From: Beroe forskalii
Lineage: Eukaryota > Ctenophora > Nuda > Beroida > Beroidae
Reading direction: 5' to 3'
DNA length: 64,000 nt
Assembly (NCBI GenBank): GCA_011033025.1
Contig: WFMF01000565.1
Coordinates: 37,722-101,721 of the forward strand
Positions 1-64,000 of the stretch are shown in pieces. A program made the translations under genes and the position numbers. The notes beneath the pieces are model-generated. The model was not told the origin of the DNA and made no database searches. It worked only from the letters and a program-made list of their open reading frames with translations. The number at the start of each line of letters is the position of its first letter. Within the stretch, counting starts at the first letter, position 1.

Positions 1-1100
1 ACAACTTGAAAATCATAAAACAGCACTTAATGAAATAATAATAACAGGCAAAAATAAGGTGCCGGAAAAAATAATAAGGAGTTCGATTTTCTGTAAGTGT
101 AACGCAGCAAATCGCACGACTGCCTCCCCCGATCAAAAAGAACCAGCAGCAGGGCTCCACATGTGATAACATAAGAAAGACGAATGGTAGTGGGGGTAAG
201 GGGGTTTATCACTTAAGTCGTAAAGTAGTATGGTTCATCTATAGCTGTATGCTCGTAGGGCTCAGGGGTTCTGACGTAACAAAATTCGCTCACTATGCTA
301 TCCCTATGACGTATCAAAATAAACTCTATATATGGCGTATTCATTGCCCTCAGGAGCTCAGGGTCTATATTGTATCGTTATGGTTAAATTCATTGTAATT
401 GTAAAGCATGAGACTTAATAATCAGCAGGGTTGCGTTAAGGTTCGTGCCACGTGTCCTTTTAATGACCCGGGAATACAGACTGTCGTGCGATTCGATACG
501 TCACATTTCAACTCCCAATTTCAATAGAAGGTGCTGTGCTGCAGCTGTAAATTAAATTGTCATCATTTGTCAATATGAATAACCAAAAGGAACAAAGAGA
601 AACTCGGTTATAAAAAGTAGAAATGCCCGGGTGGCTTTTTGAGGTTGTTAGTTTGCAATTGCATGTTTTGAAGTTCTGACAAAAATGAATATGAAAATAA
701 TGATCGCATCACATTCACAATATTCCTACAATAACTACAATAAAATAAAATGTGGATGCTTTTCGCCTTAGCGCCGGCACCACTTAAATCACTATATAAT
801 CATAATGTCGCCCATACTCAACGTTCTACTGCGTGGTTTGCACCACGACTTCAATCATGGGGCGAAAAATCACAAAATCAATCATTGATTAATAACGAAA
901 ACGTGTGTATCCGTTACCATTACACTTATAATAACAACAAATATACGTACAAAAATACGTACATAAATACGTATTATTGATTAAAGCTATCATGTTCCCT
1001 ATTTAGTATTTGAAGTTCCGCCTAAGGCGGGACACTTATAAAACTATAGCATATCAATATGGACTGGACGGCTTTGACTATAGTAAATACGGACTTATAA
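1..1100. other. AT-rich non-coding stretch
   Basis: No coding, RNA or repeat structure was recognised. Open frames here are short and of unbiased composition. Confidence 0.5.
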
Positions 1101-1240
1101 CTTTATAAAATAGCACTATAAGAGCTCCACCATATAGCCGGTGGGACACTCTAAAGAACCCTACAAATACTTATAAAATAGGACTACAAGAGCTCCACCT
1201 TATAGCCGGTGGGACACTCTTAAGAACCCTAGTACAAATA
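1101..1240. repeat. Tandem duplication, about 70 bp x 2
   Basis: Two consecutive copies share TTATAAAATAG, AAGAGCTCCACC, TATAGCCGGTGGGACACTC and AAGAACCCTA in the same order, starting near 1101 and 1169. They differ by a few substitutions and a short indel. Confidence 0.85.
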
Positions 1241-1571
1241 CGTGGCCCTAACCTATTCCTAAGACGTGAATCAGCCACGTATCAACAAAACATTCAAACA
1301 GCCACCACCTACTGCGAATTACGCATTGTTAAAGTGCTGGGTCACGTGACTGACACAGCGCGTTACTCCGCAACGCACTGTTACCTTACTGCCCTGCGTT
1401 CTACCGCAGCTGTATTATGTGACGTATACTAAGGTGTATCGTGTTACCTAATGATGACGTTTTGTATGACAGTTTCCTAGGACCTATGCTGTTATCTGCA
1501 GCTGCAGCTTCTATACCTACTTATCTACCACTTCTATATCTATAAGAGTATAACTATAAGTGCCTATGATT

Positions 1572-1680
1572 TCCTAAACCCTAAAAGACGCCCTATCTAG
1601 ATTATATCTACCCTACGGCTTTAACAGACGCCCTATCTCTATTATACTTGCCCTAAAACCTAAAAGACGCCCTATATATT
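1572..1680. repeat. Short degenerate repeat with AGACGCCCTAT
   Basis: Three copies of AGACGCCCTAT lie about 45-50 bp apart with similar flanks (CCTAAAAGACGCC, TTTAACAGACGCC, CCTAAAAGACGCC). The rest of 1241-1918 holds nothing recognisable. Confidence 0.6.
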
Positions 1681-1918
1681 ACTCTATGATACTACCTTAA
1701 CCTATAAGCCCTCTAATACACAGTACAGGGGGACCATGGGTCTCCCACAACCAAGAACAGGTCAGTTTTTTTCCGCCGAAGGATTCAATCACCACGGTTT
1801 TTGTAATCATTCTTTAACATCTTCAATACATCATTGTCGACTTTTATTTTTATTTGTTGACTTCTTTTTATGGAAATATACATTCTAACTTTCTAAAAAC
1901 AGTTTATAAGACTAATAA

Positions 1919-3132
1919 GGGATCGTTCACATATTACGTAATCAGCCGAGGGGGGGAGGGGGTTTCCAAATGATTACGTTTGATAACGAGGGGGGAGGGG
2001 GGTTTGGCCAATGATTACGTAATCAAAATATCTAAATTTTCATGAAAATTTCAAGGATTTTTAAGAAAATTTCACAAATTTTCATGAAAATTTCAAGAAT
2101 TTTCATAAAAATTTGAAGAAATTTCATGAAAATTTTTATGAAAATTTAAAGGATTTTCGAATTTTTATGAATTTTTATGAAAATTTTTATGAAAATTTGA
2201 AGGATTTCCGAATTTTTATTACCAAAAATTAACCATTTGCAGAAAAAATGTCAAAATTTCATAAGTATGATTAAACATGATCTACTCTAACTCAATATGG
2301 TTCAGAATGTATAGTGCTGCCCATATAGGAGGGATGTACTCCATTCATTGAACTCTTCCAAACCACTTCAGTGCCCCTTTGTATATAAGGTTTGCTGCTC
2401 TGTGCTTGATCAGAGGTTCGGAGGCCTTTCTTTCCCTAGAGCTCTAGAGTTGATGCCAGAGCAGGTCTTGGCGTACATCCGCAGCTCCATTATCCAGGAA
2501 TCAATCTTTTTGATGAAGGTGTAGGAAGCTGCAGTTGTCTGTGAAGTTGCCAGACTCTGATCTGGCACTTAGAGGCTAGGGATGATCTGAATCTTGGGTT
2601 CTGTCGGCTTTGGTGGCAGATGAGCAGGACAGAGATACTGAACTTTGGTTCCATCGGTTTTGAAGGAGGTTGAGGTGGGACCAAGACGTTGATTTCTGGC
2701 TCTTTAGTGGAACCGGGGGCCTCAGGTGTAGAGGAGGAGGAGGAGGATGATCTGTTGGAGGTAAAGGAGGATGATGAGCAGATGAGGATGAGTTGGAGGA
2801 AGAGAAAGAGGAGGAGGTGTCCATCTCATTGTCAGAGGAGTTGTCGTAGGCAAGATTTCCGTAGGAAAAACTAAAAGAAGCTTTGAATGTCATCTTCAGG
2901 TCGATGATGTTGATGATTGAATTCAAACACACGATACTGTTCTAATTTTTTGTCAGTTAATATAGTTTTTTGGTGACGTCAAAAAAACTGAGGGGGGGGG
3001 GTTTGGCCATGATTACGTAATATTTTCCGAAAAAGAGGGGGGGGGGTTTGGCCATGATTACGTTTGATTACGGAGGGGGGGAGGGGGGTAAAAAATGCCC
3101 AAAAATTGATTACGTAATATGTGAACGATCCC
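1919..3132. mobile_element. GGGATCG TIR element, PIF/Harbinger-like, non-autonomous
   Basis: The ends are near-perfect inverted repeats: GGGATCGTTCACATATTACG at the left and its complement at 3113-3132. Subterminal G-runs followed by ATGATTACGTAATC occur at both sides in opposite orientation. A short relative at 14158-14339 has the same tips and a TAA target duplication, which fits the 3-bp duplications known for PIF/Harbinger. Here the flanks are TAA and ATA, so the duplication is imperfect or lost. The interior holds an AT-rich degenerate array and a minus-strand Ser/Pro-rich open frame (2576-2932) with no transposase motif. Confidence 0.75.
2030..2225. repeat. AT-rich degenerate minisatellite
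   Basis: Repeated words such as TTTCATGAAAATTTCAAGGA and AATTTTTATGAAAATTT fill this block. It lies inside the GGGATCG element and looks like a subterminal or internal array. Confidence 0.65.
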
Positions 3133-4036
3133 ATATGTTGATTTTCAGACATAGGAGCTCCAGTTGAACAGTTGAAGTGTGTGATGTTATCTGAACAGTT
3201 GCCACTTGTCATGTACATGTGTTTGTTGCAACTCTGAAAGGTTTCGGTATTTGGTTATTCTATATTTCATTCCATACTCAGATAACAGATGACTTGAGAC
3301 TTCCAAACCTCAGTTAAGCAACCTATTAGTATAGTTAGCAAACTATAAATCAATCTCAATTTTTGAACAAATATAAACTTCTGTTTAAGTTTCAATTATT
3401 GTTACCAAATAAGACCTATTGGATTAAAAATACCATGAAGCAATACTCAGGAATACAATAGTCCAATAGTGAAATAAAGATGCTATGTTTATACAGGATG
3501 CATCTCTCACCTGAATCAACCATATCTGAGAAAATGGTAAGTTCTATTACCTTTGCTTATTTTGACCCTGTTGTTAAGCAAGTGTGGGTGTAAGACCCCT
3601 AAAGCTATAATGGAAATAACAACCAAACTATTATCTTTTGTAGGGTGTCTCTATTTAAGTATTAAATCTAAGTAGTATTTACATAGTTACACCACAATGA
3701 TTCTCACTTAAGCAAGTTATTATGAGTGAGGTGTTGGCCCACCTATCACCCATGAGTGATGAGGTATCAAGTGTAACCAACAAAGCAACAGTTAGAAGTG
3801 CACTCTCAAACGAACCCTTGGAAGTGTCTATTAGTCTTTAGTGGTTCAGATCTGTCTGAGCGGTGGCTCAGGTGTTTCAAACTGGATAGACCTTTCAATG
3901 GTCTAGTTGCATTCAGTGAATAGCATAGTTGAGCAGTTGAGGTCAGATCTTTGTCTATAAGCATATAGGACATCAACAGACCTGATTGAATATCAGAAGG
4001 TCTATAACAGGCCCATCTTGAAGTGCCTAGTCATAT
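3133..4036. other. Non-coding flank with decayed AGACCT-type repeats
   Basis: No gene seen. From about 3890 the words GACCTTTCAATGGTC, GGTCAGATC, CAGACCTGATTG and AAGTGCCTAGTCATATGACAG appear. They match the tandem array at 8291-8610, so FB1 inserted into this older array. Confidence 0.55.
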
Positions 4037-4044
4037 GACAGACC

Positions 4045-4250
4045 GGCTAAAAAATGGGTGGACTTAACTCCGCCGCGGACCCGCTGCGGACCCGGTGGAC
4101 CCGCTGCGGGTCCGCCGCGGACTCCACTAAAGTCCACCATAAAATTTTTTTGGTGGACTTTGGTGGACCCGCAGCGGACTTTTCGAAACTCCGCCGCGGA
4201 GTGGTGGACAGTCCACCGAAAAAGTCCACCAAAAAAGTCCACCGTGGACT
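4045..4250. repeat. FB1 left terminal inverted repeat
   Basis: Reverse complement of roughly 8040-8290 with small indels; the same end occurs once more at 55590-55875. It is rich in CCGCGGAC and GGTCCACC, so each arm can also fold on itself. Confidence 0.85.
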
Positions 4251-4261
4251 AAATTAATTGT

Positions 4262-4513
4262 GGAGGTAAGTCCGCCGCGGAGTCAGTGGACTCCACCGGC
4301 GGAGTCCACTGGCGGAGTCGAGTCCACTGGCGGACTCCACCAGTGGAGTCCACTGGTGGACTCGAACCACCAGTGGACTCAACTCCGCCAGTGGACTCGA
4401 ATCTGCCAGTGGACTCGACTTCGCCAGTTGACTCCGCCGGTGGAGTCCACCAGTAAACTCCACTGGTGGAATCATATCCGCCAGTGGACTCCGCCAGTGG
4501 ACTCCGCCATTAG
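4262..4513. repeat. FB1 left minisatellite, (CTCCACCRGTGGA)n
   Basis: Degenerate units of 12-13 bp alternate CTCCGCCAGTGGA and CTCCACCGGTGGA forms. Each unit is itself a near palindrome. Matching units in the other arm lie at 7772-8000. Confidence 0.85.
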
Positions 4514-4585
4514 GGCTGTATGGTTTTTGGAAAGGAGTGCCATGTGTACACATAGCTTTCTCCGATTCGGTCGATATTTCAAAGG

Positions 4586-4740
4586 GACCATCCATAAAGG
4601 GCGTCGCAATGAGCGGGGAGGGGTGAGTAGACCCTCTCAGATATGATCGATATTTCAAAATCAACTTGGGGGCCATCCATAAAGGACGTCCGCAAAATTT
4701 TGGCCATTTCAGACCCCTCCCTCCCCCTTGTCCGCAAGCG
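4586..4740. repeat. GGGCCATCCATAAAGG element ends
   Basis: Two same-strand copies of GGRCCATCCATAAAGG followed by CGTCCGCAA occur near 4586 and 4670. The same word starts a related fragment near 19922. This is probably a degraded MITE family; no partner terminus could be assigned. 4741-4948 shows nothing further. Confidence 0.55.
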
Positions 4741-4948
4741 TCCGCAATCCAGAAACCCCTAATTTCAATGCTTTTTCCAGCTGGAATTGGAAAAAGGGTG
4801 TGTCCGGTGCGAACGTGAAATTAAGGATTTGACCAAAAATAAACATGTCACACCTCTTTTTAAGACAAATGGGGGATAATTAGATTACCACCAAAAAGTT
4901 GATATTAGCCCAAATCTGAGAGGGTCCTGGGGGATTCTGGCCAATACG

Positions 4949-5171
4949 TCTCCCATGTAAACGAGAGCCTTCATTTTCCATGACAATATGACGTCACTCA
5001 GAAAAATATAATCAAGCGCATCTAGCGCTTTGAAGGTTATGGTCGGGATTAGGGTCAGGATTTGTTAGGTTTAGGGTCAGGATTAAGGTAAGGGTTTTGG
5101 TAAGAGTCTCGGTAAGGTTTAGGATAGAGAAAAATTGACCTTCGGATCTGTGACGTCACTCAGCCCCGTTT
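4949..5171 (+). mobile_element. TCTCCCATATAAACG MITE with TTAGGG-like core, truncated
   Basis: It starts TCTCCCATGTAAACG and reads in the same order as the full copy at 54300-54536: CTTCATT, TGACGTCACTCAGAAAAATA, a TTAGGGTCAGGATTAGG core, then TGTGACGTCACTCAG and CCGTTTA. The right tip is cut where the next element starts at 5172. Confidence 0.75.
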
Positions 5172-5334
5172 ACCTTATCGGACATAATTATCACGGACAT
5201 TAAATTCACGCTGAGCACCTCAGCGTGAATATTAATGTCCGTTAAAATTTTGTCCGTGATACTAATGTCCGTAATATTCAGCCTTCAGGTCCGTGAAAAT
5301 TAAGTCCGGCATTTCGTCCTAAAATTTGGTAATC

Positions 5335-6150
5335 CGACGGAAGTTCGAACGACGGAAGTTCGAACAATTCGAACTTCCGTCGTTTCGAACTTCCGTCATG
5401 TTTGGCGACGGAAGTTCGAACTATAGACTTGCTTTTCCTGCCTTTACTTATAGAGATCTGTTTAAGCGCTAGTGTTAGCCATAGTACCATTGTTTCACAT
5501 ATGATATCCGGGGGTAGCCGTGGATCAGATGATGGTCCCAGTGGGACGTTACATCATGCGAGTACCTTCTCGAGTAGCTTCTGATTCCAATCATTGTGCT
5601 GATCAGGTGATGTAAATGATCCTGATTGTGTGTACATGGCAACATACGAGATGTCTACTCGCATATCGCACTGAAAGGGAAATTGCGATTGTGATATCAG
5701 CTATCGTCATTACGCAATGGGACCCCCATAATGTTTTCCTGTTCATCTCCCCCAATTCCAGTTCATCTCCCCCTGCAAAGCTAGTTGTTGGGCTCATTCG
5801 TGGACGCCAGAACCTCCCATACCACTCCTTCCGCTACACTCTCAACAAGTAGAAAGGCGACGTGTGCTAGTATCGGCGAATGGACAAACCCTACAAAGGC
5901 AAGCTCAACGTCTCCCACGAAACCAACGTCACCGACAGCTTTCTCTTGTAAAGCTTTAGCTAAAGGTAAAAGCTGATGAGCTTTCCTTGATAAAGCAGTA
6001 GCTATAAGTAAAACCTAAATGTATAAGGAGCAATGAGCAATTCGAACTTCCGTCGTTCGAACTTCTGTCATGTTTGGCGACGGAAGTCAGAACTGCTCAT
6101 TTTGTTCGAACTTCCGTCGTTTCTGACTTCCGTCGTTCGAACTTCCGTCG
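5335..6150. mobile_element. CGACGGAAGTTCGAAC TIR element
   Basis: Several copies of CGACGGAAGTTCGAAC in both orientations sit at 5335-5425 and 6033-6150, pointing inward from each side and flanking about 600 bp of unremarkable sequence. CCTAAAATTT occurs just outside both ends, which could be part of a target duplication or chance. Confidence 0.7.
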
Positions 6151-6501
6151 TACAATCCTAAAATTTATAGGGTAGAGACGCACAATTTCTGACCTCCTCT
6201 CTTGAAATGCACAAATAATAGAATTTGTAAGGAAATTATGCTTCTTTTTTTTTGTTGAAAACCCACGGTGGGGTACCCATAAGGGTTTTGAAACAATATA
6301 ATATATATTTACAGTATTCATATCAATAAAAACCACATGCACAAAGAGATGCCAATTAAGGCAAGTGTCCTCAGCACGAGTGGCCGGATTGCCATGCTGT
6401 TACGCCACACATAATACCCAAAAACAACTCTCAAAACATATAAATACACAAAATGCAGACACTTAGAGTTTTGAGAAGGCACATGTGAGGTATGTGTTCA
6501 T

Positions 6502-7449
6502 TCAGCGCGGATTAGGACGCAAACTACGCGCAGGTGTTGAAGTCCGGCCTGGTGGTGCAATCCCCGGGATGACCGATGACGAGGCAGACCTCATGGCAGA
6601 TGATGATGAGGAAGAGTTGGTTGACAGTTTGGAGGGTTCCTGGTCCTTCGTCCTGCTGCAGACAGCACCGTTCCTGATGAAGTAATACTGTCGAGGATCA
6701 CTGCTCATTTTCTCCTTGATCTGCGCTACAAGATTCTTCCTCTCTTGTCTCTCTTCACGGCTCCTGTCGGGGGCGACGTACACCTTCCTGAAACGCGTCG
6801 ACTCTCGCAACACCTTACCATTCCTCAATACTGTAGCCGCTGCCTCAATGCTGCCGAGAATCACCTTAACGGGTCGCTCTGCTCCTTCCTTCACCGTTCC
6901 GACACGGTAGCAGTCTCTGACAGAGGGATTCGAAGTCGAACAGCTCACACTCATCAAGTCTGCTACCTTGACCCCGAGGTGTTCATCAGGGCCTTCTCCG
7001 AGTCCAAACACCATCACTGTTCGCTTCTTGGCATCCTCCATTTTAGCAGACTTAACAGCAGCCTTTACTTGAGTTGACGTCAATCTCCCCTCACATCCCT
7101 GCTTTACAGCGTCACTGAAACTCCGGATTTCAGTCTCCACAGTTTTCTGCACCACCTCTACCTGCTCTGTTTTACTCTTCAGTAGTTCGTCCTGGAGGTT
7201 CAGCAACGTCTTCTGGTTTCCAATCTGTTCCTGATTCAGCTTCTCAACACAAATAGCAGCTGATCGCAACATTTCCTTGCTCTTTCCTAGGACACTCACA
7301 GCTGATAGAACAAGATTGGTAAGAGCCGTCTTGTCACATTTCATCACCGAAGCCTTGTTGACACCAGTCCAGTTGACTCCGAAAACAGCACCGAAAACGG
7401 AATCCATGTCCTTTTCCACGCTGTATAGTTTTTCCAAAGAAAAGTCCAT
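6502..7449 (-). CDS. LINE-type ORF1 protein (L1 ORF1p-like), 315 aa, intact frame
   Basis: Uninterrupted 315-residue frame; the ATG at 7447-7449 is the first in-frame start. Residues about 50-120 are Lys/Glu/Gln-rich and probably coiled coil. Residues 140-220 fit an RRM-like fold (RTVMVFGLGEG, VRDCYRVGTVKEG, RPVKVILGS). Residues 218-262 fit the C-terminal domain of the Transposase_22/L1 ORF1 family, with the typical RKVYVAPDRSREER then QERKNLVAQIKEK pattern. The tail is Ser-rich and basic. In that family the protein binds RNA and acts as a nucleic acid chaperone in the retrotransposition particle. No endonuclease or RT frame follows, and the ORF sits inside a TIR-bounded element, so it is either a stranded LINE fragment or captured cargo. 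A decayed relative lies at 32210-32740. Confidence 0.8.
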   Translation of the reverse strand: MDFSLEKLYSVEKDMDSVFGAVFGVNWTGVNKASVMKCDKTALTNLVLSAVSVLGKSKEMLRSAAICVEKLNQEQIGNQKTLLNLQDELLKSKTEQVEVVQKTVETEIRSFSDAVKQGCEGRLTSTQVKAAVKSAKMEDAKKRTVMVFGLGEGPDEHLGVKVADLMSVSCSTSNPSVRDCYRVGTVKEGAERPVKVILGSIEAAATVLRNGKVLRESTRFRKVYVAPDRSREERQERKNLVAQIKEKMSSDPRQYYFIRNGAVCSRTKDQEPSKLSTNSSSSSSAMRSASSSVIPGIAPPGRTSTPARSLRPNPR

Positions 7450-7666
7450 ATTGTAGCACCATGAAATTGTACACAGCTGTGTACAAAAGGTAAAGGTTGT
7501 AGCTGAGTGCGAACAAGTTGCAGTTTGCTGATAAGAGAGCTGCTAATTTAACACGCACAATAAAACTGATAAGTAGCAATGCTTAGTTGAAGTGGCTGGA
7601 TCGAGCGTGAATACTAATGTCCGTGAAGTTTTATGTCCGTGATAATTATGTCCGATAAGGTATATC

Positions 7667-7760
7667 GGACATAATGCGGACGTCCGCAATTCATGGAAAT
7701 TTTGAGCGATTTGACGGCTATTTCACCAGAAAATCATGGAATTTCGGGCCAAAAATGTTA
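7667..7760. repeat. Dispersed repeat, pair with 20013-20097
   Basis: GCGGACGTCCGCAATTCATG followed by GAAATTTTGAGCGATTTGAC, GGCTATTT and CAGAAAATCATG matches 20013-20097 in the same orientation at roughly 80% by eye. Confidence 0.7.
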
Positions 7761-7771
7761 TCCGCAAGAGG

Positions 7772-8000
7772 ACTCCGCTGGTGGAGTTGGACTCCACCTG
7801 TGGACTCCACTTGTGGACTCCGCTGGTGGACTCCACCTGTGGACTCCGCTGGTGGACTCCACCTGTGGACTCCGCTGGTGGAATCCACCTGTGGACTCCG
7901 CTGGTGGAATCCACCTGTGGACTCCGCTGGTGGACTCCACCTGTGGACTCCACCGGTGGACCAAAGTCCGCTGGTGGAGTCCACCTGGGGAGTCTACCGG
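7772..8000. repeat. FB1 right minisatellite
   Basis: About 17 units alternating CTCCGCTGGTGGA and CTCCACCTGTGGA. Frames on both strands stay open because the unit lacks stops; these are not genes. Confidence 0.9.
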
Positions 8001-8039
8001 TGGACAAAAACTCCGCGGTGGACTCCAATCCACGGCGGA

Positions 8040-8290
8040 CTTTTTTCACTGGTGGACTTTTTTGGTGGACTTTTTCGGTCGACTGTCCACCAGTGCGCGG
8101 CGGAGCCCGAGCGGACCCGCAGCGGACCCACCACTCCGCGGCGGAGTTTTGAAAAGTCCGCTGCGGATCCACCAAAGTCCACCAAAACATTTTTATGGTG
8201 GACTTTAGTGGAGTCCGCGGCGGACCCGCAGCGGGTCCACCGGGTCCGCAGCGGGTCCGCGGCGGAGTTAAGTCCACTCATTTTTTAGCC
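8040..8290. repeat. FB1 right terminal inverted repeat
   Basis: Complement of 4045-4250, ending AAGTCCACTCATTTTTTAGC then C. The same end is present at 55590-55875 with only a few differences. Confidence 0.85.
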
Positions 8291-8610
8291 GACAGACCTA
8301 TTGAGGACTGGGACCATTCACTCTTATAGACCCTTTTGAGGTGTCAGTCATGTATGTGACAGAGTGATCATATGACAGAGTGACAGACCTACTGAGGTCG
8401 GCTCTTATGAAAGACCCTTTTGAGGTGTCTAGTTATGTGACAGAGTGACAGACCTTTTGAGGACGACTCTGTAAGACCCCTTAATGGTGTCTAGCAATGG
8501 TCAGAGTGACAGACCTATTGAGGTCGACTCTGTAAGACCCCTTTGAGGTCTTTAGAGCTTTAGCAATGTGACAGACCAGCAGACCTATTGAGGTCTTGAA
8601 GTGTTCATTC
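8291..8610. repeat. Tandem repeat, GACAGACCTATTGAGGTC units
   Basis: Five degenerate units of about 60-75 bp: GTGACAGACCTATTGAGGTC, then CTCTGTAAGACCCCTTTGAG, then GTCTAG. The array continues to the left of FB1 before 4037, so it is the pre-insertion target. Confidence 0.85.
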
Positions 8611-9190
8611 AATTCGTCAGAATACAGGCAAGATTGAATGCCATGACTTGAGGAGTAATTTCTTTATATATAATTGAATTGAATTGAATTATACTGAATG
8701 GCACACCAGAAGCCAATGTTCTGTCAGTCATGCTTAGAAAATGGATCCAAGAGACATCATGGTTGTTCATGGACAATGGAAGTCCAATCACCATCGCAAG
8801 TGTAACCATGAGACCACCATGTACAAACAACCATCTGAGTTGAACATTCCATTGAAATGCCTATGTAGGTATAGACTACAACAGGCCAGAAGATCTCTGC
8901 CATGTTTTGGACAGGAGATTCAGGAGTATTATATTGCTAATTGAGCTTACTAGTAACTTAATAATAAATATCAAATTCATCAGCTCAGAAATTTTGAAAT
9001 TTAGTAAAGAGAAAAAGTTTTGCAATCAGTTGGATCGGAAGAGTCAGTTGGATCAAGACACTGCCATAACCAATGACATGATCTCTTAGAATAAACTCTG
9101 AATGGCAGGGTTTCTATCATCCACTCATGTTGTCGGATGAAAACAGGGAATTCAAGTGAAAATTGATTTTAAAATAGGTACCCACATACC
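8611..9190. other. Non-coding stretch
   Basis: No gene recognised. A short (TTGAA)n run sits near 8668-8692. Confidence 0.5.
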
Positions 9191-9270
9191 GTAACTCTGT
9201 AATATGCATTACAGAGTTACATCAATCCACTGTATTGGCGGCTGTACAGCTGCCAATGCAGTGGATTGAT
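9191..9270. repeat. Two adjacent perfect or near-perfect hairpins
   Basis: 9191-9220 has a 13-bp perfect stem (GTAACTCTGTAAT) around ATGC. 9221-9270 is a 50-bp palindrome (ATCAATCCACTG to CAGTGGATTGAT) with two mismatched pairs near the middle. They abut with no spacer. Confidence 0.9.
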
Positions 9271-9424
9271 TGGTCCCTGTGGGTCCTAAGACTCCCACTA
9301 ATCTTGAATAAATCTAGTGACCATTCTTATAATGGTAGAGTGAATGGGAATTGGGAAGTATACCCTGCAGTCATGGAAAGGATAATTTAAGCGTCCCAGG
9401 GAAAGGTTCTCACCTCATTTCTAT

Positions 9425-9770
9425 AAGTTGAAAAGCTGCATATAGAGCTTCCCTGCTTCTGAGAGGGAAAGTTTCTTACTCAAGTCAGTCCTAATTCTGA
9501 CCAAGCAGCATAGCGCCTCCTTGCTTCCGAGAGGGAGAGTTATAAATCAGTTATGAAAGTATAAACTGATCAAGCAACATGAAACCTCCCTGCTTCTAAA
9601 AAGAAAGGTTTATAATTCAGTTCTATAAACTGACCAAGCAGCATATGGAGCCTCTGCTCCCGAGAGGGTTACTATCTAACTCAGTTCTAAAAAACTGATC
9701 AAACAACATACAGCCTCCCTGATATGACAAGAAGGAAGGTTTTCAATTTATCAAGCAGCATAAGAGCATG
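9425..9770. repeat. Tandem repeat of about 70-76 bp, five degenerate units
   Basis: Each unit has AACTGACCAAGCAGCAT, then CCTCCCTGCTTCYGAGAGGG, then a TCAGTTCTATAAACTG palindrome. Confidence 0.8.
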
Positions 9771-10562
9771 GATTTTGTTTCATAGGTTCATCATAGGAAC
9801 CAGAAGGAACCTTGACATTGCAGCTGAACTGCTACTGCTGGATTTTTAGCCCACAGACTAGTAATTTATAGCTTCTACCTCCCAGGAGAACTATCCATCA
9901 GGGTAGCTAATGCTGAAGGAAATACTTATTGATGTACCTAGTTCCACAATTCCTTGGTCTCTTAACTAAGAGAATAAGGGAGTGATATAAAGATATAAGG
10001 ACTGTGACACAGGATCCAAAGTGATGTAAAGGTGTAAAGCAGTCCCAAGCTTCCTGATATGTTTCGCTAGCAATAAGTGACAGATAGCGAGGATAGAATT
10101 GTGAAGCAAGTACAATTCTGTAGTATGACACTAGGAGATGGTTGCTTGTGGTTATGCACCACTGTTCATCAATAACAAGATGATGAGCAAGCCCTTCCCA
10201 GTCACTTTTCTCTCAATGGTAAAACGCAAGCAGGGACAGCAGGACGTCAGGACACCATGGTGTCCCTTGATGAACCAAGACAGGAGATCAAGCTGTGTGC
10301 ATCAGGCTAATGTAAGTCCTTAAAAAAACCAACAATCCTCGTCCTCACTCTGTCATGAGGAAACAATCCTAGTAGTCGTGAAGTATCACCACCCATTGTA
10401 CAGAGCACAGAGATCATGCATAGCTGCTTACATAGATTTAGAGGGATACGCCCTCTGAACTTCTGGCCATTGAGCTGTTCGCTAGTATTTTTCTCCATTC
10501 GGAGTTATTACAACTTTAATATCACTACTAATACTATAACAGTATAAGTCTCTAAAGGCTTT
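9771..10562. other. Non-coding stretch
   Basis: No repeat or coding signal recognised; open frames are 60-75 codons and unconvincing. Confidence 0.5.
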
Positions 10563-10704
10563 AGACCCCAACTAATCGTGACATGACGCGTCACGTCACG
10601 CGTCACGTCATGCGTCCCCTGTTCGGAAGAAAATCCTAACTAATCGTGACGTGACGCGTCACGTCACGATCTCGCGCGCATCATGTCACGATTAGTTGGG
10701 GTCT
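10563..10704. mobile_element. AGACCCCAACTAATCGTGAC MITE, 142 bp
   Basis: The tips AGACCCCAACTAATCGTGAC and complement match the 1.15-kb element at 38473-39621. The interior consists of TGACGTGACGCGTCACG palindromes, so the whole copy is self-complementary. Confidence 0.85.
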
Positions 10705-11308
10705 AAGATTTCGTTATATTCACTAAACTATAATGTGCGAGACCCCGGGTAAGTCCTCAATGAGTTGTTATACCTTGTATCCTTCCCTTGAAGGTTCAGT
10801 GTAGCTATAGGTTTTCAACCCACGTGGGGTTAGAAAGAGAGTCTACATCGCAGTAGAAACGATCATTATATGATGACTTATTGCTCATTGCTCAACGTGA
10901 CTAGCATGGTATTGTACTTGCACTTACAGTTACAGGCATACACATTACACAATTCAATAATTGAACAGTCTAGATGTATACAATATACCTTTTCCACACC
11001 GAGTAACGGTTGTTTCATTTTTCTTCCCAACAACAAGTTGACGCAGTTCGAGAGCTTTGGGGGACTCCAATAAGTGTAGTAAAGGTCTCAAAACCATCAT
11101 AAATAGTGTTAAATCTTCTGAATTCTTTAAGACTTCTCGTATCATTGAAACTATAAGTGAAAATTTGTCGTATTGCCTTTCCCATCATTTGTTAGATGAC
11201 GATGGACGAGGGGTTATAATTACAAGCTGCCTATTTCATTCTGGAATCTGGTTTGAGTCATCTTACCGGCTCAGTTCTCTCTCCTCTTACTATAAGTATG
11301 CTTCAAAC
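10705..11308. other. Non-coding stretch
   Basis: Nothing recognised apart from weak short open frames. Confidence 0.45.
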
Positions 11309-11412
11309 AGGCTCATGTGAACGTATCCGTAGGAGAAATGCCCCTCACCCAAGCCCCCGAAGGGGGCGTTAAGGGTGAGGGGTTTCTCCGAGGAGAAGAG
11401 AACATGAGCCAA
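11309..11412. repeat. Long imperfect hairpin
   Basis: The outer stem GGCTCATGT pairs with ACATGAGCC. The inner stem GGAGAAATGCCCCTCACCC pairs with GGGTGAGGGGTTTCTCC. The loop contains GCCCCCGAAGGGGGC, a third hairpin. Confidence 0.8.
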
Positions 11413-11537
11413 TTGATTCCCTCCTCTCCTCCCTATTACCTACTGTTTATTTTCCAGTAACATGTGATGATAGAGGATCCGGTTACCCGTTTTCATGAAA
11501 AGAAAGTGGTAAAAGTGTCACAAGAGTTGTGATTTTT

Positions 11538-12115
11538 GTCCAATGGATCCATTGGATCCATCATGTCCAGTGGACATGTCCAATGGACGTCCATTGGACA
11601 TCCAATGGACATCCATTGAACATGATGTCCATCGGTAAAAATGTCCAATGGTGTTCAATGGATCCAATGGATCCATTGGATCCATTTTTGATGTTCAATG
11701 GACATGTTTAATGGATCCAATGGATGTTCAATGGATCCATCTGAGTGGATCCAATGGACACAATCACCAAACATGGTTTGGTAGATGGACATCAGTCTGG
11801 TATTTTTGTTCAGTGGATCCATTGTGTTCATTGGATCCAATGGATCCATTGTGTCCATTGAACACCATTGAACATGTCCATTGGATCCATTGGATCCGTT
11901 GAACATTGTGTCCATTGGATCCATTTTGTCCAATGGATCCATTGTGTCCAATGGATCCATTGTGTCCAATGGACAAAATGGATCCATTGGATCCAATGGA
12001 AACAGTGTGCAATGGATCCAATGGATCCGGTGGACATGTCCAATGGTGTTCAATGGACACATGGATCCATTGGATCCAATGGACACAATGGATCCACGAA
12101 CAAAATACGAGTTCG
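11538..12115. repeat. FB2 left array, TCCAATGGATCCATTGGA units
   Basis: A mosaic of GGATCCAATGGATCCATTGG and GGACATGTCCAATGG units, each palindromic around GGATCC or GGACATGTCC. All six frames are largely open, which explains the many spurious MDPLDPMDT-type frames. Confidence 0.9.
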
Positions 12116-12159
12116 ATGTCCATCTACCAAAACCATGGTGGGCAGATGTTGACTTTTGT

Positions 12160-12500
12160 AATCGGCGCCGATCAGCGCTGATCAGCGCCGATCCACCGCC
12201 GATCGGCGCTGATCGGCGCTGATCAGCGCGATCGGCGTTGATCAGCGCTGATCAGCGCCGATCGGGCCCGATCAGCGCTGATCAGCGACACCGCCCGATC
12301 AGCGCTGATCAGCGCGATCAGCGCCGATCAGAAATTTCAAAATTCTCATCGGCGGTCGTCGGCGCTGATCGGCGCCGATCAGCGCTGATGGCCTAAAATC
12401 AGCGCTGATCAGCGCCGACCAAAACACCCGCATAAGAGCCTTTGTAAACGCCATTTTTCCTCGAGTCGGGCGCCGATCAAGCGCTGATCGGTTGATCGCT
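12160..12500. repeat. FB2 GATCAGCGCTGATC array, left
   Basis: Self-complementary 10-bp steps alternate GATCAGCGCT and GATCGGCGCC. A spacer CGACCAAAACACCCGCATAA then GAGCCTTTG interrupts it near 12417; that spacer recurs in other elements. Confidence 0.9.
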
Positions 12501-12689
12501 AACTTGTTAAATTTGAACTGATATGGGACATTTGGGCGTGTTTGCCTCAAAATATAATTCCTGCTGACCGTGCAGGTGACATTTTACGGCAACTCCTCGC
12601 ACAGGGCTGTGACATTAATATCAACAATCACATCAACAACAACATAAACCAGTTTTACGATACAGTTATGCATTGACGTGACAGTAGAA

Positions 12690-13710
12690 CCGCAAGTACA
12701 ACACAGTTTCATTTCCACGACACAGTAACACCGTTACGACACAGTAACATCGTTATGGCACAGTAACACCGTAACACTAACACCTTAACAGCACAGTAAA
12801 TTAATGTCGTTACGACACAAAAGCACCGTTACGACACAGTAACACAGTTACTACACAGTAACGCAGTTACGACGAAGTCACGCAGTTACGATACAATAAC
12901 GCCGTTACGACAAAGTAACATCGTGACGACACAGTTTCATTGTAAATGTAACCGCACAGTAGCTCACTTACAACTCAGTAAGGACGTTACGACACAGCTG
13001 TAACACCATTACGACGCAGTTACGACACAGTCTGTACGCACTACGCAGTTCCAACACAGTAAAACAGTTACGAAAAAGTCACGCAGTTACGGCACAGTCA
13101 AGCAGTTACGACACAGTAACACCGTTACAACACAGTAACGCAGTAACACCATTACGACACAGTAGCACCCTTACGATTGTCTCACGTTGACAGACCCTCT
13201 CGAGAATCAGCGCTGTGGCTGGGTCATACATCGTACGACAACCTTACGACGCAGTTACGACACAGTAACACCGCTAGGACGCAGTTTCACGCAGTTAAGA
13301 CAAAGTCACATTGTTACGACATAGCAATACCGTTACGACACAGTTTCATTGTTAAGTCACAGTAAAACCTTCACAGCACAGTAAGGACGTTACGACACAC
13401 CACGGCTGTTAAACGACACATTCAGGCCGTAATTAAGTGCTAAAGAAGCGCTGTTAAGACACCGTAAGTGTAATGCCGTTACGACAAAGTAACACTGTTG
13501 TACGGCAGAGTAACGTTGCTACCCCAGAGTAACGCAGTTACGATAGTACGATACAATAACACTACATTACGACATAGTAACACCGTTACAACACATTTAT
13601 TGTAAGGACGTTATTACATTGTTACACCATGCAGTTACGACACATTTAACGTTGATGCCCCAGAGTAACGCAGTTACAATATAAATATACAATAACACTG
13701 TTACGACTAG
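12690..13710. repeat. FB2 TTACGACACAGTAACACCG array, left
   Basis: Degenerate units of 18-20 bp over about 1 kb, resuming at 13940-14155 and, after a strand flip, running as GTGTCGTAACGGTGTTACT from about 14100 to 14701 and 17090-17500. The palindrome's turning point is therefore near 14.1 kb. Confidence 0.85.
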
Positions 13711-13716
13711 CGAACC

Positions 13717-13932
13717 ACCGGTTTAACCGTATCTCAATAAATCCGGTCACGGAATTTCGGTTGGCTGAAAACGCCCAGTCAACCGATATTTCTTTTCTAG
13801 TTCTGTTAACCGACTGTTAACCGACTGTTTTAATCTGAAATGGTTGATTGCGAGATCAAAATATTCGGTTACGGTTTCGGTTAGCCAAAACACCTGGTTA
13901 ACCCTTATTCGGTTTCCGTTCGGTTAACCGGT
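13717..13932. mobile_element. ACCGGTTTAACCG MITE, 216 bp
   Basis: Ends ACCGGTTTAACCG and CGGTTAACCGGT are inverted, with subterminal TTCGGTTRGCYRAAAACRCC in both orientations. It interrupts the TTACGACACAG array. Confidence 0.75.
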
Positions 13933-14157
13933 CCTATCCTAGTCACGCTGTCATGACAGTAACACCGATACGACACAGTAACACCGTAATAACAGCCTTA
14001 CGTCGTTGTATGATATCCTACCCTCGTGCGCTCGCCGCAACGTTTCACAGCTGGACCTCAGAATTGCTGATAGAGTGATAGGGTCGGACATCGCCCGTCG
14101 ACTGTGAGTGTGTCGTAACGGTGTAACTGTGTCGTAACTGCGTAACTGTGTCGTTAA

Positions 14158-14339
14158 GAATCGTTCAAATATTACGTTATCACCTATATGAGGAGGGGGT
14201 TTCCAACTGATTACGTTACACGCGACGATAACAGGGGTATACGTGTTTAGCAACAGGTAAACCACTGTAAACTTGATTAACAGGGGGAGAGGGGGTTAAA
14301 ATCGGCCAAAAATTGATCACGTAATATGTGAACGATCCC
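14158..14339. mobile_element. GGGATCG MITE with TAA target duplication, 182 bp
   Basis: The tips GAATCGTTCAAATATTACGT and complement of TCACGTAATATGTGAACGAT then CCC match the element at 1919-3132. TAA flanks both sides (14155-14157, 14340-14342), the 3-bp size expected for PIF/Harbinger. Confidence 0.8.
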
Positions 14340-14704
14340 TAACTTCGTAACGGTGTCGTAACACTAACTGCGTCGTAGCGGTGTTACTGTGTCGTCACTG
14401 CGTGACTGTGTCGTAAGGGTGTTACTGTGTCGTGATGGTGTTACTCATACTGCGTGTTGTAATAGTGTTACTGTGTCGTAATAGTGAAACTGTGTTGTAA
14501 CGGTATTAGTGTTACTGTGTCATAACGATGTGACTGTGTCGTAGCTGCTTTACTGTGTCGTAACGGTGTTATTGTGTTGTAACGACGTTACTGTGCTGTA
14601 AAGGTGTAACTGTGTCGTAACGGCGTTACAATGTCGTTACGGTGTTACTGTGTCGTAACGGTGTTACTGTATTGTAACGGTTCTACTGTGTCGTAACGGT
14701 GTTA

Positions 14705-17086
14705 GGGCCAAATCGCACGGGGACAAAAATCGTGGAAACTTTCATGTCTCACCAAAATTCGGATTTTACCTATCGTGCGATTTCATTTTTTTAAGGCCAC
14801 TTTTCGTGAGATCTGAAAACGTGGTGAGAAAAGTGGTGAAAAGTATCACCGGCCTCAGGAGAGGTGACAGTTTTCACCACAATCGGTGAAATCTTTGTGG
14901 TGAAATCAAAACTCCGTCCGTTTTCAATATCGGTGAGATTTGTCACCACTGATCGCGTGCAGTGACGAAATGATCACGCGCATGGTCACGTGATAGTGGT
15001 GGAAAGTTTCACGATGGTACAAAAAACCAAAACGCACGGTAGCGGTGAGATGTAGCGTTACAACGCACGCAGTCATTGACCAATCAGCGCGCTGCATTCC
15101 AAGAGTGCGGGAAACATAGTAATTAGTGGGAAATACAAATAGCACCAATCTTTTTAAATGTATTGTTCATATCTTGCTGTTCCTTCTCATTTCTGTAGTG
15201 TTGCCACTCTGTATTTTGTTTCTTCTCCTGTATTTTCTACCCTTTACAATTATGGCATTCCATTGAAGCATTGAAGGTTGTGTTAATTCCGACTGATTGA
15301 TGTAGGAACTTTACTGTAACCAGAAACAAACATCCAGCAAAAATATGTGGCCAAGAATAGACAAAAGTCGAATCAAATAGCAGAGAAAAACAGTGAACTG
15401 CAGTGAAAGCAGTGATAGCAGCAGCCCAAACTCTGTAAAAGCAATCATTTCGAGAAAGTTAAAATCATAATATGCAAGAAAGATATTTAAAAAGATACCA
15501 AACCAAAAACGAGAGAATGAAATACAACATCTTGAAATAAAGTGTGGAATTTGCATTTGATTTGTGTTGATCAGTTGCATTGCCATGTTGCCATGGTAAC
15601 AAATTCTTCGGAAATAGCAATAACTGAGAGTGAGTGAGAGCAATACGTCATTATCATTAGTAACAATGGTGTATTACTTTTTCTCACACACGGAGGAGCG
15701 GACGATAAATGTCGCCTAATTACCGGTTTGCAGTTTGGTACATTGTGCAATTACTGTCCCGTGAGAAATGTAAAATAGGCACTTTAAGTCATTGACATAC
15801 CATATTCAACCATAGTAATTACGTCATTCTCATTTGTCTCATTAACAGAGTTTTGCAAAAACAGAGTTTCACCAAATGTAAATTGCTCATTTTTAGCCAT
15901 TTCCTTTCATCATTTCGTATCTCTTTCCAAGTTCTGTTGTAACTGAGGCGTTTTACAAAGTAACATGCTACCAAGATTAATTCATTTTCTCATTTGTTTG
16001 TTTTCCATAATTATCGTTTTTACTTCCAAAATTGCTAGTGTTTCATCTCAACACATTTTCAGCCAATAATCTTTCGATTGCAAGACCTTTGAGATTGATC
16101 CATGCTTTGATTCAATTCGTTAAAAATTTTCGTCCTCTACATAGGCTTTGCCAGCCCCTTCGAGCCCTGTGTGCTACACGATTTATACTGTTTTGCAGTT
16201 GCAGTACACTTTGCTTTTTAATTCTGCGTATCGAATGATTGTATTGCTGTGTATAGCCATGATGATGATGTATGATTCATAGTCACATTTTAAGATCGGA
16301 CATTTTAAGATTGGACGGGAACTACCATGACCCTGCGTTGTTTTGCAAGCCAGCACTGACTTAGTGTTTCCATTTTGCGATGGTATTAGAAATTTGTTTC
16401 GAGCTTGGCTGTTCACTGGCATGATGTATTGCAGTTTTAAATTGACAGCTTGACTGAAAATGCTCACTGGGCACTGTTTCGTACCATACTGCTGACTGGT
16501 CATCGATCGATACATTTTTATGCTCATGCCAGGCTGCTGACTGGTCACTGACTCCTACCAGACTGCTGACTGTACACTGGGTGCGTTCAGGGTGCTTGGG
16601 GTGTACACTGATTTGAAGGGTTTATTCAGGGTGCTTCGCCTATTTCAGTAATACAGCGGCCTGCAGTCATAAACTCAGATGAGCTGTTCAATATTGGACC
16701 TCAGCGGGATTGGAACCCACAACCTCCTGAAGCTGAAGACGTTTCGGATGCTCTGCCATTGAGCTATCAAACATGCCATTTTATCCGCCGTGCGTTTTGG
16801 CGAAAAATAATAATTCCGTGATTCCGAGATCTAGGACGTGACAAATTACACGGATATTTTGTTACGCCGTGCGTTTTCGCGAAATATATCAATTTTGGTG
16901 ACAAATTACGTCGTGCGATTTGGTGCAATTTTGTTTCCGCGAAATGCATTGAAAAGCTGTCGCCGTACGTTTTGATCATTTTTATACCGGCGTGAAATAT
17001 TCCGCCGTGCGATCTCACGAAATTTGGACGTGACAACTGACCTGGGCACATTTTTTCACGATTTTTGTCTCCGTGCGATTTGGCCC
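14705..17086. mobile_element. GGGCCAAATCGCACGG element, PIF/Harbinger-like, 2.4 kb
   Basis: Inverted tips GGGCCAAATCGCACGGGGAC, then AAAAATCGTG, with exact TTA on both sides (14702-14704, 17087-17089). Subterminal CGTGCGATTT and TGGTGAGA words recur near each end. No transposase or Myb-like frame was found, so it is non-autonomous. It sits in the inner FB2 array and is younger than FB2. Confidence 0.85.
16699..16774 (-). ncRNA. tRNA-like Pol III box region (SINE head or tRNA relic)
   Basis: On the minus strand TAGCTCAATGGCAGAGCAT is a good A box and GGGTTCCAATCCC a near-canonical B box, spaced as in a tRNA. The anticodon arm does not fold well and U33 is absent, so a functional tRNA is unlikely. 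It is probably a tRNA-derived SINE fragment within the Harbinger-like element. Confidence 0.6.
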
Positions 17087-17664
17087 TTACTGCGGTTACT
17101 GTGTCGTAACGGTGTAACTGTGTCGTAACGATGTTACTGTGTCGTTATAACGGTGTTACTGTGTCGTACTGTTGTAACGGTGTGTGTCGTAACGTCCTTA
17201 CTGTGTTGTAAGTGAGCTACTGTGTGGTTACAATGAAACTGTGTCGTCACGATGTTACTTTGTCGTAACGGCTTTATTGTATCGTAACTGCGTGACTTCG
17301 TCGTAACTGCGTTACTGTGTAGTAACTGCGTAACTGTGTCGTAACGGTGCTATTGTGTCGTAACGACATTGATTTATTGTGCTGTTAAGGTGTTACGGTG
17401 TTACTGTGCCATAACGATGTTACTGTGTCGTAACGGTGTTACTGTGTCGTGGAAATGAAACTGTGTTGTACTTGTAACGGTTCTACTGTCACGTCAATGC
17501 ATAACTGTATCGTAAAACTGGTTTATGTTGTTGTTGATGTGATTGTTGATGTTAATGTCACAGCCCTGTGCGAGGAGTTGCCGTAAAATGTCACCTGCAC
17601 GGTCAGCAGGAATTATATTTTTGAGGCAAACACGCCCAAATGTCCATATCAGTTCAAATTTAAC

Positions 17665-18080
17665 AAGTTAGCGATCAGCGCTGATCAGCGCTGATCAGCG
17701 CCGATCAGCGCTGATCGGCGCCTATGAGGAAAAATGGCGTTTACAAAGGCTCTTATGCAGGTGTTTTGGTCGGCGCTGATCAGCGCTGATCAGCGCTGAT
17801 TTTAGGCCATCAGCGCTGATCGGCGCTGATCAGCGCTGATTGATCGCCGATCAGCGCTGATCAGTGCTGATCGGCGCTGATCAGCGCCGATCAGCGCCGA
17901 CGACCGCCGATGAGAATTTTGAAATTTCTGATCGGCGCTGATCAGCGCTGATCAGCGCTGATCGGCGGTGTCGCTGATCAGCGCTGATCGGGCCCGATCA
18001 GCGCTGATCAGCGCTGATCAGCGCCGATCAGCGCCGATCGGCGGTGGATCGGCGCTGATCAGCGCTGATCGGCGCCGATT
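17665..18080. repeat. FB2 GATCAGCGCTGATC array, right
   Basis: Inverted counterpart of 12160-12500, including the spacer AAAGGCTCTTATGCAGGTGT near 17744. Confidence 0.9.
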
Positions 18081-18129
18081 GCAAAGTCAACATCTGCCCA
18101 CCAAACATGGTTTGGTAGATGGACATCAG

Positions 18130-18680
18130 ACTCGTATTTTTGTTCATTGGATCCATTGTGTCCATTGGATCCAATAGATCCATTGTGTCCATTGAACACC
18201 ATTGGACATGTCCATTGGATCCATTGGATCCATTGCACATTGTGTCCATTGGATCCAATGGATCCATTTTGTCCATTGGACACAATGGACCCAATGGACA
18301 CAATGTACAATGGAACCAATGGATCCAATGGACATGTTCAATGGTGTTCAATGGACACAATGGATCCATTGGATCCAATGGACACAATGGATCCAGTGAA
18401 CAGAAATACCAGACTGATGTCCATCTACCAAACCGTGTTTGGTGATTGTGTCCATTGGATCCACTCAGATGGATCCATTGAACATCCATTGGATCCATTG
18501 AACATGTCCATTGAACATCAAAAATGGATCCAATGGATCCATTGGATCCATTGAACACCATTGGAAATTTTTACCGATGGACATCATGTTCAATGGATGT
18601 CCATTGGATGTCCAATGGACGTCCATTGGACATGTCCACTGGACATGATGGATCCAATGGATCCATTGGACAAAAATCAC
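18130..18680. repeat. FB2 right TCCAATGGATCC array
   Basis: Inverted counterpart of 11538-12115. Even the interspersed GTAGATGGACATCAG word is conserved in both arms. Confidence 0.9.
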
Positions 18681-18701
18681 AACTCTTGTGACACTTTTAC
18701 C

Positions 18702-18990
18702 CAACTTGAAACACGAGCAACATTTCAAACACCATACCATTAGATTTACGTAAGGTGGACCAAATGACCTGAATTTAATGTATGAATTTGATAAACATGC
18801 AGATATTAACCTTGATATCCGTGTACTGGTAGGGCATGACCACGGGACCTGGATTCTCCTCCACGTCTCCACACAAGAGGAGGAGGCTCTGGAGTATCAG
18901 GCGGCTGATGTAGTCCGCGGTAGGTTCCAGTTAAACACAGTGTTCCATGTTGTGCTGACGAAATGATGCATCCCTGCAGTATAGAGTACT
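18702..18990. other. Unique island between FB2 and its half copy
   Basis: A 62-codon plus-strand frame (18778-18966) matches no family I recognise. No other structure seen. Confidence 0.4.
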
Positions 18991-19336
18991 GCAGCGCTGA
19001 TCAGCGCCGATCGGCGGTGGATCGGCGCTGATCAGCGCTGATCGGCGCCGATTGCAAAGTCAACATCTGCCGTTTGGTGATTGTGTCCATTGGATCCACT
19101 CAGATGGATCCATTGAACATCCATTGGATCCATTGAACATGTCCATTGAACATCAAAAATGGATCCAATGGATCCATTGGATCCATTGAACACCATTGGA
19201 CATTTTTACCGATAGACATCATGTTCAATGGATGTCCATTGGATGCCCAATGGACGTCCATTGGACATGTCCATTGGACATGATGGATCCAATGGATCCA
19301 TTGGACAAAAATCACAACTCTTGTGACACTTTTACC
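18991..19336. mobile_element. FB2 single-arm (half) copy
   Basis: Contains GATCAGCGC units, the word GCAAAGTCAACATCTGCC, the GGATCC array and the terminal CTCTTGTGACACTTTTACC in the same order as 18010-18701. About 280 bp of the BamHI-type block is missing, and no left arm exists. Confidence 0.85.
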
Positions 19337-20640
19337 TCAAGTTGTGTTACATGCGATATATTAGTATTACAAGACGTCTGTCACCCTCACAATTTTTCGA
19401 TGAGACCTTCATAATTACATGTTTTAAGCTCTCATCATCGGAGACAGCATGCTGAAGCACCTGTGCAGCCCTCTGAGTGGGTTGGGCTAATATGATCATG
19501 TTTGATTACGAGGGGGGTTGAAAATGGCCAAAAATTGATAACACGATCCGCCAAAGCAATGCGAGCAAAAACCGAATGAAAAATATGATTCGATAAAAAT
19601 TCTCTCGGGTGTACCAAAGGATGTGCCCTCAGTGTGCAGCCCAACGTGTGTCCCAGTTTTGCCCAATGTATTTTTTGCCTGACATGTGACCCAGTGTGCT
19701 CTGTGTATGAGTGTGCCTGAGGAAAAGTCTTCAATTTATCCTCAGTCTGACCACAGTGTGCCCTCAATAGCTCAACGTGCCCAGAGTTTTGCCCTCAGTA
19801 TGCCTTCAGTGTGCTGTGTGCACTGTGCCCCCAGTGTGTTTTATGCCCTCATTTTGCATCGGTGTTTTACCAACAATTTTTTATTCGATCCTAAGGTGGC
19901 TGGCATGAAAAATACCAATCGGGCCATCCATAAAGGGTATCCGCAATGGAAGGGGAGTCTGGCGAATGCGGACGTTGCCGGACATAGGGGGAGAAGGGTG
20001 TTTAAGCAAATGCGGACGTACGCAGTTTATGGAAATATTAATCGATGTGACGGTTATTTTACTAGAAAATCGTGAAATTTCGGGACCAAAAATGATGACC
20101 CAATAAATTTTGACAACTTTCATTATTCTACAGGCGTACGATACAACGAAGGAGAAGACATAGGGTGACAAATAAAGGACATTAAGTGTGCTGCAGGTGG
20201 CAGCTGTTCTACTGCTTGACGGCTTCATTTTGGATCTCCAATCAAGATTTGTACCAGAACGTATAACTTCATCTTTTATCATCGGCTTCTAGTGTACCAA
20301 TCCCAAATCCACTAACACGCCAAATTATGCACATTAAATTGCCTTGCATATAACCATGACAGCATGACGTTACGCTGTTGGGAAGTAAATTCCTATCGCT
20401 GATCTTATAATAATATTCATCTCTTACTTCAAACCATAATCTCATAATTGGGACAATCCCCAGCTTTTGAACTTTTGGTTATATAGATATTAATCTCCAA
20501 AACCGAGACGGTTGTCGTAGTAACCCCCTGCTGATTGGGTGACGTCAGTCCATTTCTTTCCGTTGGAACCAACGTAACTAAACCTCACGCAGTCCGAAAC
20601 AACGTTATTCTAACTTGGAATTACTAGAATTGACCAATTT
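19337..20640. repeat. Mixed repeat relics
   Basis: 19492-19556 is a decayed end of the GGGATCG family (TGATTACGAGGGGGGTTG, AAAATTGATAACACGATCC). 19618-19870 is a loose tandem repeat of TGCCCTCAGTGTG. 19921-20097 matches the GGGCCATCCATAAAGG fragments at 4670 and the block at 7674-7757. No gene is seen through 20640. Confidence 0.6.
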
Positions 20641-20990
20641 CTAATTTCTATAAATCGTCCACGTGAACTCACGTGCTGAAATGTAGCACCCAGATCTAAT
20701 TTCAAGTGTATTAGTCGTATTTGAACTCATTTCAACGTAATCAAGTCGAAATACGCGTGTAAATATCATTTTCTTGAAATCCCTAATTTCTACAAAACGT
20801 CCACGTGAACTCACGTGATTCACTATTTCATCGTATATTTCCCATATTTAGTAACTGCGAGACATGAAGAAACAATTATTAGTTCACCATCGTATCACAG
20901 AATAGGGCTACAGTAAAATTTTTCGTCATAAACATAATTACAACCATTCTGCAGCTCAATTTTAAGGGCTTCAGATGACGACATATTTCA
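20640..20990. repeat. Dispersed repeat, inverted pair with 31390-31745
   Basis: AAACGTCCACGTGAACTCAC and CGTATTTGAACTCATTT, followed by GCAGCTCAATTTTAAGGGC, correspond in order and in reverse orientation to 31745-31390. This is the same non-coding element in two distant places. Confidence 0.75.
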
Positions 20991-21049
20991 GCCGATCGCT
21001 GTGAAACTCGTTTTATAGCTAAATCTCGAGATCTTAAAGCAAAATATCG

Positions 21050-21690
21050 AAGTAAAACATATTCCGATGAAAACTTTCTGAGTTAGAGATGTTCAAAGTA
21101 GCGCAAAATAGCGTTTTTATCGCAAAATACGCTATTTTAGTGGTTTTACGCGATTTTGATGACGTCATCACAGCACCTAAATAGGCTCAAACCAACTTTC
21201 CATATAGCCTATAAGACAATTCCGCCTTAGTACAACATACTTTGACCGGTCTCATCTCAAGATAAGTCGCAGTTCTTGACATCTCTTTCGTTTAAGTTTT
21301 GTCCTAAATTTTCGACATCGATTGTTTACCGCACCTTAGAAAATCGCGTATATCTCGATGAAAAAATCGAGATAGACCAATAATCCATATGATTTTCTGA
21401 AAGCTCTTTAAATTTGCTAACTCCTACTTGGAAAAATCAAGAAGCTATCTCCTTTCCTTCTTGGTGAAAAATGCGCTCGAAAACGACCTATTTTCGCTAA
21501 AAAAGCAGTAAAATTTTGCTAAGTTGATGACGTCATAATGACGTCATAATGACGTCACCAGAACTTCTCTTATAGCCTATTACATTTTCCTATCTTACAT
21601 CTACAAAACCTGACCTCGATCATGTCTCTACCATTTGTGGAACTTGAGATCTCATCGATTTAAATTGGGTCCCAAATTATCTTATATATT
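21050..21690. repeat. Two degenerate direct copies with TGACGTCA clusters
   Basis: Around 21110-21300 and 21470-21670 the order is: CGCTATTTT-type words, GATGACGTCAT, TATAGCCTAT, a TTTGACC/CTGACCT word, then AGTCGCAG or GAACTTGAG. The second carries three TGACGTCA/C octamers in 27 bp. These resemble CRE sites, but regulation is not shown. Confidence 0.55.
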
Positions 21691-21699
21691 ATTATTAAA

Positions 21700-23490
21700 C
21701 TCCTGTGACACCGAATTCTCTCATATATAGCCCTGGCCAGTTACGTTACTGTAGCGCCCGATCTAAGTATACGCGTATCGATAAGAACGGTTGTTCTAGA
21801 CCTAAAATTTTACGACGAATCGTTCTAGATAGGTCCTGACTCTCTATTTCTTTTTATTTTTCTGATATGCAGGGGGTTACCGCCCTGGCCAGGGCGGGAA
21901 TCGCAAAAAGTTAATATGATAACTAATTTATAAAAGGGTAGGGGGTAGTGGGTACTTAAGTTAAGGCGTTTTGAAGGGATATAAATTTTAGATTTCGGCC
22001 TTAATTGGCTGAATCAATGTCCTCCAATTTAATATTTTGATCGAAATATTCATTATTCAGTTCGACACGGTATAATGTGCGAGAAGCAAAGTTCTAATCA
22101 ACTGCGTTTGTTTGTCAAAATTTATGTTCGTCAAAATTCATTCAAAATCTACTAGTCAAATTTACTTGTCAAAATTTGAACAACTAGGTAACGTCCAAAA
22201 CTCGGCTTAGAATTGACGAAGAACGTGTTTGAAAACCGTATGTGATTGCTCGCAACCGCCCACGTGCATTGCAACACTGCGCGCAAGAATTCATTCCGCG
22301 CACGTGCCATAATCATTCATTTTGTGTCTATATTGTGTTTAATTTCGTACGATCGCGAGTCGCAGTGAAGTTTGATACTGTACCGTTCAGATCTCTGCGG
22401 TTTTTCAATGAATTTGACTGAAAATTTCAGGATAATCGGAACTACACAAAACATAAATTTGTACAGGCCAGCGCTTTAGATTTTCGAGGAAGAGAAATTC
22501 ACAATTTTGTAGTGCCTCTTTTAGGCATGTTCTCCGTTTGGAACAAAATTTTCGAAATTCCTGTTTTGTCATTTTTGTGTTTTAGGTACAGCATATAACA
22601 TCCAAATTTAAGATCAATCCGATTTAAACATCCAGATAGTTACAGAGTATGTGACAAAACTCTCAAAACTGGAACTGTCTCCCCGTCTATTCGGGCCTGA
22701 ACAGTAGTAGTATTATAAGTACCTACATGCAATATGCATTATTTACTGAGTAGGTACCTATGGTACTAACTGTTTATAAATTTTAATTTATTCACGGGTA
22801 TTCCAGAGCATCAATTCCTCAATCTGGCGATCGCTCAAAAAGTTTTGTCCAGTAGGGCCGACTTAAAAGAGTTGTGGTTGAAAGGCCGACTGAAACAGAA
22901 TAAAATTGGCCAATAAGGTACATCATTTGGCTAGATTTTTGAAAGGGAGGTTAAAAACCTGTTGAATTTCATATTTTCCTTGATCCAAAGCTCTCATCTT
23001 AACAAAATTTTCACGTATGTCCAGAAACGGGGAAGCAGCCGCCTGTGTCGCCTTCCTCTTGAATTCATTAGATAAGTGAGTATAGGTTGGGAGGTACCGA
23101 AATTTTCTTTATTTTGGTTAGTGGTTAGTAAATAGGACTTTCAACTTGATGATACAAGTACCTACGTACATTGCATGTCTTTTGACCTGAATTATCCTTC
23201 ATTTAACCTAGATTTACTTACGGAGCTAGGCCCAATTAAAAAAACCTCTCGTATTCTTGCTACCATGAAGGGCATTTTGTCCCTACGGCCAAGGGCTGGT
23301 TTTATATTTAATCCGCCGATAAGGTATATCCAAAGGAAGGTGACATGCTTTTCAATTTATTTAATTTCAAACGTGCAATTGAGATTTCTTAGATCGTAAC
23401 AAATGCAAATATTTATTGTTTAACTTGTTAATTGCAATTGAAATGTGTTGGACGCCGATTTGTCACCCGGAGTGTGACACTCGAAGTGTT
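21700..23490. other. Non-coding stretch; 22195-22500 is a dispersed repeat
   Basis: 22195-22500 (AACTCGGCTTAGAATTGACG, CCCACGTGCATTGCAACAC, GCGCACGTGCC) matches 60840-61130 in the same orientation. The rest shows no gene. Confidence 0.55.
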
Positions 23491-23728
23491 ATTGATATAC
23501 CTCGTGCTCTTACTTCATGTATCCGACAGACGACTAATTTGATTGTCTATATATGACTCAACTTCAGGGTTAGAGTCAAGGCTTTGGGTAAGGTTAGGGT
23601 CAGGGCAGAGAGATAGTAGATACAGTGCTATGCTGTGCGGTGAAATGTCGGGCTCCCAATCAAATAAGTCGTCGCATCTGTCGGATACATGATGATGAAG
23701 TAAGACTAAGAACACGAGGTATATCAAT
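23491..23728. mobile_element. MITE-like inverted repeat, 238 bp
   Basis: ATTGATATACCTCGTGCTCT followed by TACTTCATGTATCCGACAGA pairs with 23728-23660 apart from short indels. The loop holds a TTAGGGTCAGGG-type stretch. Confidence 0.8.
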
Positions 23729-24011
23729 AAGTATAACAATTCGAGTGATAAATCGGTACGGTATGGTCAAGCTTTGCAAAAAATTAAGCTTGACTGTCAT
23801 CTTTGCTTTGCTTTGGTGCTTCGCTTTAATATCTGCCACGTGATCTGAAGTTGTCTCGGTTTTGTGTGACGTCGTTAGACAACGCCAGACAAGTCTCGGT
23901 CTAAAGAATTTAACAAACATGATCAAAACATGTTGTCATGCTGGTCATACCATAATCTTTCGAGTTTGAGAAGCTACAGGTCACGTGACTAGGATTGGAG
24001 GTGAGTTCATG

Positions 24012-26385
24012 AATCCCCCAAATTACTGGCAAATCACTGGCATGTGCCAAAAACGTGCCAAAAATGTGCCGAACTAAAATAGCGAGTGTAGAGGTTCATT
24101 GGACTGTTTAAATGGTCAGATAGGATGGAATAAGGTTACTAGAAGTTGTTTGAATCATTTAGCGGTCGATTTTCAAGAAATGGTGACAAGGTGACACCAA
24201 AATGTCACCGTGACACCAATTTCAGAAATGCTCCAAATTTGTGCGGAGTCGCATGTAAACCGTTCAGATAGTCAAAATAAGTCACTAAAACATCATTCTG
24301 ATTCAAAGTAATCGGTTTAGTCGACCAAAATTTCGATCCAGACATAGCCTGAAAATACAGTGTCACATGGCCTTAATGGCAAAAAATGTGTCAAAACCGA
24401 CCAAAAACCGTGAGTTTGGCCTGAATGGTGATTGATATCTTCTAGTTATGACCCAACTGAGATGCCTGCAAATTTTGGTGCGTCTATCTAGTCCAGAAGT
24501 CTAGATATGGCTCTTGCCACCATTTTCATGACCTCAGAGTATCCCCCAAATTACTGGCACATGTGCCAAAATGTGCCAGAATTAGAAATCAAATTTTCGG
24601 GTTTCTCAACTTGTTCTGATGGTTCTAAATGGTCAGATAGGATAGTACAAGGTCAATAGACATTGTTTGAATCATTTCGCGGTCGATTTTGAAGAAATGG
24701 TGACAAGGTGACACCAAAATATCACCGTGACACCAATTTCAAAAATGCTCCAAATTTGTGCGGAATCGCATGTAAACCGTTCAGATAGTCAAAATAAGTC
24801 ACTAAAACATCATTCTGATTCAAAGTAATCGGTTTAGTCGACCAAAATTTCGATCAGACATAGCCTGAAAATACAGTGTCACATGGCCTTAATGGCAAAA
24901 AATGTGTCAAAACCGACCAAAAACCGTGAGTTTGGCCTGAATGGTGATTGATATCTTCTAGTTATGACCCAACTGAGATGCCTGCAAATTTTGGTGCGTC
25001 TATCTAGTCCAGAAGTCTGAGATATGGCTCTTGCCACCATTTTCATGACCTCAGAGTATCCCCCAAATTACTGGCACATGTGCCAAAATGTGCCAGAATT
25101 AGAAATCAAATTTTCGGGTTTCTCAACTTGTTCTGATGGTTCTAAATGGTCAGATAGGATAGTACAAGGTCAATAGACATTGTTTGAATCATTTCGCGGT
25201 CGATTTTGAAGAAATGGTGACAAGGTGACACCAAAATATCACCGTGACACCAATTTCAAAAATGCTCCAAATTTGTGCGGAATCGCATGTAAACCGTTCA
25301 GATAGTCAAAATAAGTCACTAAAACATCATTCTGATTCAAAGTAATCGGTTTAGTCGACCAAAATTTCGATCCAGACATAGCCTGAAAATACAGTGTCAC
25401 ATGGCCTTAATGGCAAAAAATGTGTCAAAACCGACCAAAAACCGTGAGTTTGGCCTGAATGGTGATTGATATCTTCTAGTTATGACCCAACTGAGATGCC
25501 TGCAAATTTTGGTGCGTCTATCTAGTCCAGAAGTCTAGATATGGCTCTTGCCACCATTTTCATGACCTCAGAGTATCCCCCAAATTACTGGCACATGTGC
25601 CAAAATGTGCCAGAATTAGAAATCAAATTTTCGGGTTTCTCAACTTGTTCTGATGGTTCTAAATGGTCAGATAGGATAGTACAAGGTCAATAGACATTGT
25701 TTGAATCATTTCGCGGTCGATTTTCAAGAAATGGTGACAAGGTGACACCAAAAATGTCACCGTGACACCAATTTCAAAAATGCTCCAAATTTGTTCGGAA
25801 TCGCATGTAAACCGTTCAGATAGTCAAAGTAAGTCACTAAAACATCATTCTGATTCAAAGTAATCGGTTTAGTCGACCAAAATTTCGATCCTGACATAGC
25901 CTGAAAATACAGTGTCACATGGCCTCAATGGCAAAAAAAATGTGTCAAAACCGACCAAAAACCGTGAGTTTGGCCTGAATGGTGATTGATATCTTCTAGT
26001 TATGACCCTACTGAGATGCCTGCAAATTTTGGTGCGTCTATCTAGTCCAGAAGTCTAGATATGGCTCTTGCCACCATTTTCATGACCTCAGAGTATCCCC
26101 AAATTACTGGCACATGTGCCAAAATGTGCCAGAATTAGAAATCAAATTTTCGGGTTTCTCAACTTGTTCTGATGGTTCTAAATGGTCAGATAGGATAGTA
26201 CAAGGTCAATAGACATTGTTTGAATCATTTCGCGGTCGATTTTGAAGAAATGGTGACAAGGTGACACCAAAATGTCACCGTGACACCAATTTCAAAAATG
26301 CTCCAAATTTGTGCGGAATCGCATGTAAACCGTTCAGATAGTCAAAATAAGTCACTAAAACATCATTCTGATTCAAAGTAATCGG
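24012..26385. repeat. 517-bp tandem repeat, 4.6 units
   Basis: The word ATCCCCCAAATTACTGGC starts units at 24012, 24541, 25058, 25575 and 26095 (one C shorter in the last). Units 2-5 are nearly identical, showing recent homogenisation; the first is more diverged. Within each unit GGTGACAAGGTGACACC and CACCGTGACACC form a local inverted motif. Confidence 0.95.
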
Positions 26386-27254
26386 TTAAGATCGGTATGA
26401 TCCAAAGAAGATGCCTTTTAGTGACTTACTTTGACTATCTGAACGGTTTACATGCGATTCCGATCAAATTTAAAGCATTTTTGAAATTGGTGTCACGGTG
26501 ACATTTTGGTGTCACCTGTCACCATTTCTTGAAAATCGACTCAAATGATTCAAACAATGTCTATTGACCTTGTACTATCTATCTGACCATTTAGAGCCAT
26601 CAGAACAAGTTGAGAAACCCGAAAATTTGATTTATAATTCGGCATTTTGGCACATGCCAGTGGGGATACTCTGGTCATGAAAATGGTGGCAGTGCCATAT
26701 CTCGACTTCTGGGCTAGATGGACCCACCAAATTTTGCTGGCATCTTCTTTGGATCATACCTAGAAAATATCAATCACCGTTCAGGCCAAAAACTCCAGAG
26801 GGGGGCGGTCGCCTAGTACTGCGAAATGGCGCAGCCAGTCTCAGTCAGACCGTCTCGTGCAAGCCCCTGTCGTAGCAGATGATCGAGAGTCCCTGCGGGC
26901 TCCCCATCGTCGATCGCTGGTAGGTAGACTGGGTATGGGAGTTGGCTCCCCGTACCCAGTGGGGTCCCTCTGCGGCGGGACTGCTGCTGATGTCCCATGG
27001 CAGCCGGAATGCCCCAGATACAGCCTAGTCCATAGCGGACATAGCACCAAGCGTGCACCAGAGTCCAGATCTGGACTCTGGCCAGACAACCTTGCCATAG
27101 CGGCAATAGTCCCGAGTGGACAACTTCCATATTCCATAACCCCTTGCCATTGCGGCAAAACGGATTGATACCCATCTGATCCACTTAAAACACATAATTC
27201 CCAATAGACATCAACTCACCACATCAAATTGCCACATCAACTCAAAGGTCACAC

Positions 27255-27745
27255 TCAAGGGATCTGAAGCCCCATAGCGGGATACCAGTCCCACCCTTAC
27301 CAAGGGTTCTGAAGCCCCAAGCGGGATACCAGTCCCTCCCTTACCAAGGATCTGAAGCCCCAAGTGGGATACCAATTACCAGTCCTTCCCTTATCAAGGA
27401 TCTGAAGCCCCAAGCGGGATACCAGTCCCTCCCTTACCAAGAATCTGAAGCCCCAAGTGGGATACCAATTACCAGTCCTTCCCTTACCAAGGATCTGAAG
27501 CCCCAAGCGGGATACCAGTCCCACCCTTACCAAGGGTTCTGAAGCCCCAAAAGGGATACCAGTCCCTCCCTTACCAAGAATCTGAAGCCCCAAGTGGGAT
27601 ACTAATTACCAGTCCTTCCCTTACCAAGGATCTGAAGCCCCAAGCGGGATACCAGTCCTTCTCTTATCAAGGATCTGAAGCCCCAAGCAGGATACAAGTC
27701 CATCTCTTATCAAGGGTTCTGAAGCCCCACAGCGGGATACCAGTC
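27255..27745. repeat. 43-bp minisatellite
   Basis: About 11 units of GGATCTGAAGCCCCAAGCGG then GATACCAGTCCCTCCCTTACCAA in pieces, with variants carrying an extra AATTACCA. Adjacent units have no unique spacers. Confidence 0.9.
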
Positions 27746-27755
27746 CCTTAGTCTG

Positions 27756-28480
27756 ACTCTAGCCTCAGTTAAGATGCTTAAAATCCTGAAACTTTTTCGG
27801 GTATATGCTTACAATCTTGACACTTGTCCCACGTTTTTTTTTCTTCAAATACACTCTGTTCTGCTTTCTGAAGCAAATACCAGGCATCGTACGGATATTG
27901 CATCATTAAATACACTTTCTAAAACATATCTTACAATTATTTGAGTACCTAAGACCGCCTTGGAGCCGTCATAAATGCCAAAAAAACAAGCATAAACGTG
28001 TGGAAACCTGACCCTAACAACCTATCAACAATGTCAATTCATCGTCAAGACATACCTATAACAACTTAATGACTGTCCTGGTTAACTCTGGCCTCAGTTA
28101 ATATGCATATGCAATCTTGACACTTTTAGCGCATATGCTTACAATCTTGACACATTTTAAAATACACTTGGTTCCACTTTCTGAGGCGATTACCACACTT
28201 CGTACGGATACTGTATGATTTGATATACCTCCTAGAACATTATATAGCAACATTTGAGTACCTATGACTTACTTGGAACCGTCAGAAACTCCCAATTTGT
28301 GGCATAAAATTGTTTTTCAATTCAATGTCTCTATAATCTATAGTCTATATCTATATCATCATCATCATGAATTTAACCCAGATCTAAATCTGGCCTCAGG
28401 TTATATGCTTACAACCCTCACTCTGTTTCCGTATATGAGTATATTATTGACATTTTACTCCTTTTTGTGGCGGCACCATA
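27756..28480. repeat. About 310-bp tandem repeat, 2.3 units
   Basis: TCTRGCCTCAGTTAATATGC then TTACAATCTTGACAC starts units near 27760, 28083 and 28388. Units 1 and 2 also share CTTCGTACGGATA and TTTGAGTACCTA. Confidence 0.75.
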
Positions 28481-29628
28481 GGGCAGCCTGAGCCTAAAAT
28501 CTCTAAACCTATGTGAGAAGGAACATACATGTCTATAAACCAGAACTGCCTAATTAACAGCAAGAGCAAGAGGGACCAAAACTCCTCCCCCTTTATTTTA
28601 ACACTGTCCCGGAGTTAAGGAGACCTTATATCACTTCTTTGGGGAGTGCCTTGCTTACTCCCATACTAGCATAAAAGGCAGCTGATTTTTGGCATCCTAT
28701 GCAAAAGCCTTACACGCAGAAATAGGACCAAGCAGTCATTCACTAAAGATTTTACCTCCCATTAGTCATATTATAGTGTCAGGACATTATGATCCCCCAT
28801 CCTGCCATGATGTAGTCATGATGACCGTCATGATGTCATTATGGCCATCCCATGGGGACATATCATTCTGTTCTCACTAAGTTTCTCAGCAGGCACCACA
28901 AACTCTGGATTAGATAGCAACCCACCTATCAAGAGATAATTGACATTACAATCAGCTGACCCCGAATCAACAAGTCCCATCCCAGCTCAACAGAGTCGTG
29001 CCACTGAGCGCAGGCGCACATTCATTTTCTAAACTAAATAACACCACACGAAGCAGGAAGGAGATGCCCCTGACGTAGATTGTAGAAAACCAACTCTTCT
29101 GTAATAAAATGAGTAAAAACACACCAAACTATTACAACATATATACATACTACAAACACAAGTTAAAAGCCGGTCCCACCGCTTCTCAACAGAGTAGTGC
29201 CATGGAACATTTTAAAGCACATCACATAAGCAGGATCGGAAGGAGAGGCACACGCAGCACGTGCGCCGGCATATAACTAACTCCTCCGCAACAAACGACG
29301 GTATGAACATACAAACCCAACACACCATACAAATACTCTACAATAACAATAAATCTTAAACCAGCACAACTCGCCATCAGAGCCATAGAAGTCGATGGTT
29401 GTAGGTTAAGGCCCAGGAGGCCACTTACCACAGGGACCAAGGTAGTCAATCTCCGGAGGGGCGCCCCCGACTCAATTGGCATCTGTAAAGATGCCATCAT
29501 CTAGCATCCCAGGTAAGGGGTACTAGTCAAACTAGTAGTGCATGCCAGGTGGGTTCCAGCAGAGCTCTCTGCTATGGAGAGCTGCCAACTCCCCACGCGT
29601 GGCGGGGGAGGCGGACAGTGAACATTGC
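28481..29628. repeat. 3' body of the retroposon with a 200-bp duplication
   Basis: Two degenerate copies near 28975-29165 and 29166-29360 share CTCAACAGAGTMGTGCCA, GCAGGAWSGGAAGGAGA and ACATACWAACMCAAC. No gene seen. Confidence 0.55.
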
Positions 29629-29651
29629 AAAAAAAAAAAGAAAAAAAAAAA

Positions 29652-30460
29652 GGCCAATATCACGAGTTTTTGTCACTTTTGACACATTTTTTGACATTGA
29701 GGCCACGTGACACTGTATTTTCAAGCTATGCCAGGATCGCAATTTTGGTCGACTAAACCGATTACTTTGAATCAGAATGATGTTTTAGTGACTTACTCTG
29801 ACTATCTGAACAGTTTAAATGTGATTCCGAACAAATTTGGAGCTTTTTTTGAAATTGGTGTCACGGTGACATTTTGGTGTCACCGTGTCACCATTTCTTG
29901 AAAATCGACCGAAAAATGATTCAAACAATAACTGTTGACATTGTAATATCCTATCTGACTATTTAGAACCATCAAAACAAGTTGAAAAACCCGAAAATTT
30001 GATTTCTAATTCTGGCACATTTTGGCACATGTGCCAGTAATTTTGGGGGATACTCTGAGGTCATGAAAATGGTGGCAAGTGCCATATCTCGACTTATGGA
30101 CTAGATAGACGCACCAAAATTTGCAGGCATTTCAGTTGGGTCATAACTAGAAGATATCAATCACCATTCAGGCCAAACTCACGGTTTTTGGTCGGTTTTG
30201 ACACATTTTTTGCCATTGAGACCTTGTGACACTGCATTTTCAAGCTATGCCAGGATCGCAATTTTGGTCGACTAAACTGATAATTTTGAATCAGAATGCT
30301 GTTTTAGTGACTTACTTTGACTATCTGAACGGTTTACCTGCGATTGCGAACAAATTTGGAGCATTTTTGAAATTGGTGTCACGGTGTCATTTTGGTGTCA
30401 CCGCGTCACCATTTGTTCTAAATTGGCCACAAAATGGTTCCTACTATGTTTAATGACATT
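29652..30460. repeat. FB3 right arm continuation
   Basis: 1.6 units of the 517-bp repeat in reverse orientation, more diverged than the left arm. Confidence 0.85.
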
Positions 30461-31389
30461 CCCAGCCGGCCAAAAAGCGTTTAAAATACGTTTATTCAAC
30501 GTTTTTTGGGAAACCTTAACGAAACGAAATAACGTTTAATAAACGTTTATTAAACGTTTTTTCGCGTAACGTTTTAAAGCATACATTCGGTTTAAAATTT
30601 ACGTTTCATAAACGTTTCTAGGGAAACGTTTAATAAACGTCAAACAGAAACGGTTATTAAACGGAAAATCACTCGAAAAATAGTTCCTGCGGTTTCGTTT
30701 ATTTATGGTTTATAAATCGTTTTCAAAAAAAACGTTTCTGATTGGTATCCTCGAAACTATAAATAAACCAATTGATTAACCATTTCATCACTAAATTATT
30801 TCTTACTGTCCTAGACCCTAGGACAATCTCGACTTGGACTATCTAGTGAGTCCTCCGTCGACCATGAGTATACAGTATGAGTACACACGTGGTTTTAACA
30901 AAAGTAATAGAACTGGGTTATTAACCACAGTATTTGCCTTGCAAAGTTGCAAGACACAATTTACAGACTGAAGCAGGACGGGGGATATAATTGTAAGGGT
31001 AAAAGGTTTCCTTGTGTTTCTATGATAAGGTTTATTTTTGGTTTATTTTGGTTTATTTTGGTTTATTTTCGTTTATTTCTTATTCATTCGCTATCTATCA
31101 GTTTTTTGTGCGTGTTGATTAAAGCAATTTTCTTATCAACAAATTGCAGCGTATTTGCACAATATAGCACAAGCCTTTGTCCACAGCTGGCACGAGTTCA
31201 CGCCCTGGGCAAGGCGGTAATCCGCGGAAAGATAGAGAGTAGAACCATGTTTAAAATGTTATTTTGCGCCATTTTGAACATCTATAACCAAATCAATTTT
31301 TATCGGATAATGTTTTAAATTGGTAAGTTGCTTATGTTGTTCCTTAAGAATTAGCTATAAAACAATTTTCAGGGCAATCAGGTGTTAAA

Positions 31390-31745
31390 TGCGGCCTCTG
31401 GAAGCCTCTAAAAATTGAGCTGCAAAATGATTAAAATAGGTTTTTGGCGAAAAAACGTTCTGCTGCCGCACTTAGTGATGCTATATATAGTGACCTTTTC
31501 ATGGTGTCCTGTTGCCTGTTAGTAAAAAATCAAAAAATGATGGAAAATAGGAGATGAAATTGTGCTGCACGTGAGTTCACGCGGAAGTTTTGTAGAAATT
31601 AGGGCATTTCATGAAATCAATATATACATGGGATTTTCGACTTGATTTTGTTAAAACAAGTTCAAATACGATTAATGTGCGTGAAATTAGGTTCCAATGC
31701 TACAATTTTTGCACGTGAGTTAGCACGGACGTTTTGTAGAACTTA
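31390..31745. repeat. Dispersed repeat, inverted pair with 20640-20990
   Basis: GCACGTGAGTTCACGCGGAA, GTTTTGTAGAAATTAGGGCA and TTGAGCTGCAAAATG correspond to 20990-20640 reversed. Confidence 0.75.
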
Positions 31746-31906
31746 TTGAAATCGCTACTTTGGATTTATTCAGGCATTAAACGTTACGATATGATGAGTT
31801 ACGTGAACCCAAAGTGTGTTCGGAGGAGTTGCATGGGTTTGAACGGCCTCATCCAATTTTAAGGGAGATAATTCAGCGACGACTCTTTTGCGGTTTTGGA
31901 GCCATA

Positions 31907-32139
31907 GGCGCCCGTAACGTTCGTCGGTCGATCGACTGGAACTGGTCGATCGATCAACTCCATTTGAACGAATGATGTGTTTCACTGGTCCCTAATGACT
32001 TGAATCGTATTTAAATGAGCAATATTTAGTTGTTTTCCTACTAGCTCAAAGATTTTCTATTTAAAACACATCAGTCGATCAAATGAAGTTGATCGATCGA
32101 CCAATTCCGGTCGATCGACCGACGAACGTTACGGGCGCC
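31907..32139. mobile_element. GGCGCCCGTAACGTTCGTCG MITE, 233 bp
   Basis: GGCGCCCGTAACGTTCGTCG then GTCGATCGAC is mirrored exactly at 32139. Inner GATCGATC runs are also palindromic. Flanks are ATA and TTA. Confidence 0.85.
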
Positions 32140-32209
32140 TTATATACTTATAGTTATATAGTGTACAAAGATCACGCATTAAATTCTCACTAGAAAATCT
32201 GCACAGTGT

Positions 32210-32740
32210 GGCGAAGGAAATGGACTTTCAATGCTGTGTTTGGTGAAAAGTGGGAGGAGGTCAACTGTACTGCAAGACGACAGTGATGAAGTTTGACAAG
32301 TCTAGTCTACTCAGTCAAATTTGGTTTTGACAGCTGTCCGCGGTTTTCTTGTCAAGAGAGAGCAAGAGCAGAGTCAGCAGCTGGATCGATTCATCAGTTG
32401 AGGCGGATTCCGATCAAAAATCAGGAAACTCGGTTACAGCAGAGTAAATGTGAGCAATTCAAGAGTGAGTTTGAGGAGTGTCAGTGATGCGGTCAAGCAT
32501 GAGCTGGGGGTATGAAGAAAGAAAAGAGAGCTGAAAGCTGCGGTGAAATTTGCTGAAACACGGCGACTGAAAGTGAAAGAAAGGGCGGTAATAGTAATAA
32601 TACTGTTTGTTCTTGGAAGAGATTACCAGCGAAGTTGTGCGGGGGAAGTGGAGAAGAGCCTGCAGTGGACATATCTGCAACAGAGCGAGCCATCAGTCCG
32701 TGACTGCTATGGGGTGGGAATTTCTAATAACCTGAACAGC
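32210..32740 (+). pseudogene. Decayed LINE-type ORF1, related to the ORF at 6502-7449
   Basis: Read on the plus strand, ATGCTGTGTTTGGTG, TCAACTG, GTGATGAAGTTTGACAAG and finally SVRDCYGVG follow the same order as codons for AVFGVN, VMKCDK and SVRDCYRVG in the intact ORF. Several frameshifts and stops lie between. The match covers roughly residues 17-185 and fades after 32740. As with the intact copy, it lies inside a TIR-bounded element and no RT follows. Confidence 0.7.
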
Positions 32741-33231
32741 CGGATCAAGTTTGATTTTAAAGCCCTTGTGGGTGCTACACATAGGGTTTGTGATAAACAG
32801 GTTTTCGTGAACGAAAATACACATTTAAAAAGTTTACTTTGAGGTTTCTATGGAACGAAACTTCAATCCACAAATTAGCTTTCTGTAAACCATAAATAAA
32901 CGTTCCACATACGTTTATTTATGGTTTTGTAAAAAACGTTATATATAAACCAAAAATAAACGTATCAGAAACGTTTAATTTTGGTTTTATGTAAACGTTT
33001 CTACAGATCCGGCTATTAAACGTATCAAAAACGTTTAGAAATAACGTTTGACGAAAACCAAAATTAAAGCAAAGAAAAACGTTTTTCATTGGTTTATTTT
33101 TGGTTTGGTTTCTTTGTGCCGGCTGGGTTGTTTCATGCTATCTGAACATTTAAAACTATCTTATTGGATAAAATGACCCTTAAACGCACGATCCTATTTT
33201 GGCACATGTGCCAGTAATTTGGGGGATTCAT

Positions 33232-33401
33232 CTACTGTTGGAGGTACGCGCGATAAAATTACTTTATATCAAGGACCAATTCCGCGCACGTACGTACATA
33301 TCTAAAATGAGTACGTAATATGCGCGTCGTAAAAAATCACGCGTAAGTTGGATCAGACCCTTATTTTAAATAAAATTTAAAATTTGAAATAATGGGTCTG
33401 A
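33232..33401. other. Short unique spacer between FB3 and FB5
   Basis: No feature recognised; AT-rich with GCGCGTCG words. Confidence 0.5.
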
Positions 33402-33721
33402 GAGACAACCTTGTCACGTTTTAGGGCACTCAGGGCACAGGGCACTACGTGAGGCATAATCCACGATTTTTGCAAGTTCACCTGAATTCGCCGCGAATTC
33501 GCCGCGAATTCAGGTGAATTCAGATGAAATTGAATTCAGGTGAATTCGCGGCGGAGTTCGCCAAAAAAAATCTTTGGCGGACTCCGCCGGAGTCCGCCGC
33601 GGACTCTGGCGAATTCACCTGAATTCGCCGCGAATACACGCGTATTCGGTGTACTAGTTCGCCAACTTTCCAGTTCACCCAGGCGAACAAGGGCAAAATG
33701 GTACCACAGGAACATGACAAA

Positions 33722-34120
33722 AATTAGCCTCCATTAGCCTCCATGGAGGCTGAGTGGAGGCTGAGTGGAGCTAAGTGGGAGGCTAATTTCAAGTACCAGC
33801 CTCCACGGAGGCTTAGTGGAGGCATGAGGCTAATTTTTGAAAAAATAGCCTCACTGTGGAGGCTATATTAGCCTCCACTAGCCTCCATTAGCCTCCACTA
33901 GCTCCACTCAGCCTCCACTAGCCTCCACTCAGCCTCCCATGGAGGCTAAATTTTATTTAGTTCTCCACTAGCCTCCACTCAGGAGTAGCCTCATTAGCCT
34001 CCACAGAAATTTAAAAAGTCATTTTTGTGGAGGCTAAAGCCTCCATATGGAGGCTAATGGAGGCTAATGGAGGCTGAGTGGAGGCTAAGTGGAGGCTGAG
34101 TGGAGCCTAAATCGGCAAAT
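33722..34120. repeat. G left array, TAGCCTCCACTCAGCCTCCA units
   Basis: Runs of AGGCTGAGTGG and its complement CCACTCAGCCT are interleaved, so local hairpins form. The counterpart is 36655-37260 plus 37640-37860. Confidence 0.85.
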
Positions 34121-34139
34121 GACCACATTGCAAAATCGC

Positions 34140-34495
34140 CGACTCGGCGCCGATCGGCGCCCGTCCGGCGCCGATCAGCGCTGATCGGCGCCGATTGCGC
34201 TGGTCGGCGCCGATCAGCGCCGGCTAGGCGCCGGTGGTACCGCCGATCGGCGCCGATGGAAATCGGCATCTTTTCATCGGCGGTCGCGGGGCGCTGATCG
34301 GCGCCGATCAGCGCCGATCGGCGCCGATCAGCGCCGGCCAGCCCCGATCGGCGCCGACGGCGCCGATCTGCCCCTGATCGGCGCCGATCAGCGCCGATAA
34401 AACACCTGTATAAAGGGAAGCTGTCTGGTGCATTTTATTCCAGATTTCCCGTGATTTTCCCATAGGCGCCGATCGGCGCTGATCGGCGCCGATGG
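34140..34495. repeat. G GATCGGCGCC array
   Basis: GATCGGCGCC and GATCAGCGCC steps with the spacer AAAACACCTGTATAAAGGGA near 34401. That spacer is shared with FB2 and with 40870. A worn counterpart is 36315-36540. Confidence 0.85.
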
Positions 34496-34642
34496 GAATT
34501 TTTAAAAAAATTTCAAGCTTGGACAGGAAAATGAGATATCATAGTTTTATCGCATTTTGACCGACTCAACGATCAGGATTATGTTATGGTTTGTAATTAT
34601 ATATGTTTTATATGCTTGGACGTCATTGTCATACTCATAGAT

Positions 34643-34675
34643 AATGAAGGCTCCCGTTTACATAAGGGAGGCCGA
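34643..34675 (-). repeat. End of a TCTCCCATATAAACG MITE
   Basis: ATAATGAAGGCTCCCGTTTA then CATAAGGGA is the left tip of the 54300-54536 element in reverse. The matching right tip appears in the other G arm near 35735-35765. Confidence 0.6.
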
Positions 34676-35104
34676 CCCAGTAACTAAAATGTAAGTACCT
34701 GATGATAATATTAACGTCGATGATTTCAAAGTTCAAATAAAAAGGCCACAATGGACATAGAACGGAAACACTGTAGTGATGAATGATTTTTGCACGTGTT
34801 GCTTTGCACGTGTAACCATAAATAACAGGTAGTACAAGTAATAGTATTTTTAGATGGAGCCATTTTAGCGTTCACTTTACAGAAAAAACTTTAGGTTAGA
34901 TGGACTTTTAAACAAGCATATCCCGGGCACCTCTCCCGGACTCCGGAACGGACTTCGGCGGACAAAATTTTATTATCTTCCCTATAACTCTCCATACAGA
35001 TCAACAATTTTGAGTTTCTATCCTAAACCTTATTTTGCCCCTAACCATAACCTCAATAATATGAGTTTCAAACCTAACAAATTGCTGACTAATAACAGTC
35101 TTTA

Positions 35105-35612
35105 AGCCCCCAACACTTTTGGGTTAATGAAATTTAGCCTAGGAGGTTTGTGTTTTGGCCCCAACACTTTTTGGGTGAGGGTTTTTGGGTTTTGGGCTGG
35201 GTTTGTGTTTGGGTTTGTGTTTAAGGTTAGGGTGGGTGGGTTTGGTTGGTTTCGGTTGGGGGTTGAGTTTGGTTGGGGTTTTTGAGTTTGGGTTGGGTTC
35301 AGGATAGATTTTGGGTTGGGTTTGTAAGGGTTAACTCAGCCCCAGAGCCATGGCCCAAACTCCCAAACCGTCATCCAATCACCCAAACCTAAGCCTAAAC
35401 AAACCTAAGCCAAACTCTAAACTCCCAAATCAACCCAAACTAAACCCAAACCAAACCTAACCCAAAAGCTAAAAACCCTAGGCGAACCCCAAGCCAAGCC
35501 AAAACCCTGACCCAAACTCAACCCCTAACGGGAACTAGGCCTCACTAACCCAAGCACAAGCCCCAAACACAAACCCCTAGCCCAAATTTGCCTAACCCAA
35601 AAGTGTTGGGGC
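35105..35612. repeat. Core of G: (TTTGGG)n flipping to (CCCAAA)n
   Basis: 35112-35333 is strongly G/T (GGGTTTGTGTTTGGGTTTG, GGGTGGGTGGG). 35350-35600 is the complement type. Flanking words CCCAACACTTTTGGGTTA and TAACCCAAAAGTGTTGGGG confirm the inversion. Confidence 0.85.
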
Positions 35613-36060
35613 TAAAGGATCAGGATTAGGGTCAGCATTTGTTGAGTTTTGGGGCCAGAAGTTGAAGGTCCCATGGTTATGGGGCAAAAAAATGGGTTTA
35701 GGATATAAACTCATAAAAGATTGAGGTGGTTGATCTGTGGCGTCACTCGGCCGGGTATAATGGGACAATGCCAAAAATTTTGGCGGAGACGCTGAAGTCC
35801 GCCGAAGTCCCGTTCAGGTCGAGAGGTGCCGGGATGGCGCTTGTTTAAAGTCCATCTAACCTAAAGTTTTCTGTAAAAGTGCGAAGGCTTCTTCAAATCG
35901 GCTCCATCTAAACAATACTAGCCATGTGCTACCCGCCATTACTATGGTTACACGTGCAAGCCCACGTTAAAAATCATTCATCACTCACAGTGTTTCCGTT
36001 CTGCGTCCATTGTATGTCTTTTATTTGAAATCATCGCATGTTATTATTATCATCAGGCTA

Positions 36061-36654
36061 TTCTTACATTTTTAAATTTTAGTTGGGCCCCCCCAAGGGG
36101 CCTTTTTATCTTAATTGGAAAGTCAAACTTAATTAAAAAATTAAATTACAAACCATTTAAAAATTTCCCGATCGGGGTCCCTTTAAAAAAGGAAATCCCC
36201 TTGGGAAACCCCCTTTTTGGCAGGAAAAAAAATTCCCCACGGCGGCACCCCATCGGGATAAAAAAGGTACGAAAAGGAAAAAAAGCCGGCCCGCCCCGCT
36301 TGTTTTTTTCCCGGGGCTGATCGCGCCGATCGAGGCCCCGGCCTGATCGGGGCCGATCGGCCGTGGGCCCTATCGGCGCCGATCCCCGCCACCGTAAAAA
36401 GGGGGGTTTCCCATCGGGGGGTCGCCCGACCCCCATGGGCGGTCCCCCGTCGGCGCCTCCGCCTGTCGGCGCCACAGCCCGTCGCGCCGTCGCGCCGATC
36501 GCCGATCGGCGCCGGACGGGCCGTCGGCGGGTCGCATTTTCGTATTTCCCCCTAAATCAATAACCTACAAACACCAATTTCTTGCTGAAAATGGTGATTT
36601 ATGTGTACTAATGTGAAAAACAATATATGACTTCAAACTTTCAGACAGCTCCCA
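36061..36654. repeat. G right arm, worn GATCGGCGCC block
   Basis: Contains GCCGATCGG, GGCGCCGATC and long G or C homopolymer runs. Homopolymers here are unusually numerous (GGGCCCCCCCAAGGGGCC), which may include base-calling errors. Confidence 0.6.
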
Positions 36655-37260
36655 ACTGTCCTACACTCAGCCTCACTAGGCTCCTCAGCCTCACTCCTTC
36701 TCCCGCAAACTCCACTCAGCCTCCACTAGGCTCCGCAAACTCCACTCCAGCTCCACTTGGCACTCCACTGAAACCACCAGCCTCCCACTGCGGCTCACTC
36801 CAGGCCCCACTAGCCTCCACTGGCTCCACTCAGCCTCCCTGGAAACCACCATTACCACACAAACCACTAGGCTCCACTAGCCTCACTAGGATCCAACCAA
36901 ATACTAGCCTCACTAGGATCCATTCAGCCTCCACTATGAAGCTCCCTCAGCCTCCACTAGGCTCACTCAGCCTCACTAGCCTCCTTAGCCTCCCACTAGG
37001 CTCCACTCCCAGCCTCCACTAAATCACTCAGGCCCCACAGCCTCCACTAGGCTCACTCAGCCTCCACTAGGCTCCACTGGCCACCACTAGGCTCCACTAG
37101 CCTCCCACTAGGATCCCAGCCAGGCTCACTAGCCTCCACTAGGCTCCATTCGCCCCCATGGCCCCCACTTGGCCCCCACTGGCCCCCTCGCCCCCACTGG
37201 CCCCCCACGGGGCCCTCAGCCTCCCGGGGCCTTCCCCGGCCTCCACTGGCCCTCAGCCTC
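36655..37260. repeat. G right array, CCTCCACTAGGCTCCACT units
   Basis: Loose 10-12 bp units of CCTCCACTAGGCT, the counterpart of 33722-34120, ending in CCCCCACTGGCC variants. 37261-37640 is low-complexity G-rich and then AT-rich. Confidence 0.8.
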
Positions 37261-38107
37261 ACTGAGCTCACTCCCTGGTGGGGCTGGGGGGGTTGAGCTG
37301 GGGTTTAAAACGAAGTGAGCTGGGGAGGCGGGGGGGTAAAAAGGGGGGAAAAACTATGGGCGGGGCCCCAGTGGGCTGGTGGCAATGGGCCTGTGGAGAA
37401 ACAGGTGGGCATAGTGGGGCTAATGTGCCTAATCTAGACTTTGGTCATGTTAAAATGTATCTTTGTAAAAACATGACATAAATTTAATTTTGTGGCTGGC
37501 ATATTTCTTGTTTTTTGATTTTGGCCTCCATTTGGGCATAGCCTCCACCCTGTCAAAATGCTTCCATAATCAAAAATGTTTTTTTAAATTTCCGTAGGCT
37601 TGGGGGCTAAATTTTGAGTGGGGGCAGGGGCTGGGGGGCTAAACAAAAAGCCTCCATGGAGGCTGGGCAGGAGGCTGGTGGAGGCTGGTGGAGGCTGGTG
37701 GGCCTGGTGGGCTGAAACTAACTCCATAGTGGAGGCTATTTTCAAAATTAGCCTCCTCCACTGTCCACTAGGCTAATTTTGAAAATTAGCCTCCCACTTA
37801 GCCTCCACTCAGGCTCCTCGGCCTCCTCAGCCTCCATGAGGCTAATGGAACTAATGGGCTTTAATTTTTGTCGTGTTCCTGTGGTACCATTTGCCCCGAA
37901 CAAGTTCGCCGCGAATTCGCAGCGAACTGATAATCCGCAAACTCGCGGCGAACTCAAGTGAACTTGGGCGAACTTGGACGGACTTGGTGAACTCAGGTGA
38001 GCTCAGTTCGCGGCAATTCACCCTGAACTTTGAAAGGAATTTTGTCTGCGTGGCACGCTTATGTGAGACTAAGATGCGATTCACAATGTCTACCATATGC
38101 GTGACGT

Positions 38108-38390
38108 CATGTCAAAAGAACCTTACAGGGTTAGGGTTTGGTTAGGACACAGAAAAAAATTGACATCCAAGATCTGTGACGTCATTGTCAGGTGTTGCCT
38201 GCCCCTGACGACGTCAGGGCAATGACGTCACTAGGGCCGTTTACAGGTATGTCTGCAGAAAACGGCTCTAGGTGACGTCTGAATCTAAAGGTCATTTTTT
38301 TGTATCCTAAACCTAACCTTTGCCTTAACCAAAAACTAACCTTAATCGCCCCCTAAACCTAGCAAATCCTTACCCTGCTGGTCGTACGGT
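38108..38390. repeat. Two TTAGGG-like MITE ends, head to head
   Basis: ACAGGGTTAGGGTTTGG, ATCTGTGACGTCATTGTC and GGGCCGTTTACA resemble the TCTCCCATATAAACG family. The same parts reappear inverted after 38240 (AACGGCTCTAGGTGACGTC, CCTAAACCTAACC). Confidence 0.65.
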
Positions 38391-38472
38391 TGGCGTTTTA
38401 TAGTTGGTAATTCCTCGCGTACATGAATACTGGTAACATTAACACTTAACTTTAGCGGCACACAGTACACTA

Positions 38473-39621
38473 AGACCCCAACTAATCGTGACATGACGTA
38501 CGCGTCGCGTCATGCGTCCCTGTTCTAACTAAATCGTGGCATGACGCATCACGCGTCATGTCACGATTAAATTAAATTGAGGGACGCGTCCCCTGTTCGG
38601 AAGAAAATCTAACTAATCGTGACGTGACGCGTCACGATCTCGCGCTTTGCATTTCTTCAGTTTTGACTCAGAAATCCAATGAGCAAGGCAGATCTAGTGT
38701 CAAATAAAGAAACAGAAGTAACTACTAACTTCATATGATTTCTGACAAAAAACAAGGAGGTCTTTAACGACAAGTCAAATTGAAAGTTAAAGCTTCAACT
38801 TGAACTGTTTTTATTTGCTAAAAATAGTGCAATAACGCATCAAGCATCAACTTCATATAATCAAGCTATATCGATTGTCGGCAAATTGAGCGAAAAATCA
38901 AATTACGAAGGCAGAACCGGGCTTTGGTACACACTACACAGAGCAAGGACAAGCAACATATCAGATAACAACATAAGATCAAGAGAAATGGTGTCTGCTG
39001 ATGAGGTAGGCGTTGACCCCTGCTGTAGACTGACCAGTGATCAGGTAACCTGCACCATGCAATAATGCAAGGGCGGTTGATATGAGACATAGGTCACCCT
39101 GATCAGCCTACGGCAGGGGTCGCGCCACCTCATCAGCAAATATCATTCCTCTTTTTGTTGCTATCTGATATGTTTGCTGTGCTCTGTGTACTGTGTTGCG
39201 GTTGTCCCTTCGAATTGATTAATCGTCCAATTTTGCTGAGCAACTCAAAGCGATTTATATTGATGATTAATGCAGCTTTTTCGGGCAAATAAAACAGTCT
39301 AAGTTGAACCTTTCACTTCACCGGACCCAAATACCTCTTGCCTTGTGACATCGAAATCTCGAGATTCACTAACTGTTTCTTTATTTGACACTAGTCTCTC
39401 ACGCCCATTATCCTGGTTAAAATCTGGAAGAAATGGCCAGAAAATGCGCGCGCGAGATCGTGACGTGACGCGTCACGTCACGATTCTTCGAACGGGGACG
39501 CGTCTATTCTAACTAATCGTGACATGACGCGTGACACGCGTCGTCATTCGTTGAACAGGGGGACGCATGACGTGACGCGTGACGTGACGCATCATCATCA
39601 TGTCACGATTAGTTGGGGTCT
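38473..39621. mobile_element. AGACCCCAACTAATCGTGAC element: 1.15-kb palindrome
   Basis: Same tips as 10563-10704, with TA on both sides. The arms pair almost throughout: TGTCAAATAAAGAAACAG near 38699 with 39377-39396, ACACAGAGCAAGGACAAGC near 38936 with 39170-39192, and GCTGATGAGGTAGGCG with CGCCACCTCATCAGC around 38998-39136. The turning point is near 39050-39070. Confidence 0.85.
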
Positions 39622-39624
39622 TAC

Positions 39625-39945
39625 AGTAAGGCTCCGACACAGTCACACCGTTACGACGCATTAACATGACACCGTTACGGCGTTACGACTCAGCAACACC
39701 GTTGGCGTTACGACACAGTAGAACTGTTACGATGCAGTAACACCGTTACGGCACAGTTACACCCTTACAACACAGTAACACCGTTACAGCGTAACGACAC
39801 AGTATAACTGTTACGATACAGTAACACCGTTACGACACAATAACACCGTTACGACACAGTTGACAGTAGAACCGTTACGATACTCATACAGTAACCCACG
39901 ACACAGTACCACTGTTACGAACAGTATCACCGTTACACTTACAGC
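39625..39945. repeat. TTACGACACAGTAACACCG array (FB2 type) inside E
   Basis: About 15 degenerate units identical in type to the FB2 inner array at 12690-13710. 39946-40090 has no feature. Confidence 0.8.
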
Positions 39946-40091
39946 CCAGTTCAATAGGTCAATATTGTCGGCCGATGACAGACCCTCGTGACCCCAGTGA
40001 CTAAAGTTTTCATTTTGACTTATGTCCTGAATTTATTTAGAGGCACTTTTTGACCTATTTCCGGCTAAAATAGACTAATTCCAATGCTTTT

Positions 40092-40620
40092 CTAGACTGG
40101 GTTCTATGGGTATTCGTACGGTTGCTATGGGAGTCATAAGCCGAAGCTTCGCTGAAAACTCCTCAGTTAAGGCTCGTTGCTATGGGAAGTCGTACGGTTG
40201 CTATGGGAGTCATAAGCCGAAGCTTCGCTGAAAACTCCTCAGTTTTAAGGCTCGTTGCTATGGGAAGTCGTACGGTTGCTATGGGAGTCATAAGCCGAAA
40301 CTTCGCCTAAAACTCCTCAGTTTTTAAGCTGTTTGCTATGGGACGTCGTACGGTTGCTATGGGAGTCATAAGCCGTAGCTTCGCTGAAAACTCCTTGATT
40401 TTTAGACTGGTTGCTATGGGAAGTCGTACGGTTGCTATGGGAGTCATAAGCCGTAGCTTCGCTGAAAACTCCTTGATTTTTAGATTGGTTGCCACGGGAA
40501 GTCGTACGGTTGCTATAGGAGTCATAAGCCGAAGCTTCGTTGAAAACTCCTCAGTTTTTAGACTGGTTGCTATGGGAAGTTGTACGGTTGCTATGGGAGT
40601 CATAAGCCGTAGCCAATGGT
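40092..40620. repeat. 78-bp tandem repeat, about 7 units
   Basis: The word CGTACGGTTGCTATGGGAGT starts at 40115, 40191, 40269, 40347, 40425 and 40503, a 76-78 bp step. Because 78 is divisible by 3, frames on both strands remain open; no protein is inferred. Confidence 0.95.
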
Positions 40621-40689
40621 TCCATTGGCAACAATATTGATGTTGATTGTCACGTCTCGTGACCATTGTATTTGCAATGCTTCAGGGTA

Positions 40690-40985
40690 CTCGGGCACAG
40701 AGCCTATTCACCGCCGATAGGCGCTGATTGGCGATCAGCGCCGATTGGCGATCAATCAGTGCCGATCAGCACTGGTGGCTCAAAATCAGCGCTGATCAGC
40801 GCCGACTTCCCTTAATCAGGGGCGTCGCGTCGTTGGAGCAAGGGGGATTTGGTTAGAGCTAAGCGCCAACCAAAACACCTGTATAAGAAGAGCCTTTGCA
40901 ATTGCAATAACGCAATTTTCCTTTCATCGCCGATCGCTAATTTGTTAAATTCGTACTGATTTGGGCTTTTGGGCATGTTTCCCTC
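40690..40985. repeat. FB2-like fragment inside E
   Basis: GATCAGCGCC units, CAAAACACCTGTATAAGAAG then AGCCTTTGCAAT, then CGCTAATTTGTTAAATTCGT and GGGCATGTTT follow the same order as 12380-12545. Confidence 0.8.
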
Positions 40986-41318
40986 CGGTGAACTCAGGTG
41001 GACTCCAGCGGACTGCGGCGGACTCCGCCATCTGAATTCAGGCGAACTAGTTCGCCGCGAATTCGCCGCGAACTGGCAGTTCACCTGGGTGAACTGGAAA
41101 ATTGGCGAACTAGTGCACCGAATGCGCGTGTGTTCGCGGCGAGTTCGGGTGAATTCAAGTGAATTCGCCGGAGTCCGCGGCGGACTCCGGCGGAGTACGG
41201 CGGAGTCCGCCAAATTTTTTTTTTTGGCGAACTCCGCCGCGAATTCACCTGAATTCACCTGAATTCACCCGAATTCGCGGCGAATTCAGGTGAACTTGCA
41301 AAAATCGTGGATTATGCC

Positions 41319-41530
41319 CTACGTGAGGGCACTTAGGCCTAGGGCACTACGTTAGGGCACTCAAGGGCACTAAGCGTACGTCAGGGCACTCAAGGTCACT
41401 ACATCAGGGCACTGGGGCACTACGTCAGGGCACTGGGGCACTACGTCAGGGCACTGGGGAACTCCGTTGGGGCAGCAGGGAACTCCGTTAGGGCAGCAGG
41501 GAACTACGTTAGGTCACCTGTTTAGGTCAC
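41319..41530. repeat. FB5 AGGGCACTACGT array, left
   Basis: About ten units of AGGGCACTACGTTAGGGCAC, grading into GGGGCAGCAGGGAACTCCGT. Inverted partners lie at 46965-47075 and a small block at 45645-45712. Confidence 0.85.
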
Positions 41531-42217
41531 CAGTTTACAGTGTATATTTACCGTTAACTTTAAGTTTAATATTAATTAACCCTGCTTATTTACCTCATTA
41601 ATTTGACCCGGTTTACTTGCTCCTTTTACTGTATTTAATGAATGTACGCGGGTACAATAATGAACACCTTGAAATCAGCACAATATTGTAAATGTAATTA
41701 CTGTACGTTTGAAAACCGTTATATGATCATAGACAATGCATGTCACGTGTCAGGTATGGAATGTGGTTGCTATAAATTTTTGAGAGTACATTTAACTATA
41801 GCATTATGCACCTTCCAGGCGTGTTTATGCTATGTATTCAAAAACCCTATAGGCACCAGGGTACCGTGCGCAATAAATTATTGCGCACTGTAGTGCCGAA
41901 ATCTTGATTTATTACGCACTGTAGGTCATAATAATTTATTATGGTGCAGTAGAACAGTGCGTAATAATTTATTTCGCACAGTTGAGCAAACTGTACCTTC
42001 AAATCTTAATTTAAAACATTTCCTTGTGTTTGAAAATATTGCCATTTTTCGAGTAAAGTCGGTGCATAATTCAGTTTAATAACTCGTAAAAATTACTAAA
42101 CTCAGCATTAAAAAACCTCGGCCTTCGGCCTCGGTTTTTCAATGCCATATTACACACTCGGGCCTCCGGCCCTCGTGTGTAATATGACGTTTAGTATTTA
42201 TTACTCGTTACTAAATA
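41531..42217. repeat. FB5 arm with hairpins
   Basis: 41866-41888 is the palindrome GTGCGCAATAA-ATTATTGCGCAC; related GTGCGTAATAAATT words follow. 42109-42138 pairs AAAAACC with GGTTTTT around GGCCTTCGGCC. 42148-42187 pairs ATATTACACAC with GTGTGTAATAT around GGGCCTCCGGCCC. These are structure motifs, not bacterial terminators. Confidence 0.75.
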
Positions 42218-42399
42218 GTACAGTCAAATCCTAATTTTTTCAGGAACAAATTCTACACCAAGCGATTTTGACTGTTTTCTATAGTTTTTTGCCCAAAAAA
42301 TCGATCTAGCAACTTTCCAAGACTTTCCAGGGTGGGGAAAGTGCCGAAAAATCGATTTTTAGTTGAGGCGCAGCCGACTGACCTGTGAAAAAACATAAC

Positions 42400-43450
42400 T
42401 TGGCCCAGTAAGGTCGTAGAGACTTCGTTTTAGACTTAAAAGAAGCGCAATGGCCATGTTTATATACGACTTGTTAATAAACATATGCCCTAAAATGCTC
42501 AGGAACAGAGTTATGGGCAAAAACTGTTTTTGGGCACCAGCGAGACATAGTGGAAGCGATTTTTTGTATCTCGATCCAGGAAGGTCGTAAAGACTTCAAT
42601 TTGGGCTTAAAAGAAGCGCAATGACCATGTTTATATACGACTTGTTAATAAACATATGCCTTTAAATGCTGAGGAACAGAGTTATGGGCAAAAAACTGTT
42701 TTTTGGGCACCCGCGAGACATAGTGGAAGCGATTTTTGTATCTCGATCCAGGAAGGTCGTAAAGACTTCAATTTGGGCTTAAAAGAAGCGCAATGACCAT
42801 GTTTATATACGACTTGTTAATAAACATATGCCCTAAAATGCTGAGGAACCGAGTTATGGGCGGAAAACTGATTTTTTGGGCACCCGCGAGACATTGTAGG
42901 AGCGATTTTTGTATCTCGGCCTTGGAAGGTCGTTAGAGACTTCGTTTAGGGCTGAAAAGAAGCGCAATTGCCATGTTTATTTAGAACTTGTTAATAAAAA
43001 TGCGCCCTAAAATGCTCAAGAACAGATTTATGAGCGAAAAACTGTTTTTTGGGCACATGTAAGACATTGTGGAAGCGATTTTTGTATCTCAGCCCATGAA
43101 AGACGTAGAGACTTCGCTTTGGGCTTAAAAGAAGCGCAATGGCCTTGTTTATATACGACTTGTTAATAACATATGCCCTAGAATGATGAGGAACCGACTT
43201 ATGGGCGAAAAACTGAATTTTTTATCTTGGCCCAAGAGTCTTGAGTAGAGATTTCATTGTGGGCTGTAAATACGTGCAATAGGCATGTGTATTATATACT
43301 ACTTGTTATCAAAGGTATGTCTTAATATGCTATAGAACAAAGTTATGTAATTTTAGTTTTCTTCTCAGTTGAGGCAATTTTCCTGTGCTGTATCTCAGCC
43401 TAGGAAGTTCATTGAAACTTATCAAAATAATACAATAGCCATGTTTATAT
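42400..43450. repeat. FB6 left array, 171-173-bp units
   Basis: ACATATG starts at 42481, 42652 and 42824. Units contain TTTATATACGACTTGTTAAT, GGAACAGAGTTATGGGC and GATTTTTGTATCTCG. The outermost and innermost units are more diverged. Confidence 0.9.
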
Positions 43451-43659
43451 ACAGACTTGTATAGATTTGATGAACTGATATGACAAGCACAATTTTCTAA
43501 TCACAGCTTTGCCCAAAGAAGGGCTTTAAACTTAAAAAGAACGGCAACTGTGTAGACTATTACGGCTAATTAGGGCTAATTAGACTATTAGGGCTAATGT
43601 AAAGATGATGATAGATGATATTTTGATGACACCTAGCTCTACGACCTGTATGTGTGGCA

Positions 43660-44800
43660 GTACCTAAAACTTAGTCCATACTGCTTTGCTGAGCTTGGAT
43701 ATAAAATTGCTTCAGCCATGTCTAATGTCTATTGTCTGATGATTCATGGCCGATGCCCGATATTGACCAAACATCAGGTTTTTGCTAATAACCTGAGGTA
43801 TACAATGAAATCTACAAGCCTCTTGGGCAGAGATGCAGAAATAGCATTGTATTGGCCATGTCTTATAATGCCCAAAACATCAGTTTCTCGCCCATAACTC
43901 TGTTCCGGAGCATTTCAAATCCAAATCCAAAATCAAGCTTCAATGGCCAAGATTGCTTCCACAATGCCTTGCAGATGCCCAAAACACAGCTCCTCGCCCA
44001 TAAATCGGTTCCTCAGCATTTTAGGGCATATGTCTGTGAACAAGTCGTCTATAAACATGGCCATTGCGCTTCTTTCAAGCCCTAACCGAAGTCTCTACGA
44101 CCTTCCTGGGCCGAGATACAAAAATCTTCGCTTCCACAATGTCTCGTGGGTGCCGAAAAATCAGTGTTTTCGCCCATAACTCGGTTCCTGCATCTAAAGG
44201 CATATGTTTATTAACAAGTCGTATATAAACATGGTCATTGCGCTTCTTTAAGCTCAAATTGGAAGTCTTTACGACCTTCCTGGCCCGTGATACAAAAACC
44301 GCTTCACAATGTCTCGCTGGTGCCCAAAAATCAGTTTTTCGCCAATAACTCGGTTCCTCAGCATTTTAGGGCATATGTTTATTAACAAGTCGTATATAAA
44401 CATGGTCATTGCGCTTCTTTTTAAGCCCAAATTGAAGTCTTTACGACCTTCCTGGATCGAGATACAAAAATCGCTTCCACTATGTCTCGCGGGTGCCCAA
44501 AAAACAGTTTTTTGCCCATAACTCTGTTCCTCAGCATTTAGCCATTTAAAGGCATATGTTTATTAACAAGTCGTATATAAACATGGTCATTGCGCTTCTT
44601 TTAAGCCCAAATTGAAGTCTTTACGACCTTCCTGGATCGAGATACAAAAATCGCTTCCACTATGTCTCGCGGGTGCCCAAAAAACAGTTTTTTGCCCATA
44701 ACTCTGTTCCTGAGCATTTTAGGGCATATGTTTATTAACAAGTCGTATATAAACATGGCCATTGCGCTTCTTTTAAGTCTAAAACGAAGTCTCTACGACC
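43660..44800. repeat. FB6 right array, inverted
   Basis: Same units in reverse (TTAACAAGTCGTATATAAAC). Two neighbouring units near 44400-44700 are almost identical, a recent duplication. Confidence 0.9.
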
Positions 44801-45000
44801 TTACTGGGCCAAGTTATGTTTTTTTCAGGTCAGTCGGCTGCGCCTCAACTAAAATCGATTTTTCGGCACTTTCCCCACCCTGGAAAGTCTTGGAAAGTTG
44901 CTAGATCGATTTTTTGGCAAAAACTATAGAAAACGATCAAAATCGCTTGGTGTAGAATTTGTTCCGATTTTGGGCTATTTTCGGCCAGATTTGACTGTAC

Positions 45001-46964
45001 TAAAACCCTTCAATGTACACCATGAGTTGTACCTTTTTTGTCATCCATTTTTATTTTGTCATTTTGTATGGTATTGGTCGGTCGTTCCGGTTCAGTGTTC
45101 GGTTCACAGAGTGCATTCTCCTATATATACCTACACTAGTGTCACTACTGATTCTGACTCTCAATTTCTGGTCGCGTAGTCTATACCTTTTGATCAAGTG
45201 ATTACCTTTTGATCAAGTGATTATCTTTTGATCAAGTGATTTAGATCATTTGTCCCTCAGTTTCGATTCTTGTATAAACGATTGCATTATTCATGTGATC
45301 AAGTCTATACAAGGAATCGAAACAGGGCTCCGTACAGGACATAGCTATTTGCAACGAATGTGATTATACAGCCAAGATTTAGATTGATTCCACTGTCTGG
45401 TGAGCTGTAGCTTGATGGTTGGTTCTTCGGTTTGTCTCTCACATAAAGACTAGCTTATATAACATCAAATTGGAAATGTAATAATACTGTGTGAGCATCA
45501 ATTTTCAAACGCAAGGAAACATTTTCATTAGACACAGGGTATAAGTGCAACTTTTGTCGTGGTGCTAATGTGTGTCTTCTAAGTGCCTAACCATGGTGAA
45601 CTCATTGAAGTTCCGTGCTGTACAACATGTTACTTCTACGTCCAAAATTTAGTGCCTGAGTGCCTAAAAGTGCCCTCGAGTGCCCCTTGAGTGCCCTGAC
45701 GTAGTTGGAATTTATGGAAGGCGCGAACATGTATTATTAACAAATAACGTCGTATATGTACGACGTACGTGCATGCATGAATGATGAAAACACAGTGAGT
45801 AGGGTGTGCACTAACATCCATGCAATGAAGCAATAAGAATATGTTTTTGACTGGTGCTACAGGTCCTGCTGACGCCAGCCGCGAAGCAGTTGGCATCAGG
45901 AATATCAAAGGTAACAGGCTGGACACAGGACTAACAAAAGGCCCCACTGGAGCACTGGTGTTTTCAGGCAATGGAGAATCGACGAAATTTTGCAGTGGTG
46001 GTAGGTGAGGGGTTTGTGGGATCTCTATGAGAGGGTGAGGATTTTTATGTGCCCGTGAAGCCGTAGGTATGCTGGCTGGTGTACTACATACGATACGTCG
46101 ATACAAAGAAAACCTCTGTTTCTGCTGTCTCATCATAAACTTAAAGTTAAAACATCGGGAAAAGATACGATGAATCATGAGGTTAAAGTCCTCGTCCCAT
46201 CATTGCTTACAGTTACACATTGGCATGACACGCGGTCACAAAGACAGACACCACAAATGACTACTCAAATACCCGGCCCTGACTGTCTTTAAATCAATTT
46301 AAGTATGTAGTATGTACATGCTCAATTGTCATTACAATTGGTACATTTTATAAATCAGCACTAGATCAATTCATCAAAATGTAGGTAAATAGCAGTAAAG
46401 GCAGAAAGCACTCTGTATTGGCAGTATAAGCAGAATGCACTCTGTGAACACTGAACGACCGACCATACAAAATGTACAAAATATAAATGGAGAACGAAAG
46501 AGGCACCATGACCACTCACGGTGTACATCGCCAGTTGCAATAACTCTCAAGAATGCATAAGGCATATTAACCACATTCCATTCACGGGGCGACATCACGT
46601 GACATACATTGGCTTTGATTGTGATACCTATAACGGTTTGTAAATGTACGCAGTAAATGCAATGTGGGGAATGTGCTGATCAAAGGTGTTCGTTATTGTG
46701 CCTGTGTTCTTTCGCAAAATACAGCTGGTAAACCAGCTTAAATCTGTAGGGTGAATAAACACCGTAAATAAACATATTTATGAATTGTTAGGAATATTGC
46801 TCAATCAAAAATATATATTATCAACTTCGTTCAATATCCTAACATTAATTACAAATACCAGTATTCGCCTGATATACAGTATACACTTATGCACTTGCAA
46901 TAAGTATAATGTATATATACCTCTAGATACTTGCAATATCTGTCAACTAACCGAATGCCATAAC
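45001..46964. repeat. FB5 inner arms and core
   Basis: 45006-45180 pairs with 46380-46520. 45182-45240 has three direct copies of ACCTTTTGATCAAGTGATT. The core 45246-46380 carries a minus-strand Pro-rich 180-codon frame (45636-46178) that crosses the AGGGCACT repeat block and is not accepted as a gene. Confidence 0.6.
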
Positions 46965-47080
46965 GAAGTGCCCAAGTGCCCTAACTTAGTGCCCCAGTGC
47001 CCTTGAGAGCCCTAACGTAGTGCCCTAAGTGCCCTAACGTAGTGCCCTAGTGCCCTTCAGTGCCCTGACGTGACAAGGTT
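46965..47080. repeat. FB5 right terminal array
   Basis: GTGCCCTAACGTAGTGCCCT units end in CCCTGACGTGACAAGGTT, the inverse of 33407-33450. Confidence 0.8.
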
Positions 47081-47199
47081 CTTTGGGGTCTGACGACGTC
47101 AGACAATAATTCAGGTACAAAATGTGAACCATGTATATCTAAACATCCCAAGAAGTGGTAAGGCTTCTAATGTACCTCATGCTGGAGTTTCATTTGGTT

Positions 47200-47835
47200 T
47201 AATATGAGGTCAAACGCAAGGAAATACCGACGAAAATGGTTCAAAAATGACAAAAAGTCGATTTTGGACATGTTCCCACCATTGAAATTTTGGTGGGATG
47301 TTCATTTGATCATTATATTTCAGAAACTATCAAGAAATTTGGGGGTCTATGTGCTAATATGAGGTCAAACGCAAGGAAATACCGACGAAAATGGTTCAAA
47401 AATCACAAAAAGTCGATTTTGGACATGTTCCCACCATTGAAATTTTCTGAAATTTTGCAGGGATGTTCATTTGATCATTATATTTCAGAAACTATCAAGA
47501 AATTTGGGGGTCTATGTGCTAATTTTCGAGATATGAGGTCAAACGCAAGGAAATACCGACGAAAATGGTTCAAAAATCACAAAAAGTCGATTTTGGACAT
47601 GTTCCCACCATTGAAATTTTCTGACATAGGGGATGTTCATTTGATCATTATATTTCAAGAAACTATCATCAAAAATTTGGGGTCTATGTGCTAATTTTCG
47701 AGATATGAGGTCAAACGCAAGGAAATACCGACGAAAATGGTTCAAAAATGACAAAAAGTCGATTTTGGACATGTTCCCACCATTGAAATTTTCTGAAATT
47801 TTGCCGGGATGTTCATTTTATCATTATCTTTCAGA
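47200..47835. repeat. 172-bp tandem repeat, 3.7 units
   Basis: GAGGTCAAACGCAAGGAAAT starts at 47206, 47361, 47535 and 47707 (steps 155, 174, 172). The first unit lacks a 17-20 bp segment. It is followed by a GAACCATTT run to 47888. 47890-48106 has no feature. Confidence 0.95.
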
Positions 47836-48239
47836 AACCATTTGAACCATTTGTCATTGTTGAACCATTTGAACCATTTTGAACCATGGCATAGATAACA
47901 TTCTCTAGATTATCACTCTTGAATGCAAATTGAGTGTCATTAGGAATCATTGGTCTGTGGGTAACTTTCTTATTTCATGATTTTGAAAAATTAATTGATG
48001 AAATAATTCCGAGTTATCTCGTAAAAACGCAGATTTCCGCGCACGGTTTGGTTCACTTTTGGTCGAAAGTCCTACTGCGACTTTTTCATTTCATGGTTTT
48101 GACGTACTAGTCCGGTCGAAAACAAACAAATTTTGAAGAGTTAGGGAACTAACTTGCAGCAATGACTTAGGGTGTTTTTTCGATTCAATATGGTCCCAGG
48201 AGTCACCAAACCAAAATCCCCTAAAATCCGGTCGGCACT

Positions 48240-48930
48240 TTTCGAGATATGGCCACGCCCTTTTTTAACCGTGGGATTTTTTAGTGAAAAATCTGAATTT
48301 CAAGATTTTGAGCTTTATAGGCAAGATGATACACTAAATCCACTTATTTTTGCACGAGAAAAACGATGCAACGGTTATTTTTTGGCTATAATCATTGCTG
48401 AGGCCAATAATTGGCCACGCCCATGTTTATCGTGGGAATTTTGGGCAGAATTCCAAATTTCAAAATTTTGAGCTATACACGCAAGATTATACACTAAACC
48501 CACTTATTTTTGCACGAGAAAAACGATGCAACTGTTATTTTTTGGCTATAATCATTGCTGAAGCCATTAATTGGCCACGCCCATTTTAATCGTGGGAATT
48601 TTGGGCAGAATTCCAAATTTAAAATTTTGAGCTATAGGGGCAAGATTATACACTAAACCCGCTTATTTTTGCACGAGAAAAACGATGCAACTGTTATTTT
48701 TTGGCTATAAATTTTGCTGAGGCAAATTATTGACCACGCCTCATTTATCGTGGGAATTTTTAGCAAAAATCTAAATTTCAAAATTCTGAACTATACTAAA
48801 CCCACTTATTTTTACACGAAAAAACGATGCAACTGTTTATTTGTAGCTATAACCCCCATGGAATGCACGCAAATTTTGCCCGTGAGAATTAGGTCGAAAT
48901 TAATTGCGACAATTATTTTTATTAGCTTTA
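48240..48930. repeat. FB8 left array
   Basis: CACGAGAAAAACGATGCAAC recurs at 48353, 48513 and 48672 (steps 160, 159), with a more diverged copy near 48815. Each unit carries AATTGGCCACGCCC. Confidence 0.9.
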
Positions 48931-49044
48931 TGTGTGCTGGTTAAATACTTTCGCTCCTATGACGGTGTACATTGTATAATGAAAATATAGGTAGGTATAT
49001 TTCTATCGGTGTATATAATACGTAGATCCTTACCTAACACACTG

Positions 49045-50355
49045 TGAAATGCCCATAACGCACTGTGAAATGCCCATATGTCCTACCAGTACTCTTATGA
49101 CCCTCCGTCTTTCTAGTACACTTTGTGAAAAGCTTTCACACCCTGCGCGATTTTTCAACGCAGTCTGTGTCTGCTTAAAACGTTCCTTTTATCTTTTAAA
49201 ACAGTACTATATCTTCCAACTCACTCTTATGCCTTCCTAGCACACTGCTGTGTCTTCCTAGCACACTCCTGTGTCTTCTTAGCACACTCCTGTGTCTTCT
49301 TAGCACACTCCTGTGTCTTCCTAGCACACTACTGTGTCTTCCTAACACACCTGTGTCTTCCTAACACACTCGTGTGATTTCCAACTCATTCAGGTGTATT
49401 TCAACACACTCTTGTGACTTCCTACTACACTTCTGTATCTTCCAAGCACACTCCTGTGTCTTCCTAAGACACTTCTGTAACTTTGTATCACACTCCTGCG
49501 ACTTCAAAATAAATTCTTCGTCTTCTCAATATGTTCCTGTTTCTATTGTATCTGTATCTTCCAACTCATTCATAAACAATCCTTGTGACATTCTTGTGAC
49601 TTCCAAACTTTTAAAAACACTCTTAAATGTATTTTGTATTTTTGTGACTCTCTTACACACTCTTGCATCTTCCTAACGTACGTACGTGACTTTTAATACT
49701 CATGTGATGCTTAAACGCTCTCTGTATCTTCCGAACACACTTGTGTGGCTTTCTATAACAATCCTGTGTCTTCCGATACACTGTTTTGTCTTCTCAGCAC
49801 ACCCATACTTCGTCCTTATCCATTTTTATGGCTTTCCAATAGGTACTGATTAGTACTAAGACACTCCTGTGAGTTCTAAAACCAATGCTGTGTCTTCCAA
49901 CTCACTTTTATGACTTACCAACACACATAACTCACTACTGTATTTTTCATCACACTCTAATATGACTCCCCAAATAACTTTTGTGACTTTCTAACATACT
50001 CCTGCGTCTTCTGAAACGCTCTTGTCATTTCCAAACACAAAAATAAGACATTCGTGCGACCTAACTACACATTCTGATACTTCTTTATATTGTTCTCGCA
50101 TGATTTCTTACAATGCTGCATCCTCTTACTTTCTTCCATGACTTCCTCGCACACATAATTGTGACGTCTCATGTCTTAATACACTTTTGCGTCTTCCGGT
50201 ACTCTTCTTAATACCATCGGAGCCTTTATCTTCTCTTGTACTCTTGTATTTTTCTAACACAAATCAATATCTTTCCAACATACTCGTGTGTCTATATCAC
50301 ACATTCTTGCTTATTCCAACTCACTCTCAATGTGTCTTTCCAACACACTCCTGTG
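49045..50355. repeat. Minisatellite, ACTCCTGTGTCTTCCTAACAC units
   Basis: About 50 degenerate units of 20-25 bp, most regular at 49240-49380. Almost pure T/C on one strand in long stretches. Confidence 0.9.
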
Positions 50356-50379
50356 TGTTTAAAGGAAGTTAGAAAATAA

Positions 50380-50960
50380 AGTTAAAAAAATAAGTGGGTT
50401 TAGTGTATAATCTTGCCTGCAGGGCTCAAAATTTTTAAATTTGTATTTTTGCCCAAGATTCCCACGATAAAATGGGCGTGGCCAATTATTGGCCTCGGCA
50501 AAATTTATAGCCAAAAGATAACAGTTGCATCGTTTTTCTCGTGCAAAAATAAGCGGGTTTAATGTATAATCTTGCCTGTATAGCTCAAAATTTTCAAATT
50601 TGGAGTTCTGCCCAAAATTCCCACGATAAAAATGGGCGTGGCCAATTATTGGCCTCATCAATGATTATAGCGAAAAAATAACAGTTGCATCGTTTTTCTC
50701 GTGCAAAAATAAGTGGATTTAGTGTATTATCTTGCGTGTATAGCTCAAAATTTTGAAATTTAGATTTTTGTCCAAAATTCTCACGATAATAATGGGCGTG
50801 GCCAATTATTGGCCTTGGCAATGGTTATAACCAAAAAATAACAGTTGCATCATTTTTCTCGTGCAAAAATAAGTAGACTTAGTGTATAATCTTGCCTATA
50901 AAGCTCAAAAGTCAAAATCTTGAAACTCAGATTTTTCACCAAAAATTCCCACGGTCAAAA
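50380..50960. repeat. FB8 right array, inverted
   Basis: GTTGCATCGTTTTTCTCGTG recurs at 160-bp intervals, the complement of the left arm. Confidence 0.9.
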
Positions 50961-51173
50961 AAGGGCGTGGCCATATCTCGAAAAGTGCCGACCGGATTTT
51001 AGGGGATTTTGGTTTGGTGATTCCTGGGACCATATTGAATCGAAAAAACACCCTAAGTCATCGCTGCAAGTTAGTTCCCTGACCGATCTTATTTTCGACT
51101 GGACTATACGCCGCGAGGAATAAAAACTGAAAATTGCGCGCACAGCAATTGCTGCGCGTCAGGCGGGACGCCT

Positions 51174-52454
51174 GGCTAAATAACTCAGTTAACTCGATTT
51201 TGGGGGGGGGGGGGCTCAACTCAATTTTTTTGGAAAACAAGTTTCTGAGATAATGGTTGACCCAAAAGGTACACCCCTGGGGCCAACTTTTTGGCTGGGT
51301 TTGGTACCCCCAGACCCACTGGCGCCGCCGTGGCGCCGTGCCCAAAAAGTTTTTTGGACCTCAAATCGCCATTTTAGCAGCAATAAACCCCATACTTGCA
51401 GAGAATACGTAACTTAACGTTATTTATCGAATAAAGTTGTTTTCATTCAAAAATATTGATGTTTGACCAAGTTATGGGACAAAATAGGCTTGCGCAACGC
51501 GCGTATGCCCATATATGCCCATATATGGGCATACGTTACCATAAAACTAAAAAAATTCTAAAATCGCCATTTTCTCGGTTTCAGGTTTGCAGTTTTGCTA
51601 TAATCGACTTAACATTTTTTTCAATATCTCAGCCATTTTTCAATATTTTTACATGAAATTTTCAGAATCGCTTCAAAACTAAATTTCGCACTTTTATTGA
51701 CGGATTTTTATTTTATAGACGGATTTTTGATTGAGGTCCCCAAAATTTTTTTTGGGTCCTCGGACCAGAAATCCCCGGGGATTTTTGGTCCGAGGACCAA
51801 AAAAATGTTTGGGGACCTCAATCAAAAATCCGTCTATAAAATAAGTGCAAAATTTAGTTTTGAAGCGATTCTGAAAATTTCATGTAAAAATATTGAAAAA
51901 TGGCTGAGTTATTGAAAAAAATGTTAAGTCGATTATCACAAAACCGCAAACCGAGAAAATGGCGATTTTGTGGTTTTTTAGAAGTTTTTTGGACCTCAAA
52001 TCGCCATTTTAGCAGCAATCAACCCCATACTTGCAGAGAATACGTAACTTAACGTTATTCATCGAATAAAGTTGGTTTCATTCAAAAATATTGATGTTTG
52101 ACCAAGTTATGGGACAAAATAGGCTTGCGCAACGCGCGTATGCCCATATATGGGCATACGTTTTTCGGCCATAACTCGGCCATTTTTTGAGATATCGACT
52201 TCAAATTTTTTATGGTAACTCAGGGGACCATTATCTATCGATTGCACACCTCAGATCCCGCCCAAGTCGCTTTTGAAAAAATATGTCCATTTTGGGCCCA
52301 TTTTTGGGCACGGCGCCAGTGGGTCTGGGGGTGCCAAACCCAGCCAAAAAGTTGGCCCCAGGGGTGTACCTTTTGGGTCAACCACTATCTCAGAAACTTG
52401 TTTTCCTAAAAATTTGGGTTGAACCCCCCCCCCCTTAACTGAGTTATTTAAGCC
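51174..52454. mobile_element. FB9: 1.28-kb foldback element
   Basis: Tips GGCTAAATAACTCAGTTAA and TTAACTGAGTTATTTAAGCC. A G13 run (51202-51214) is mirrored by C11 (52424-52434). GGTACACCCCTGGGGCCAAC near 51270 is mirrored near 52370. The centre 51555-51975 is a strong palindrome around CCCCGGGG. A 175-bp segment (51345-51535) recurs at 51985-52160 as a direct, not inverted, copy. Confidence 0.85.
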
Positions 52455-53270
52455 AAAATCCCCGGGGATTTTGGCTCTCATGGGCATAAAAAATTTTTGG
52501 AGTGAAAACTCAAAATTTTGCTTAGTAACTTAAGTGCGAAATTTAGTTTCGAAGCGATTCTGAAAATTTCATGAAGAAACATTGAAAAATGGAAAAGTTA
52601 TAACGAAAAGTAGAAAGTCAATTTGGGCAAAAGCGCTAACTGAGATATCAGCGATTTAGTGGATTTTTGAAGGTTTTTATAGGCTAAAATGGCCAAATAA
52701 TGTCCAATTCACTTAAAAATTGTTTTGCCCATCAATTTTGACCTAAATGATGGGCAAAACAAGTTTGAAGCGCATATCTCCAAAAATGTGGCCAAAATGG
52801 CCATTTTTAGGCCCAAAATGGGCCAACTGCCACTTTGGTGCACGCGCTTCGCATGGGCATAACTTGGCCATTTTTCATCCGATTTTGACAAACAAATACA
52901 CTAAAATGATCAGCTCGTCGAGACGAATCGAATACCACCAAAAGCTAAGCTCTATCTCCATCAGGAAAAATTTCGATTTTTGGACGCCATTTTTGCTCCG
53001 AGGCCTCACATGGGCAATGTTGGACCTATGGACTCAAGACTACCGTCAAAATGTTGGTACACACCCTGGCCATCCTGGCCATTTCCTATCTCAAATTCGT
53101 GTTTTCTAAAATGTGAGGGGTGAACCCCCCCCTTAAGCAAGTTATTTAGACGAGTAGTAGTACGAACATGGCTAAATAACCTAGTTGAATTTTTCGTAAG
53201 TCGCCTAAATAACTTAGTTAACAGGCCAAATTTAACTTGGTTAAGCAATCTGTACTGAGTTAAATTTTTT
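52455..53270. mobile_element. FB9 single-arm (half) copy
   Basis: CGAAGCGATTCTGAAAATTT and CATGGGCATAACTTGGCCAT, followed by a C7 run and TTAAGCAAGTTATTTAG, follow the order of the FB9 right half but more diverged. It ends in several GCTAAATAACYTAGTT words. Confidence 0.7.
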
Positions 53271-53600
53271 ATAGGGGGCCCTCGGAGGCGAGTCCTTTAC
53301 GGCTGAGTGTCCGAAGGGGATGAGGAAAAGTTTTTGCAACTTTGCTTGCCAGCCTCCAACTATATGTTTTCATGGATTGGCCATATTTCACGTTAAAATT
53401 TGATTAAGTTCCCGTTGCCGAAATCGCACTAAAATTTGAAATTGAACATCGCGTCAAAGGTAAAACTGTCAAAATTTCAGATCGATTGGATTAAAAATGG
53501 CCGAGTTATTACAACTTGAACTTTGCCTTTTTTGAACATACATACATACAACCTCATCACTACCTCATCATTTAGAAAATATATATAAATATCCCAGGGG
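53271..53600. other. Non-coding stretch
   Basis: No gene. ACCTCATCACTACCTCATCA at 53550-53569 recurs at 54719-54738 as a direct repeat about 1.17 kb away. Confidence 0.5.
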
Positions 53601-53829
53601 TTTTGTCCGGGTGGTGTTTTGTCCTACCATCGATGAGATGTGGGATGGTAGGACAAAACACCACCCGGACAAAACACCACCCGGACACAACCCCACCCCA
53701 GAGCACAAATTGCGCGATGGGAACGTTCGTGCGTAATCCTGTGACGCAATGTTACGGTTAGGGTTAGGATTTCGCACGAACGTTCCCATCGCGCAATTTG
53801 TGCTCTAAGGTGGGGTTATGTCCGGGTGG
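53601..53829. mobile_element. Twin long hairpins, MITE-like
   Basis: 53601-53630 pairs with 53645-53674 (30 bp, perfect, 14-base loop). 53677-53733 pairs with 53773-53829 (57 bp with one or two differences, 39-base loop containing TTAGGGTTAGG). The GTCCGGGTGG tips are shared by both, so the second hairpin looks like an element whose end was copied or targeted by the first. Confidence 0.9.
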
Positions 53830-54299
53830 GCGGTCACTCATTCAATATGAAGGGCTGGAGTGACGTCACTACTGCAATTCAAGTTCAATTATCTAACTTA
53901 GATGTTGCTAATTTTGAATTAAAGAGTCCTCTTCTAGCCTTTATCTTAATATGTGTTCTTACTGATTATTACGCAAGTAAATTGAGTTCTCCCTGTTCTC
54001 ATTCTTTTCACTATGAAAATTTACTATGGAAAGCAGGAAAGGCCCATTGTGGCTGTTATAAATTGCCCGCTGGGCGAAAAATTTGTATGGACACTCCTAG
54101 GGACAATATAAACACGTTCTAACTGATTTTGAGTCATTTTACTCAATTTTAAATTTTTGTGACAAAATGGGCGTGGCCCCGCAACCCCCAAAGTCCAAAG
54201 TCAGAAAGTCGCAAAAACTTTGCAAAAGTTATCTCCTTAATGCCCTCTACAACCCTGAACAAGTTTTGGCATTTGGAGTCATTTACCACCTTTGGTACG
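53830..54299. other. Non-coding stretch
   Basis: A 98-codon frame begins inside the hairpin and resembles nothing known; not accepted as a gene. Confidence 0.4.
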
Positions 54300-54536
54300 T
54301 CTCCCATATAAACGGGAGCCTTCATTATCTATGACAATGACGTCACTCAGAAAAATATAATTAAGCGCACCTAGCGCTTTAAGGACTAGGGTTAGGGTCA
54401 GGATTAGGGTCAAGATTTGTTAGGGTTAGGGTTAGGATTAAGGTTAGGGTTTTGGTTAGGGCTATGGTTAGGTTTAGGATACAGAAAAATTGACGTTTAG
54501 ATCTGTGACGTCACTCAGAGCCGTTTATATGGGAGA
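54300..54536 (+). mobile_element. TCTCCCATATAAACGG MITE with TTAGGG-like core, 237 bp
   Basis: Complete copy: TCTCCCATATAAACGG to CCGTTTATATGGGAGA, inner TGACGTCACTCAGA repeats in both halves, core GGGTTAGGGTTAGGATTAAG. Flanks ACG and GAT show no duplication. Relatives: 4949-5171, 34643-34675, 38108-38390. Confidence 0.85.
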
Positions 54537-54778
54537 GATACCCTACTTTTCGACCCTTCAAAATCCCCGTTCTCATTTGGTTCCCATCCTTTCCACCACC
54601 TTTCCATTTCCAAATCCTCTCCAAATAAGCGAATGCACTTATTTTACAAGGAGTGGTAGATGTCAAAATTTCGCCCGTAAGTGATGAGCTCATCATTTTG
54701 CAAACCTACATACATACTACCTCATCAGTACCTCATCATTTCCAAACCATACATTAACATACATACCTAGTGCGCCAG

Positions 54779-55875
54779 TGAGCTCCCCAGGTGGACTCCG
54801 CCTGCGGGGTCCACCGCCGATGGAGTTGGACTCCGCCGGTGAAATCCGCAGGTGGACTCCACCTGTGGACTCTGCCGGTGGACTCCACCTGTGGACTCCG
54901 CCGGTGGACTCCACCTGTGGACTCCGCCGGTGGACTCCACCTGTGGACTCCGCCGGTGGACTCCACCTGTGGACTCCGCCGGTGGACTCCACCTGTGGAC
55001 TCCGCTGGTGGACTCCTACCTGGATGGACTCCACCTGTGAACTCTGCCGGTGGACTCCACCTGTGGACTCCGCTGGTGGACTCTACCTGTGGACTCCGCC
55101 GGTGGACTCCACCTGTGGACTCCGCCGGTGGACTCCACCTGTGGACTCCACTGGTGGACTCCACCTGTGGACTCCGCTGGTGGACTCCACCTGTGGACTC
55201 CGCTGGTGGGCTCCACCTGTGGACTCCGCTGGTGGGCTCCACCTGTGGACTCCACCTGTGGACTCCGCAGGTGGACTCCAGTACTCCGCTGGTGGACTCC
55301 ACCTGTGGACTCCGCTGGTGGACTCCACCTGTGGACTCCACCTGTGGACTCCACAGGTGGACTCCACTTGTGGACTCCACCTGTGGACTCCGCTGGTGGA
55401 CTCCACCTGTGGACTCCACCTGTGGACTCCACCTGTGGACTCCACCTGTGGACTCCGCAGGTGGACTCCACTGGTGGACTCCACCTGTGGACTCCGCTGG
55501 TGGACTCCGCTGGTGGACTCCACCTGTGGACTCCGCAGGTGGACCAAAGTCCGCTGGCGGAGTCCGCCTGCGGAGTCCACCTGTGGACAAAAACTCCGCG
55601 GTGGACTCCAATCCGCGGCGCACTTTTTTCCCCGGTGGACTTTTTTGGTGGACTTTTCTGGTGGACTTTTCTGGCGGACTGTCCACCAGTGCGCGGCGGA
55701 GCCCGAGCGGACCCGCAGCGGATCCACCACTCCGCGGCGGAGTTTTAAAAAGTCCGCTGCGGGTCCACCAAAAAATATTATGGTGGACTTTAGTGGAGTC
55801 CGCGGCGGACCCGCAGCGGGTCCACCGGGTCCGCAGCGGATCCGCCGCGGAGTTAAGTCCACCAATTTTTTAGCC
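54779..55875. mobile_element. FB1 single-arm (half) copy
   Basis: A CTCCACCTGTGGACTCCGCC minisatellite of about 800 bp is followed by the complete FB1 right end (AGTTAAGTCCACCAATTTTT then TAGCC). There is no left TIR. The 26-bp higher-order unit (CTCCACCTGTGGA plus CTCCGCCGGTGGA) is very uniform. Open frames up to 395 codons here are products of the repeat. Confidence 0.9.
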
Positions 55876-56439
55876 GAGCGCTTCAAATTAGCACTGAAAA
55901 AGGGTGATATTTTTCCAAAAACCAAAATGGATTTGGTTGTGTTGGGCGCGGCGTTTTGTTGCTGAAAAACCTGGCTATATACTGGGTGAACTGCAGTTCA
56001 TATGAAGTCGCCGCGCACTTCATATGAATTCATATGAATTCATATGAGTTCATTTGAATGCGTTTACCAGTTCAATAAATTTTTATATGAATGAACTTCA
56101 TATGAACTTCATATGAATTCATATGAACTTCATATGAACTCCACCAAGTTCATATGAACTTCATATGAATTCATATGAATTCAATAAACACGGATGAACT
56201 AGTTCACCAAAATTTAGTGAACTGAGATGCATATGAACTCATATGAACTCATATGCATTCCAGTTCGCCTTGAATTCATATGAACTAGGAAGTTCATCTC
56301 GCGGACTCCAGTTCAACGCAGTTCAACGGAGTTCAACGCAGTTCAACGGAGTTCAACGCAGTTCAACGGAGTTCAACGAATTCATCTCGAAGTTCATCTA
56401 GAAGGTCAAAATGATAATTTAACAGATATTTCGGGGATG

Positions 56440-56730
56440 GATCAAAACATGGATCAGCGACGCCAAGAGAGCCGCACCGCAGTGCCGCGGTGACGCCAGG
56501 GCAGTGCCATGGTGAAGCCACGAGGACGCCACTACTGGGCAACGATGAAGCCACAAGGGCGCCACGGTGACATCATGGCAGTCATGGCAGTGCCACTGTG
56601 AAGCCATGGCGTCTTCATGGCTTCGTCGTGTCGTCCTCGTGGCTTACACCATGGCACTGCCCTGGCGTCGATGTGGCGCACTGGCGCTACCATGGGGCCC
56701 TCTTGGCGTTGCTGCTCTGATCTATGCCCG
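56440..56730. repeat. Secondary inverted repeat, GCCATGGCACTGCC words
   Basis: ATGGATCAGCGACGCCAAGA pairs with TCTTGGCGTTGCTGCTCTGA then TCTAT. The inside is a loose palindrome of CCATGGCACTGCC and GTGCCATGGTGAAGCCA centred near 56590. 56731-56990 shows nothing. Confidence 0.75.
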
Positions 56731-56999
56731 ATAAGTCTCTCATTCCGGTTGACTGCTGAGCGACGTCACCTATTGAAAGGCTTTTTTCAATTTTAAAGAG
56801 GCTGTTAAACTTCACCAAATTAGCTGCATATTGATCCATTTCACTAAAAGGGCTTCCAAAATCAAATAGTTAAATCAGACTCAAGTCTTGAGCTCTTCCA
56901 TAAACGATTTTTCGTACTCTTGTTAAGTGTACAGTCACGTGACAACTAAAAAATTTCACTTACGTCATGAATTAACTCTAGTCACTCTACGACCACTCA

Positions 57000-57880
57000 G
57001 TGACTCGACGACTCAAATCGACTCGATGCCTCAACTCGACGACTTGATTTGACGACTCTCTGACTTGTCTCGACGACTCGTCTCAACGACTCGACTCGAC
57101 GACTACTCTCAACGACTCGACTCGACGACTCAACTCGACTCGACGACTCGACTCGACTCGACGACTTGACTCGGCGACTCGACGACTCGACGACTCGACG
57201 ACTCGACGACTTGACTCGACGACTCGACGACTCGACTCGACGACTCGACTCGACGACTCGACTCGACTCGACGACTCGACTCAGTCGTCGAGTCGAGTCG
57301 TCGAGTCGAGTCGTCGAGTCGTCGAGTCGAGTCGTCGAGTCGTCGAGTCGAGTCGAGTCAAGTCGAGTCGTCGAGTCGTCGAGTCGAGTTGTCGAGTCGA
57401 GTCGTCGAGTCGAGTCGAGTCGTCGAGTCGTCGAGTCGAGTCGTCGAGTCGTCTAGTTGAGTCATCGAGTCATTGAGTCGAGTCGTCGATTCGAGTCGTC
57501 GAGTCGTCGAGGTGTCGAGTCGAGTCGTCGAGTTGAGTCGTCGAGTCGAGTCGAGTCGAGTCGAGTCGTCGAGTCGTCGAGGTGTTGAGTCGAGTCGAGT
57601 CGAGTCGAGTCGTCGAGTCGAGTCGAGTCGTCGAGTCGTCGAGTCGTCGAGTCGAGTCGTCGAGTCGAGTCGAGTCGTCGAGTCGAGTCGTCTAGTCGAG
57701 TCGTCGAGTCATTGAGTCGAGTCGTCGATTCGAGTCGTCGAGTCGTCGAGGTGTCGAGTCGAGTCGAGTCGTTGAGTTGAGTCGTCGAGTCGAGTCGAGT
57801 CGTCGCTTCGAGTCGTCGAGTCGCGTCGTCGAGTCGAGTCGTCGAGTCGAGTCAAGTCATGAAGTCCAGTCATTGAGTCA
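57000..57880. repeat. (CGACTCGA)n/(TCGAGTCG)n array
   Basis: GACGACTCGACTCGACGACT runs to about 57281, then CAGTCGTCGAGTCGAGTCG onwards. TCGA steps make each strand locally self-pairing as well. Confidence 0.95.
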
Positions 57881-58541
57881 AGTCATTGACTACCTCCGCT
57901 GTCAGATAACATTTCTATCTACATTATTATTTTCTCATTCCTAATGAGCTAATGGGAATTTGGAAGGACGTGTTGCGTAAAATAAGTGCTCGCAGTGGAG
58001 GGTAGGGTAACACTAACAGTTACATACAGTCGTTTAGGTCTATTCTGTTGCAAAGCTAAGTTTTTCCAAAATAACATATGTTATTCTTATTGAGTGACAT
58101 GAACTCAGGTGAACTCAAATGAACTCAGGTGAACTCCAGTTCAACGCAGTTCAACGCAGTTCAACGCAGTTCAACGCAGTTCAACGCAGTTCAACGTAGT
58201 TCAACGCAGTTCAATGAATTCAGGTGAACTCCAGTTCAACGCAGTTCATATGAATGAACTAGTTCATTCATATGAATTCATATGCATCTCAGTTCACTAA
58301 ATTTTGGTGAACTGGTTCATCCGTGTTTAGTGAATTCATATGAATTCATGTGAAGTTCATATGAACTGGGTGGAGTTCATATGAAGTTCATATGAATTCA
58401 TATGAAGTTCATATGAAGTTCATTCATATAAAAATTTATTGAACTGGTAAACGCATTCAAATGAACTCATATGAATTCATATGAATTCATATGAAGTGCG
58501 CGGCGACTTCATATGAACTGCAGTTCACCCAGTATATAGCC

Positions 58542-58774
58542 TAGAGTTGTGCTGAAGTGTATTACTGTTCACCCCAGTGGTCAGTTATGATTTATTATGT
58601 ATAAGTTATTTAGGTTATTATATATCAATTTGTTATATGATTTGTAATATAACTATTTGCTACTTTGATATGATTGTGATTATGTGATTGTGATATGACT
58701 TTGATATCATTCCATTTACATCATTGATTGTAACCTATATTTCAGATTGGTTTTATCTGGAGTCAGCTATAGTG
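58542..58774. other. AT-rich spacer
   Basis: Nothing recognised; TGTGATATGACTTTGATAT-like repeats only. Confidence 0.4.
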
Positions 58775-59515
58775 TTTCATTGCTTACCATCTGTTCCGAG
58801 CATATGTTTCTGTTTTCTAGTGCATTCTTCTATAATAGATACTGAGTGATTCACAGCATGGCAGGTGGAGTGTGATTTCCTAAAGCCAAACTGATTTTCA
58901 TGCAGAATATTTTGAGAAATGGCAAGCTATATAATCTAGCGTAAATTACTTTTTTTCAAATATCTTGCCAAAGATTGGTAGTGTTGACACAGGCCTATAG
59001 TTTCCTATTTCCTCAGGGTTATCTTTTTTGTAGATAGGGGTCACTTTACCAACCTTCAGTTCATCAGGGAAGATTCCTCTCCCCATGAGCAAATTAAAAT
59101 AATCGACCAATTTGGGAGCAATAACATGGGCAGCCTTCTTTATAACAAAAACAGGGATGTCACTGGATTTTCCATTCTTAAAATCAGCTATTATTTCAAA
59201 AATTTCATCAGTATTGCAGTCATTCAAAAATATTGTGTTTTCTACCCTTTTAATCATAAAGTCCTCAAAACTAGAAAATTTTGAGTTAACCACAGAATTT
59301 TCATCTATACCTTGATTTAGATTTGCAGCTATTGAGTTGAAATAGTTATTGAACTCATTGGCAATCCTCCTTCTATCTAGAATTTTTTCATTGTTTATGA
59401 CAATAGGAGGTTTGAGCCCTTTTTTCTTTTTACCACGAATTTCATTTATGACTTCCCATGTTTTTTTCTTATTTTCCTTGTGCTCAAGAATTTTCTCACA
59501 GAAATAAGCATTTTG
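58775..59515 (-). pseudogene. LINE reverse transcriptase fragment, copy 2
   Basis: On the minus strand the order is KTWEVINEIRGKKKKGLKPP, RRIANEFNNYF, NGKSSDIPVFVIKKAAHVIA, GKVTPIYKKDNPEEIGNYRP, STLPIFGKIFEK, then after a frameshift NQFGFRKSHSTCHAVNHS. This is the endonuclease-RT linker and RT blocks 0-2 of a CR1/Jockey-group LINE; the catalytic blocks are absent. It corresponds to the end of 61560-61396 plus 60455-60000 of copy 1, so it is a separate, diverged copy abutting copy 1's broken RT. Confidence 0.85.
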
Positions 59516-62392
59516 ACATGTTGATGTGAAGTTTATTCACTAGCATATAAAGGCTCAAGTGGACAAGAATTTGGTTAGCATTTTCATATACAAGTTTTTT
59601 ATTTTGTGCCTTTATAAATATATTAGTATCATCTGCAAAAAGAACAAATTCAGTATTATTGTTTATGTTAGGGAGATCATTTATATACTTATATAGACCA
59701 GGAACAAGAGTGGGCCAAGGCAACTACCCTGAGGAACTCCAAACACAACCTTGAGTTCATCAGAGGTTTCGCCAAGAACATTCACATATTGCTTTCTATC
59801 TGTAAGATAGCTTTCAATGAGTCTGAGTGCAACACCACGTATGCCATAATTTTCGAGTTTTTTTATGAGTATGCTGTGGTCTATTGTGTCAAAAAGCCTT
59901 GCTAAGGTCAATAAAAATTCCAAGTACATGATTTCCTTCCTTTATAGCTTTTGGATGTGATCAACTGAGTAGTTAAGTGCATGTGATGTTGAGTGGCCCT
60001 GCCTGAACCCAAATTGGTTCCTGGTCAGTATACCATTAGAAGTAAAAGAAGTCGTAAAGTCTAGAGTATATCATTTTTTCGAAGATTTTGCCAAAAATTG
60101 GTAAGGTAGAAATCGGTCTATAGTTTTCTAAAAGCTGTTCGTCATCCTTTTTAAAAATTGGTGTGATTTTTCCGGTTTTCAATATGGACGGGAATATACC
60201 TTCAGCCAGAGTGTTATTGAAGTGCCCTGTTAGGACAGGCGTAAGGTTATTTGAGAGCTTCTTAATAACACGAATTGGGAAGTCACTAGCTTTTCCATTT
60301 TCAAGTTGACTTATTATCTGCTTGACTTCATCTTCTGTGCAATCAGAAAGAAAGATAGAGCTAGGTGTTGGGAGAGGCATAAATTGCTTGAAATCAATGG
60401 ATGCATTTTCAACTATTGCAGTGGTCTCATCATTAAGTTTAGTTGCTAGGGATGCATAGTAGGGGGGTCACATGAAAAATCAACTTGGACGATTCCCCAC
60501 AAAAATGGTACCAAAATGATCACCACGATGAGTTCTTCCAAACAAACTAAGTTTTATTGGGTTTTTCGAAAATTTGAGAGAGTTATAGGCTGCACGTGGG
60601 CAAGGAGCCGCGCTCAAAATGTGCAACGCCGAAATTTCGCTTGAAATTACGCACATCAATCGTCCTCACAAAAAACGCGATTAAATGGAAAATCATCGCT
60701 CAAACTACAAGATAAAGCATGGAAATCAAAGCTTAATCCTTTCTCTAACGTTTCTTGAAATTTTCAGGGAAATACATTATGTGGAAGTAGAATTATCAAT
60801 CTCCAAAGTCAACTGATCAAAATTCCGACGTATTTCGTCCATAACTCGGCTCAGGATAGACGTAAAACAAATCTGAAAACACTGTTTGAAAGCTCGCAAG
60901 CGCCCCCGTGCATTCCCACGGTGCGCGCAATTCTTAATGTTGAAGCGTAGCACGTGCGCGCTGATTAGTTTCGTTGTTTGGGTATATTTTGTCAGTTTCA
61001 TGAGTCCCGGTGAAAAATGGGTTTTGTCAAATTTCTATCTTCCCATTTTCATCGAATCATCATGAAACTTTCAGAAAAGTTGAAAAACATAATTAACAGC
61101 CATCCGGACTAATTTTTTTCTGAAAATCGAATCATGAGACGAGATATGAGCATTTGTGTACAGAAATTTTGTAAAATGGTTCATTTTTGGCCATAACTTC
61201 CGTTAGGAGCAAAATTTCCAGAAAAAATTAGTCAGTACGCTAGGTATATGTGTTCTACGGCATATATCCAAATTTCAGACAAAACCCTTTAATACATCTT
61301 GAGTTAGGACACTTTTTATGCGAAAAAATGTGTTACACTTTTTATCGTAATTTCGTGCTAGTACTTTGTGCGCAAGTACGCGTTGTGACACCCCTATGCA
61401 AAATAATGGTTAAATTTGTTGGCTATCACTCTGCGCTGAAGGATAACAACCCCATCCACTAAGAAACATGGCTTCATAGACTTCTTACACTTGCCCCTGA
61501 GTTGATTAATGATCTCCCATGTTTTCTTAATGTCGCCAGAGCATTGAGCAATTTTGTTTTTATAGAAGCTGAACTTCTGGCCTTTTATAATTTTCTCAAG
61601 GCAATAACGATATTTGCTGAATTTTTCATAAAGATTTTGGTCGCCAGTGTCATTATCATTGGCTTTTGTTCGAGTCCATTCGTTATAAAGATCATTTTTA
61701 TGTTGAATGGCATCAATGATGCCATCTGTTATCCATGGGTTATTGATTGGATTCCGTTTAGAATATTTTGGTTTTGATAGCTTACAGCATTGATCTACTG
61801 CATCCTTGAAAAGTCGGAAGAAGCTCTCTAAGTCAAGGCTCTTATAAACTTCAATTAGTTCAGGATTTAATTCTTGCGCCAATGCTTCTATGTTCTTAGC
61901 AGAATAGCTGTATTCTTGGATTTCCAGAGGTGGTTTCTCTTTTATACCTAGGTTCAGGTCAAATAATGAGAAGATGGGTGAGTGGTGAGTGCCTATGTTA
62001 TCAATTATGCCTGAGAGACAGCATTTTTCTATTGAATTTGTAAGGATATTGTCAATGCATGAGCTACTGTTGTTGGTTTTATGTGTGGCAAGTGAAATTA
62101 ATGGGAAGAGTCCTTGAGAGAGAAAAACATCCTTAAACTTTCCAATCATAGACTGAATTCTATTGAAGAGATCAAAATTAAAGTCGCCCATGATTATAGA
62201 GGTGGCGTTTGCGGGGAATTGTTCAACTAGTGATAGGAGCTCTTCTAGAAATTTTTCCTCATCCCCATTTGGAGATCGATAAATGCTACCAATATTTATT
62301 TTCTTTTCGCCATCATTGACAGTGACAAAAAGTGATTCAATGTCTGGCGACACCAAGTTTAGTTTTTCATTTTCAGTGGCATTGAGGGCTAT
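59500..62392 (-). pseudogene. LINE EN-RT fragment, copy 1, split by a TIR element
   Basis: Minus strand, 62392 to 61396: C-terminal two-thirds of an APE-like endonuclease (SLFVTVNDGEKK, IGSIYRSP, IIMGDFNFDLF, CIDNILTNS, THHSPIF) and the linker to KFNHYFA. 60455 to 60036: RT start with NGKASDFPIRVIKKLSN, GKITPIFKKDDEQLLENYRP, STLPIFGKIFEKMI. 60035 to 59930: frameshifted block with NQFG and a QGHSTSHALN-type motif. 59929 to 59500: DLSKAFDTIDH-type motif (frameshifted at its start), GVPQGSCLGPLLFLVY and the catalytic FADD near 59628-59639. The RT stops after KLHINMSKC; thumb and 3' end are missing. The endonuclease start is replaced by the 39-bp array. CR1/Jockey superfamily; clade not resolved. 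Confidence 0.9.
60456..61395. mobile_element. GGGGGTCACA TIR element inserted in the LINE, 940 bp
   Basis: GGGGGGTCACA near 60462 and TGTGACACCCC ending 61394 are inverted tips. ATGC stands on both sides (60452-60455, 61396-61399), and the LINE frame resumes at the exact break (HYFA then SLATKLND). 60840-61130 matches the dispersed repeat at 22195-22500. No transposase. Confidence 0.8.
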
Positions 62393-63215
62393 ATTAGCAT
62401 ATAGCCCAGGGCAAGGAAAAACAATAGAAATATTAACATATAGCCCACGGCAAGGAAAAACAATAGAAATATTAGCATGTAGCCCAGGGCAACGAAAAAC
62501 AATAGAAATATTAGCATATAGCCCAGGGCAAGGAAAAACAATAGAAATATCAGCATATAGCACAAGGCAAGGAATAACAATAGAAATAAGGAAATATTAG
62601 AATATAGCCCAGGGCAAGGGAAAACAATGGAAATATTAGCATATAGCCCAGAGCAAGGAAAAACAATAGAAATATTAGCATATAGCCCCAGGCAAGGAAA
62701 AACAATAGAAATATTAGCATATAGCCCGGGGCAAGTAAAAACAATAGAAATATTAGCATATTGCCCAGGGCAAGGAAAACAGAAGCATTAGCACATAGCC
62801 CAGGCATGGAAAAAGTAGAAATATTAGCATATAGCCCAGGGCAAGGAAAACAATAGAAATATTAGCAAATAGCCCAGGGCAAGAAAACAATTGAAATATA
62901 CATAGTCCAGGCAAGGAAAACAATAGAAATATACATATAGCCCAGGCAAAGAAAACAATAGAAATACAGCATATAGCACAGGGCAAAACAATTAGATAGC
63001 TCAGGGCAGAAAATAATAGAAATTCCAGGGCAAGGAAAAAAATTGATAGAAAACACTGAAATATACCCAGGGCAACCCAAATAGAAAACGAAGAAATATT
63101 ACCAAGGCCCAGGCAACCAAAAATAATATAGCCCAGGGCAAAGAAACAATGGAAATATTAGCATAGCCCAGGGCAGTGAAACAATAAATATTAGTTATAG
63201 CACCTGCGCGCGAAA
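62389..63215. repeat. 39-bp tandem repeat, first half
   Basis: Units of ATATAGCCCAGGGCAAGGAA then AAACAATAGAAATATTAGC are regular to about 62760 and shorter or worn afterwards. Thirteen codons per unit keep frames open on both strands. Confidence 0.95.
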
Positions 63216-63480
63216 ACAATAAAATATTGAGAAGCCCAGGGGCACAGAAACACATAGCCCAGCAAAGGGAAAACAATGGAAAAATATTAGCAATGAACAG
63301 TGGCAGGAAAGAATTAGAAAGATTAGCACAGGAAGCGAAATTGATGTTTGATCTGCATGGTTTTCAAAAAATGGTGGACGTCCTTGCCCCAAGAATGCAT
63401 CTTAACCTCTACGACAAAACTCATTGTGAGCACCGGGCAATGAGGGTACTTTTGAGGCATCAATGTGCTAATCTTTCTAA
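63216..63480. other. Spacer between inverted halves of the 39-bp array
   Basis: A plus-strand frame from 63227 crosses it and reads NSGRKELERLAQEAKLMFDL in part; no family recognised, and the frame continues into the array. Confidence 0.4.
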
Positions 63481-64000
63481 TTGTTCATTCCCTGCCCTGG
63501 GCTACATGCTAATATTTCTATTGTTTTTCCTTGCCCTGGGTTATATGCTAATATTTCATTGGTTTCTTGCCCTGGGCTATATGCTAATATTTCTATTGTT
63601 TTTCCTTGCCCTGGGCTATATGCTAATATTTCTAATATTTTTCCTTGCACTGGGCTATATGCTAATATTTCTATTGTTTTTACTTGCCCTGGCTATATGC
63701 TAATATTTCTATTGTTTTTTGCCCTGGACTATATGCTTATATTTCAAATGTTTTTCCTTGCCCTGGGCTATTTGCTAATATTTCTATTGTTTTTTTGCCC
63801 TGGACTATATGCTTATATTTCAAATGTTTTTCCTTGCCCTGGGCTATTTAGCTAATATTTCTATTGTTCATTACCTGCCCTGTGTTATATGCTAATATTT
63901 CTATTGTTTTTCCTTGCCCTGGGCTATATGCTAATATTTCTATTGTTTTTCCTTGCCCTGGGCTATATGCTAATATTTCTATTGTTTTTACTTGCCCTGG
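63481..64000. repeat. 39-bp tandem repeat, inverted half, runs off the window
   Basis: CTTGCCCTGGGCTATATGCT then AATATTTCTATTGTTTTTC units, the complement of 62389-63215. At 63715-63860 a 78-bp dimer (CTGGACTATATGCTTATATT) is duplicated. Confidence 0.95.

Follow-up and report, generated by a model that had tools for sequence, protein, structure and literature searches.

Foldback (FB) elements of Drosophila have arms of short tandem repeats, as do the elements described below, and belong to another transposase lineage. Among published systems, Galileo, a Drosophila element of the P superfamily, shares with our elements long, internally repetitive terminal inverted repeats (TIRs), many incomplete copies and chromosome rearrangements; its arm repeats are described as holding several transposase binding sites, a precedent for arms that serve in this role (PMC3688188). 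Tm1, a Mutator/Foldback element of root-knot nematodes, is likewise reported with composite TIRs, a tandem motif of ~14 bp, and MITE-like as well as transposase-bearing copies (PMC3169594). Tetris and DAIBAM of Drosophila virilis are foldback elements with tandem repeats in their TIRs, according to a description in which a complete partner was not found (PMC4079207). The Merlin superfamily (IS1016/IS1595-related), some of whose published families contain internal tandem repeats (PMC8101967), resembles our elements in its GG tips, in target site duplications (TSDs) of 8 bp and rarely 9 bp, and in the PF12762 transposase of partner elements. Here we describe the elements of a 64-kb window, the whole stretch of Beroe forskalii DNA that was analysed. 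Six of them, FB1, FB2, E, G, FB10 and an element at 33692-37896, are probably (at a probability of roughly 0.7) non-autonomous transposons with foldback arms that belong to the Merlin superfamily or a close sister group. With GG tips, 8-bp TSDs and a Merlin transposase in elements built alike, they fall within Merlin or beside it, and not, as the initial annotation had inferred, in a new class.

FB1 (4045..8290) has the tip GGCTAAAAAATGGG, a 13-bp unit TGGACTCCACC(TG) and an 8-bp TSD (GACAGACC). Its core contains a LINE-ORF1-like open reading frame (6502-7542, minus strand) that matches no Pfam family and has seven homologues, all without names. A second copy (54775..55876) consists of a long array and a right tip, with no left tip in the comparisons made. 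FB2 (11508..18701; tip GGTAAAAGTGTCACAAG, unit around TCCA(A/T)TGGATCCA, period 9) encloses between its arms the element E (12141..18098; tip GGCAGATGTTGACTTT, unit GATCAGCGCT, period 10), and is followed by a rearranged duplicate of the FB2 right end and E (18702..19344), in which CAACTTGA (after 18701) is the reverse complement of TCAAGTTG (after 19336). The ends of E carry a GG tip; a possible copy of an 8-bp TSD, GTTTGGTG, lies at the right end (19072) of the duplicate at 19071, and perhaps a shortened copy of it at the left end of E (12133-12140). G (33453..41318; tip GGCATAATCCACGATTTTTG, units GAATTCGCCGC and GAATTCACCT, period 10, 8-bp TSD CTACGTGA) contains the nested element 33692-37896 (tip GG(G)CAAA(A)TGGTACCACAGG, 8-bp TSD CGAACAAG), whose arm unit, TAGCCTCCAC with period 10, is at best weakly palindromic. 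FB10 (55973..58541) has the tip GGCTATATACTGGG and a unit around ATGAACTTCAT with period 10-11. A further candidate GG-tipped element (51174..52454, tip GGCTAAATAACTCAG) is found in the window without a TSD, as are the window copies of FB2 and FB10.

Inverted arms were confirmed in ten window elements, and with them the foldback architecture of long inverted arms built of short tandem repeats. In the first 200 bp, the arms match at 175 positions in FB1, 199 in FB2, 178 in E, 173 in G and 198 in FB10, and at 162 in 33692-37896, 181 in 42216-45002, 179 in 48108-51106 and 166 in 51174-52454. The tenth, a large element at 24109..30460, is inverted too, and its left part recurs at distances of 1034 and 1551 bp (units of ~517 bp). 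Of the common plan put forward in the initial annotation (tips, inverted tandem arms and a core), the pairing arms hold for all ten elements confirmed here, of which FB1, FB2, E, G and FB10 are matched to the annotation by name, whereas palindromes, tips and units differ. The exceptions are clearest at 42216..45002 (tip TAGTACAGTCAAAT) and 48108..51106 (tip TAGTCC(A/G)GTCGAAAA), whose inverted arms consist of units of 172 and 160 bp, respectively. Both of these tips read TA-GT(A/C)C(A/G)GTC and are TA-flanked, and both elements are something other than the GG-tipped elements with palindromic arms; we presume that Tc1/mariner is a candidate family for them. A single class comprising all window elements was accordingly rejected, the split being based on palindrome statistics and tips. 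Coding cores were rejected as the source of mobility for the copies read, the FB1 core frame lacking a Pfam family. The core of a long FB10 copy elsewhere in the genome (L091) consists of CGAGT/CGACT repeats, and the open frames there are translations of the array rather than a coding core. A known structured RNA was also rejected (no Rfam match at gathering thresholds), and an exact search for two copies of TCCACCGGTGGA separated by 6 bp gave 0 places.

The initial annotation had expected the tips to recur elsewhere in the genome, and in the 216 Mb surveyed (1134 contigs) the tested patterns are indeed found at 177 to 378 places each: 378 for FB1 and FB10 together, 338 for FB2, 293 for the 33692-37896 element, 182 for G and 177 for E (versus 5 in its control). 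A 5'-GG tip is present in FB1, FB2, G, FB10 and the 33692-37896 element. Among 20 distinct copies of FB2, 16 have an exact TSD of 8 bp, one an exact TSD of 9 bp, two a TSD with one mismatch and one none; a long copy of 1780 bp likewise has an 8-bp TSD. For FB1, the TSD is 8 bp in 6 of 6 pairs fetched with both tips, as well as in the window copy. An exact 8-bp TSD (CTAATTTA) flanks FB10 at one genome copy of 6.3 kb (L091), and the TSDs of G and the 33692-37896 element are seen on the window copy only. We note that the TSD scan of the window proves nothing alone, returning 15 pairs on the reversed sequence as it did on the sequence itself; three pairs were accepted since they coincide with the ends of inverted arms, and the other 12 lie inside arrays. 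FB2 copies of 600-1000 bp have a mean pairwise identity of 0.977 (n=18), and short genome copies measure ~870 bp.

A search of the genome with PF12762 (DDE_Tnp_IS1595) gave 35 places. In 9 of 30 fetched loci the transposase is enclosed by GG...CC tips with an exact 8-bp TSD, whereas neither other TSD lengths (7, 9 or 10 bp; 0 of 30) nor the reversed sequence (0 of 30) gave any; the other 21 loci gave no tip pair, either because flanks of 1.5 kb truncate long arms or because of decay of the copies. The arms of the nine delimited elements are tandem arrays of short units, and an uninterrupted full-length transposase frame was seen in none of the nine. Seven uninterrupted frames (306-330 aa) occur in loci without delimited tips. 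All 8 transposase frames tested pass the PF12762 cut-off, and across 43 transposase sequences D179 and E279 are invariant and D242 nearly so. The structural model of one of the seven uninterrupted frames (L068, mean pLDDT 85) comprises a DDE core, a helical part and, around Cys pairs, short strands. Among solved structures, the core is matched best by integrases and by the ISCth4 transposase (E values from 3e-5 upwards, TM by query ~0.3). By domain, tip and TSD these partner elements belong to the Merlin superfamily. They are linked directly to the window at 56433..56729, nested in FB10, where a miniature element of the GGGCATAGATCAGAAC Merlin family, now degraded (flanks matching at 6/8), scores 92 bits against the L084 element of that family, in which the transposase gene is interrupted; the best of 50 shuffles reached 24 bits.

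The proposed mechanism starts from TIRs that would have grown into foldback arms, arrays of units of ~9 to 13 bp. A Merlin DDE transposase acting in trans would bind the GG tips, excise the element and insert it at a target cut with an 8-bp stagger. Less surely, the arm arrays may be series of sites, spaced by about one helical turn, at which the transposase or a partner protein binds; arrays could gain and lose units, and the unit sequence could turn over wholesale while the spacing is kept. Palindromic units would permit binding by a dimer, or by a monomer in either orientation. We favour such helically phased binding sites as the role of the arm arrays.

As regards the arms only, it is possible, if somewhat doubtful, that they are neutral by-products of slippage, unequal exchange or hairpin-primed gap-repair copying, with no role in binding. 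The lengths of FB2 copies (365 to 1351 bp, and 1780 bp in one), the absence of covariation between half-sites and the rearranged and inverted arms at 18702-19344 all accord with such an origin, and the TIR repeats of Tetris are reported to have become satellite DNA (PMC4079207). The evidence to the contrary is the spacing: an 11-bp period is kept in 7 of 10 transposase-linked families (22, 12 and 21 bp in the other three) despite unrelated units, while the periods of other window arrays range between 6 and 172 bp. None of 15 background window arrays has the 11-bp period (Fisher p 2.5e-4), and for families with delimited elements only the count is 5 of 7 (p 8e-4), p values that are a guide only, as the families share common descent and their manual grouping, with the periods, followed the discovery of the pattern. 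Three of the ten (units AGTCTCGGAGA, CTTCCCGGACC and ACGGTTCCCTG) are counted on arrays that adjoin a transposase without located element ends, and an 11-bp array with unit ACTGGCGTGAT (L062, L080) was left out as possibly part of an adjacent element. The automatic period rule gives 22 to 72 for some transposase-linked arms. Between these families the unit sequences show no likeness beyond chance (the observed value is attained by 217 of 300 shuffles); this comparison took ACGGTTCCCTG as 11 bp, whereas the automatic rule makes it 22, hence the count of 7/10. In the window families the period is 9, 10 or 13 rather than 11 (10-11 in FB10), which weakens the carry-over of an 11-bp spacing rule to them.

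Unlikely, in our view, is an assignment of the window elements to another superfamily with 8-bp TSDs (hAT, P/Galileo or a Mutator-like foldback group), Merlin being only a look-alike. Foldback arms are known to have arisen in the P (Galileo, PMC3688188) and Mutator (nematode Tm1, PMC3169594) groups, and no transposase is tied directly to the tips of FB1, FB2, E, G or FB10: a transposase gene within a copy that bears these tips was found neither in the window, nor in three long copies (L091-L093), nor, by eye, between paired tips in the first 100 listed places per tip pattern. One transposase fragment (C2:698987) is located 0.8 kb inward from a lone FB10 tip. Against the window, 30 Merlin query frames gave no transposase match (best E 0.027, from a non-transposase frame), and the best E of nine transposase frames of A1 was 0.36. 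However, all window families with palindromic arms are GG...CC-tipped, like Merlin families (PMC8101967), and the same genome harbors transposase-bearing Merlin elements with the same succession of tip and array and an exact 8-bp TSD. One window element, that at 56433-56729, is itself homologous to such a Merlin element. The transposase search was made with the Merlin profile and frames.

Still less likely is a function of the hairpins that single units could form in one strand, be it in replication, in excision or as a source of double-stranded RNA. Palindromes were measured as the share of arm bases in perfect palindromes of at least 10 bp, or at least 11 bp with one unpaired central base. 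In the arms of FB1, FB2, E, G and FB10 this share is 0.30-0.65, whereas shuffled controls (60 dinucleotide shuffles each) gave 0.02-0.08, with z 6.5 to 21.5, in agreement with the palindromic units that the initial annotation described there. Twelve non-array control stretches gave z from -1.1 to 3.8 (30 shuffles each), so that values below about 4 mean little; in this range lie the arms of 33692-37896 (z 2.5 and 1.0), a 19-bp array (z 0.7) and the arms of the elements at 24109, 42216, 48108 and 20637 (z -0.5 to 2.5), none of the latter five with an excess. The strong excess in five window array types, and in 4 of 10 transposase-linked families, would suit a function of hairpins, yet 6 of the 10 show no clear excess despite tandem arms, and self-complementarity is therefore common rather than defining. 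Moreover, paired positions in the half-sites of the GATC-GCGC unit do not covary (38 and 40 units, Fisher p = 1.0 and 0.72), and among the 39 spacers of the long FB1 array, TCC is followed by A in 25 and by G in 14, opposite an invariant T (39/39). The half-sites vary independently, so the hairpins are not visibly selected, and the emphasis that had been placed on unit-level folding of single strands finds no support, while the juxtaposition of unrelated self-complementary unit types within a foldback architecture is supported. As a whole, the initial observation is partly confirmed and its interpretation partly supported. An assembly artefact or collapsed satellite is very improbable: such repeats can be mis-assembled, and the assembly comprises 1134 contigs, but many independent copies with differing flanks and exact 8-bp TSDs are hard to obtain by mis-assembly.

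Returning to phased binding sites, a further reading, which we put forward as rather improbable, is that the arms conserve geometry and not sequence, the unit of each family being a private code for its own transposase filament. Spacings of one turn (11 or 12 bp) or two turns (21-22 bp) would be kept while unit sequences become unrecognisable between families, and the transposase would assemble along the phased array and synapse the two arms as a filament. If true, this would explain how some ten Merlin families coexist in one genome and yet do not mobilise each other, and would account for joint changes of unit and tip, as between FB1 and FB10 (tips identical at 16/20, units GTGGA-C-TCCAC and ATGAA-C-TTCAT). 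In a bolder and speculative extension, arrays of this type may have been co-opted as anchors by zinc-finger architectural proteins of the host; a ctenophore chromatin-loop study describes transposon-rich loop promoters in passages that print no motif for comparison (PMC12221973). About ten related transposase-linked families in one genome, with unrelated units and near-constant spacing, allow a direct test of an old question, whether the long repetitive arms of foldback transposons are binding arrays or junk.

The differences from known systems lie in transposase, TSD and unit length. Galileo is described with a P-type transposase bearing a THAP domain and a 7-bp TSD (PMC4168063), whereas the TSD of FB1 and FB2 is 8 bp; Tm1 is placed with Mutator and has mostly 9-bp TSDs (PMC3169594); the units of Tetris and DAIBAM are given as 220 bp (PMC4079207). 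No publication joining Merlin with foldback arms is among the matches listed from the open-licence literature. The main text of PMC8101967 does not contain 'foldback', 'palindrom' or 'MITE', and the paper is not known to describe foldback arms of ~11-bp, often palindromic units across the Merlin families of one genome. The TIRs of Merlin families are given there as 24 to 462 bp, in contrast to the long foldback arms found here. In a homologue search, the best species-named matches among the 120 listed of 161 were two Mnemiopsis leidyi proteins (80 and 56% identity over 38 and 48% of the query), ahead of three Elysia proteins at 41-56%, in keeping with a ctenophore. The elements of this window would add the Merlin superfamily to the groups with a foldback architecture, in what is probably an animal lineage of deep branching.

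Paired arms in the window were found by self-comparison of its sequence with its reverse complement. The initial annotation had described foldback elements with arms of self-complementary units, perhaps a new class, and the pairing of inverted arms is borne out across nine elements by 162 to 199 identities in the first 200 bp, the right arm being complemented; identities this high indicate that the arms pair. FB2 (11508-18701) shows 199 identities, and 197 when compared with a second right end, FB10 (55973-58541) 198, and FB1 (4045-8290) 175. Element E (12141-18098, between the FB2 arms) and element G (33453-41318) show 178 and 173, and the element nested in G (33692-37896) shows 162. Elements 42216-45002, 48108-51106 and 51174-52454 show 181, 179 and 166 identities, respectively, and element 24109-30460 has paired arms of approximately 810 bp at 91 percent. 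With the right arm left uncomplemented, the alignment persists at 130 to 158 of 200 positions in FB1, FB2, E, G and FB10, as expected from self-complementary units; the value is 118 for element 33692-37896 and 108 to 112 for the remaining elements compared. Elements 42216-45002 and 48108-51106 have related tips, TAGT(A/C)C(A/G)GTC(A/G)AA, with arm units of 172 and 160 bp, and are perhaps Tc1/mariner-like foldbacks. At 18085-19344, there are two tandem right ends of FB2/E, and the flanking sequences, CAACTTGA and TCAAGTTG, are reverse complements of each other; a portion of an FB2 element, together with its target duplication and approximately 280 bp of other DNA, seems to have been inverted or copied inverted.

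Self-complementarity of the units was measured as the share of arm bases in perfect palindromes of at least 10 bp, or 11 with one unpaired centre, and judged against dinucleotide shuffles (z); twelve 600-bp control stretches give z = -1.1 to 3.8. The excess is clear in the five elements whose alignments persist uncomplemented (z = 6.5 to 21.5), namely in three arms of FB1 (11.8, 12.8 and 21.5), in FB2 (12.0), E (10.5 and 12.2), G (6.5 and 9.2) and FB10 (11.5), as well as in an E-like array at 34137-34500 (7.6). The initial annotation is thus borne out for five array types, while its extension to every element is not: z is at most 2.5 for the arms of element 33692-37896 (2.5 and 1.0) and for those at 24109, 42216, 48108 and 20637 (-0.5 to 2.5). 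A 19-bp array at 12700-13140 (z = 0.7) and the GACTCG core of FB10 (z = -5.8) were also measured.

The tips tested recur in the genome (216 Mb, 1134 contigs), in line with the original proposal, at 177 to 378 places per tested pattern with at most one mismatch, the reversed patterns used as controls matching 0 to 5. The FB2 tip is found at 338 places, a single pattern covering FB1 and FB10 at 378, the G tip at 182 and the tip of element 33692-37896 at 293 (control 0 in each case); the E tip is found at 177 places versus 5 for its control. Judged by eye among the first 100 matches listed, FB2 tips are often paired approximately 870 bp apart, G tips approximately 2.2-2.4 kb, and E tips approximately 4.1 kb in some cases and 0.1-0.3 kb in others. 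Pairwise identity averages 0.977 among eighteen FB2 copies 600 to 1000 bp long, which speaks for a recent amplification. Among 20 distinct FB2 elements with both tips readable, out of 30 loci, target site duplications (TSDs) are exact at 8 bp in 16 and at 9 bp in one, have 8 bp with a single mismatch in two, and are absent in one. For FB1, all six pairs with both tips within the fetched loci have an exact 8-bp TSD, and the window copy has GACAGACC, likewise exact. Further TSDs are found at the window copies of G (CTACGTGA) and the nested element 33692-37896 (CGAACAAG), at an FB10 copy of 6.3 kb elsewhere in the genome (CTAATTTA) and at an FB2 copy of 1.8 kb (AAAATAAT); by eye, FB2, FB10 and 51174-52454 lack one in the window.

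The GG tips and 8-bp duplications suggested the Merlin superfamily. The Merlin/IS1595 domain (PF12762) occurs at 35 places in the genome; all eight tested frames exceed the Pfam cut-off, and the catalytic residues are conserved. The structure model of one frame (locus L068) has a mean pLDDT of 85.4, with residues 1-35 low; among solved structures it is matched best by retroviral integrases and the ISCth4 transposase, at low overall similarity. In nine of the 30 fetched loci the transposase stretch is bounded by GG...CC tips, which share 16 to 18 of 18 bp, and by a duplication of exactly 8 bp. Repeated at 7, 9 or 10 bp, or on reversed sequence, this test gives 0 of 30. These nine elements have inverted arms of short tandem units directly inside the tips, as in the window, and none was seen to contain a full-length uninterrupted frame. 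Frames that run uninterrupted for 306 to 330 aa occur in seven loci (L061, L063, L064, L068, L074, L075 and L078), all among the 21 where the tip test gave no pair, perhaps because only 1.5 kb was fetched per side. The best species-named homologues of the L068 transposase, among 120 matches listed, are two proteins of Mnemiopsis leidyi, which, with the genome size, suggests a ctenophore host. Nine matches to the L078 transposase contain two TAA stops and span exactly residues 155-317, and residue 155 is also the start of many others; a deletion derivative retaining part of the gene seems to have been amplified. The N-terminal part of the transposases has an invariant CxxC followed approximately 22 residues later by a nearly invariant one, a region modelled with short strands resembling a zinc ribbon. 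Pfam lists no IS1595 zinc-ribbon family for the frames tested, and according to PMC8101967 this domain is missing from the Merlin elements described to date.

A 297-bp miniature nested in FB10 (56433-56729) matches the ends and arms of the transposase-bearing locus L084 (GGGCATAGATCAGAAC) with 92 bits, versus at most 24 bits in the best of 50 shuffles. The window therefore has one miniature of a family carrying a Merlin gene; the left tip of the miniature is degraded, its flanks match at 6 of 8 bases and the L084 frame is interrupted. The window frames, the fetched long copies and the tip and transposase places compared yielded no transposase-bearing partner of FB1, FB2, E, G or FB10; the membership of these families in Merlin is strongly indicated, not proven. 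The landscape is real and striking, and most of it looks like one known superfamily in foldback form.

Transposase-linked arrays were sorted manually into ten families according to their unit and, if it was known, their tip. Seven families have a period of 11 bp, and one each has 22 bp (with an 11-bp sub-period), 12 bp and 21 bp; an automatic rule gives longer periods (32, 48, 59, 64, 72) for some of their arms. Seven families include delimited elements, five of them with a period of 11 bp. In the rest of the window, periodic tandem arrays 60 bp or longer, taken as background, have periods of 6 to 172 bp, with 11 bp in 0 of 15 and 10 to 12 bp in one. The corresponding Fisher values (p = 2.5e-4 for 7/10, 8e-4 for 5/7) come from a test designed after the pattern was noticed and count families of common descent as separate. 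The eight units treated as 11-mers resemble one another, in any rotation or strand, no more than their shuffled versions do (observed mean reached in 217 of 300 shuffles). The window families are near the 11-bp rule but off it, with periods of 10 (E, G, 33692, FB10), 9 (FB2) and 13 (FB1).

If unit hairpins were functional, paired positions would be expected to co-vary. In E units of the form GATC-(A/G)-GCGC-(C/T)-GATC, counted including the E-like array, the variable bases are independent (A..T 17, A..C 9, G..T 8, G..C 4; p = 1.0), and the other phase likewise shows independence (18, 9, 10, 3; p = 0.72). A perfect-palindrome excess is present in four transposase-linked families (CCGGCTAGCCGG, TAGTGGAATTCCACTA, CTTCCCGGACC, ACGGTTCCCTG) and without clear signal in six (GGAACTTAGTC, GGCGGACCTAA, GCACACCTGGG, AGTCTCGGAGA, CGGTTAACGGT, CGCCACGGTGA). 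The missing co-variation and these six families speak for half-sites that would act singly, at a fixed helical phase, rather than as hairpins.

Other features of the window include an open frame of 346 aa inside FB1 (6502-7542, minus strand), which resembles a LINE ORF1; it has seven unnamed homologues and matches no Pfam family. LINE-like fragments at 58946-62596 (minus strand) comprise an endonuclease domain above the Pfam cut-off (61394-62596) and a weak reverse transcriptase match (60036-60467); they are adjoined by 39-bp tandem arrays, which also form an inverted pair extending past the window end. The core of the 6.3 kb FB10 copy (L091) is a CGACT/CGAGT array of approximately 4 kb, which in the window copy switches strand near 57285. 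The stretch 54296-54527, with TTAGGG-like repeats at 54382-54478, resembles 4945-5172 in FB1.

The openly licensed literature searched yielded no description of Merlin foldbacks, nor of a spacing common to several families. According to PMC8101967, published Merlin elements are tipped with GG, flanked by TSDs of 8 or 9 bp and bounded by TIRs of 24 to 462 bp, with internal tandem repeats in some, and their hosts include three ctenophores. Foldback forms are published for the P group (PMC3688188), the Mutator group (PMC3169594) and Tetris (PMC4079207). For arm repeats as binding sites, Galileo is a tested precedent: the THAP domain of its transposase binds sites within the arm repeats (PMC3688188).
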